Both the position numbers and the translations under genes were made by a program. Source: Membranipora membranacea (taxonomy: Eukaryota; Bryozoa; Gymnolaemata; Cheilostomatida; Membraniporidae). Taken from it: a stretch of DNA of 64,000 nucleotides. The DNA lies in assembly GCA_914767715.1 (NCBI GenBank), contig OU612066.1, positions 14,637,001 through 14,701,000 on the forward strand. Direction: 5' to 3'. The notes beneath the pieces were generated by a model. The model was not told the DNA's origin. It did not search any database and saw only the letters and a list, made by a program, of their open reading frames with translations. This document shows positions 1-64,000 of the stretch, piece by piece (within the stretch, counting starts at the first letter, position 1; each line of letters opens with the position of its first letter).

Positions 1-3000
1 ACGCAACCAACTTCAACAATCCCAACGCTCTTGACACTCAATGTGAAAACTCACTCAAATTCATTCCTGGCATTCAGTAAACTCTTAATACATGCACTTG
101 CATCCGATGTGTGATCAGTGGAAGACAAAACATTTCAGCCTATAGCCCATGATTTAATGTCAAGATCTCGCTGTCATTTAAGGGACGGGTGTCAATAATT
201 CTGAGACTAGGTTTGAGTTGAAAATTCACCAAAATCATTTGACTAATGGGAGCAGGTGTGAGTTGGAACAATGGCTGAAGCATTTTATGAAATTGGTATT
301 CCATACTCAGACAACAAACTGTTAACATTATTAGGGTTTCTCCCATCCAAAACCTACTTATTGCTAAGTGAAACACCCAGGTGTGTTAGTTTCCATCACA
401 CAGATACGACACTGATGATGTGAAAATACAAGGCGCCAGACATTTATCCAAACAACACTCCAAGGTCAAAGTTCGTTGAATCCGAAGTCAATTAACTAGA
501 TTGTCTACAAGCTGCGAATTTGCCGCTCCCGACGACTTTAAAATTCCATAGGCCTACCCATCACAGACACCTGTTCAAAGTTATCTGACCTCTGCTGTTT
601 GCGAATTACATTAACGTTGTTTTACATCTAACGGTACCAAAAAGGAGAGGCTTGGGAAACTAGTGGGTAATATTCTGATGAAGAATGTCTTGAGTGGTGT
701 GGTGATATTTGAGGATATGATGGCACACAATCATAGCTCAGCGGTTGACATTCCTACGACAGGCGCTCAAGAGAGAAGGGATGAAAAAACAAGTTTGTAA
801 AATGGTCAATATTATCTGCTCGACCAAAGACAAAATTTCCAAAAGGGAAACATCAAAGAGGTTCTGATTTAAGTCGATTCAGCCTCGCCATCACGCGGTA
901 TACTCCCATAGTCAACCATCATAATCACCTACAAGCTACCTCAAATACAAAAGTTAGCAAGCTTTGATTTTCCAATCCAAGGACAGCTAATAGGATAATT
1001 GGATGATTTCAAGCTTGAATTTACATGAGATTGATTGAAGGGCTTGTTGAACGGCAGCCAGCAGAGAGGATTAAGAATGGTGCATGAGCACCACAGAGTG
1101 AATGGCAATGTATGCTAATAGAGTTAAAAGGTGATGGAAATACTTTTTGTTGGACTCTGCTCTTGCCAGTCATGACCAGTAATAAAATTAGAACTGCATT
1201 TAGAAGCTGCCAATGAGCTTATTTTCAGGTAAAACCATAACAGGAATATCTGTCAGTTATTATTAGATATGTTTTCGTTATGAGCGAGCTGACGGACACA
1301 TATTCTCTCTGTTGAACTGAAGCAGAAAAAAACTTCACCCTTCCTTTTATTTTACCAGCTAATATTGTGATAAGATTCCCTGTATGTCCATATTATTGTC
1401 ATCATCCTCACATTTTTTGGATAAAAATGAGAATAAAAGCAAAACTTGTCGAACTTTTGAAATTGACATAGTATCAGCGAAAACTTTTCGTCTATGGACA
1501 TAAGTTAGTTATGTATGGGAGTTTCTGCGATGGTGTATATGTAATAGAACTGAGTTGAGAAGGTGAGAAGGTTGAGAGGGTGTAGGTAGCAATGTCTAAC
1601 TCATAGGCAGATCAGGTAAGGCTAAAAAGTCATGTCAAGTCAACTTCAAGCAGATGACAATGACAACCCGAGACTACGAAAACAGCAAACACACGTGACA
1701 TAACTTTGCAATTCTAGATGACTATGTAAACAAAATTCAGTAACAATGTGTTGGTTTTCCGTTTCGATAGTTTCAGGTTGACATTTTTGGGTCTAACTTA
1801 CACTTCCAGCTTATTAGGGACAGCTTTGCGTTTATACTTTCCTGTCATCGTCATAGTAAGCGTTTGCATCATACTTTTTACTACCCTGTCTCATTTTCCG
1901 ATATCCAATCACTGAGCTCGCTACCATAAACCATGTGATTCAGGCAGAGCGTGCCACCAGCTTACTGTTGCTGTGTTAGTCTGTATTAAAGAGAGGAATG
2001 ACACGGCTAGATAATAAAAATAAGATCAATACAAGATGCTGTCAATGTGACAAAACACTCCACATAGAGAAATCCTTGATGAGTAATATGGCTTTAGTAT
2101 ACATACACTGTCATCTGGTACATACATATCTCAACTTATCATTTCATTTAAGTCAAACGATTTGAATCTACGAGCTTTGATTGAAACAAGCAGTGATGCT
2201 GCATGTGCATTGACTTATTGAAGACCTAAAGTTTTGCTCAGTCCACCAGTGATCAGTAGCATCTCAGTGCCAGGCCTCACAGGTCACTTGGTGGTGAACA
2301 ATCAAGATGGGTCTGACAAGTATATAGTGACAATAACTTCTATTACAATATCTAGTTAACTGGACTTGTAGTATATTACTGTCGGAGAATAACAGATTTA
2401 TTAGACTGGACGGGGTTTTGGCTCAGACTCCTTCAGTCTATACTATTGACCTGGATAGCCTAACCAACATAAACTAACAACGATAATTTTATGACCTTAC
2501 CTCCGCGAACAAATGTATAAATTTCAATGATGATGATCCGTGATAGGCTGTTTATTATAATTTCCCTCCTTTTAGAGCACCAACCTGCAACAACAAAAAG
2601 TACAAGACACTACATTTTACCCCGGTTGCTGACCTTCATACATAAAGAAAACACTCCCTAACTTGCAAATAGAACTCCACATCATATTGTATGCATTGCT
2701 ACCTCAAATATTGTATTACTGCACTCTGACCATAGACAGAGTGTATTGACACATGAGTTCGCTTGATTGACACCTGTTCGTCACAATGGTCAATATTGGT
2801 GAACCAGGGTTGGTTTCCCGACACTCTATCATTTATTGCAAGTAGTAATTGTGTCTACACAAAGATTTAAACATCAGTCAGACAGTTAACAAATCCCAGT
2901 CCCAGTTCCCATCACGCGTCAATCGAGTTTTGTAATTTTGCATCCAATATTCACATTGTTATGCATACAGTCCTGCTAGAACTATTCTGATAGTCAAAGG

Positions 3001-4358
3001 TACTTACCAACTACCAAAGTTGCATGAAACATGTCTTAAATCTTATTCACAGAGCATGATATCTATGTAAACCTTAACCTGCTTTATACTGCAGGTAGAG
3101 GAAGAGACAGTGTCATAGGGGTATGAAACAGATCAGCGAATGAGACCCAGAGGATTTCAGGCCTACTTTGGAGTGTAGTTTCCTTATGTCAATATGTGAG
3201 AGTTGTCAGGTTGCTAGACTAGCCAGGACAAGTGGCTGACAACAGTAGTGTATTATTAGAATCCAATCTTGAAAGGGCTAGTGAGAGCACAAAGATGTCG
3301 TGACACGAATCAGTGTTGGAATAAAGTTAGGGGACTCCTCATAAAAAGGCACTTTGATGTTGGTAATGCCAAGTTAACAAAAGTTTTGTGAGTTATAACT
3401 TTGTATTCTCTAGCACTCACAACAACTAAAATGCTAGCATATTGCTCCTTGGACATCGTTGGGCTGATCATCAAGCAAGATGAGTACAGGGCTGGTGGTG
3501 CTTGCAAGCAGACTCCTTTGTGACCATTCCACCCTTCCAAAAACCTCCAAACACACATGTATCGATAATGGGAGAAATAAGGAGTTATCACTCATGTGAT
3601 GAAGACATTGAAAGGTGTCATATTATAGTGAATCAAGGAGGTAGCTCTGAGCAGGGAGAACTCTCCCTGCTCTGAGGCTGAATAAATGCATTGATTGTAA
3701 GTAAGTAAGCAGCATTCTTTCATGGTGTTGTTCAGTTGGTTGGTGTTTCTTTTTCTTCTCAAGTGGATGTTGGAAGGAGACCAAGTAGACATGCCTGCAA
3801 GCCATAGTGGTCCATGGCTGGCATAATCATAGCAATAAACACTCATAAGCTATACTCACACCACTTGTAGTGAAATTCCTGAGTATCCAGTTATTTTTTA
3901 ACAAGGTATTGCTTATATCTAGCTCTCCATTCAGCAAATCTCTCAGGATATCCAAGGAAAACAATATAGCTGCTCCCTTTCATATATGTTGTGATTCGAA
4001 AATAATGAGACTTGGAGTATTGATTGACAGAGCTTATAACCGATTTATTATTACAACTGAGTTTATTATTCATTTACTATAGTTATCAAATATTTTGTGA
4101 GGGTTATCTACTAGCTTTAAAGAAACACTTTTTCCTATCAGTTGCAACACTGTAATAAACAGAAATTTATCAAAGTTGTTTGCACATGTATTTCAAGAAG
4201 ACAACTCCCAATTTCTCAGCGACAAATACCTGTTATCACCAAATGATCAAATCAAATATCTTCTGAGTAAATGATCTCTTTGACCGAAGGAAGCAAAATT
4301 GAATTGAGAGAGGAATACGATCTCTGAAAGGATTATTCACGTTTATTTGACTAACATC
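1..4358. other. Intergenic, no supported gene
   Basis: Both strands were read. Open frames are short (under 100 codons), show no recognisable domain, and do not join through plausible splice sites into a longer product. The only structured element noticed is the flanked palindrome near 3.65 kb. An exon of a gene lying further left cannot be excluded. Confidence 0.5.
3645..3676. repeat. 18-bp palindrome with 7-bp flanking direct repeat
   Basis: The palindrome CAGGGAGAACTCTCCCTG (3652-3669) lies between two exact copies of CTCTGAG (3645-3651 and 3670-3676). The arrangement matches an insertion with a 7-bp target-site duplication. It belongs to the CAGGGAG/CAAGGAG palindrome family found at about eleven places in this window. 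Confidence 0.75.
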
Positions 4359-4625
4359 AGGTCAATACCTGGCTATGCCGACCCAGCCTTGTATTCGCTT
4401 TAAGGAGATCACAACTGTGAGAGGCTAGAAAAAATCCAAAGAGCTGCCCTGAAGATTTTAAAGCCTGACCTAGAATATGAGCAAAGACTGGAATGTTTAC
4501 ACATTCTGAGGCTCTGTGACTTCCTTTTTGACATGTCCTATGCTCAATCTCTTAAGATTGTTGCTAACGAGTCTCACTCTCTTCTTAGTAAGTTAATTTT
4601 ACCAAAACATCCTCTCGAGTCTTGA
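4359..4625 (+). pseudogene. Broken non-LTR retrotransposon reverse-transcriptase C-terminal fragment
   Basis: Translating from 4359 gives the pattern RSI..YADPALYSL, a stop (TAA at 4401-4403), then in the same frame CERLEKIQRAALKIL and a leucine-rich stretch ending at TGA 4623-4625. This is the typical conserved stretch after the reverse-transcriptase domain of CR1/Jockey/RTE-like LINEs (RS.LEYA.PVW....ERIQ.RAL.II). No upstream RT catalytic region or endonuclease is present, so it is a dead, 5'-truncated copy. Family assignment within LINEs is uncertain. Confidence 0.7.
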
Positions 4626-5281
4626 GCTAAATTTATTTTTAAACTCAAGCTATGTTGTAACCAAAAACGATGTAAGTACTGTTTTAACTTTTTCATGACC
4701 CACTATGACAACAGACTAATTTACAAGGAATAAATTTTTAGTTGCTTTTAAAAACTTTTTCACCACACATGCCACACCATCGCATTGCATTCAATACCAT
4801 CGTCTTTGATGATGACTAAATTAAATAAAATTATTCCAATCCAGCCAGCCGGCTATATCCCAGTTGATCTTCCAATCAGTTGTCCCTGCTACATATGAAT
4901 TGTGACATAAGTAAGTCTTTTTTTATATTAGCTAGCCTCATCAATGGGATTGGTAGCAATCACAACAGAACACACATCCTCACCCCTAAAATTATCATCA
5001 CATCACATTAACTGAGATAATAGGCCTACCTATTCCTATTGATAAGTTTGGACATCTCTACAAATATATACCACCACAAAAGTCAGTAATGGCAAAATTT
5101 CACCAATTTTTTATTATATCTGTGTGCATTGTGCAAATGCCGGTGAGATAAAACAGTGCAAATTATCTGTACTGCTCCTGAACCTTTTACAAAAATTATC
5201 TCAGCGTGAGATGTTGTAATTAGCCCCTAAATTAAAGTCAATTTAAAAAAAGATAATGAGAAAGGTCACGGGTTTGCAATA

Positions 5282-5314
5282 CATGTACCAAGGAGTAAAA
5301 CTCCTTGCATGTAC
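5282..5314. repeat. 19-bp palindrome with 7-bp flanking direct repeat
   Basis: The palindrome CAAGGAGTAAAACTCCTTG (5289-5307, 8-bp arms) is bracketed by exact CATGTAC repeats at 5282-5288 and 5308-5314. It is a member of the same family as 3645-3676, here in the CAAGGAG variant. Confidence 0.75.
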
Positions 5315-5524
5315 TAAAGTTTCTTCACTCATAGTTCGTGTTTAAATCAATGACTCAATAACTTATCTCGCTCACAGCAGGAATCAGTGTCTATATTAGC
5401 AACTCAAAATATTTAAAAACAAGATAAGCTCATTGTGGCCCATTGTAATGTTAATTTTCAAAACAAATGCCAACAAATCCTCCCTGGCAGCACACACTCT
5501 ACGCAACATCACATCACATTAGCA

Positions 5525-6052
5525 ATGGGAGACTTTCCTGCGAAAGAAGTGACTATTGGAGTGGGAGTTAGTATAGCAGGGGTAGTTATTATCACAGTTG
5601 TGGTGGTGCTCTTGTGTAAACTTTGCAGCAAAAAGACGAAGACAGGACAAAGCAGCAGAACAAGAAACTCGGAAGATAGGTAATAATTTACAATATGGAA
5701 CAATATATAACATTTTTTATACGGTTGTGATCGGTAAAATTCAATGATGAAGCACAGGAAGATGTGACTTAAATAACTTGTTGTTTGCTTGTTTCCCCCG
5801 AACATATACTACAAGATTTTCTATAAATGCTATGCACTTCAAATCTGGGTGAAGCTTAAAAATCAGAATTCTTGTTCTCTCTTTGGAAGTCCACCCAATG
5901 CAAAAAAATTAATGAGACGTGAGGTTTGAGGGTAGTTCCTTTACTTTGTTTATAGACAGCAAACTGAGGAGACGGATGTAACTGAAGACCCACCAACAGA
6001 CGCTGCGGCGTTTAAAGATGACTTCCCATTCGATCTTTATAGAGCAGCGTGA
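5525..6052 (+). CDS. Small single-pass membrane protein (83 aa), unknown function
   Basis: This is a two-exon model: 5525-5679 and 5956-6052. The donor is AG|GTAATA and the acceptor TTTATAG|A, joining an AG|A codon, and the frame stays open to TGA at 6050-6052. The predicted protein has a short acidic N-terminus, a very hydrophobic Val/Ile-rich membrane segment at about residues 10-31, then a basic CKLCSKKTK patch at 31-39. The tail is rich in Asp, Glu and Thr and ends FPFDLYRAA. The positive-inside rule puts the tail in the cytosol, and Cys31 and Cys34 could be palmitoylated. There is no cleavable signal peptide. The frame is open for 30 codons upstream of 5525 but holds no ATG, which supports this start. 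I do not recognise the family; the N-terminus resembles synaptotagmin or syndecan-like anchors only in general composition. It converges on the SLC20 gene, whose stop is 630 bp away. Expression is unproven. Confidence 0.5.
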
Positions 6053-6681
6053 AGGGATACCTTGCCATTCTACCCCAATCAGTTATGAAGATCTCTATCA
6101 TTACACCAAAATTTTTGTTTCTACTCAGGAACTGAGCAGTTTGTTTATATTTTTGTGATAGTTCGATTATTTGGATTGTCATCATTGGCAACCATTGATT
6201 CATATCAATGTTTGTAACAATTAGTACTCACATATACCTACCTTTATAATTGTGAAACAAACAGCTTTATGTAATTGACTATAGCTATTGTACAGAATAT
6301 TGTTGTGAAAAAAAATTGGACTAAAAATATGTTTAGAACTCCTTTGCTTAAATCATCATAAACAACCTTTATATGAAGGTAAAGAGCACAACTCCTAATT
6401 ATTGGAACATACAAAAGTTGATAAAATTCAAGAGGGGATGTATTGATTGCCTATTACCCCTGCACAAAGCTGCCAGGTTCATCATACCTCATAAAACTAA
6501 ATATACCTGATGCATTAAATGCATACTGTAATGTGTATCATGTTATCTGTTTGTATCGCAACAAGTATGCCCCATGTTGTGAAGTAGTAAATATCAGTGC
6601 TTCATGGCAAACGATATCAGAGCCAACACATTGGCTAGGAAAATCATTTTCAAAAAACTTTTACTAGAAGAAGGAAGCAGT

Positions 6682-9600
6682 TCAAGTCAGCATTGTTTCA
6701 TTCATTAATGTACTGTTAGCCATAGGCATATCCCATGGAGGCCCTAGTGGAGGCACCAGGTACTGCAAACCATAGAAGACTCCAGCGCTTACAGCTCCGG
6801 CAGCGGGTAATGTCACTACCCAAGCTATAATGATATTTACAAATAGTTTCCAGTCGACGTTATCTTTAGACCTCACTCTTCCTACGCATACTACAGAGCC
6901 AACTTTACAGTGTGTCGACGAGATGGGTATCCCGATATTGGAAGCTATCAGCACAGTCAGAGCTGATCCAATCTCTATACTAAATGCACTACAAAACAAT
7001 AATATACAACAACTCATCAGAATACATTTTATGAATTGCCGTGATATGTCGTTGCCAATCCAAAAAGTAAATGTTTTATGATAGATAGAATAATAATAAT
7101 TATTTTTTAGTTTGTTTTCCTCTAAATAATAACGTATGTTCCACGGCTATACCAATGAGTTTAATTTACAAGTCCATTGCCTTCACATTTGGTCATATAT
7201 ACTGATAAGTTGGCACATAGTTTTAATTGCCACTGAGGTATAGTCTTATTACATATCAGTATATTAATATATATTATATTAATTGCGAATCCTAGTTGTG
7301 TTTCATCTTTTGGTATTGAATAACATTACAAACTGATAGCAATACAAACAAAGTATTAGCTTATCACTCAATAATAATTCACATCAGTATCATATAGCAT
7401 CTGCTGTCTGCTCCTACATTTACTTACTACTAGATTTATTATGTTATTTGTAGTTGTCTAATTTTTGCATTGATAAAACCAAGGAGGAACAGAAGTTACT
7501 GTTACTCCTTGATAAAACGGATCAATAGATCACATTACTCGGAGCAAAATAATTACTCACTACGGAGAAAAATACATCCTATAGGAGCATTCTCAAAAAA
7601 TGGTCTTACTATATCAGTAATGTGTATTACAACCATACTACCATATCCCAAAGGTTATGAAAGATGAATAAGAAACACACGTTAGTTGAGAAATGAGGAG
7701 TCTTTGCTTTAGACCTGATATCGCACAAACATATTTCCAATACACTTCTTACCTGCTTGGTGTCACCCTAGTGAGATCATTGCCCATAGTTTCCATTACT
7801 CTTCTACCGAGAGCCCACAATCCGACAGTTATTCCTACTCCTCCATACAGCAAAATCCATATAGGAGTCGCTGCTTTCTGTAAAACGCTGCCTTCTATTG
7901 AGATCAACCAGACGGCCACCAGAGGGCCAATCGCGTTACTACAATAATAACAAGTTATATCTGATTAGAATTGTGAACATCAGAATGTAGATCTGTCTTA
8001 ACTACTTTGTCAGACAAATTAAGTGATTTGGGGCTGTAATCATGGTCAGCGCAGGTGCTATGGACACAGCACCTTTCAAGAACTCAAATTGGAAAAACCC
8101 TAAATAAAAATGCAGTCATTTGTTGCATGACAAAAATGTTTTCAGATATTTTTTACAATCATATCTCAACAAGTCTTTGTGAAAATTTTGTAAAAATTTA
8201 ATCGTACCAAAATTCTAAAAACCAAAAAAGGCCACCAATTTTCACCACTATTTCATCGTAATGAAGCTATGTATTATTCATCTTCAATCTTTAGTTCAAA
8301 ATTTATGAATTATTGTTCAATTATTTCTCATCCATTACTCACCTCACATCGTTACCACCATGAGCAAATGAGCCAAAGATAGCGGTGAGGATTTGAAGCT
8401 TAGAGAACAGGCTGGCCACTTCTGGAGGGTCCTCCACTCCCTCACGAGCTAACTCAATCGATGATTTCCCAGGTGACTGTGTATCGCTAGAGCTATCTTC
8501 TTTCTTAGGTTTCTTTTCCTTGTTTTTCTTTTTCTACAACAAGATTCCAAATAACAAAAGTATCAGTGACTGCCTTGTCTGTACAGCATTGGAGCTTAAA
8601 ATTAAAATTTAGTTTGATTTAGGCCTCTTGATTGTGTACAAAAATCTTGATTTCAGTCAAGCAAGTTTCAAACAGTGCATTGTAAGGAAAATGTGAAATT
8701 ACAAAGAAGTTTTTGTTAATGTAATAAATCGGTGAGTAACGACTGGGCACCTTTTTAGATGTCTTCTTAAAGGTTTCAACTGTTTCAGCTTCTTCGTTGG
8801 TCTTAGATTTGTCCTCGGCATCAAGTTTCTCTAAAGGTGCTTCTTTCAATGTCTTCAACTCCTCTAGCGAAATGTAATGGTTCACATAACAGAAAAACAA
8901 ATACACTTCTCGACTTCACAGCCTGATAGCTCTTGGACGTTAGGGTGCAAAGATGTGCAATCAAAGAGTCAATATAACTTAACAATCTCAAAAAAGACTC
9001 CTACAAAACTTTAAAAACAGTAATGACATCATCTTATCTGAAAGGGGTATACCTGATGCATCGTTAAAAAATAATAGAATCCATCATTTAAGCACGCTCA
9101 ATGAGAACAACTGTGGCTAAAACCTATCATATCTTTATTATAAGCTGATGCCAGCATGTTTTCTGAAACATAAATTTAGAGGCTCTTGTCTTTCCTCTTT
9201 TCAGGCCAGGATAATTGGGCTATAGGTTGAAAATAGCAATGCAAATGCCATTCTGAACATACCTATTATTTTCTTTCTTTGCCAGGGCACAAACACCAGT
9301 TTGACAACAATTCCAGCAATAGTTCCTGAGCCAAGAGCTATAATCATTGTCCCCCAAAGTGGTATACGGTCTAGATAGAGCTCTGAAACAATGGTTGTAC
9401 ATCCATCATTTGCTCATAATCACATACTATTGTAAGGATATCTTTCCAAGCAGCCGGCAGCCACAGTTTCATATTCTGTCATTCTGATAGTGAGAAGTAG
9501 TAGTAACCTTAAAAATGATCATGACAGCAACATGATCCTACTTGAATCATGGAGGGTGGGACATGTCCCACCCACGTGTCCAATCCTTTCTACTTGAGTA

Positions 9601-12600
9601 TGGAGTTTGATCCTCCACCGCCACATAAACTCTGCAATCTTGATTATGAGACTAAATTCTTCTAATCCGGATGTCCACACCTGCCTCAAAGTGTACAATA
9701 TGACCTATAGTGTAAAAATATTCGGCGGATTTTGAATTTGCCATTTCACTCATTTCACTCACCCATTTCAAACATACGGTAGTTATTATTTCCGCTAATC
9801 AATAGATTATGTTAAAAATAATGATTGCTTCATCAGACAAAGTAAAAAATTTGCTAATGTTTTGACTTGTGAATTCAACAATGATTGGACTGGTCCTTAA
9901 ATTTAAATCCATGAATAGTTTCATCCTGTAGAGTAGTGAAAATATACTCCCCCCCCCCAAAGAGTTCATTGTTGCCACAATCCTTTTGTAACTATAATTA
10001 TAAATCACTCACGTTCTGGACCTTTGTAGAATATTGAGAACATATTTACAACTAGCGTCAAGCCATAAAATATCGGCAGTAGCTTTAATCCACCAACCAG
10101 CTTGTCTACCTAGACAAAAAGAAGACAAAGGTGTTAGAGCAGGGAAAAAGACACAACACTACCAATTACATGTTTGTATTGTCTTAGTCTAAGTGCTATG
10201 ATGACTGCGATTGCTGTTTTTGACATTATACAAGCAAACATAAATTTGGAATGAATGATTGGCAATGCAACGCCACAAGCACGCACTTGAAGCCGTCTGA
10301 GCACTAGTTTTGCCTAGAACATAACTCTTCTTACAGTATGGCCAGGCAGTTTGCAGATTGACAGATCAATAGGGCAGGGTTTGGCTTTCCCGGTTAAGTT
10401 GGGAGGCTTTCTAGCCTCTGACCAGGTACAATATTGTGATTTAAATAAATGTTTGCAATGATATGCATCAAAAACAATAGGGGGTCATAATGGTACTATT
10501 ACAAATTACATCATAAGGAACTTTCTAATCGCATAAGGTTTAAGCTGATAAGATCCACATTTTCCTTGTAGAATTTTCAAACAGGTAAAAGTACACCACA
10601 ACGGAGAAGATGAATGTGAATAAGAAGCGGATATAGAAATGCTCAGGTAGGACATTCCAAAAGCTAATATCCGCGGACTGACCCTATCTCAAGTAGCCAT
10701 GATCCAGCAAATTAACCTAAGTCAAGGTCGAATATTTGAGTTTAGCGGAACGCTAATCTCGGTATTACAAGTGAAGTACCCGCTATTTTTCACCCAGATT
10801 TCTGTTTGCAGCAAGATAAGACAATTAGCCGCAAAAGCATTTAGCCATGTTTGAACAATGATACCACGGCCAGACACGGTATCAGGTTCATACAGGTTAG
10901 AAATCTGAATTTGTTTACTCTGTTGCATAACTTACCTTCCTTAGAACAAGAAACTTGATTACAAGGAATAACAGTATAGACACAAGTCCACTCAGTAGAG
11001 GTGAGATTACCCATGATGCACCTAAAACAAGGAGACATAATTTGTGCTTTTGAGTGCTAACGATGATATCATTATGCGTTGAAGTATCTGTGTTGCTTTA
11101 GCTTACTCTGTATTCTGAACAACTTGAGTTGCAAACCCTTCTTTGTAAGGTGGGAAGGGTAAACCCTCTAGACTCCTGAACTTTAGAATCAAGTATATAA
11201 ATCACTAATTTAGTAATGTTTATGTTTTGACCATTAAATTGTAGAATTAAGCTAGGATTTAGTGAAAGCAATTGTACCAACCTATGAGTCCAATTTGTGT
11301 CCAGTTTATCCCATCTGTGCCTTGAGCCACCAGAGCAAAGCCGAGCGTCGCACCTACAATACTGTGTGTACCTGATACAGGCAGCTTTAGAACTGTAGCT
11401 ATAAACAGCCATAGAGCAGCACCTGCAGAGTAGAAGGAGGGCCATATAAATACAGTGTGAGCTGGTTAATTCAAACTTTATAATTCTGAACTACTCTTAA
11501 TTCGGACCAGGAAAATTGGTCCCTTCAGCCAGATCTCAATGTATTCTAGTGCCACTTAATTCAGGCTCTGCTTAATTAGGGCAAATCTTTGTGGTCTCAA
11601 GAGGTTTGAACTAAGTGCACTGCACTGTAGATAAGAATAACGATAAGTTCAAAAAATAAGAGCACTTACACAGAAACGCATGTGTACTATAAAATGGGAA
11701 AACGTGAAAATGTGAGATGGGTAAGAAATGTGAGATGGGTGATAGGGCATAGTCTAAGTGCTCAGACAGCTACAAGAGCGAGTTTGTGACATGACTTTAT
11801 CAGACACATAGGACTGTTTGATAATGAAGTGACACAAACTCGCGCTTGCGGCCATCAGAGTACTAAGACTGTATATATATATAGCATGTTGTCAACAGAA
11901 TCTAGTCTTCAAACAACTGGTATCATCGGTATCTGCATCTAGCAAGTCTAAGTGCTCAGACAGCTGCAATGCAAGTTACTGGCATTAAAATATCAAACAC
12001 TCAAAATGAGTGTTTGATAACGTAATGCCACTTACTCACATTGCAGCCGTATGAGCACTTAGACGAGCATTTATCATACGGTTTGATTTTCACAAATAAG
12101 ATTATGTTTGAGTTGACAAACTATTGCTGACTTTTTACGATGAAGGGTCGATGGACAGAGCACATTACCTGTAAGTGCTGCAAGATATCCGACAAGCAGT
12201 ACCTCCAGAGAGTCACCGTAGGCATTAACATCTAATATCCCTTTCCGAATAGTGTCAGACACTCTGGCACCTTAAAACAGTGATTGTATGATAAAAAAAA
12301 TCGAAATATAATAGAACGCTTAGCCTATGTATATTATGCATTTTACTAATATGTTTATTACTGAAACTTACCTGCTTAGCAACCATTTGGCAACGAAGTA
12401 CAACCTAGGTATTGCGTTTCTTTCCAACTAATTCAATTTATTGCGCTTCCTAACAACTCATTCAATTTAGTGCGATTATGGTCCTACCAACAGAAGTGCT
12501 TAAGAATGGGTTTGGGGGATGGGAGACGTATGGTCTCAGATAAACAAGAATTGCTGTCTCAGAATGCATAGGTCCTAAATGATGAATTTACAAAACGATT

Positions 12601-13181
12601 AAATTCCAAAATGATAGATTTCCATCATGATACATACATAAAGGGCACATTTGAAAATACAATGTTTTGAAAATGTTTGTAAAATTACAATTTTGCATTG
12701 CTTGACATATTATAAACATAATATCAGTTTAGGGAAAACATTATCATTTTAGAACGCTCAATTTTGAGCAAACAAATTGAGGAGCTCAAGATATATTACA
12801 TAATAAATCTGACACGATGAACATGTTATATCTTGTCTCTTTATCTAGCCCGGACAAATCGGTCAACCCAATCCTATTACGATTGTGGTTTCATTTCAAT
12901 TGAGAAAATACCAAGCAAAATCAGAATTTAACTTCCAATGAAGTCTCCATAAGCATTGAATCAAGAAATATAGCAGACTCACCAAGTAGAATTGCTCCTA
13001 ATGTCTCAAAGATTGTTCCTAGAATACATGCTTGTCTTAGAGTCATCACTTTGGACCCGACAGAGGTCGCAAAAGAGTTGGCCACATCGTTGGCCCCCAA
13101 TGCAATGGCAAGTATGAATGATACCACAAAGGCAGTGGCTACAATCCAAATGTTCTCTGGAGGTATTAATGGATCAGCCAT
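6682..13181 (-). CDS. SLC20A1/2: Sodium-dependent phosphate transporter, SLC20/PiT family (complete, 10 exons)
   Basis: Coding exons on the minus strand, 5' to 3': 12983-13181, 12169-12270, 11282-11422, 10936-11021, 10013-10109, 9263-9382, 8751-8863, 8343-8533, 7753-7938 and 6682-6988. All junctions are GT-AG and all phases agree, giving 513 aa. PiT proteins carry inorganic phosphate with sodium across the plasma membrane. Both copies of the family's inverted-repeat signature are present: GANDVANS at residues 29-36 and GGNDVSNAIGPL at about 345-356. Further PiT-typical stretches are [20 protein letters not shown], the [13 protein letters not shown] motif and the C-terminal [16 protein letters not shown] block. 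Exons 7 and 8 encode a charged Lys/Glu-rich cytosolic loop, the part that varies most in the family. The N-terminus is short, as usual. The ATG at 13181 begins just before the first helix. Three foldback MITE copies lie in its introns. A 5' non-coding exon was not identified. Confidence 0.95.
7473..7518. repeat. 32-bp palindrome with 7-bp flanking direct repeat, SLC20 intron 9
   Basis: At 7480-7511 an inverted repeat begins CAAGGAGGAACAG and ends CTGTTACTCCTTG: 13-bp arms with one mismatch and a 6-bp loop. Exact ATAAAAC repeats flank it at 7473-7479 and 7512-7518. Its longer arms show that family members share terminal bases but differ inside. Confidence 0.75.
9554..9573. repeat. 20-bp perfect palindrome, SLC20 intron 5
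   Basis: GGGTGGGACATGTCCCACCC is its own reverse complement with no loop. Its centre GGACATGTCC also fits the p53-family half-site RRRCWWGYYY. No convincing flanking duplication was found, so membership of the CAGGGAG family is uncertain. Confidence 0.6.
10186..10308. mobile_element. Foldback MITE copy A, SLC20 intron 4
   Basis: The left end AGTCTAAGTGCT followed by a GATGACTGC stretch pairs imperfectly with the right end GCCGTCTGAGCACTAGTTT. It is the most diverged of three copies of one element in this gene, recognised by the shared left terminus. No target duplication is clear. Confidence 0.55.
11751..11870. mobile_element. Foldback MITE copy B, SLC20 intron 2
   Basis: The element starts AGTCTAAGTGCTCAGACAGC and its right arm read in reverse starts AGTCTTAGTACTCTGATGGC. 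Arms of roughly 55-60 bp cover the whole 120-bp element, so the transcript could fold into one long hairpin. It carries no coding potential. Confidence 0.75.
11945..12064. mobile_element. Foldback MITE copy C, SLC20 intron 2
   Basis: The left arm begins AGTCTAAGTGCTCAGACAGC and continues TGCAATG; the right arm is its near-perfect complement. The centre is a CAAACACTC...GAGTGTTTG hairpin. It lies 75 bp from copy B and about 100 bp from exon 2. This is the best-preserved copy and therefore probably the youngest. Confidence 0.8.
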
Positions 13182-14166
13182 CGTAGCAGCACTATATCCT
13201 ACAAACAGACATTCTATCTCTCAAGTTTGTCGTTTCTAATGAAAAATAGTGAGTAAGATTATTTTCAGCAAAGAAAATAATAAATTTGAGACTGTTCACA
13301 GCTTGCATTACTTTTGGTATACCACTACCCTGCTCTAACTCTACTCTAATTCAAACTTACTCCCTGCACCAGATGAACTCACCCTAACACCATAAAAGTA
13401 ATAACTAACATCTGTTCTACTGTAGGAAGTTAGAAACAACAGCCTCCACCATGTTAAATAATTTTCATGTCATGGCATGTATGTGTAAGATGATGATGAA
13501 GCATATAGACAGAAATCATTTTTGTATTTATATATTATATAATGCGCTTCAATGTTCCATAAACCGGCACAAAACAACATCATGTTAGTGACATTTCAAA
13601 GTCTTCGGGTCGAAAAATAATGCCAGTGCCTCGAGATCAATGTTTGACATTCAGATGAAAATAAAACCATCAAACATTTGGCTGTGTTGATATCAACAAT
13701 CAAGCCCCAGTCAATGCAATTTTTTCTGTCTAAAACAGACATGAAAATAATGCTGCAGCAATTCAAAACAATTTCAAGGATGAATGTTTCTGCTCACCTT
13801 TTCAATGCACCAAGAACTCTACGCTAATCTCGAAATCCACCAGCCTCACTGCTCTTCTTTATAAAAATGGTCACTCATTTGAATGGATCGCACTGACCAT
13901 GCATAGACCACACATTAAGAAATCACTTTAAAATCTTGTAAATATGCGGCTGACCATCCTGAAGCATAGAGATAAGATAGTGGAATTAAATATCGGTACA
14001 ACTTAACACATCACTTAGATGTATGTTTATAAATGATTGTCAGATAACAAGGAGGGTGGAAACTAAGAAAATGTCATATTTCAAACTTTGCCCTTTTGGC
14101 TTGGGGCTATACCAGTTTGAATACTTCTAAAAATTTAATATTGTTACGTAAGGAGTAGATATTTAG

Positions 14167-14251
14167 TTAGCCTGACTTGATAAGCTTTCTTGGTAGGGGT
14201 GCTCCACCAACCCCACCCCCCAAACAATAAAGCTTGCCATGACAGGCTATA
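14167..14251. mobile_element. MITE-like inverted repeat, TAGCCTG family copy 1
   Basis: The ends TTAGCCTGACTTGATAAGC and AAGCTTGCCATGACAGGCTA are complementary with a few mismatches. They enclose a C-rich middle, about 85 bp in all. A shorter relative with the same termini lies at 39780-39824. Adjacent 9-mers match at only 6 of 9 bases, so a target duplication is at best decayed. Confidence 0.55.
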
Positions 14252-15269
14252 ATTTAATTAAAACATATCTCAATATGCATCCTGTTCATTTGATTTAATT
14301 TGGGGACAAAACAGATGTTATTGGGTGATCCAGTTATTTTCACAGGCGTTCAAGTTTGCAGGCAAAAAATCTTGTGACAACACCGTAAAGGGGTGAACAT
14401 TTCGCAGGAGGAAAAGTCTACCATGTCGCACAATATAGAAACAGCTAAATTAAAGGCTAGCTAACACCAACTCACTCTTTTTTCACTTTATATATACTCC
14501 AACCTCAGCTAACCAAAGATTAGTGCTAGCAAACATAAAGGTAGAGACGCGGGGGGGGGGAGACTGTAAATATTGACTTTCTGTATACTTAGGAAGCTGT
14601 TGAACCAGGGAAGATGTTTAGCTAAGCTTAACACCAGGTAAAATCTAATCCCATTGACTGAGATGTGTCAACGGGTATGAGAAGCATACCAAATAAAACA
14701 TGTGGTTATAATTTTTTTCTCCCAGGGTAGCATTTCACGCATAACTGATCCAACCTACCTCTAAAAGACTGACTATTACTTTTGCTGCAAAAATGGTTGG
14801 TTATTGTTTTAATAAAAGTTGACTCTGTTGATGAACTCCCTCATGGCTTCATCTAGTGTCAGCTTATACAGTTTTGTTAGGAAAGCCCTCCTATCCTCAA
14901 TGAGTTATCATCACATACAAGATGAGAAGATAACTTACGCTTTTACCCAACCTAAAGTTAAAAGCCATGAATATCGCTATTTCAAGCCTGTTCCAAAACC
15001 CAAAATTTTCCTCCTGGATTAACATTGGGCCTTAGCAAAACAGATTAGGCCAATTTGTTCGATTGATTTTCTAATTCATGCAGTAAAGAAAAACACAGCA
15101 AATAATTTTAGTGGGTTGAAAATGAAACAACAAATTGTATAGACGATTTGCTATCTCACACATTAATAATGTCCTATATAGTATCAGCAAAAATTGTTTA
15201 AATCCCTTGTGGTGTTGATTAAAATACCAGTCATACACTGTTCTGCACATCAATTACCATAGTCCCTAC

Positions 15270-15396
15270 TAGAACAAGTTTGTTCCCTTAGTGGTGGTGG
15301 AGGAATACAACAAAAGTGTGGTATTGAGGCTCCTCGGTATCCGACTATTGCAGTATCCCTCCGCCACCACACCACAGAGGGCACAAACTTGTTCTA
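15270..15396. mobile_element. MITE with about 41-bp terminal inverted repeats
   Basis: Left TAGAACAAGTTTGT and right ACAAACTTGTTCTA are exact complements. Complementarity continues inward through CCCT, a GTGGTGGTGG/CCACCACACCAC block and ATAC, about 41 bp per arm. The element is about 127 bp and non-coding. A clear target-site duplication is absent. Confidence 0.7.
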
Positions 15397-16118
15397 AGTC
15401 AATGTGATATGTGATAACCAGATTCTAGAAATGAAAAAGATACAGCTTTTGTTATGCATTTTACAAAAATAATCATGGATGGACATCGAGCAAACGTCTT
15501 ACATTATGGTAAAAAAAAAAGATCCATCAAAAAAGGTAAATAATTGTGTACATGTAGATTTGATGTCATGCAGTGGAGGTAGTCTAATTTCATACCGGAG
15601 CGCAAACAATAGTAGTTCTATGTAAAACAAAGGATTGATACGATTAACACTGCTCATCAATATTATGATTGCAGTATTTATAATTTATATCCTCCCTTTT
15701 TACAAGCATGGACCCCCTAACAAATCTATGCCAAACTTGGGGTAAAATCGCATTCCGCGACACCCCCTTCTGAAAAAATGCAGACTTGGTCAAACTGCTG
15801 TTGATATTCGAGAAACCCGAAAAAAAAGATTATTAACTACATGCATAACAACACGTAAAGAACGTACATTAATTTGTTTTAGCATGTTATGTATCCATGT
15901 GTACAGTGGAGTGATTATTGAGGGACAGAACATTTCCAGAATCATATAACATACTCATACCTTTGAATACCTTTGAAGACTTCGTACACTCAGGAACTAA
16001 AAGTTAAAGGAGTGCCTCATGACTAACAGTGTGTTTAATGGTTAACGGGGGTTACAGCTGTATGCTGTTTAGTGTTGTCAGTCATCACTTTATTTCCAGC
16101 TAGACGCTGTCTTTGGAT

Positions 16119-16571
16119 TTAACTTGTGGTACCCTTGGTGTCCCTGATTGTCCTCGGAAGGAAACTTCCATAGTAGACTTTTGTAGATGCATATACAGAG
16201 TTGAGTTTGCCTCTGGTGGCAGATCTTGTTTTCATTGTCATGTTCTGTTTGTCGTTTGATACTTCATCATATGCGAGAGCTAGTGAGCTGTGTTGCTCCT
16301 CTTCTTGAAGGATCTTCATCAGAAGGGTTAGCCTGTGATTTCTTCTCCTGTTCTGTAGTGTTTGGAGGCCAAGCTCAGAGCTGGCCTCAGTAACGCTTTC
16401 TCTTCCTTTTAGGCAGCTGATAAATCTGACAGCTCGATGTTGAATCATTTCTATTGATTCAATGTCCTTGTTGAGCATTGGGTCCCAGACTGTATCAGCA
16501 TATTCGAGTATTGGGCGACATAGGCTGGTATATGCCAGTAGGCGGCTCTTCTTGGGTGCATTGTATAGCAT
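16119..16571 (-). pseudogene. Truncated non-LTR retrotransposon ORF2 C-terminus
   Basis: A 150-codon frame contains the familiar LINE stretch after the RT core: SLCRPILEYADTVWDP, then IESIEMIQHRAVRFI, LGLQTLQNRRRNHRL and FLPRTIRD. In full elements FLPRTIRD is usually followed by a W.LP motif; here the frame ends about seven residues later, suggesting a frameshift or end decay. The RT catalytic block and endonuclease are missing upstream, so this is a 5'-truncated dead copy. An AATAAA on the same strand at about 16090 could be its poly(A) signal. Confidence 0.75.
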
Positions 16572-16810
16572 ACATTATCATGGCTCTTATTTCATGAGTA
16601 TACAAGCAGCAATTGTATCAGTGTCCATGTTTTACCTAGTAACATAAAAAACAGAGAAGTTCTATGTTTATGGCCCTACCATTTGTGTTGTGTGCTAGAT
16701 GTACTACACAGACAGAGTGGGTGGATTTTCTGAGAAGCAACAATTACTTCCCGCCATATAGATTTAATCATTGACATCTAATATCAATAATCAGTTGTGT
16801 GAAACACACA

Positions 16811-17140
16811 TTAGTATGTCTGTTGAGTAAAAGTCTCGGCTATTCTCATTTTATTCGAGAATCCGGTGTTTGAGTGAAAAGGAAGAAAAAAGTAAGTAGA
16901 TAATTCATTGGAGACAAACCCATACATATTGCCAATGTCATCATCATGTAGTTGTTGAGCCACATTAAATGCATGATACAAAGACCCCAAACTACACAAT
17001 TGAATAGTTGTAAAGCTTGGCAACATCACAGATTTCATTTTCAAAGGCTTAAACTTTTGTGCTTTATAATGCCACGTCGGCATAAAAAACAATATTTTTA
17101 CTATGGAGAGGGTGATATTACTTAGCAATTTATCACTCAT
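16811..17140 (-). other. Unassigned 109-codon open frame
   Basis: An ATG-started frame of 109 codons lies just upstream of the LINE fragment, on the same strand. Its predicted peptide is rich in Phe, Leu and Ser, with no motif I recognise and no flanking splice sites that extend it. It could be a decayed mobile-element product, an orphan small protein, or chance. No function is proposed. Confidence 0.15.
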
Positions 17141-17285
17141 TGTTTAAAACATGCAGTTGCAACTTGTGAAGTTAAAGCTGCTTACCATGGCATTTGATGT
17201 GGATTGAGTATGGCGGTTATGCACCGCTCATCTAGCACAGTTTAGCACTGTTCATTTTCCTTCACTATACTTGAACTGGTCAGAT

Positions 17286-17301
17286 CAAGGAGTACTCCTT
17301 G
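17286..17301. repeat. 16-bp perfect palindrome, CAAGGAG family
   Basis: CAAGGAGTACTCCTTG has no loop. It has the same terminal bases as the flanked family members, but adjacent 7-mers do not match, so the duplication has decayed or was lost. Confidence 0.6.
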
Positions 17302-17749
17302 TCTGTCTGGACTGATGATCTATCTCAAAGGCAGAATCTGACAGTCAGTGACTTCATTGTTGTTGGTCTGCTAATAATCTTATAATTTGGTAAATAGTAA
17401 TAGGTAATAGGAAAAGCATAGTAGCTTGCATTGACACCTAAGCAAATCTAAACATTGAATTGTGCATTAATTAATCTAATGTCATTATCCTACTCTCAAA
17501 CTTAACTTGGGATCTTACTAACCACAGTACAGGGGTATTACATGTTGTTGCATATGAAAATTAATTGGGCTTTCAGCTAAGAATAACTTTAAAAGTCTGT
17601 TGCAAACTGGGAGGTGGCACTAGCATTGATAACCTGTATAGCAATTGGTACAGTGAACGTCACACCAGCATGTTCATTGCTTATTTCAAACATTGCAATT
17701 GTGTGAAGAATATCGCCATTCATTGTTATGATCTTCTTGTTGTAGCATC

Positions 17750-24459
<6,710 letters not shown>

Positions 24460-24797
24460 AGAGTAAATTCATAGAAAAAACTGCATTCCTGCTATCACAC
24501 GTCGTTATCAACAAGGAGCAATGTAGATTGTAGCTGAATTTGTATTAGATGCTTCATAGAATCGTCCGGTTGTATATAGTTGTACAATGTCAAACACGCC
24601 TTTACGACGACTATCAGAGACAATTATTGCATGATTTGTCAGTAACTCTGGGTCTATAGCATCATCGATTTGTCGCTAGCTAATGATCAATAATTGTGAT
24701 TTCTCACATCATTTTCCTTTTTGCCATGCTGCTTCTTTGGCTTAGTCAAATTTTCCTATGATTTCTTTCAATTTCATCATGTTGCGTCCTTTTGCTA

Positions 24798-24803
24798 AAT
24801 AAA
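24798..24803 (+). other. Candidate RPN2 poly(A) signal
   Basis: AATAAA lies 339 nt after the RPN2 stop codon, the first canonical hexamer on this strand in a plausible position. The cleavage site is not visible from sequence alone. Confidence 0.4.
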
Positions 24804-25765
24804 CTGCATTGTACTCCTTCCAAGTTCTGATCAATATTTGACAGTTTCTTGTGATACTGTGCTAGTTAAATGTTTCATTCAACGCAGTACAAAACCTTGA
24901 CACTGTTAATTTGCAGCATCATGTACGATTCGAGAAGATCTTTCCATCAGCCAAATCCAGTAAGATGTTGTCTCCAGCATGCCTACATACTTAGTGATAT
25001 TGGGCTATGTCATGATATAGCCATTCTCTATTTGCTAGGCTTGAGCAACGCTTTGATGCATGAGAACATTTGCTTTATGGATCAGTGGTTAAATACGCAG
25101 CATGGCTTTTTGCTGTGATATTCCATCAGTCTATAACTCTGTGTCAGTCACTGGATCTACCAGAAAAACTCGCAGCTTTTACGCTATACATTGATTGATG
25201 TCCCAGTAACAACCTTCAAAAGCTCAGACAAGCCACGCTTGCCTCAACATTAAAACTACGTTAACGCAAACCTCAAGGAACCTTTTAGCTGATAGAACTC
25301 AAACACCCTTTATAAATGGTTTATCTCACATCACAGGTTGTCTTCTCCTAACAAGTTACATTGGGACAACCCACATTTTAAAATGATGGATGTGTGTCGG
25401 CTTGAATCGCTGTGTGTGTTGCGTGCAATACATAGCTGTTAATCCAGAGGCATATTTTATATAAGGTGTGGGAATAAACGGGAAAACTTTCTTTCAGTAA
25501 CATAGATTATATCTCTCAGTCTACTTTCGGTATCAGCTGGTAATGAAGAAAAGAGTGACAGTTTTTCCGTTTTTGCACTCAAAGATAATTATTTCCTGCA
25601 TTCCTGATTAAAGAGGCTAGGTGATGACATATTATTGGTAAGACCTGTTTAACATAGTGACTTCAGTTCACTTGGATTAAGGGAACGTTGCAGGAAAGTC
25701 CATGGTTATCTCAAATATCATTTACAGGCAGGTAATCTGACGTGAGTGAGTCAACTCCAACGCAA

Positions 25766-25782
25766 CAGGGAGAATTCTCCCT
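25766..25782. repeat. Palindrome AGGGAGAATTCTCCCT, CAGGGAG family
   Basis: A 16-bp perfect palindrome preceded by C, so the left end reads CAGGGAG as in the flanked members. The right end reads CTCCCTT. No 7-bp duplication is detectable. Confidence 0.5.
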
Positions 25783-26398
25783 TACTCCTTGCTTACATCA
25801 GGTGAGGTAATTGCTACATCAGGGTTGATGAATCTAGCAATGTGTTTCTCGTAAGTCTGTATTCGTTCCAGGACTGATCCTGACTGACTCCAAGGACTGA
25901 TCCAGTCTGAATCAGTCTAGTGAACTGAATGACTTAACTTAATCTTGATTATAAAATAAATGTTATGGTCATTATCTTACTATCTAAGTTAGGTAACAAA
26001 ACAAATTTATTAAAATATTACCATTCTGCTGATATAGTAGTACTTTTTCTCATATTCTATGTGTCAACTGCTTGAGAGATTGGCTCTCATTTTAGCCCAA
26101 GAGTAGATAATGTTTCTCTAGCAATAGATTCTATAGATAGCAGGCAGGCTCAACTTACAGCAACATTGGTTTGCCTTCACCCCTAACCACTGGTGTTGGT
26201 AGGCTAAATAAAGAGAGAGTTCATTGGTAGGCTCTTAAGCTAGGTAACATAGACGAATAGTAGAGGCGTTATGTGCATAATTAGTGTGTATTCTTAAGAG
26301 GGTGATATTCTTAGTCTGCTATTGATCTCTCCCATCACTGCTCCATGAATGGTTCTTCACTGTGACTAGATCTGTGAGGGTGGAAAACTTGGAATTTA

Positions 26399-26430
26399 AT
26401 GCTAGCAGGGAGAATGCTCCCTGATGCTAG
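26399..26430. repeat. 18-bp palindrome with 7-bp flanking direct repeat
   Basis: CAGGGAGAATGCTCCCTG (26406-26423) lies between exact ATGCTAG copies (26399-26405 and 26424-26430). Its length and arm sequence equal the 3652-3669 copy apart from the central bases. Confidence 0.8.
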
Positions 26431-28652
26431 TCTACTTTTCAGTTGGTTCCTGATTGTAGCGCTTATAAATAGGAACAGAAATAAGCTCAAATCAGTTGCT
26501 CCTTGCTTCAGGTTGGTCTATCATTCGGAGTTACTTTCCCTAGGGAAGTACCAATTTAACCTGATTGGTTGATCTGTTTCAAATGTTGTCTTCTCAAAGG
26601 TTCAGGATCAAAAGTCAGGTCCAGGCTAAGTGTACAGTTCATTGATTTAGAGCTTGATTCACGAAGTTCCTCTAATCTAGTTAAGGGTAAGGTTGGTGCT
26701 GCTGGTTGTTTCCTAAGACTTGCTGGTGTCGCACTTAACTTGCCAATACACTTTCATCATTTTTATTATCAACACTAGTTTGTTGCCTGGTTCCTTCTTT
26801 TTACTAATTGGGGAGATAACAAATGTCCCTAGTCACTCGTTTCTATTTCTGAAGGAGATTAGAAGAGTACTTATGATAAGATCTTTTGTCTTTAATTGCA
26901 TCAACCAGAAATATTTTTTATAATAACAAAAATTGATTCGTCATCATTCACAGGCAAAAAGCTAGAATACCGTTCTTTGCTGATTCACTTGATCAAGCTT
27001 TCTCGTGACATATTCAGTATAAGACGTCACACATCTAGCTCACAGTATAACTAATAAGCAAATAAAGCCAATTTAATCATTTTGAATCTCTTAATTATCC
27101 CTTATGCAAACAGTTTATTTGGCTGACCAGTGGGAAACACACCCATGGTCTATTCAAACAAAGGTAACTCTCATAAATCACATGTTGTGCGTTTGATGGT
27201 GTATATCAGCTAGCAAGAATAATCCCATTGGCACTCTGAAACTCTCTCGATCACCAATTTTGATTGACATAAGTCGAAAATGGAAGATGGTTCTTTGGTT
27301 GCAGCAATCTGTGGTTTATTCGCAACAAAGTTGACTCTGACGCAATTTGCTCAATGACACCTAGATGAACTCTGGTGACATTTCTTTGAGACTGGGTAAA
27401 CACACTTGAGGCGCTCTCTGCATTATGTATAATGACCATGTAATTGTTTCTGATCAGTCAAGACAATTGTCTGACTACAAAGATACATTACATTATACCA
27501 TTATATTACATCTAGTATCTTGATATATCAAGGGCTATAAAACTCTGTGATACCAAAATTATGTTATTATCAAAAATTGTAAAGATTTGGCCCATGATCG
27601 GATATCTGTTATACTTGATCCACCTATATTTCCCAGGCTGCATTTTGGTATTTCTTTACTCATCATAATTACATGTAATGCAGTTGTAGCCAGGAGTAAT
27701 GAGGTTATGCTGTAATAAGGTCATCAAGTTACTTTAATGTCAGAGTTGTCGGAAGAAGATGAGTTAATTTACTATTATAAACAAATCAAGCTAATTTAAT
27801 CTACCTCTTGAAGCGAGCACATCTGAGGGCTCAAACTCATCTCATTCATATAAGAAATAAACAGTAGGAACAGAGACTATGGATTATCTATGGTCTCATG
27901 TGTGGAAATATCTGAGGTTGGAGTACCTGTGTATGTCTGTTACAAATCAGAGAACAGACTTAGTAAATCTCCGACTTGTTTGCTGGTAATTTGTTATAGG
28001 CAGGTAGTCGGGTAGCTTCTAGAAATATCTCGCTTCTGTATTCTGCATAATGAACAATCCTTTAAATCAGTTGATTCTAATAATCGAGATATTGGAGTTT
28101 GCCTCTGGTCAAAGATTTACTCTGCGTATGCAATGACATAGAGGTTATTGATAATACGTATAACACATGGGTGGTGCATTAGCAGCAACTTCAGTGTTAT
28201 CAAAATATCCAATACTTGATAACTGATAATTAATGAAATTAACACTCAGCAGTGGCATAATAATTCTAAAAATCATATTGAGTGACATGTTGAGACTATT
28301 CAAGTCAATATGACATGACATGGGCATCAGTCTTTCTCAAGTTGAGCTTTCTCCTATAAATATTTTTGATTCAATAATGCTCCTGCCATCACGGTAAAAA
28401 TATCAGCTACTTTGATCAGCTTAATGATAGACTGTCAAGCTTGCTCATTGGCTAACTGTCACAGGAGAAGGTTGGTTGGTTTATTTTGCACTTATTTTGA
28501 CAGTATGTTGTTTTAGTTGACTTACGTAGGTGGACTACGTCTGCAGTGTTTGGCTCTCAGCTGTCAAGTATCATACTGACACCATCCAGCAGGTTGGTCA
28601 GTTCTCCCCTCTCAGCTGACTGGACTCGGATGTTTTCTAGCATTGACTAACT

Positions 28653-31600
28653 ATGCCTACATTGTTGTTTCCAGCCAAGTTTCGTAGACTGAATTCCGAC
28701 ATGTCTTCAGCAGAAGTTACGTCTCGCGTCTCGTCAGCAGAGGAGAAGAGAAAACTAAGACGTCAGACTAAAGGAGAATGGGAGGTTATGCCAGGTCTGA
28801 AGGAAGGAGAGAAATATGCAGAAAAAGTTATTAAATTTGATGGATATCTGCATAAAAAGAGAAACCCACCATTGAAAGGCTGGCATAGGGTGAGTGGTAT
28901 ATGTCTTCAGTATACAGAAACCGTGTTTCATGTTGCATGAGTAGCAATCCTTTCAACAGGTCAATTATCTCAATAGGTTACTGCTAAGCTGGTCAACAAG
29001 ATCTTTGTTATTAATATCAACATCTGGTTTAACACCCTCAAGTGTAAAAGTCCTAGTGGTACCTGCACTTAGTGTAGAATTGAAATATTGAAATTGAGAT
29101 GATACTGTCATTTGACATAAACCCATATGGCATCACGGTCAGTCTCATTCTGATTTTTATGTGGATTATCATATATGTTCCTTATTCTGCAATAACAAAA
29201 GGTTTGTGGTGATCGAATATTTCTTAGTTTTAGCGAGATTTATACAGGTATGTTTAGGTATCTAATGACTGCAAGCAGGATATCATGTTATTCCATTACA
29301 GAACATTGTATGTTAATGGGATTCCACGAAATCCTGTTCCCAGCAACCCAATTGATTCTATGTGTGGTAATAATTCCTCAAAGCGGTTTGTATGTTTGTG
29401 TTGTTCTCTTCAAATGATAAATTTTGACAAATGTTTTACTTGTAGAGGTATTTTGTGATTGATGAAGGAAGTCTAATGTATTCAAAGACTCCAGCTGATG
29501 TAAGTAGCATTTACCAGAGCCAATTTATCGTTAAATTGAACTTCAAAATTGGATCAATAACGCCCATGTTGTATTTTTAACTTTCAGTGACAGTGTCGTT
29601 CTTAGTCCCCATAGTAGATAGAGCTCATGCAGTTGAAAGGGAAAAGTCCAGAATAAATTATGCTGATGGACTGTGTTTTAACTAGGGCTTTCTGGATAGG
29701 CCTATCTCTATAACATTTGATGCTGAGCATGCATAATATGATGATCGAGATTCTAGAACCACAGATATCCAACGTCAAATAGCATGCATATTCATATCCA
29801 TAATCTAGTGATATTATTTGATAACTGGTCTAATATGGATATGTTACTTGAGCACTAAAGCTCTCGAACATTGATAACTGCACGACCAATCGTAACACGC
29901 TGCAACTCAACGCCTATGTTGATTCACACTCTACATCTCACCGACTTATCTTGATCGCTCATGCTGTGGGTGGGAACGGGAAGGGCCTGGTCGCATCAGA
30001 GTTAATTCACTTAGGCAGTCAACACGATGACATAACTGGCCAATTTAGTCAAGGTGATAGACAGATAAACCAATAATTTCTCTCCCGGATGTCAGGCAGA
30101 AAGCAGTAAGTAACCATGCAGGGCCGTAGTCTAGAAAAAATGGTAGGGGAGGCGCAAAAACTTTGAGGGTATGAAGTGGACCCAGTTTGGATATTGTAAG
30201 CCCTCCTATGGATTCTGGGGTTAATCCCCAGCCTCCAAAGCATTTGAATGATATAGATAGCAAATCAAAGTCCCAAATGAGCTGTTTCTGACATGGAATA
30301 TTCAATTATGGCATACTTAGGCCACTCTATTGAGCAGTCTATAGAGCGTGCCTGCCTCCCCTAGAACTACGGGCCTTGTGTATCACTGAAACTCAAACAC
30401 CATGTCGCTAGAGATCCCATCAAACATGACATTACAAAATTACGTATATACAGTTGTTCTTGTTATTAGACGTATTATTAGATTTCAGACTTGAGCCTCA
30501 ACATAATTGAGTGTTTGATCAAGCATGGTTATATCTTGCTATGTCAACTTTTACTAATAAAAATCCAATACTTTATGTCTGACTACTCAATTCCAATATC
30601 CTCTGTAAGATAGTGTATATACATAATTCATATATATGGCGAAATTGAAAACTAAAAGCAATCTATTGGCTTGATCAATGCGACATGTGAAATGAAACCT
30701 CTTCATTTTCTCATCTTAGAATATAAAAACTCATCGAATATTATCCCATCATATTTATGTTGGACGGCGAAGACTTTCAAGGTAACATGATCCTTCCATG
30801 AAGAATGGGAGGCTGCAAAAAATCAACCCTCTGTGGCTAATAGATCCATTAACATCTGTCATACACACCACCGTGGTGAACAACCTTAGTATCTTTGCCA
30901 TGGCCATGGTCAAGTTGCTTTGTATATTCACTCAGAAGAAGGGGTTGGGTGGAGTATGGGTTATTTGTATATGCAAACTTTCCATATTCAAGCATTTTAA
31001 AAATTTTGCTGCTTAGGAAATACAGAACCAATGTGGTACATGGCTTTATACATCTTCACATCATATAACAATGCAGTAGGTCAGTACAGCAGGGAGTTTG
31101 GGACCTTCTCCCTGCACCAAACTCTGGAGTTCATTGCTCCCTTAGTGCAGTGCACCTAAAGTTCAATATCTTATTTGGTACATAAATCATGAGCAAGCAC
31201 TATATTAATCATGTATTTTAGCACGTTAAAGGAAGGCACCATGGGAAGATAGACATCGGACTGTCAGTTCTATCCTTCAACAAGCGGAAGAAGAAAATTG
31301 ATATCGATGCCGAAGATTTTGTTTGTCACATCAGGGTAAGTAAACTCAATTTGATAAATCGCATCCTTGGGGATTTCTAGTCTTTGGATCAAGTTTTCCA
31401 TTCCAAATCCCTGGCTGAGATATGAAAGTCTCATTCAGTAAATGGTTTGGGAATGACACTTAGAACAAGGAGTTGGAGTCAACTCCTTGCTTTGAAACAG
31501 GTATCTTTTGCTAAAAAAAGAACAATGAGATAATGATTTTGCAATTGCCATTTCAAAGACCTCCTACGAAACATGTACATTGTGTCATTATAATATCAAT

Positions 31601-34600
31601 GTCAATATCAGATATTATATCTTGGATAATATGTTATATATTATATTTCCATATTTGCATTGATATATCAGATAAGCAAACATTCTCAATGGGCATTATT
31701 TGGTACAGAAAACAGTACTTGGCACTTCAGTTGCTTTTTGGCTCTTTGATAGCCGCCATAACTGCCGAGCAGTGAGTTGCCCTCAGGGTTCAGTAATCAT
31801 AGTTTTCACATACTGTACTGATCCTAGAACATAGCATACATTTATAATTATATGTTGGGTGAATGTTTAACAAACTTTAGTCCTTACAGTAAACCCTTAC
31901 CGATTAATCAAAGTTGCTGGCATTATTCATTCCTTGCTGGCATTCAATGATAACATAAGTCTATGTTAACCATCAGCATTCTATATGTTGTCATTTTGTG
32001 TATATCTGACATAGTTTATTTGCCAGTATGAGGAGCAACGTCAGGTTAATATTTGAATTAAATATGTGCTTTAATTTTGTCATCGCTAAATATATTATGT
32101 GAAATCAGATAGATCATGGAATTACTCAGCTCTCTTGTTCTGTGTTGATTTCATGTGAACGAAAATGGTATAGTAGGTTTATAGTCATAGAGTCTCAGGG
32201 GTGATGTTTGGCTGCAACTAGGCATTAGCCATTCACACCAACATTCGTGACTAGAAGGGGGATGAGGTGATTCATAATCACAATGTGGCTAAGATTAAGA
32301 TTTTATTTAGTATAATCACTTGTGCCATAATGCTTTCCAAGAAAAACAATTAAGCGTGTAAAAAGTCCTTAGTCTAGTTAACGTCACCAATCCTAAGTTT
32401 ATGTTGCAACCTCTTTCTTTACTTAGCATTGGATCAGGTGCTTTTTTTATAAATAAATACAGTGATACAAACAAGAAATACGAGAACTATGCAGTGTAAT
32501 CCATAGACTTATTAGTAATAACCATTGTCATGGTATTGGCCGAAGTTTGATCCTTCCCAGTGAACAAAATAATATGTCTCCTTATTTTCTAGACCAAGAA
32601 CTTAAGATGGTTTGAGGAATGGGTTGAGAACCTTAGGAAACACAGGCTATACAGACACAATGAGCTGTCGTACGGGTCAGGTGATGCACCTCTCCTTACT
32701 CAGATTTCACAGAAGGACCTGCCCAACGCTGCAGGAGCTGCTATTGTCCATGACCCAGTCAACAAAACTAACAGTCTACCCCACTCCTCCTCCGGTGAGC
32801 CTTACCTTTTTTTCTTGCCGTTGTTATTTAATTGCAGTAAACAAGGTTCACAAGAAGTAAGTAAAATACAAAAGGGCTTATCAGATAATTCGGAACTACG
32901 TAATTATGACAGCACCCTGCAACCCGGATAGCAGTGCTGCCCTGCTAAAAGAACAGAACACAACCAATCAACACCTATCTAACCAACTGTCTCCGGAAAA
33001 CCCACGAGATAGATCCTGAAGTTTGGCACTCCGATGCGTTTACATAAATAGATCGCATGTTGATCGGCAAAATGATTTTAGTGTGTAACTTGCAGTAATA
33101 TAATCGCCGAGTTTCAACATAATGCGTGCCGCTTTTTTTTCTTAAGTCATTGTCCTGCAATTGATTTCAGATCATTGCAGCGTGTAGATTATTTCACATA
33201 AAAAACTCTTTTTCCCGATGGGCCTGTCGTAAGTGTTGCTTAGATAAAATAACAGGAAAGTTATGGCCATGGCAAGTGTGAGTTAGCCATTTTTATCTGA
33301 GGATGTAATTCAAATGTCTCCTGTAATCGTCTTTGCTGGTGTGCATTGATGGGGCGTCAGATGGGGGGGGGAAGAGTTTAGGGGCCTCAAACTATGTTTT
33401 GTATTTTTCAGGTGCTCCGTTCGTAAGTAATGAGAGCTTGAGAAGGATAAGAGACGGGTCGTTTAGAAGCGGCTCACTCCCTAATCAAGGCAAAGTCATT
33501 GCCTGGCTTATCGACAACGACGGAAACGAACAGTGCAATAAAGGTAACGATGTCATTAATACTTTTTTAAGCTCTTTCCACACTTACACCTACAAACTTA
33601 CACTTACTAAAAACTCACAAACCAACTGTCTCATCTCTTTTGTTTGCGGTAAGCATGAAATTGTGGCCTACCACACCCACTACTCTTTATAGACACGAAT
33701 CATCTTCACTACTTCTGCTTCCGACGCCTTCAAGAATTCTATCAGTAGGTCTACTGTTTACTATTAAAGTAAGGCAGTTAACACGTAGGTTTGTGACAAC
33801 AATGCCTTCCAGTTATTGAAGTCCTGGTACCACCTTCTTGTAAGATCAAGAGGGTGGTGTGATATGAGACAAGACTGCTGGTATATCGAAATTCTATAAT
33901 CCTCTTCACTTATCACATATTATATCGTAAATGAAAATGTATCAACCAGCCATTCGATGTGTGATGTCGCTCCTTTTGATATTTTAGTATTTCTATCATT
34001 GTCAGTGTTGCCCGGAGGTGTAAATATAAGCTTCAGTTTAGCTCAGCCAGTTTTGCCGTAACTTAATGTAGCTAGCACATAAATGTTCACTATAGCTATG
34101 GTTAGAGTTAATTTAAACCAAAGCGGCTGAGTAAATTTCAGCTAGCCATGCCTAGCCATTTCTCTGTCTCAAGCCTGTACCTGATGGCAGGCCTGTTCAT
34201 TCGAATTCTTTACTCCTCTGGGGTAATATCAAACAACTAGATTACCAATTTCACATATTTTGAGTCGTCCTACTACGTTATCCCAAATACGCGACTTTGT
34301 TTTACCTGAGGCTTGCAGATTAGATGTGTGAACTACCTTATAAATATTTTGAAGAGTCCATTTCCATAGCAATCATTCCCTCATGGCATTCACCAAATAT
34401 TTCTTTTGTTATGTTATCTAGATTTTGCCAAGGTCCAGGGGGCTATCGACGAACTGGCTACTATCAAAGAAAAACTTGAAAATAACCTGCCTCAGATATC
34501 ATCTTTCACACCAGTAAGTGTCAATATAAGAGTCCTCCAGATAGTCAAGTAATTGTACAGTGTATTGCTGCCCAACACATATTTATGTTAAAAACATCAC

Positions 34601-37600
34601 TGGAGAATAAATGGTAGAGTGTTATCAAATGTCAAGTCAAAAGTCAAGTCAAGTCAAAAGTCAAGTTTAAAGTCTAGTCTTAAGTCCGAAACAGCTGGAA
34701 AGTATAAGTTGAAATATTACCAATACTCAGTGCTACACCATATCATGCATATAGGTAGAATCACTGTGTAGTAAACCAGGAAACAAAATGATGATTAGCT
34801 TATCAATTAACTTGACAAGCCCAACACAGCAAAATCTTTTTCGTGCTCAGTTAGGTGAGACTTCCCTATGACAATTTGGGTTATATCGGGTTGTTCACTT
34901 GAGAAACATCCATGCCATGGCCACGTCATGTCATGTCTTTTGCTGACATGGTGGAGAAGTCATGGGTTGATTCAAAATTCTATTCTTACACTATATATAT
35001 AACTTCCCCACGTCTTTCTCCCTGATTGCATGTTGATATGACTACACGTGCCGTAAGCTGCGAGTTTATGTACAATCATCTTGTGTGGGAATGTGTCATT
35101 AACCCAACCCACCTACAAGGCGTGTCATTTGAGGTGGTAAAACAAATAAAACACACCTATATGAATGCCGAGGTTATCCCAATTTTGATCTGACCACTGT
35201 CCCGAATATAGAATTTGAAAATGTTATTTATTTCTTGGAGTTGTCTTCTGATTTTCTTAATGTTTTAATTGGCAATCTTAAATATGTTGAGGAAAATGTT
35301 TTACCTTTTTTATCTTTCTGTTATTTGTTTCTAGGAGTTGTCCTCACAACTGAGTACAGAAAGTCACAAAAGAGGCTCAATTAGCAAAATACTCTCATTC
35401 AAATCTTCAACCAGGAAAGAAAGGAAACAGAATCAGGACTCTGTAAGTCATTGCTTTTCGACCTCAATATAATGTAAAGTAGAAAAGTTTAAGACTTGAT
35501 TGTTGGATACCTTTAAACCGTATTAGCGAGTTCTAGAACTCAAAGTTAAGGTATGATGTCATTGGCTTCCCAATATCTGGCTAAGACTGTCCTTGATTTC
35601 GCACCTGAGATACCAGTGACATCATACAGGGACAACTTTATCTGGTTGGAATGTTTTTATCTTATCCTTGTATTTTTATGTTTTGGCTGCTCTGCTGATT
35701 CAAAGATGACTTCACAACCAGGCAAAAATATTAATTGATCATCATGGATATGGAACATAACAAGAACCGCATCCTACAGGTTCCATCCATAAATCAAATT
35801 TTTCACCATAATTATTGTGCCAAAAGTCCTTTTGATATATCCATTCAGTTGTTTATTACATTTTTTCTTCTATCAAAATATTTTTTCACTTCTTTTTTAG
35901 GCAAGTCAGAAGACAAGCGCCTCGTCATCAAGCTCAGCTAAGTTTACTGTCGGTGGTGACTCTTCAGACTCTAATAGCTCTAGTTCAAACTTATTAAACA
36001 CATCGACCTCCTCCACTGCATCTCTTGATCTCTGTATGCAATTTATCAGTAACAGTCAGCAAGGTAAGTACTATGTACAGCTCCACACCTTCATGTTATT
36101 GTCGATTAATTTTTGTTTTGGTAAGAATTACTTACTAGCACAGGAATCCAGGATATGCATTGGACTTTAGGCTCGGTCCTAGAACATGATTTTAGGGGTG
36201 GATTTATAACTGAGGAATAGTTGAATCTCACATATTGGGGGAGGGGGTTTAGCAGCAAACGATTGTGAGAAGGAGTATGACTGAATGAACACCTGAACAG
36301 AAATTGATCATATTTCATAATCAAACACTTGTCATGTGATGTCATAACACCTGCCTTGTCATACTGACACTTTTTTGCATGACAAGGCTAATCAAACACA
36401 TATTCAGGTACAGGACTGTTTAACAATATGAAAATGTTGCTATAATATAAAATGTTGCTAATTTTATTTTGCTAATTTGTTGTTGCTAATTTTATGTTGC
36501 TAATTTTATATAATAAAATGTTGCTAATAATATAAAATGTTGCTATAGTTTCTAGCCAATGTGTTGGGTCTGATTGTCTGGTGGATGGGATCAGTTAAAA
36601 CCTAACACATTTGCTAGTTAGTGTCTGGTCTCTAGTTGAGCCATCATTGGTGCTGAAGGCCTTGACCATTGTGATAGGGTTCACTTACACATTACATCTA
36701 ATACATATGATGTGTCATTTTCCAGTGATGTCACTATTAAAGAACCTGAATCGCCGTATCAAAACAGAGCGGGACAGACTGAGACATGTAGTACAGGATA
36801 ATACCCTCATACAGACAAGTAATAGTAATCCAGCAGTGAATAACTCAGATCTTCAAGTGCAATCTCTCAAACAGGTAACTGTTAGACAAAGTTTGATGCA
36901 GTTTGCCTGCACTCAGGTTAGCGCCTGCCTGTTCACTGATAAGCCCTAGCCAAAATTTGGTGGGGGGAAGTGAGCTAGCTAAGTGCATGACATATCCTAG
37001 AGGAGTAAATGTTAGCTAGAGTTTATAGTTTGGCTTTTTTGGGGATGGCTTAATGTCAGCTAGCACTTAAATTAACTAGCCAAGTTTGCAGGTTAAATGA
37101 AGTAAAGCTGATGAAAGTTAGCTTTCAATAAATTTTACTTATTCGGGCACTTGCGAATACTTTACTCCTCCATTAAAAGTGAATAGCCACTAAGAATTTA
37201 GTTGGGTGGTTAGACCTGGGAAATAATAGGGTAATAAGAAGAAGGTTATTTTTTAGTGTTGCCATAGAGCATGGTTATCGCAAGCACTGTCAATTTCTAT
37301 CTCCTGCCTTCAAGAACTTGAAAATTACAGTCAGATAATGAACATATTATATTTATAAGAGCACACGGTTGGCATAAGGCAACTATTTTTGCCTCACATT
37401 TAAAAATCTGTTAATGTTTTTTTCAAAGTGTCTTCAAGAAGTGATGGATCAAAATGATGCATTAAAGAAAAGATTAGGTGAAAAAGAAGGCGGCGGGGAC
37501 TCACAAACAGGTGCTAGTGAAGAACTTAAAACTGCTCTATTTAAAAAAATATCCATACCTACATCTGTTACTCAAGAAAATATGGTAAGTACATAAACAT

Positions 37601-40600
37601 TTATGATATGTTATATGTATTATTATATCATATCATATGTATATAATGATATATATATTATATATACATAAATATTATTAAATTATTATGTGTATGTGGT
37701 ATTTGTAGTTGTCTGACCCGCTATATTGTCAGTGCAACTCCAAAATTTGGATCATACTAAGAAACAGTGCCTCGCTTAGCATTAATGTGCTTGTTTGTTG
37801 TACTATATATATAAACATTTTGACAATCGAGATTGTTAACTTTCCATGAACTACAGTAGATCAACACCTCTGCCAATATATGTCTACATACTTACGTGTA
37901 GATCACACATCCTGATACAATTTTATAAACCCTCCATTGTCTGAGGGTTGAAATAAATCTTATCTTATCTTATTGTGTGCAATTCCATGACCACGGAAAT
38001 TTTGGCACTAGCTTGAAAATATATTGGGGATGGAATAGCACGGGTGGTGAGGTGAATCTAATTATATACATACTATAGTACTATTATACTACTACTATAT
38101 ACTACATACCATACTATGGTCGGTTTTAGTCAATTACAACATCGGCATTTTTGGTCTTTTAGATTCAAATCAACCTTGCTTCATGTAAATGTCCATGGTG
38201 TAGCTGGCAAATATTGTTTTAGCGACAACCTGGCTTATTTATTTTTATCTCAACATAACTCAACTTGGGGTATTTTGAACTTTGCAGTTCTGAGAGTTGT
38301 TGACAGATGTTCCATCTTGTCCTGTTTTGTATGATTCACAGAGTAATGGAGCCGTTGTGCTGAGAGATTTAAACAGATCACATTCTCTGAGTAGTAAGGC
38401 TAGTGAGATGTTCTATGATGCCTCTGACCAGATGGCTCAAGAGGAAGGGGAAGCAACAACTTCAAATTCTAATCAAGACGATGATGACGCCTCATCCGTG
38501 GTGAGAATTTATGGATTACATTGCAATCCTGGTTTGATTTGAATCAATTGTTGTGAGGCGTCTGAGCCAGATGCTCCCAGTTATTGGCAGCTCCTATTCT
38601 CTTGCATGGGCACTAGTGGCTTAAGTTTTTTTAAATTGCAATGAAAATCATAAGAAGATATATTAAAGAAAATTGAGGGTTTGAAATTTGCCAAACAAGC
38701 AAAAGCTACAATCAGAATGTAAAATCAAGAAAATTGGACCAGTAGTTCTCAAGTCAGTATCCTAGGCGAGGCGATGCATGACCTTAATGTAGTGTCTTTT
38801 GTTAACAATTTGACTTTCCCTTCTAAAACTAGTTCAAGCCATACCTCTTTCCACTGTTTTGACAAAATACTTCCTTGTCGCATATCTTGAGCTAGCGCTA
38901 GATCTCTCCATTTTTAAGGAAATATAATACAGAAATATTTTGGAATAGGAATTCAGTCCAAAGTACCCATATCGCATATGGAAAACTATATACTAAATAA
39001 AAGACATCACACATCAAATATGGCTTCAATCCGATAATTGGTTGTTGAGATAAATAGAAATAGATGTCATCTGACCTTGAGAGGAAGTTAATAATTCCAA
39101 CGGTGGAAATAGGCCAAATATGATGATGTTGCAAGATAATTGTTAAGATAATATTATAGAAACAAGGCCCCGATACACATCTTGTCATGTCAACATATCT
39201 AGCCATTACTCTTATGTGGATAGAGTCCAAGGTTGAACAGAGGATGACACAAATCCACTGTAACTGATCTATAAGCTGTGTGATTCTACAGGTTCACTGG
39301 GCAGTGCACTTAACGAATTATACAACAATAAAAGTATACCAGTGGCCCAAATGATTTGAAAAGATTTTGAAAAACCTCTCACTGTTACATAGTGTAGAGG
39401 TGAATACAACTTCTGCTTTCTGCCGAGGGCTAGGGGTCCGTCGGGCGGGAGACAAGAGTTGGGGGCGCAAACTGCAGATTTATTAATATTGAGTCACTTT
39501 GTCATTTTTCAGACCACTGATTCATCTAGTAGTAGCTTCTCTGATCATGACGCTGACACAGGAGGGCTGTCTGAAGATCTCAGTAAGTTTGAATCATTTA
39601 AACCTATCAATTCCATAAATAAAGTTTTCGAAACCTTAACCTGTGAAGGCTACTCTGCACCTTTATCCTAATCTGTTATACAACAAAATTATGAGCAAGC
39701 AGTTTCTAGTTGTGTATGTACATGCAACTAGAGACCAGGCAACATATATAATGCCAATCTTCTCTAATTATAGTTCAGTTTAGCCTGTCTTGACAAGCCA
39801 ACAAAGCTTGTCATGGCAGGCTAAGTTTGATTATGAAATGAAGATATCCCTTTTTCTCGGCTAAGAGTTCTATAACAAGGAGCAGTGACTGCAAAATGTG
39901 CAAGTCACTCAGCAGTTACAGTCACTCAGCTGGTAAGGCTTGCAAATGCTGTCCAGCAAAGCTAATGACCTGGCCTGGCCCTGACTCTTGCACATATGCA
40001 TTATAATCTACAATTGAACTTAGCCAGAATGACCGTCCCTGGGGTCAACAGTAAAGTTTGTGCTCCATCCATAGTACACACATCGTTTTGGCTCAAATTG
40101 GACAGTTGAAAGGTATGGCAATTTTTTTGCCGGTCGGCTATCACAGCATGTAAGCGCAAACAAATATTGTGTGGTAATGAGGGCCCCACATGCTTAAAAA
40201 TACCTCTGAAACCGCTATGTTGAGTGACTATGCTCAACAACATTTATGTTTGGCTTGGCATGTCTTGGAGGTGCTGTAGCAGGCATGTTTAGGATTGGCA
40301 GTCATTTACTGTTTTTCCAGCAAAGAAAAGAGGTGACTTTATTGTGACAAAATTCGATGCACGCTGCACTAGTGCACTCACTATGCCCCCCATTTTCACT
40401 CACCCACAGTTTTTTGACAATGACAACATTTATAACTCCTTGCATCCCTTATGACCACTTGGGCTTGTGTAAGACATAGTATTTTTAATTAATGTGGAAA
40501 AAATCAGTGATTACAAATCTATAGAAGTCGTAACGTATATGGCTTGTACAGTACCTAGGCATAAATACCTCATAGATGACAATTCCTAACACTAGCAAAT

Positions 40601-43600
40601 TTTTACCCCGAAGTGTCATGAATCTTTTCAGTGCACAAATATTGCAGAACTAGCTGCCTTACTATATATTGTTTCCGTCTTTCCGCAGGCTTTAACTAAC
40701 CAAATATCATAATTCACAGTTTATTTCCAATATTGAGTAGAACACAACGATTATACCAATATTGCGGAGATCACAAAGATTGTCGCGCATTAAAACAATC
40801 TTTATATAGTGTTTCCTCGATAATCTTCACAGCTGTAGATGATAGACAGAGCCAATTATTGGATGACACTGCGATGTACGATACGGGCAGGCGGTCAATC
40901 CTCCCTGCTGCTATGTCTACTGATGATGTGGGGCTCTTCTCTCTTCTCACTAAGAATATTGGCAAAGATTTGACGAGGATATCTATGCCTGTCACACTTA
41001 ATGAACCTCTCAATACGTTACAGGTATATATTTTTTGTATGAATTCCTTCATCTGCCTGTGTGGTAAATTTCCAATGAGCATATACTATGTAACCACAAG
41101 AGTTGAGTTCGGAGCTTTGATCCTGGTAGATAAATATGCCAAAAGATGGTGGTTCAGCACTCGAGAAAATGTGAGGGCAGTGCTTGGTTTGCTATTTTTA
41201 TTGATTTACAAATCGTTGATAGTTTCAATGACCTGCGTCTTTCAAATGTTTTCAAGTTTCTTGTTCATAACAATTTTATACCAAATATACTCAAGACATC
41301 ATTGTCCACTAATGAAAAATTGCCTTCTCATTACTGCCTAAATTCTGTGTGCAGACAACTTCTGTTATATTGGAGGCCAAATGTAAAGTTTGGTTCGTTT
41401 TGCCTGACAAACCTCTGTTGATATTAAACTGCCACCAGCTTAGGAACATAGGAGTTACAGCACAATTCAAATATAGCTTTCTAAGTAAGCAATAGTGGCC
41501 AAAAGTTTTTGTTTACCACTTTTAAATATTATCAACATAAGCGTTGTATATTTCGTTGTAGCTTTTATGCGAGGAGTTGGAATATAGTGAATTGTTAGAC
41601 CAGGCGTCCGAGTCGACTAATCCTTACGAACGTATGATGTATGTGGCAGCCTTCGCTGTCAGCGCTTACGCCTCAACAAACACCCGAGCTGCTACTAAAC
41701 CCTTCAACCCAATACTTGGGGAAACCTACGAGTGCATACGACTAGACAAAGGCTGGAAATTTGTAGCGGAACAGGTAAGATTAAAATAGTGGCGTACTTG
41801 TAGCCCTTGTTGGCCTTGAGGTTTTCTAAATTAAGAATTCATAGTACACTATGTGGCAGATAGCTACTTATTCTTTGATGTCAGCTAGGGTTTAACAAGT
41901 TTTACAGCGCTCTTTGAAGTGTCATTGAGTAAAACTGTGATGATGCTATAAAATTCTCCGAACACAAACATAACGTTCAGTGTACCAGCAAATTTTCAGT
42001 CTAAACAAAACTATGCCGGCATTGGTCTTGACATTAGTTTACCTTGCCAAGTTTGCCTTTAGTTGCTTTCAAAGGCTGGTTTACAGGGTAGATGATGGTC
42101 ATCTTTGATCTGATTTGCTTGCATTTGGTGTTGCTCCCAATCCCATCGAAATGGAGCAACACGAATTGCAGTCAAATGGATTAAATTTGATCTAGGGTAG
42201 ATGCCAGTCAGATTTTTTAGATAATAAAAACAAATTTCTCTTGATTCAGTTTCTCTGCACGATGTTAGACTAGACATGGTTTCTTTTTTGGTAAGGAGCA
42301 CACATAACAGACCTCTCATTTTGGTAGACCGCCTCGCTGTCTTTGTCTCGTACTTTACTGTCCAAGAAAGCCACTCCACAACGACCCCTACTCCACTTAG
42401 GAATGTCCCTCGGATAAACATCCCACTCAAACCTGTGAACTATTCATTATTAATTCAATGTCAATTTTATCATTTTATCTTTCGCAAACATCGCAATAAG
42501 TCTGCCTTTTTATCAGTTTATTATTTGCACCCAAGTGTTCTTAAATCAGGAAGTTTTCCTTATCCCTCGGAGATTTCAAAGGGGACTTTTTCTAAGAAAT
42601 GTGGGCAATCTGCGTTTGAGTTAATCAATCCATTCACCTTTTCATTATCCCATGATGTAAAATTTAAAATAATATTAGCGTGATCTTTGTTTCCTTTCAG
42701 GTCAGTCATCACCCACCTATATCTGTCTGCCACGCAGATTCTGAGAATTTTGTCTTCAAACAGGACTGCCGCGTGAAAACTAAATTCTGGGGAAAATCAA
42801 TGGAGTTTCATCCCAGCGGCACAGTGTCTGTGGAAATCCCCAGGTAATCATCACATAATTAATTTTGTTTATATTGGGTGAGTTTGTTCAGAACCCAATG
42901 ATATGCTGAATGATCCCCTAAATTTTAAAGATTCAAACTAAAAATTTCTAAGTATGCAGCTTTAGCCCTGTTTACACGGCCACGGGTTTTGGTTTTTTTG
43001 GTTTTGAAAAAACCAAAACCCGTGGCCATGTGAACAGGGCTAATGCAGCTTACCTTGAAGTACGTCAACTTATAAACGTAAATTTAATTTTAGTGACTCA
43101 TTTTAAACAGTCTGAACTGTCACATCATGCATTTGTCATCAGTGTGAAGCCTTACAAAGCAGTCTGATTAATCTAAGTATAGGTACAAAACTAGATTTGA
43201 CAGTAATATTCAAAGTGTTAAAATTCTTGGCCCGTTTCTCTGCTGTAATACAGTTGTGCATTTCACAAGGTCTATTAAGGTCCTTTGCAATTATGCAATC
43301 GTCAAGATTTTGGTGTTGGACAGGGCATCGACATGTGAACAGTTCATGTCACATCTACACACGTGGCTATGGCACTTCTTCTCAGCGATGTTACATATGT
43401 GTGTGTTTGACCCTGGGAGTATTTAATTATGTTGGTTTAGAATCCGGTTTGTCTTGTGATATTCTGCTAAACCTCCACTTCTCCACAACACCATCCCTCC
43501 TTCCATTCACCAATTTAAATTTTCCATTCATTCGCTAGTCTGTGGTTGATATATCTCCAGTATTTCTGCTCAACGTATAACACCATAACATAAAACATTA

Positions 43601-46600
43601 TAACATATAGCATGTAACATTTAGCATATAAAACATGACATCCAACTGCATATCTATATGATATCGTTTTCAAACCCAAATCACTTATAGTTTAAATCAC
43701 AACTATATGAAAATCAATTGGATACTTTGAACTAAGTTCAACCTCACCCCCTCTCAATTCTCTTGTGTCATAGCTTTTGCGTGGCATTGTTTGATCAACT
43801 TTCTTGTAGAATGATAATAAAGCCAATAAAAGTTATTATTTTATATATAATTACTTCTCAATTCATTATAATGTCATCCTATTATAGCAATTAAAATTGC
43901 AGCCAATAAAATAATAATATATATAGGCCTATATATATATATTATATATATTATTACTTTTATTGACTATTATATCAATCTTCAAGAATAAACAAGGGTG
44001 AACTCTTGTTCTCAGAAACTACCGAAAAACCAAAGAGATAAAAAGTCTTTGCAGCTATTTCTGCGGTCTTTATGCAATATTTTCTACACAGAAAAAAAAC
44101 AGGGGGGACAAAATGTAAAAACTTGCCTAAGTACTGCAGAACTAGCTTCAGAGCTATATAATACTTTTGTATTCCACTAATCTTTTATATTTGTGTTGGT
44201 TTTTACGTGAGGATGTGTATTTTGTTCCTGTAGACATAACGAGGAGTACCACTGGAAGAAGGTGACGACCTGTGTACATAACGTATTAGGAGGTCAGCGA
44301 TGGGTGGATCAGTACGGGGATATGGTCATTACCTGTAAAGGTATCCAGTGTAAACTCAACTTCATTAAGGTAAGAAACATTAGGTAATAACTTGATGGTA
44401 AGTAACCTCGTAACCAAGCAGTTTTGACCATATCAAGGTTACATGATTTGAACTTAGTTTGCCTTGCATAACTGCTGTCAAACGGTGTCAGGAGTTTGGT
44501 GGCTCGAGATATTTTGACAGTGACCGTATTTCCAAAACTAAAAGCTAAAAGATCATGATCCGAGAGATAACTGGAATAAATCCATTATCCCTCGGTGTAG
44601 ATAACTGTTATTTACACCGAGGGAAACTGCTAAAACCCTTAGCTAAATTTAGAATGATCCATAGTATTTTGTATTTGTGCGCACTCTACTTTATAAAACA
44701 TTTCCAGGCAAGTTACTGGTCTAATAATTTCTATTTGTGTGCTCTACTCTACTCTAAATTATTTCCAGGCAAGTTACTGGTCTAATAAGAGACATGAGGT
44801 ACAAGGCACTATTCGCTCTCCCTCCGGAGAAGTGGAACTCTCACTGTTTGGTAAATGGACAGAGTCTCTGTATTATAAGGCCGCACATGAGCCAGCAAAC
44901 ACTCACAAATGCATATGGAGGGCAGGTTAGTAAGGTGTCTAGTAATAGTTTGTCTGTTTTTTTATTTTAAAACCCTCTCTCTAGAGATGTATACATAAAA
45001 TAAAAAAAGTTTTACTTGTCGCATAATATCGCTAAAAAGAATCTCCCTTGAGTAAGGAAAAAGCAAAAAATAAAATGAATATATAAAAATCAGTACACAG
45101 TTTTGATTGGCCTCGTTTATTTGTGATATTGACGTAGATTGACGGCCTTGACACGCAATAACTTTTTGTTTTCACAAAACAAAACTGTGGATGCGCGACC
45201 AGGCTTTACATTAACACCATCACATTCAAGTAATAAAACCACTCTCTATGATGAAAATTAACCAACCGGTCCTCAAATCATCTAATTTGCAGAAATAAGT
45301 ATTGGTAAATTTTTGGGTTTTACAAAACTATTTGAAGTGCATTTTAAGGGTTTAAATTTTTCAAATTTACTATTGTCAAGTTTCTAATTAATCTGACTTT
45401 AATTAAATTAATCCCTATATTTTACCTCTGAAATATCCATGTACCAGCCTACTCAAAGATTCAACGGTTACCGGTTACAATGTATGTTGAACAATGCGCC
45501 CCATACAAAGAAGATTTAACACCTATATTTGCTGCTACATGCTGCGTCCGGTTCTAACTGAAAGTATGGTTTAATTCCCTCGGGTCCGGTGGCGGATGGG
45601 GGATTGCAAAAGTTGTATCCAGGCACCAGACGGAACAAAGTTGTTCTAGTTATGACTCATAATAATGGTGATAGAATGACTGTTCTCGTGGCCACTGACA
45701 GTGTTACTCATGCGTACGCGCTGGTCTCTACCAGTTTCGCGTAACTATTCCAATGTTTCAACTACATAGTCCATTAGCACAACCAGCACTGAGTTAATAC
45801 CTGGCTTATTGGTGTGAGTTGTAACCTATCACCTTGCCTTAGCGCTGATTTTGATATCTCGCGGCAGCGTTAACGGCAGCGGCGCATAAGGCTTCTATCT
45901 AAGATCTTAATTGTTGTCACATCAAGACGAGAATCAAACTGGATAAGGCATGAGCTGTGAATCTGAGAACGGAAGACTATGTTGAAACTGATCACTATGA
46001 ATAACAAACAGCTATTCAATTACTCATAGATAGCATCAACAATGTAAAATTCCTCACGGAGGACTTCACTTAAAAATAACTCTAAAATTGATTAAACATT
46101 TTATATATACTTAATAGACCCAATCTGAACAACAGGAAGCCTTTGATTCAGAACGATATCAGCTTTGACAACTGAAGTTCGCCTCTTGGCCTTACTAATT
46201 TGCGCTTGTCTTAATTGCAAGCATCAGGTCCCCCAAAACATGCTTTTTGATCTCCCAACAATAAAATGATAATTGCTTCTCTTTAAAGAGGTAATGAGGT
46301 GATCAATTATAAGTATGGTCGACGAAATTCTAGCCTGCTTGCGTATACTGACACTTTGTTGTCGGCTCTGCAAAAAGGATATATGGTAGTTTTGTGTATA
46401 GATGGTGTGGGGGGGGGGGGGGGGTAATTCTGTGAAACTCCCAGCTCAGATGACCTTAACAATCAATGTATAACAATAACTAGTGATAAAATCTGGACCT
46501 GATAATGAAAGAAATTTATTGTAGAGGAGAGTCTATGTTATAAAATAAACGTTGAATTGAACAATAACAATTACAATCAACAATAAACTGGAATGCCTTG

Positions 46601-49152
46601 TTGATTTTTCTACATGAATAAAGACATAAATTGATCCATCAAATGATACAGTTAACATTTATACCCACCACAGTGCAGTTTTATGACATTGACCAATAAG
46701 TTTTATCTCCATCTGTTTGTTCTTCAGGTAACTTGCCGCTCGACCATGATGTGTACTACGGATTTACTCGATTCGCCGTGGAGCTCAATGAGCTAAGGGA
46801 GGAGGAATCCGCCTACCTGCCGATTACAGACACCAGATTCAGGCCTGATCAAAGGTATACTTACTTATGATGTAATAAAATTAGAATGTTTAATAATTTT
46901 ATAATCAATTGATGTATTGGGATGGTGTTTAATCAATCTTAAAAAATTATTAAGATTGATTTTGGCACGTGATGAATAGCTTCACTGTTATGGTATTTTG
47001 ATTACGTTTGTTTGATGTTTGCCCGTTGTATTTAAAAAAAATTGGGTCAGTGTCCATCTTTGTCAGTGATGAAAACAACATGGCCAAAACTTTGCTAGGT
47101 CAGCACCTTCAACGATGACAAATATGTATCTCTGGCATTGCAGTATGAGCTTGAAAGCTCACTTTCTGACCAACTCAGATTTCTAAATTATTCAAAAATA
47201 GTCAACTTTCCAAATAGTCAATAAGGCAGTGGAAGGCTCTGACCTACAATGCAACTTCTATGCCTTTAGTCTGCTAACCAGCAGTTTGAAAACCAACCAA
47301 TATCTATGTATTTTTAAATTTTGAGATACCTATATGCGAGCAATATTTGACCAAGTTGTATACACAGCGTGCTCAAATATTGCAACCACAAAGTAAGCTA
47401 GATAGAGATCAAAACATGACAAAGTGATAATATAGTGGCCTCGTCACCTGAGTCAGCAGATAATAAAATGCTTTGTAAGGATTATAGTTGTGAGGAACGT
47501 TTATCGTTTGTCAGCCAGCGTGTTACACTTATGTGTTACACTTCTCTCAGTGTATTAAATTAGCTCTCTAGATAAAAGCTACAGCGTAAATTGTCAAATG
47601 AGAATGTTTACTGTCAAAAGATGTTGCGCTAGCGTGACAGTGAAACTCTTTATTAAGCAACTCTAAATTGTGGAGAACCGATTACTTGGAACTAAGGCTA
47701 TGAGCATAATAGATATGAATGTAACACTCAAAGTTGCTCACTACTTTGAGTATTGCAGTCACATCTTCATCATAGTCATATATTGATATTCTAGGTAATA
47801 TATATAGAAAATATTACATTCATATATACATTCATACAGATTTCTTTTTAAACTGTTTGCATCACCAAATGAATGATGATTCCACTGATGATTTCGATGA
47901 ACTGAAATAACATCTTTTGACAACAACTTCTCTTTGTTCATGTATGCTACTCAAAAGATTACCGATGACTTTCCTGCTTAAAGCTTTCTACTTTGTTTTC
48001 TCCGAAATATGTTCGAAATTTTTTTTTAAATGATTGTGCAGTCAAAATCTTATACATCTGATTGGTCAATCCTTCCATCGATAGGTTACTAGAAGAGGGT
48101 CAAATAGAAAAAGCCGAATCTGAAAAACACAGAGTGGAAAGGATTCAGAGAGAAGCAAGAAAACAAAGAGAGAACTCGCACACCGAGTATCATCCTCGCT
48201 GGTTCAAGTGAGTATTCAAATTATCGCAAACAAACTTGAAGTGCCATTGGAATATGATGGTTATTACATTAGCTTTAGTAGCGCCTCCCTGTATTTGGTA
48301 TCATATTGAAGGTCTCAGTCTAATTAAGAGCACTGTGGGAACCTACTGGAAAGAAAATTCTTCTCAACCACTAAAGTTGTCCCCTCTTTATAGCTTAATT
48401 GGATATAAGTATGAATCAAAAGCTCAAACTTCAGAACATGGTTCCCTGAAGTTAGGGAAATTTTAAAAAAAGAAGTTTATTAGCATGTGATTCTCCATTT
48501 TTTTTATCCCAGCAAATGTGAGACACCCATAAGTGCTGCTATAGCTTTGATGCGATAATCTTCTTTAATCTGACAGTGTTAATACCTCATGCTGAAGTAT
48601 AAATTGTTGTATGCATTGGTGTATGCACTGTTTGTTGTATGCACCAGTATGTCTACACAAGTATATGCACTGATGTGTATACACTGGTGTATGCACTGAC
48701 ATGATATACTGATGCATATACACTGTTGTATACTATGATGTGTATACATGTTATCCGTACTTTGTTGACCCCTCTTTGTACAATGCAGTCGGTTTGCATT
48801 ATGGAACATGTTGGAGATCATGAGTTGTTGCTGAAAATAAACTCATTATTATTATTGTAATTTGCGTTGGTAAATAATATCATTGCCGCAATAGTTGAGG
48901 GTGCATGCCCTGATTAGATCACAATTATTAACACCCAGAGTACGACCACTGACGGCGTCAATATTTCCCAAACCTCAGCCTTCTATCCATGCAGTGGTCT
49001 AACACATAGCTAATTTCAAAATTGTAAGTGATGATGATCCATTTCACAGGTCGGTCAAAGGTGCAGAGCAGTTTATATTCACCGAAGACTATTGGAAGTG
49101 TAAGAGGGATCCCGGGTTCGATAAAGTTCCAGATGTTCCGAAACTATGGTGA
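28653..49152 (+). CDS. OSBPL3/6/7: Oxysterol-binding protein-related protein, ORP3/6/7 group (complete, 21 coding exons)
   Basis: Exons: 28653-28889, 29446-29499, 31222-31335, 32593-32794, 33412-33543, 34422-34513, 35335-35442, 35901-36063, 36726-36874, 37429-37584, 38297-38500, 39513-39582, 40321-40332, 40839-41023, 41562-41774, 42701-42843, 44234-44369, 44769-44925, 46728-46854, 48085-48207 and 49050-49152. In-frame total is 959 aa (human ORP6 about 934). ORPs exchange sterol or phospholipid at ER contact sites. An N-terminal PH domain (about 61-161, [10 protein letters not shown]...WHRRYFVID) is followed by a Ser-rich middle with a FFAT-like VAP-binding site (about 506-513, EMFYDASD). The lipid-binding ORD fills about 590-959 and carries the fingerprint EQVSHHPP at 696-703, plus [12 protein letters not shown]. 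The protein ends [11 protein letters not shown]. The ATG at 28653 overlaps a possible acceptor (TTTCCAG|CC at 28674), so the first exon could be internal; Met17 (28701) is another start. The exon 11 acceptor is the least certain. Confidence 0.92.
31083..31150. repeat. 54-bp compound palindromic insert with imperfect 7-bp duplication, ORP intron 2
   Basis: The element at 31090-31143 starts CAGGGAGTTTGG and ends CTCCCTT. It contains an internal CTCCCTG and a CCAAACTC block complementary to its start. Flanks are AGTACAG and AGTGCAG, one mismatch. The start matches the 51074 copy for 12 bases, so the two share ancestry. Confidence 0.55.
31459..31496. repeat. 24-bp palindrome with imperfect 7-bp duplication, ORP intron 3
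   Basis: CAAGGAGTTG (31466-31475), loop GAGT, CAACTCCTTG (31480-31489): exact 10-bp arms. Flanking 7-mers CTTAGAA and CTTTGAA differ at one base. Confidence 0.7.
34631..34688. repeat. AAGTC-based short tandem repeat, ORP intron 6
   Basis: GTCAA and AAAGTC units alternate for about 57 bp (GTCAAGTCAAAAGTCAAGTC and onward), decaying at the right end. No function is implied. Confidence 0.6.
36431..36547. repeat. TGTTGCTAAT minisatellite, ORP intron 8
   Basis: About six imperfect copies of a unit built on ATGTTGCTAATTTTAT, with spacing of roughly 14-25 bp. The tract is AT-rich and lies 180 bp before exon 9. Confidence 0.65.
39780..39824. mobile_element. MITE-like inverted repeat, TAGCCTG family copy 2
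   Basis: TTAGCCTG/CAGGCTAA termini and TGACAAGC/GCTTGTCA inner arms close on a 7-base loop, about 45 bp in total. It has the same outer and inner arms as 14167-14251 but lacks that copy's C-rich centre. It lies in ORP intron 12. Confidence 0.6.
42954..43051. mobile_element. 80-bp foldback element with 9-bp target duplication, ORP intron 16
   Basis: The element 42963-43042 begins TAGCCCTGTTTACACGGCC and ends with the near-complement. Arms of about 36 bp with few mismatches leave a tiny loop, so the whole insert folds into one hairpin. Exact 9-bp repeats ATGCAGCTT flank it at 42954-42962 and 43043-43051. Nine-base duplications are typical of Mutator-like transposons, so a MULE-mobilised MITE is the likeliest reading. 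Confidence 0.85.
44589..44623. repeat. 35-bp near-perfect palindrome, ORP intron 17
   Basis: CCCTCGGTGTA (44589-44599) and TACACCGAGGG (44613-44623) are exact complements. The spacer is itself nearly palindromic (ATAAC.GTTAT). No flanking duplication, and its ends differ from the CAGGGAG family. Confidence 0.65.
44672..44788 (+). repeat. Tandem duplication of a 3' splice site and start of ORP exon 18
   Basis: Two copies with a 60-61 bp period (44672-44727 and 44732-44788) each contain a pyrimidine-containing tract, TTTCCAG and then GCAAGTTACTGGTCTAATAA. Only the second continues into the conserved ORD codons. If the upstream acceptor (exon start 44708) were used, the frame would stop at a TAA inside the second copy. 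Confidence 0.85.
45551..45648. mobile_element. Possible diverged relative of the 15270 MITE, ORP intron 18
   Basis: Read on the minus strand it starts TAGAACAACTTTGTTCC and shares an ATACAACTTTTGCA block with the element at 15270-15396. A GTTCTA lies at the other end. The interior is GC-richer than its surroundings (GGTCCGGTGGCGG). Similarity is partial. Confidence 0.35.
46409..46424. repeat. 16-nt poly-G run, ORP intron 18
   Basis: Sixteen consecutive G on the + strand, the longest homopolymer of G or C in the window. The RNA could form a quadruplex; equally it could be slippage or an assembly-length error. Confidence 0.7.
48278..48380. repeat. Dispersed repeat copy 1 (ORP intron 20)
   Basis: Shares the stretch from GCCTCCC through TTGGTATCA, TTGAAGGTCTCAGTCTAATT and CTCAACCACTAAAGTTG with 50291-50434, same orientation. 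It has an internal deletion of about 40 bp relative to that copy. Confidence 0.7.
48600..48745. repeat. TGTATGCACTG-type minisatellite, ORP intron 20
   Basis: About ten degenerate units built from TGTATGCACTG or TGTATACACTG follow one another over 145 bp. Alternating purine/pyrimidine content is high. Confidence 0.65.
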
Positions 49153-49525
49153 AGGAAACTTATTAGGTAATATTAGTTCTAACATAGCTCACGGTGCATG
49201 CATTCGTTCAATATAGCAATATTTTTGTAGTTTTTGGTGCTTTTATTTTATTACTATGTCTGAAATGTTCGGAGCTAAGAACCTACGATAGGAAAAGATA
49301 AGCTGGTTTTTGACCCTTTTTCGTCATGCAAACTCACAACTAGGGAGATATTTTATTGTCCCTATCAATGCACAAGTTCATTGCTCAGTGCTTGCAATGT
49401 TAAGTATATCTATATATCACTTTTATTATTTTGCTGAAAGGTAATTTTTGTTCAGTATTTCATCCCCAACGATTGTATGAGGACACGCAAACCTCATTGC
49501 GTTAGGAGTTTTTATTGTGTTGGAT

Positions 49526-49531
49526 AATAAA
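49526..49531 (+). other. Candidate ORP poly(A) signal
   Basis: AATAAA 374 nt after the ORP stop codon at 49150-49152, the first canonical hexamer downstream. Confidence 0.35.
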
Positions 49532-50290
49532 CTGAAATTTGCTGTTAGACCCATTTGAATTTAATTTGAGTAGCTGTGATGCTAGATGATATCCACACAT
49601 TCCAATCCTCGTTGCTTTAAGATTTAGGCCTGTTACAGCTTTTCTCAAAAGAGACTCTGGTTATCTCAAGTTGGAGATCTGCCTCGATCTATTATTTGCT
49701 ATTGTTAATTTTTTTGGTTAGCTTTTCGACTTTCACTGTTTTTGTTTTTCAAAATCTTGTTATTCTTGAAATGTGATATATTTTTGGAGTATGCAAAAGG
49801 TTTTTCACTCTTTTTTTCATGACGGCATGCAAACACTGATTTATAGCAGTCATTCATGCGACAAAGTTTAGATAAACTGCCATTCAATCCTGCAATTCAA
49901 CATTAAAGAATTAGATTTTATTAGCGCATTGCTAATTGTTTTAATTATTTTTCTTTTTTTAAAGTAGGATGACCATCACAGATGTCACTGTTACTTTAAT
50001 TCCACAAACGTTAATTGCCCTGTTTCATTGTGATGCAAAACCCAAGGTCTTACTAAGAACGATTCATTTCTTTGCGATGAATAGCACTCCCTAGCACCAC
50101 ATTACACCCAAATTCATTTTTGTGTAAAGAGGAGTAGTGTAGAGTGCTACAGTGTTTTTGAATATCTTTTTTGGTTTATTTTATTACATAACGTTAGAGA
50201 ATTTATATAGCTGAGATTTGTTTGTGTCTTGATTGAATACACGAATGATTGAAAATCTGAATATAAAACCTGTTGTCGTTTTACTATAGT

Positions 50291-50434
50291 TGTAGTGCCT
50301 CCCCTCATTTGGTATCACCTTGAAGGTCTCAGTCTAATTGAGTGCACTATGGTGACCTTTTAAATGACCTCTGAAGACAGTTGAAACTATTAGCGTTTAC
50401 TAGAGAGAAAATTATGCTCAACCACTAAAGTTGT
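50291..50434. repeat. Dispersed repeat copy 2 (intergenic)
   Basis: The longer version of the repeat at 48278-48380, about 2 kb away in direct orientation. The shared left 60 bp is about 80 percent identical by eye. No terminal inverted repeats or coding capacity were seen. Confidence 0.7.
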
Positions 50435-51066
50435 AGGTTAAAGCTCTAAGAGATATAAATATGCATAAAATGTTCCAATTTTAGATTGTTGTACTTTGAA
50501 CATGGAGAAAATCTTTGAAAAATAGGATTATAAGCACTTTATTCGCCATAATATTTTACCTAAGCGGATATCACAGACCCACAAGCAGTACTATGGCTAA
50601 CGGAGTTATCCTGTCATTAGATACAGTGTAAACACCAGGCCCTTATTGGTTAAAACTTACTATGCTAACTAACTAGTTTACCTTTGAGTAACGTACACTG
50701 AAATCGACCTTAGACCTTTGGCGTCACCCCGCCCCGAACCATGGAGGCTATATGAAATGGGATATGAACGATTAAAACGGTAATTAACTGAAAAGGTCTG
50801 CATCTTAATCTTGTTATCACTAAATGCAGATTCTCCAAAGTAGGACCCAAACCAAAACTTTAATATACTCGAACGAGATTTTACCTTAAATTCTGGCTTC
50901 CATGCATGAAAAGATTTTACTTGAGTGTTAGGAAAGAGAATATCATGTGCCTTGTTACGTAAAGTGTTTTCATTCTATCATTATTTCATCATAACACCGA
51001 TCCTTACACCACATATGTGATTAACCCTTAGTGTTATGACAGAGTAACATAAATCCTTACCATGTG

Positions 51067-51111
51067 GTGTTATCAGGGAGTTTGGAACATGTCCCAAACT
51101 CCCTGTGATAT
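51067..51111. repeat. 31-bp palindrome with imperfect 7-bp duplication
   Basis: Arms CAGGGAGTTTGG and CCAAACTCCCT enclose a short centre that reads ACATGTC. Flanks GTGTTAT (51067-51073) and GTGATAT (51105-51111) differ at one base, if the element's last G has been lost. Confidence 0.65.
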
Positions 51112-52208
51112 CCTGAGGATTTGCTGTAAATGTGAGGCATTAACGGAAAACCGTGCAATTAACTGAGATGCCAGGAATCTAATTTTGGTAATTCAGCGTT
51201 AAAATTGATGCTACTCAAAGCATAAATAATTTAAATGTCGATTAGCCTTTGGTTACAGTTAACAGTACATACGTTATATTAATCAGACATCTGATCATGC
51301 AGTACTATTTAAGTTTCCTTTCAGTGTTTGGGTTTTACTGCAAGTGTTTGCATTATATAGTATATACAGTTACAAGTGAAACCCTAATATCAGAGTGTGT
51401 TATACAAATGGAGGCAATTAACTAACTGGCCCAATTTATATCAGAAATAGGCTGTTTATCTCAACTGCGTAACTTTCAGAATTACTGATTGTATTACGGA
51501 AATTGTTGCATACAACGGTGAAAGGGTTGCCAAATTACTGACATAATATTGGCTTTGGTTTGGTACTTGTATCATCAGCATCTAACGTCCACATACATTC
51601 TGATAAGGGAACAGCTATGGTCATATCGCCAGCATAGATATGTCGTTTTACCCATAACTCCAACGTTACGATCTGTTATGCTACCAGGCTTATCAAACGA
51701 CATTAACACCCCCTCAGTTCAGATTTATGGTTAATTTTAGATCATACTACTGGTATAATAAAGTTGTGTGACAATTTGTGTATTTGGCATTTTTAATTGA
51801 GTTAACAAGGAAAATTTATGCAGGTGTCCCTAAACCATAAAGATATATTTTTATTGCATCAACAGATATGTGTAAGAAGTCAAAGACACCCAAAATGATT
51901 TACTGAATGGTGTATTTGTATTACTGTCAAACTGCCGAGTATGTCAAAATTCAAATTGAATCTATTACAGTGACAATCTTCGTTTCGACATTGGTTGTGG
52001 AAGCAACATTGCAATGTTTGCAACAAATTAAAAATTAATATTCTTCAATCCCACAATGCAATAGAAGCATCTACTGAAAACTCCAGTAAAAGATCATCAA
52101 GGGCTAATACTATCAACAAGCAAATTGATAAATACCATAAACATATAGATACTTTATTCATGATGAAAATGATATAGATGCCAATAAAGTCATAAAAAAA
52201 TTAATTTC

Positions 52209-52214
52209 TTTATT
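52209..52214 (-). other. Candidate GPCR poly(A) signal
   Basis: AATAAA on the minus strand, 17 nt beyond the GPCR stop codon; a second lies at 52153-52158. The distal one leaves a more usual 3' untranslated length. Confidence 0.35.
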
Positions 52215-52230
52215 TATATGTTTATGATAG

Positions 52231-55200
52231 TTACAAACCTGAAACGTTATGAGTAATAGATGTGTCTGGTCCAGTATCATATGTGCTGATGAGAAGATGA
52301 CTTTTTCTAGGAGGCATCGGACTCACAGAGTCAGCAGTTACTACCTGATTGTATGCAATAACACCTTCACGGTTTAATTCTCTGTGGGAAGGAGAGGAAT
52401 GTTTGGACGATTGTTTGCAAGACCTCTTCTTTACGCTGGCCGATAACTTTTTGTTAAAAGTTTTCATGCAGCCACACATGGCTTGCAGTTCTCGTCGGAA
52501 CCGCCTACCAGTTAAACAGTAGAGGAAAAAGTTTATGGAATGATTTACATAAACTATTGCAGTCATTATGGCATCTGCCAGTTCGAGCTTTGCCAGTCTT
52601 TCTGGTGTTGGCCTATGTTGATAAAGAATAACTGATTGAAACATAGTAAATATCAATATCGGTACGGTGACAAATAGAAAATAAAATGTCACGCTGACGA
52701 GCATTCTAGTCATGGAGTTTGTCTGCTGTGTTATCCCCGTCTTAGAAAGTTCACTGCCACCACGAGACAGGGCACTGTCGTTCCGTAGAGATCGTAGTTT
52801 ACGAATGATTAATATGTTGAAAATCAGCATCGTGGTGAAAGGAATGGCGCAGTACCAAGCCATTGACAGCCATCCCTGGTGATGCGCCCAGAAAAAATGA
52901 GCCTTTTTTGAAGTATACCCACAATGCAACGGCAGTTCCTCATTTGTATCAGCATCAATTATCTTTTGGAAGTGGTCCCCTCTTGTCCAGAATACTTGGA
53001 TATTAAATATAGTCTGCACCAAGACAAGAGCCGCTAGAATCTTCAAGGCTGCCCCCCTTGTTTTTATTTTTCGGTGCTTGGTAGGTAAGCAGACCGCGAC
53101 GAATCTCTCGATTGTCACAATGCCAAGAATCCAAGCTGACATGTCCATGCTGAAATACAAGATGAAGCGATGCAGTTTACATGATGCTCCAGAAAGCTGT
53201 CTGACATCGATCTGAAATAGAAATATTTTATTTATAGTCATGGATACTTTTCTAAAGCACCAACAAGGAGCTGGATAATCTCTTCTGTCATTCAATGAGC
53301 TAATCTAATAATTACGTGTAATCAACCCTGTGAACATGGTATTATCACTTTGAAACAATGTAACTCAGTTAAGTTATAGATATATTTGATAAGAGATGTA
53401 TTATGTCCGAGCGAGCATGTGGACTAGGGATAGGTTGAACAGTTATGGTTTGCTATTTATTCCCCTATATTACACTGTCCAAGTTGAGAAACCATTACAT
53501 AACTTCGGAAACCCCCTTTACATGTGATCCAGGCCATAGCTGTAAACCAAGAGGAATCAGGGTCCGTATTGTCGGTACTGCGATTAACACCCACTTCAGA
53601 AATTAGCTTGTATGTAAATCAGAGTTTATATTATTCTCTATTTTTTACATTGTTCAGTTAGGGGAAATAATAATTTTTATGTCTGAGTCTCGTTTAACCT
53701 CAGCAGTCGGGTAAAGGTCGATAGCAATCTAAACTATTCACAAAAACTCTATACAAAAAGTTGATGGCTTTGCTGAGAGTGAAAATTTTTGTTTCAGGGT
53801 TCATTGCGTCTTTTTTCTTCATATAAGAACAAAACTATTTTGGCCTTGACACTAAAATGAGAAATTAGAGTTGGACATTTTAGGAATGATTACAGCTGAT
53901 CGATGGAAGATGTAATTAGCCAATAAATGACATACACCGTACAGCGTATCATATGTAGTCTGAATACTGTTCAAGACGACTAGATACGATAAGCTTGACA
54001 TGACGGTAGCGCAGATTTTTAATGTAATTTAATAGATAATACAATATATATTATATAGTATAAGATGCGTCCTAAGCGCTTCCAGCAAATACAGAAAACA
54101 AATATGTCAGTATGTGAACTGGTGTCACTTCTATTATATTAACGTAAAATGCCGTGACATTTTGTTTATCCTGGTAGTATATTAGGCTATATGAGCATCT
54201 CAATTAGCACTGGTCAGATCTGTCAATGAAGGGAGTTCATTAGTTCTATGCATCATAATTTACTAACAAAATTGTAAAAGAATGTGCATTTGTAGATTTT
54301 GTAGAGCAAACTAGATTTCCTGATTTCCTGCTTGAATGATAATCTTTGTCATTCGGTGTTGAGTTATTTGAGTGGGTTTATGCAAGAAAGAACAAATACT
54401 ATTGATCATTCATTGTGAGCAGTCTACCTACGCTACTAAGGTTCATCATGAAACTTTACATCTTCTCAGACTTTTCATTTTACAGCCCATAGTCAGTACT
54501 GATGAAATCAGGGTGGGTGGGATATACCCTCCCTCTCTCCCTGATAAAATAGTGTGACTGAGTGACAGAGAAAGTTTTCCAGGTTGCCTCCCCATGGACT
54601 TTGAAACTAACAACAAATGTGATTACTTTACAAGTTCAGACTACAATTTTGAATAGCAGCCAGCACATTAAAGTGGTGCTGCTGAATAATTAATTATATG
54701 AGTTGATATCTGATCAAGGTTTTAATACCCCTCAGAGACCAAGAATCAATGACTTATGTTTCCAGATGTCAACAAGGTTGATCCTAGCTCAGGCCAGTTG
54801 TGTACTCAACAGAGAAAGTTATCATGCTAAGAACAACATCGAGTAAGCTCGAAAGTGGTTAGCTGTTAGGTAAATACAAGAGAGATCTTGACCTTGAAAT
54901 GACCACTTGGCTTGCATCCCACACAAAGATTCAATTAACACTCAGATCACTTAAAATAGTCAAATCTAATCACAATCAAATTATATCACTGCCTAGAGAG
55001 GCTTAGAAAAAACACACATGACCCTCTCGTTACAACAGGGTTAATCAGATATCTTAATCATCTGGTACATGTTTACAACCCAACTCAAATTAATACAACG
55101 GCAAATATCATGTTTTATATGATGGTAGCTTATCTGTATAACAACACTGACCAACTTTTACCTGAGATACCATGATAAGCCATGTATCATAATGAGGCAA

Positions 55201-55991
55201 AAAGGTGATTGAATCAAGTGATTTGGGATATAAAAACTTGAGCTTTAATAAAAGAAATCATACAAATGCGCATATTACGACTTGCTTTTGCTTCGCTTGA
55301 ATGTTGGGCAGGGAATGAGAGACGCAATACCTCCTTTTTGTAACGCCATTTGATGGCATAGTTTTGTCAATGATACCCAAATGAAACAAGTCCATTGGTT
55401 TTGTAAGTCTATGAAGTGCTAAAAGTTACTACTGAGGTAAGCGGTACCTAGATCACGCATGATCCAATTTGCCTGCAAGGGTTTGAGCCGCCGCTGGCTC
55501 ACCTGTAGAAAGGGAATGACCGAATTGTGGGCAAATTGGATCAAACATGTTCTAAGCGGTACCCAGCAAGGGCATGAAGAACAAGGAAGGATGATGGTAA
55601 TCCTGTACCAGGAGAATACTAAATTAGAGGAAGAACTTACGTCAAAAGCTTTGAGAATAAAATGTCGAGAGAGTCCTGTTAATGTAGCAGTCATATCCAT
55701 TACACTGAGAGCTGATATGAATGTAGCTGTGGCAGTGATCCGAAGTTTGGGCCTAGCCATGACGCAAAGTGTAGTTACATTTCCAGCGATAGACAGCGCT
55801 ATGAGAAGCGGACAGGCAACTAATAATATCCAGCGCTCTGCTTGACATGCTATCCCAGCATTATCGAGATCACACTCCATCAACTCAGGCGGATAAGCAT
55901 CATCCTCGAGCCCAATCACAGAACTGAATCGATCTCTCTGAATTTCAAAGGTTTTGTTCTTTGAAGAGGATCCTCTTAGCAATACTTCCAT
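52231..55991 (-). CDS. Class A (rhodopsin-like) GPCR, orphan, probably peptide-type (443 aa, 2 exons)
   Basis: Exon 1 is 55641-55991, ending GAC|GTAAGT; exon 2 is 52231-53211, beginning TTTCAG|ATC. Both are phase 0 around a 2.4-kb intron. Seven membrane segments are visible. TM1 carries GN at 70-71 and TM2 LSVMD with Asp99. TM3 follows the conserved Cys128 and ends ERF at 152-154 (E/DRY variant). The extracellular-loop-2 cysteine is Cys214, and TM5 has Pro241. TM6 has a proline (Pro301) but lacks the CWxP core, and the TM4 tryptophan is also absent. TM7 ends NHSINFFLYCLTGRRFRREL, with NFFLY in place of NPxxY. That N.SINFxLYCLTG.RFRREL style is common in invertebrate peptide-receptor relatives. 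The N-terminus is about 50 residues with one N-glycosylation site (NKT, 12-14). The tail has about 90 residues with a CGC pair for palmitoylation. The ligand is unknown. Confidence 0.88.
54502..54550. repeat. 35-bp imperfect palindrome with imperfect 7-bp duplication, GPCR intron
   Basis: The element 54509-54543 begins CAGGGTGGGTGGG and ends CTCCCTG, with the centre GGGATATACCC. Flanks ATGAAAT and ATAAAAT differ at one base. It is a diverged member of the CAGGGAG family. Confidence 0.5.
55440..55563. mobile_element. 106-bp MITE with 9-bp target duplication, GPCR intron
   Basis: The element 55449-55554 has 25-bp terminal inverted repeats (21 of 25 match), both starting TAGA and sharing TGATCCAATTTGCC. 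Exact AGCGGTACC repeats flank it at 55440-55448 and 55555-55563. The 9-bp duplication again suggests Mutator-like mobilisation. It lies 86 bp inside the intron from exon 1 of the GPCR. Confidence 0.85.
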
Positions 55992-57504
55992 GTCGTCAGC
56001 AAGTCCCTTGAAAAATGTTCTCAGATGCTAGAATACTTGAATCAACGATTTGCCCCAACTCTCCTTCTGTGTAAAACTTCAACTGCATTAACTTGATAAT
56101 CGATGCTTGTACTCAACAAATGAGTGAGGTTAATCTATGACCTTAAAAAACAAACACAAAATTTGTACACTGCACTTGAGGTTAGCAGCCCTCAAAGCCA
56201 AATGAATAGGATAAGAAGTAATGGTAAAAATAGTTGTTCTTATTGCCCTTATCATAGTTTAATGTTACAAGTTAGTGTTAGCCTGATATCCTGCTGTATG
56301 TAAAGCCTTCAAAGTATGAGACTGTTGTTAATGCGCCCCTAATATAAAAAGTGTTTGATCATAAAGCCGGATGAGAGGGATATATCAGACATTATCCTAT
56401 TACATACAATCAATGCTCACCTGTTAATAACATAGGGTATTTTGTTTGTTATTTTTATCGTTAATTATTCTTTCTCTATTGACATTGAATTTAATAGCGG
56501 TCCTCAGGCAGCTTTTTGTACCAGATTTAGCAAATGAAGCAAGGCCATACCTGAGTAAATAATACTTTTTCATAGAATTTGGTCCCAATCACAAAATCAA
56601 AGATTATCTGGATATTATTCTAACTTTTATTTAAAGCTTTCCAAACTGAAAAATTCTGTATCCTTGATGTAGCTAAACGGATAAATAACGTGATTCTTGA
56701 TATTTGAAACATTAGCACAGACAATAACTCCCTTTATTAGCATCTGCAGCTTAGCCAGACACAACAATTACCAAAATATGTGCATATATTGAGTACACTG
56801 CATAGCTCAGCTCAACATGTGCTATCATTCACTTTTGGGAATATGCCGAATGAAGTTATTGGCTGTTAGGCTGCACAAAGCTGAAGATTAATGCCACACC
56901 TTTTATGTGGAAACTTTTGAAACTTGTAGTCATATTCTCACTAAAAATGGAAGGATAACTCCTTATTTTTCCACTTTTTACAAGCAGAATGCAATTTTTG
57001 TTTACCCACTATGATGCTGATGCCCATCCTATCAATGATTGGATCAAAGACCCACTAATTTGTGTGTTGCTTTTCATCTCTGAACATTAAAGAGGCATCA
57101 TCAAGTAAAATATCTGCCAATATCGTGGCATCAGGAAATTTTATGGTGTCACATGCTCAACCTATTAGTCTGTGACTCTAATATGACGGAAACTTGGTAT
57201 GAATTGACCTACAGTCTGAGCTGAAGTGAGTTCAAAAACATCTATCAGTCAGTCAAACTTCTTTATAATATGCGATTGGACGGCAGTCAGTTACAATGGA
57301 ACAGGTTTGGTGGTTGCTGCGTTTGTTGCATTAGAGAGCCCTTCCAAATACGTTTCTCGATCTATTCTCCACTCAAATTACCATCTAAACAGCATGTTTC
57401 ACTGAGATTTCTGTAGGCTTTACCTGGTTAGCTGGTAATGGTGTTCTAATTAATTATTGTGTTTTGTCGATAGTCACATGCCAATAGCATCTATCGAGGT
57501 AAAG

Positions 57505-58030
57505 ATTGAGAACATAAACTAAGACACACTTTAGTTGGCTGGATATCATAGACTGGATTTGACAGCATTCTTGTAACGGTCAGTGCTACTTAGGTGAAGA
57601 CCTGGACACATAGAGAAACCTTACTATGTAGATCGTTTAGCGTTATTGGTGACACATGCAGTAATATTTAACGCTATCTATGAGAATTTAACATTCACCT
57701 TAACATGAGTCAAACCTGAAACAAGAAAAAGCTAGTAGCGGGTACATTTTCAGTCAGGTCCTTGCACACATTCACACAAGTTGTGAACAGGACTGCTGCA
57801 TGTTTTGCGGACAGCACGATGTCTCTTACAATCAATGTGCTTGGCAATATGCACCCAAGGGAGAAATCCGGGAATTTAGCCCAAGACAGCTTCAACCGGA
57901 ATAGCACATGGAACAACACTGGCCGATGTTTTTCACACCAGGATGAGAAATGGGATTGGGCCCCTGTTATTGGGGCAGCAGGCTTGGCAATATTTTTCAC
58001 ACTCAGTGGTGAATTGAATCCGTTTTAACA
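57505..58030. repeat. Diverged duplication, unit 1
   Basis: Segment 57505-57615 matches 58328-58435 (shared CATAGACTGGA, GTCTGTGCTAC/GTCAGTGCTAC, CCTGGACAC). Segment 57705-58030 matches 58960-59225 (shared ATGCACCCAAG/ATGCATCCAAG, TTTCACAC, GATGAGAA/GACGAGAA). Order and orientation are conserved. It has open frames on both strands but no recognised domain. Confidence 0.6.
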
Positions 58031-58327
58031 CCTTACTGAGCAACGGAAATCCTCTTACAAAAAGGAAGCTCAAGATAGTTTGGTTTGTGAACTAGGTATA
58101 GCCAGGTATGTCGGGTGGGCCACTCCAAATTAATTTCTGGGATGTTTTAGTCACTCCGCCTAACATTCGACCTTAATAAGAAACTTTGTTTTGGTTTTGA
58201 CACCTCTCACCTCCTGTTCTTTTGGCATTATTGGTTTCCGTTGGTTGGTCAGAATTTCATCATTGTTATTATTATTATCACCGTGCTTGATAATAACAAC
58301 CAATACTAGAGACCCAAACAAAGTTTG

Positions 58328-59225
58328 AGAACATAACCAAGGATACGCATATGCTGGCCGGGTCTCATAGACTGGAACTGACCTCTTTATTGTGGCAGTC
58401 TGTGCTACACTAGATAGAAACCTGGACACCTGTTCAGCGGAGGCAAGTTTTTGCCTGTTCTGGACAAATCTCCGCCGCTACTCATGACACACGCATAAAT
58501 ATATAAGGCTGCTTGAGGTTAACATCAAAACCATAACATCATATTATGAGTCAAAAGTCGCCAGGAAGAACTTAATGGCTAGTACATCATAGCTTCATGG
58601 TTTCTGGCTTGGGTACATTAGCGATAAACTGGTTATCGGTAGAAAATGTTGGAAAAGTTTTATGAGCTATGAGAGTGACCATGACCAGGAAAGTCATTAC
58701 ATTTGTTTAGCAAAATAAGTTAAGATGACTTATGCAAAACTGGAAACTCCCCTTAGCAGATTTTTAATGTGCTTGCTGGTGCAGAATGTATCTGCGACAG
58801 CGGAGATGGGAGGACCGCAGTGCATGCACATCTTGGGGTAACCATTAGCGTGGCTCTGCGACATATACGACTTTTTTATCAACTGGTCACATGACCCATG
58901 AACCATACACTCGGTGCTCAGTCAGTACTACAATTATCGAACCGGAGAAGCTAAACTAGAATTGTACTGCAAATTTCTGTGACTCAACTATGGCACCTTT
59001 GCATGTGCAGACAATGCAAAGCTCCCAATAATCATGATGCTTGCCAGAATGCATCCAAGCCAAGAATTCAGCCGGACAGCCCCAAACTGGAATTGGACAT
59101 GTAATACAACCTGTCTTGGGCGTAGTATTTCACACCCGGACGAGAACTGGATTTTCGCCCTATAATCCGGGCAGCGACTGGGCATTACTTTTCACACTTA
59201 GTCATGATTGGATTTGAGCAGCATC
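58328..59225. repeat. Diverged duplication, unit 2
   Basis: Matches unit 1 in two blocks, with about 370 bp of extra sequence between them. Identity is roughly two-thirds by eye. Stops interrupt the reading frame that is open in unit 1, so a protein-coding origin is doubtful. Two ancient copies of one transposon would look the same as a local duplication. Confidence 0.6.
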
Positions 59226-59291
59226 TCTGCACTGGGTATCTGATTAGTTATTGGTATTGGTACGGTCCCTGTGACGGTTAAACATAATTGA

Positions 59292-59436
59292 GTTATGAAT
59301 AAATTGGGTAGTTGGTAGTTTAAGCGCTCAAACTGTGTCGGGATGGCTGGTAGTCCCATTTCATTATCAACCACTTTCCCTACCTAGAATTATGTTATGA
59401 ATAAATTGGGTAGTTGATAGTTTGGGCGTTTAAACT
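59292..59436. repeat. Pair of 43-bp direct repeats, 102-bp spacing
   Basis: GTTATGAATAAATTGGGTAG and its continuation through AAACT occur at 59292-59334 and 59394-59436 with about five mismatches. Confidence 0.75.
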
Positions 59437-60570
59437 AGGCAGTTGGTTGAAACACATTTATTCAACCCCTGTCCACTGTACACTGACAGCAGGGGCTTGA
59501 TCAATGGGCAGCAAAGAAGCGTTCATTGGCAGCTTTAATTATCCTATATGATTGTGTTCATTTATATTCAAGAGGATCAACTTTATGACTTTTTCACTTT
59601 TTTTAGGTTTTGAGTTGACAAAACACAAGAGTTAATAATTGTTCAAGCTCGCTGAATATCCCATTGTGGATAAAAGAAATGACCATATGATTACCTGACT
59701 ATCAAAAAAAAATTTGTTCATGAAAAGAAAATAAATAAAAATTCAAGTACAAAAGACTATGTTTATACAACATTGGTCATATCAATGTCTCTCTAGCCTC
59801 TTGGTCCAATGTTACGCAAGGTTACTGCTGGAATCGAACGTAGCTTCACATGTCATACAATGCTGACCTAAGAACTTCCAGCTTTGAGCCTATAATCGAC
59901 TGCCTCTCCTTACTTATTGAGATGTAAAACGTTGAGGATGTGAACAGAGAAGAAGTAGTTATCTTCTCCTTGCAAAGCCACTGACACAGACAATCTGGTC
60001 ATGGATGAAGGATGGAAGGATATTGTTTTGCAACATTGTTTTGCAAGCAGCCATTTACCCTTTCCGCGTTTGTTTATATTTTGTTTCACGCTGAGTCACA
60101 TTCCTTTTTCCGCTGTATTTTTCTAGAGCCAGATCTCAGGATGAGAATATCTTCTGTCTAACTATAATGGAGAATGTATCACTCAACATCCGCTTTTCTG
60201 CAATCCCTGATAAGATGCGGTCAGTGGTAACCATATACCAGCAATAACAATAGTGATATTAATTTTATTGCATGATGACATAATCTGACTCGGAAATCTA
60301 AAACAATGCATTGTGGGAATGGTGTTAGCTTTTGAATTCGTTTTATTTGTAACTCTTTTGCTCGCACTTGTGCTCTTCTGCAAATGTGACCTGCGATATG
60401 ACTTTCTGATTTCAACCAACAATTTTAATGATAAAAAATAACGTCCTTAAGCCAATGTATCAATGCCGTTGTCATCATAAACGGATTTAAATTCTCATAT
60501 CTTCTTGATCCACAATCAGTGACTGGTTTTATATGTTATATATTACTTATTTTATTAACAATATAATAAA

Positions 60571-60912
60571 CCAATTCAATTGGCAGAATAACAGATTTCC
60601 AAGGATCAACCGGTATCAAAATTGTACCTGCACATGTGACTTTTCCTTCAATATAAACACACAATAACTAAAAATGCCTTTCAGCCAATTCAATTGGCAG
60701 CAAAAATAAAATTTTCAAGAGTCAACCATGAGGCAAAAAAGCATATTTACACGATCTGAGATTTGCCTTCAAACAAGCATGATAAAAATGTCTTTCGGCC
60801 AATTCAATTGGTATCCAAAAAAATAAACTGTCCAAGAATCAACCATGGATTAAGAAGAAATATATGTACACCCGTATTTACAATAAGAAAAAATATCTTC
60901 TGGCCCAGCCAA
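60571..60912. repeat. 114-bp tandem repeat, three units, 3' of FoxQ2
   Basis: Units start at 60571, 60685 and 60799, exactly 114 bp apart, each with CCAATTCAATTGG. Shared internal landmarks are CAA..(A)TCAACC, a TTTACA/ACACG region and a CTTTC.G end. The internal sequence is well diverged while the opening palindrome is unchanged. A partial fourth start (CCCAGCCAAATCC) follows. Confidence 0.8.
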
Positions 60913-61009
60913 ATCCAAACTGTCTTATTTATCCCCGATAAAAATCATTTCAAAATCAAAAGCGATGAGAAAAGGCTCAGCCAAAAAGTGTAAAAAAAGA
61001 AGCATTTGC

Positions 61010-61015
61010 TTTATT
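61010..61015 (-). other. AATAAA overlapping the FoxQ2 stop codon
   Basis: On the minus strand the last codon and stop read GAA TAA A, so the stop TAA sits inside a poly(A)-signal hexamer. No other close downstream AATAAA was seen before about 60.55 kb. Confidence 0.4.
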
Positions 61016-61808
61016 CGCTTCCAAAAGAAAGATGCTGCTTGCAGGTTTTCTTCGTTGGCTCTAGGCCTAACAGAGACTCAATGTCAAATGGTCTTTTCTT
61101 CACTGCTTTCTTACACAATACTGTGCAGTTTGCAGAAACATAAAGTGGTGATATTCTTTCCTCTGTAGATGAGTGGCTACAGCTGCTGACAGGTGAGACT
61201 AGCTCCTCCTCCTGGTCGCTGCCGCTACTGCTGCTTATAGAATCGACAGCAGCTGAGGTCGAGGTCACACCAAGGGTCATCATCTGGCGATGTCTCTTAA
61301 CCTTCTGCTGGGCTCGTCGGCGTCTGAAATCGCCTTTGACAAAGTCATCGAGATTTGCTGGATGGATAGTCCAGTAATGTCCTTTACCATTTGGGCATCT
61401 GTCTGCTTTGATAAAACAATCATTGAGACTTAGATTGTGTCGGATGCTGTTTTTCCAGCCAGATCCTCTCATTCTGAAATAGACAAAGTTGTCTACGATC
61501 CACTGATAAATGTCACTGAGCACGAGCTGCCGATCTGAGGAGCTTAGGATTGCCATCGCTATGAGGCCGATGTAACTCTGGGTTGGCTTTGGCTCTGTGC
61601 TGGAGGCCTGGTGTTGGCTGTTGTTGTAGAGTTGTTGAAGGTGAAGCATTGCTGTGTTGTGTGCTGATGGCAGTGGCAGACAGGCAGGATGGAAAGTTGC
61701 AGGATAAGACAGCGGTGGACTTATCTGCGGCAGCAGGAAGTGTAGTCTTGTATCAGCGTGCTGTCCAGCAGGTACAGAGCAAAGCATATCAGGTCTCAAT
61801 CCAAACAT
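61011..61808 (-). CDS. foxQ2: Forkhead transcription factor FoxQ2 (265 aa, single coding exon)
   Basis: The forkhead DNA-binding domain covers about residues 74-167 ([17 protein letters not shown] onward). Helix 3 is [20 protein letters not shown] and the wing motif is [10 protein letters not shown]. The [11 protein letters not shown] start and the [16 protein letters not shown] end are diagnostic of FoxQ2. These factors pattern the anterior or apical territory of many invertebrate embryos. A C-terminal FDIESLLG (about 246-253) fits the eh1 Groucho-binding pattern F.I..LL, so repression is expected. A Ser-rich linker lies between. The start is the ATG at 61808; the frame opens five codons further up but only at a TTG. 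Just before the ATG is TTTATAG|A, a plausible acceptor for a 5' non-coding intron. There is no intron within the coding region. Confidence 0.93.
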
Positions 61809-62049
61809 TCTATAAATTGACAAAAGATAAAATTATTATGATGTTAAAAGAAAAGCAATAATGTTAGACGATTTTGAACTTGCAAAGCATTGTATTCAGT
61901 CAAGTTCAATACAAGTTTGAGGTTTATTTCTCAATAAAAAGATGGTATGGCAAAAAATATGCTAGACAATGTAAACTTTAAAATCACACAAGGCATAGGA
62001 AAAAATTTACCATGTAAATAAATACGAGTAAATGGAAACTATTATTTAC

Positions 62050-62230
62050 CTGATTTGTTATTTCTCTGAATATTCCAAAATATTACAAGTAAATCAACAG
62101 TCGAGCTGCAGAATTATACTGGGATGACAAGTTGTGATTTTCACCAGGAAAATATCAACATTGATTTCACTAAGCGGAGCGTCGCCCTTATATAGGTGAT
62201 GCTTGGAATCGCCACAACAGCATGATTGGT
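62050..62230 (-). promoter_or_regulatory. Candidate FoxQ2 core promoter and 5' non-coding exon
   Basis: On the minus strand CCAAT (62225-62229) precedes TATATAAG (62187-62194) by about 30 bp, the usual order and spacing. A start site about 30 bp further on would fall near 62160. A donor CAG|GTAAAT ends at 62050, which with the acceptor before 61809 defines a 241-bp 5' intron. A seven-codon upstream frame (ATG 62161 to TGA 62141) may lie in the leader. All of this is inferred from motifs. Confidence 0.45.
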
Positions 62231-64000
62231 CAAGCAAAATGTGTGAGCCTATATGTGTGGGTCTACCATTCAGGCCTGTCAAAATATGGCATGGCAGACA
62301 AAGTGACATGATAATTCGTCTGTATACTGCAATAAGTCCACCCAGTGGGACCCATCAATAGAACCTGCCTCATCTCAATATGGCATGGGATATTATTCTT
62401 TAATAAGATAAGTTATCTATTATGTTATTATCATCATTACCTTGCAAGAGCGTCTCAAATCAGTAAATTATATAAAAACAAAGTGTTGCAATAGTGCTTT
62501 CGTCAACCAGCGTATAAAATAAATAATTGCAAATTATCATCACTTGATAAGGACAAGTGGCCGGTGATTTTAGTTAATTAGTATATTTTTTGTCACAGTC
62601 AAGTGTGAATTTGGCTACAACTTTACAAGTTTTTATCATACTTCATGCTCTGTCTCCAGACCGTGGGGCGACATTTCTTCATATTGACTATCCATGCTGT
62701 CTGTCAGCTCCAATCGATAACATGAGTATGAGAAATGAAATTATCAAAAATACAGTCAAAGTCAGCAATATCAGTAAAGTCAGCAAAAGTAATTTTTTAT
62801 AAAATCCTCACTCTTCTGGTTTGATGCTTAATGTGATCTGATTTTATTTACTGTTGCTTCAGTATAAATCCACAGCAATTTGCCAATGGACACCCAGTTG
62901 TTTTTGTTGTGAAAATATTCATCATTTTAAAGAATGCTTTCCTCCAAAGTTTGAGAACTCATGAACCAATGCATGCCTGTGTTTTTTTATCAATGTTGTT
63001 TCATAAAAACATGAAATCTTACTGTCTTGATACAATGAAGTAAGAAATATTTCTCAAGCAGTGGCCTCATCAAAAAGTTTCTCGATTTAATGACCAAATG
63101 TTTATACAGTACCATACCGAGTAGGTACTTGAAACCTCTAATTCATTAGAATCAAGACAGAATTTGGGCAGACAGTTTACTGAGGTTGCCAGAAAATTTA
63201 AGCTAGACCCGTGCTGCCAAAACACATGTCTGTTTCTCTTTTCCTGGTACAGCTATAGTAGTGGAAAATATAATGATTTTTGTATTTTCCCAGGTTTTCG
63301 TATTCAACCTCGAAATTACAGAGAGAAAATTCAACAATAATGTAATTAAATAGCCGGGACTGTAACTCAATAACATAATACTCGATAGAACCAGCGTGGA
63401 GGGTTCATTTTTCCACTAGCAGATACCAAATTGGATTGAAAGTTGACCAACGGACTTCCACTCCAAGCCTCCAAGCATGACTTTTGTATCAATTATCAAA
63501 CATCAATAATATTGTCACAGCTAGCTTTACCCCAAAGATCCAAGGGGTTCAATAACCATGAGAACGGAAATCACAGTAAATAGCATAGACTAAGAGACAC
63601 GGAAATGCCAATCTACGCTGTCTTTGCCTGTATGTAAAGGGCCTTGATTTGTGGATATGAGGCTATGTGAAAATACCTCCAATCAGACTGGGCCGGGAGA
63701 CAGTGGGACAAGTTAATTGCTGTCTGTTTCATTCACATAAGAACAGCCGTGCAGAGAAGTCTTTACATTTGTTTGCTTGCCCTGTTTTATAAATTATTAT
63801 TGTTATTGTCACAATGAGTGCTATAGGATAATTCGAGATAATTGGCGGATTTGATGTTGATCGCTTTTGAGCACTTGTCATTTTGTTTATTGTTAAACAA
63901 GGACCTCAGTAGCAATTGATCGCCCAGTATCACGTCATTTAAGATTAATTGTGTCAGGTTGGATTTATATCCGGTGGATTATGGTGAAGGTGTTACAATG
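62231..64000. other. Upstream flank of FoxQ2, no supported gene
   Basis: AT-rich sequence without a domain-bearing open frame on either strand. It probably contains FoxQ2 regulatory DNA, but no specific site can be supported. Confidence 0.45.

Follow-up and report, generated by a model that had tools for sequence, protein, structure and literature searches.

Short palindromes flanked by 7-bp repeats in a bryozoan genome as probable fossil excision scars of P-type transposons

In a window of the Membranipora membranacea genome (the whole stretch of 64,000 nucleotides that was analysed), short palindromes beginning with CARGGAG and ending with CTCCYTG occur at a density of about one per 6 kb, and most of them are enclosed by 7-bp direct repeats. 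With a probability of roughly two in three, these palindromes are footprints left by the excision of cut-and-paste transposons whose tips read CARGGAG. The elements most likely belonged to the P superfamily, a membership that is unproven, and the palindromes are probably fossil scars of P-type excision. The duplications, the conserved tips and the variable joins can be read directly from the sequence.

Exact pairs of the two tips spanning 14–40 bp number 11 in the 64-kb window, corresponding to 10 distinct palindromes of 15–32 bp and one cross-pair (3634 with 3669), and a further palindrome at 54509 falls outside this set of 10 because its left end reads CAGGGTG. All 11 palindromes named in an earlier, sequence-only reading of this DNA are present at their positions. 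Over 300 dinucleotide shuffles, only five exact-tip pairs arose in total (mean 0.017), and none of the five carried flanking repeats of 5–10 bp. Chance palindromes or a local motif, in favour of which nothing but the small sample speaks, are effectively refuted for this window by the 10 exact palindromes against 0.017 expected pairs, and by the matching 7-mers at five of the 10.

These five repeats are exact and in register, as had been claimed for the same sites, against background rates per random site of 0.00023 (exact 7-mer) and 0.0025 (one mismatch). CTCTGAG flanks an 18-bp palindrome at 3652–3669 (putative footprint 3645..3676; all features are listed without strand), CATGTAC a 19-bp palindrome at 5289–5307 (5282..5314), ATAAAAC a 32-bp imperfect palindrome at 7480–7511 (7473..7518), GTCATAT a 15-bp palindrome at 22212–22226 (22205..22233), and ATGCTAG an 18-bp palindrome at 26406–26423 (26399..26430). 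No motif shared by the five 7-mers is apparent by eye. The arms of 7480, CAAGGAGGAACAG and CAAGGAGTAACAG, differ internally, as imperfect terminal repeats would. A likely splice acceptor of a ribophorin-II-like gene, positioned by sequence (its AG ends at 22258), follows 25 bp after the end of the right repeat of 22205..22233; a Pfam Ribophorin_II_3rd match begins at residue 57 of the ORF 22091–22459, which is base 22259. Repeats with one mismatch flank a 24-bp palindrome at 31466–31489 (CTTAGAA and CTTTGAA; 31459..31496), the sixth of the 10 exact palindromes with a 7-bp repeat, and the 35-bp palindrome at 54509–54543 (ATGAAAT and ATAAAAT; 54502..54550), the tips of which are CAGGGTG on the left and CAGGGAG on the right. 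An in-register 7-bp repeat with at most one mismatch is thus found at seven of the 11 listed sites, five of them exact.

The four listed palindromes that carry no in-register repeat count against the footprint reading. 7-mers differing at one base had been claimed for 31466, 54509, 51074 and 31090, and held in register for the first two only. The 32-bp palindrome at 51074–51105 (51067..51112), both arms of which read CAGGGAGTTTGGRACATG, is a probable footprint, in which a one-mismatch repeat (TGTTATC/TGATATC) appears only after one boundary is moved by 1 bp and then overlaps the tip by one base; boundary shifts of up to 4 bp produce one mismatch or better at about 10% of random sites. The palindrome CAGGGAGTTTGGGAC...CTCCCTG (31090..31114) has no flanking repeat by tip scan and flank check: in register, six of the seven flank bases are mismatched, and two mismatches remain at the best shift, a level attained by half of random sites. 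No repeat flanks CAAGGAGTACTCCTTG at 17286..17301, possibly a footprint with altered flanks, or the palindrome at 25766..25791, which has one CAGGGAG and one CAAGGAG tip, and both had been described in this way. Overall, the palindromes and most flanks of the sequence-only reading were borne out, and its flank details at 51074 and 31090 were not. Beyond its list, a candidate degraded copy with arms CATGGAGGGTGGGACATG and CACGTGGGTGGGACATG lies at 9548..9578, where the flank is unconvincing (two mismatches with a shift).

The flank length was also examined in a scan open to any tip sequence, in which inverted repeats that had perfect 7-base arms, each containing two or more G/C, were compared with 30 shuffles. 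Flanks of 7 bp (at most one mismatch) gave six cases against 0.23 per shuffle, all six belonging to the CARGGAG family, so that its CA...TG tips were recovered without being required. Flanks of 5, 6, 8, 9 and 10 bp gave 1, 0, 1, 2 and 0 cases against 0.00–0.07 per shuffle, two of the three at 8–9 bp being listed sites in a shifted register, and no length other than 7 bp exceeds two cases. When arm mismatches were allowed, 7-bp flanks gave 18 cases against 6.7 per shuffle (at most one mismatch) and 79 against 51 (at most two), known sites included; inverted repeats with one or two arm mismatches were rejected as further members, being mostly chance additions. A looser-tip scan (combined tip match of at least 6, exact flanking repeats, eight shuffles) gave 27, 12, 9, 5 and 1 hits at 5, 6, 7, 8 and 9 bp against 11.25, 3.0, 0.6, 0.0 and 0.1 in shuffles. 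Once known sites in any register were removed, 17, 2, 4, 2 and 0 hits remained, and 7 bp is therefore distinct only weakly beyond the known sites. The nine 7-bp hits comprise five known sites and four weak candidates for shorter or asymmetric footprints (2752, 11562, 31924 and 55368; about 0.6 expected per shuffle), among which CTTAATT + CAGGCTCTG + CTTAATT (11555..11577), with an exact 7-bp repeat, is a possible shortened footprint. The comparison of flank lengths with shuffled sequence that the sequence-only reading had proposed, run here in the window, favoured 7 bp for perfect arms and only weakly outside known sites. Constant at 7 bp and exact at five of 10, the duplications support its claim of a staggered cut by a transposase.

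The CAGGG termini had also been taken to hint at hAT elements, a suggestion that the 7-bp duplication does not support, as hAT target duplications are 8 bp; hAT excision is also not known to leave long pieces of both tips. The sole perfect-arm case at 8 bp is 51074 in a shifted register, and three of the five exact 8-bp looser-tip cases are known sites shifted.

The interiors were compared among 12 inserts, namely the 11 listed palindromes and 9548, which are 15, 16, 18, 18, 19, 24, 25, 26, 31, 32, 32 and 35 bp long. All 12 have CA...TG tips, a requirement of the search pattern, and in all 12 both tips stand in inverted orientation with variable joins, partly by selection as the pattern demands both; their maximum of 35 bp applies to both tips together, and assigning about 17 nt or less to each would require the source element. 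None of the 66 pairs is identical, and most inserts have only their outer bases in common. Three are close: there are two differences over 18 bases between 3652 and 26406, and a single one over the first 17 bases between 25766 and either of them. Every other whole-insert pair is at least three edits apart (two for 3652/26406), though the ends are shared by selection. The centres of the three close inserts, AACT, AATG and AATT, have two bases in common, which has a chance of 0.006 for three random centres and was noticed post hoc. In the longer inserts 7480 and 51074, the interiors are inverted but imperfect, as in real transposon tips. Some centres (TA, AATT, CATG, ATAT) fit a palindromic microhomology at the joint, as judged by eye on too few sites.

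MITEs share inverted termini and target duplications with these palindromes, but they contain internal sequence and occur as families of copies that resemble one another, whereas the inserts here run essentially from tip to tip; with no identical pair, and with three of 12 inserts one or two bases apart over 17–18, several copies with similar interiors were not found. The three close inserts nevertheless tell against footprints, since they could be copies of one small element, but they could also have arisen because a shared tip was joined repeatedly at the same microhomology. True nano-elements of 15–35 bp, moved in trans by a transposase recognising CARGGAG tips, as had been suggested, would agree with this trio and with a duplication that is constant at 7 bp and variable in sequence. 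The other inserts vary in length and centre with no identical pair, however, and characterised transposases require longer ends, making such elements quite improbable.

Excision of the P type would account for both the 7-bp duplication and the long pieces of both tips. Insertion at a 7-base staggered cut would duplicate 7 bp of target. The transposase would later cut the element flush with the duplication on one strand and well inside the tip on the other, leaving single-stranded 3' tails of both terminal repeats on the chromosome, as in Drosophila, where the donor is left with a 17-nt 3' tail from each tip after cleavage by the P transposase (PMC2895639). End joining, probably of the Pol theta/ligase 4 kind, would pair and fill these tails to yield a duplication, a partial tip, a reversed partial tip and a duplication. 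Excision, the P superfamily and this repair route are what we infer here. Two leftover termini of a larger DNA transposon, as the sequence-only reading had offered, are favoured, through excision and end joining rather than internal deletion of a resident copy. Deletion between the terminal repeats of resident transposons or MITEs, via replication slippage or aborted gap repair, would likewise retain both duplications and both tips, but it would be expected to yield lengths above 35 bp as well. No insert exceeds 35 bp, and longer elements with CARGGAG ends and matching 7-mers do not occur above chance in the 64-kb window: only one of 42 exact-tip pairs 36–8000 bp apart has 7-mers with at most one mismatch, a cross-pair joining two listed palindromes, and among the 1900 pairs spaced up to 12 kb with one tip mismatch allowed, three match against 5.1 expected. 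Internal deletion is very improbable on these counts.

A full-length transposon with CARGGAG tips and 7-bp duplications, as had been envisaged, was looked for in the window only and not found; neither a full-length source element among the tip pairs nor a THAP/P transposase was seen there, and a Pfam scan of 20 of the 41 ORFs with 90 aa or more gave no transposase match. Among 16 tips listed as unpaired and searched for one-sided footprints, two have a 7-mer match within 45 bp (one being the known 54509), against a random rate of 9.6% per tip, which gives no sign of such footprints. The palindromes could instead be footprints of a cut-and-paste transposon from outside the P superfamily that staggers its target cut by 7 bp and cuts the donor 7–17 nt inside the tip: nothing more than a long inside cut is required by the anatomy, a shorter overhang of ~7–9 nt would suit the five inserts of 15–19 bp, and the scanned ORFs showed no P transposase. 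The CA tips and 7-bp duplications already match P relatives, however, and no superfamily other than P is known to have so long a donor stagger, so that this origin is unlikely. More tentatively, the scars may derive from a "ghost" transposon lineage that is nearly or wholly gone, in which case thousands would exist genome-wide if the window is typical, and the transposase may cut the donor with a stagger other than the 17 nt of P, which would produce the 15–19 bp class.

On the footprint reading, the tips of the source element are expected to match CAGGGAGTTTGGGACAT, CAAGGAGTAACAG or CAGGGAGAA over their first ~17 nt. If the palindromes are excision scars, they record past transposon positions and the repair of germline breaks with long 3' tails, and natural scar populations would reveal the choice of end joining (microhomology, filler) in a non-model animal with no experiment needed. 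They also caution against taking every very short "insertion" with a target duplication for a mobile element. The titles and abstract openings searched held no report of a natural population of P-type footprints, which is not proof of absence, and a search on the tip letters gave nothing transposon-related among the matches listed.

Comparison with known systems draws on PMC2895639 and further cited literature (PMC5466332, PMC10983969, PMC2775673, PMC3688188, PMC4168063, PMC8230255). The P{wa} junctions of Drosophila, as described in PMC2895639, have the same anatomy, with a duplication, a partial 5' tip, microhomology or filler, a reversed partial tip and a duplication, and also CA tips. In the 44 of 66 isolates of its Table 1 used for length comparison, inserts of 7–44 bp overlap the 15–35 bp found here, and at least 7 nt of each tip is kept in 39 of the 44; the commonest length is 30 bp, whereas five of the 12 inserts here have only 15–19 bp, which counts against the footprint reading. 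Joining at a long microhomology left little of the tips in 20 of the 66 isolates, and 14 of the 66 represent one and the same microhomology join. Unlike the palindromes here, these footprints have 8-bp duplications and CATGATGAAAT tips, and were obtained experimentally at a single site in flies deficient in recombination. According to the same source, homologous synthesis is the main initial route of repair after P excision in Drosophila; an abundance of scars with no element nearby would therefore be unusual, which also counts against the footprint reading. P-superfamily tips begin with CA in Drosophila P and in zebrafish Pdre2 (CATACCTGTCAAC). Galileo, a Drosophila member of the superfamily, shares the 7-bp target duplications but has very long terminal repeats and a preferred target, GTANTAC, whereas no shared 7-mer motif is visible here. 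Pdre2/THAP9 of zebrafish, likewise P-like and from an animal, has short terminal repeats with CA at their start, but its duplications are 8 bp and its tip is CATACCTG rather than CARGGAG.

All 11 short palindromes listed by the sequence-only reading, each denoted here by its start position, were found in the window, and 10 of them carry exact CARGGAG/CTCCYTG ends, the left end of 54509 being CAGGGTG. Tip pairs 14–40 bp long also number 11 (a cross-pair in addition to the 10 exact palindromes), whereas 300 dinucleotide shuffles of the window gave 5 in total, and the density of palindromes in this one window is 11 in 64 kb, or about 1 per 6 kb. Identical flanking 7-mers occur at five of the 10 exact palindromes, as had been claimed, against a random background of 0.00023. 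The one-mismatch 7-mers claimed at four further sites (background 0.0025) fared unevenly: those of 31466 and 54509 lie in register, that of 51074 needs a 1-bp shift and is equalled by about 10% of random sites, given shifts of up to 4 bp, and none above chance was found at 31090, nor at 17286 and 25766, which had been described as lacking a repeat. Inverted repeats whose 7-base arms pair perfectly include six cases flanked by 7-mers with at most one mismatch, every one of the CARGGAG family, compared with an average of 0.23 in each shuffle; when two arm mismatches are permitted, the matches are mostly chance (79 in the window vs 51 shuffled). When the tip match is relaxed, exact repeats 5, 6 and 8 bp long are in excess too (27, 12 and 5 vs 11.25, 3.0 and 0.0 in shuffled sequence), 10, 10 and 3 of these being known sites in shifted register. 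The duplications and tips are direct observations.

Together with 9548, a weak, degraded candidate, the inserts measure 15, 16, 18, 18, 19, 24, 25, 26, 31, 32, 32 and 35 bp, and none of the 66 pairs among these 12 is identical. Three tips recur: CAGGGAGTTTGGGAC (left arm of 31090; both arms of 51074, the left with one difference), CAAGGAGTA(A) (left of 5289, right of 7480, both of 17286, right of 25766), and CAGGGAGAA (left of 3652, 25766 and 26406; right of 31090). The arms of 7480, CAAGGAGGAACAG and CAAGGAGTAACAG, match imperfectly, as is often the case in the terminal repeats of genuine elements. Such insert variation with recurring tip types would suit separate repair joins of related ends. 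Inserts 3652 and 26406 are set apart by 2 of their 18 bases, and over its first 17 bases 25766 departs from either of them by one, a closeness that, on sequence, looks like copying of a single small palindrome. Also compatible is a single tip, CAGGGAGAATT, joined time and again at its self-complementary AATT, and in PMC2895639 a single join accounts for 14 of the 66 Drosophila isolates tabulated; three sites are too few to tell small-element copies from repeated joins of one tip. Because these three are so close, the odds that the palindromes are excision footprints of P-superfamily-like transposons are lowered, and stand at roughly two in three.

The full-length transposon with CARGGAG tips and 7-bp duplications that the sequence-only reading had envisaged was sought in the window through tip pairs. 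Among 42 exact-tip pairs 36–8000 bp apart, the sole 7-mer match is a cross-pair of two listed palindromes, and when a single tip mismatch is tolerated, there are 3 matches among 1900 pairs spaced by up to 12 kb, against 5.1 expected; therefore, the search, which single-tip or duplication-less elements would escape, yielded no longer element in which both tips are intact and the duplication is kept. No transposase domain turned up in the 20 ORFs scanned, of 41 of at least 90 aa in the window.

Other repeats are also present. A 106-bp element at 55449–55554, with 30-nt inverted ends (TAGAWCA...) that are 80% complementary, is flanked by an exact target duplication of 9 bp, AGCGGTACC; it is a MITE-like insertion and, judged by its duplication, possibly Mutator-like. 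Similar ends (TAGAACAAGTTTG) occur at 15270–15396, with no clear duplication. Two fold-back copies (11751–11870 and 11946–12064), both beginning (A)GTCTAAGTGCTCAGACAGCT, are separated by 75 bp, and 42946–43059 is a fold-back palindrome of 114 bp whose 53-nt arms are 87% complementary; no clear target duplication was found around either. At 36425–36552, ATGTTGCTAATTTT units form a short tandem array rich in A and T.

Judged by its genes, the window (37% GC) resembles animal DNA: it carries coding sequence for a forkhead protein and a rhodopsin-type GPCR, along with exons of a PHO4 phosphate transporter, ribophorin II and an oxysterol-binding protein. The footprint at 22205–22233 lies directly upstream of the ribophorin-II-like exon, whose Pfam match begins at base 22259, and its right 7-mer ends 25 bp ahead of the likely splice acceptor AG at 22258; a full transposon at this site might have disturbed splicing.

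Most likely, a P-type transposase would have inserted elements with a 7-bp stagger; upon later excision, the second strand would be cut with a long stagger inside the element, and the two tip tails would then be end-joined into palindromes. We infer the excision, the repair pathway and the superfamily, the last from the footprint anatomy. The 15–19 bp inserts may come from tails that were shorter in certain source elements or were trimmed further. A lone CAAGGAG tip at 3634–3640, 11 bp upstream of the 7-mer belonging to the 3652 footprint, is possibly an older footprint struck by a second insertion.

In Drosophila, P-element excision leaves the donor with 17-nt non-complementary 3′ tails flanked by the target duplication (PMC2895639, PMC5466332), and the joins in Table 1 of PMC2895639 include duplication-CATGATGAAATAAC(AT)GTTATTTCATCATG-duplication. 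In the 44 of 66 tabulated isolates compared (omitted were 20 with long microhomology, one that ends in the duplication and another deleted past it), the inserts are 7–44 bp long, and 39 retain 7 nt or more of both tips. The window inserts share this anatomy and fall within this range, although they are shorter on average. Duplications of 7 bp are also made by Galileo (PMC2775673, PMC4168063), and the tips of zebrafish Pdre2 (PMC10983969) share the CA start of the window tips.
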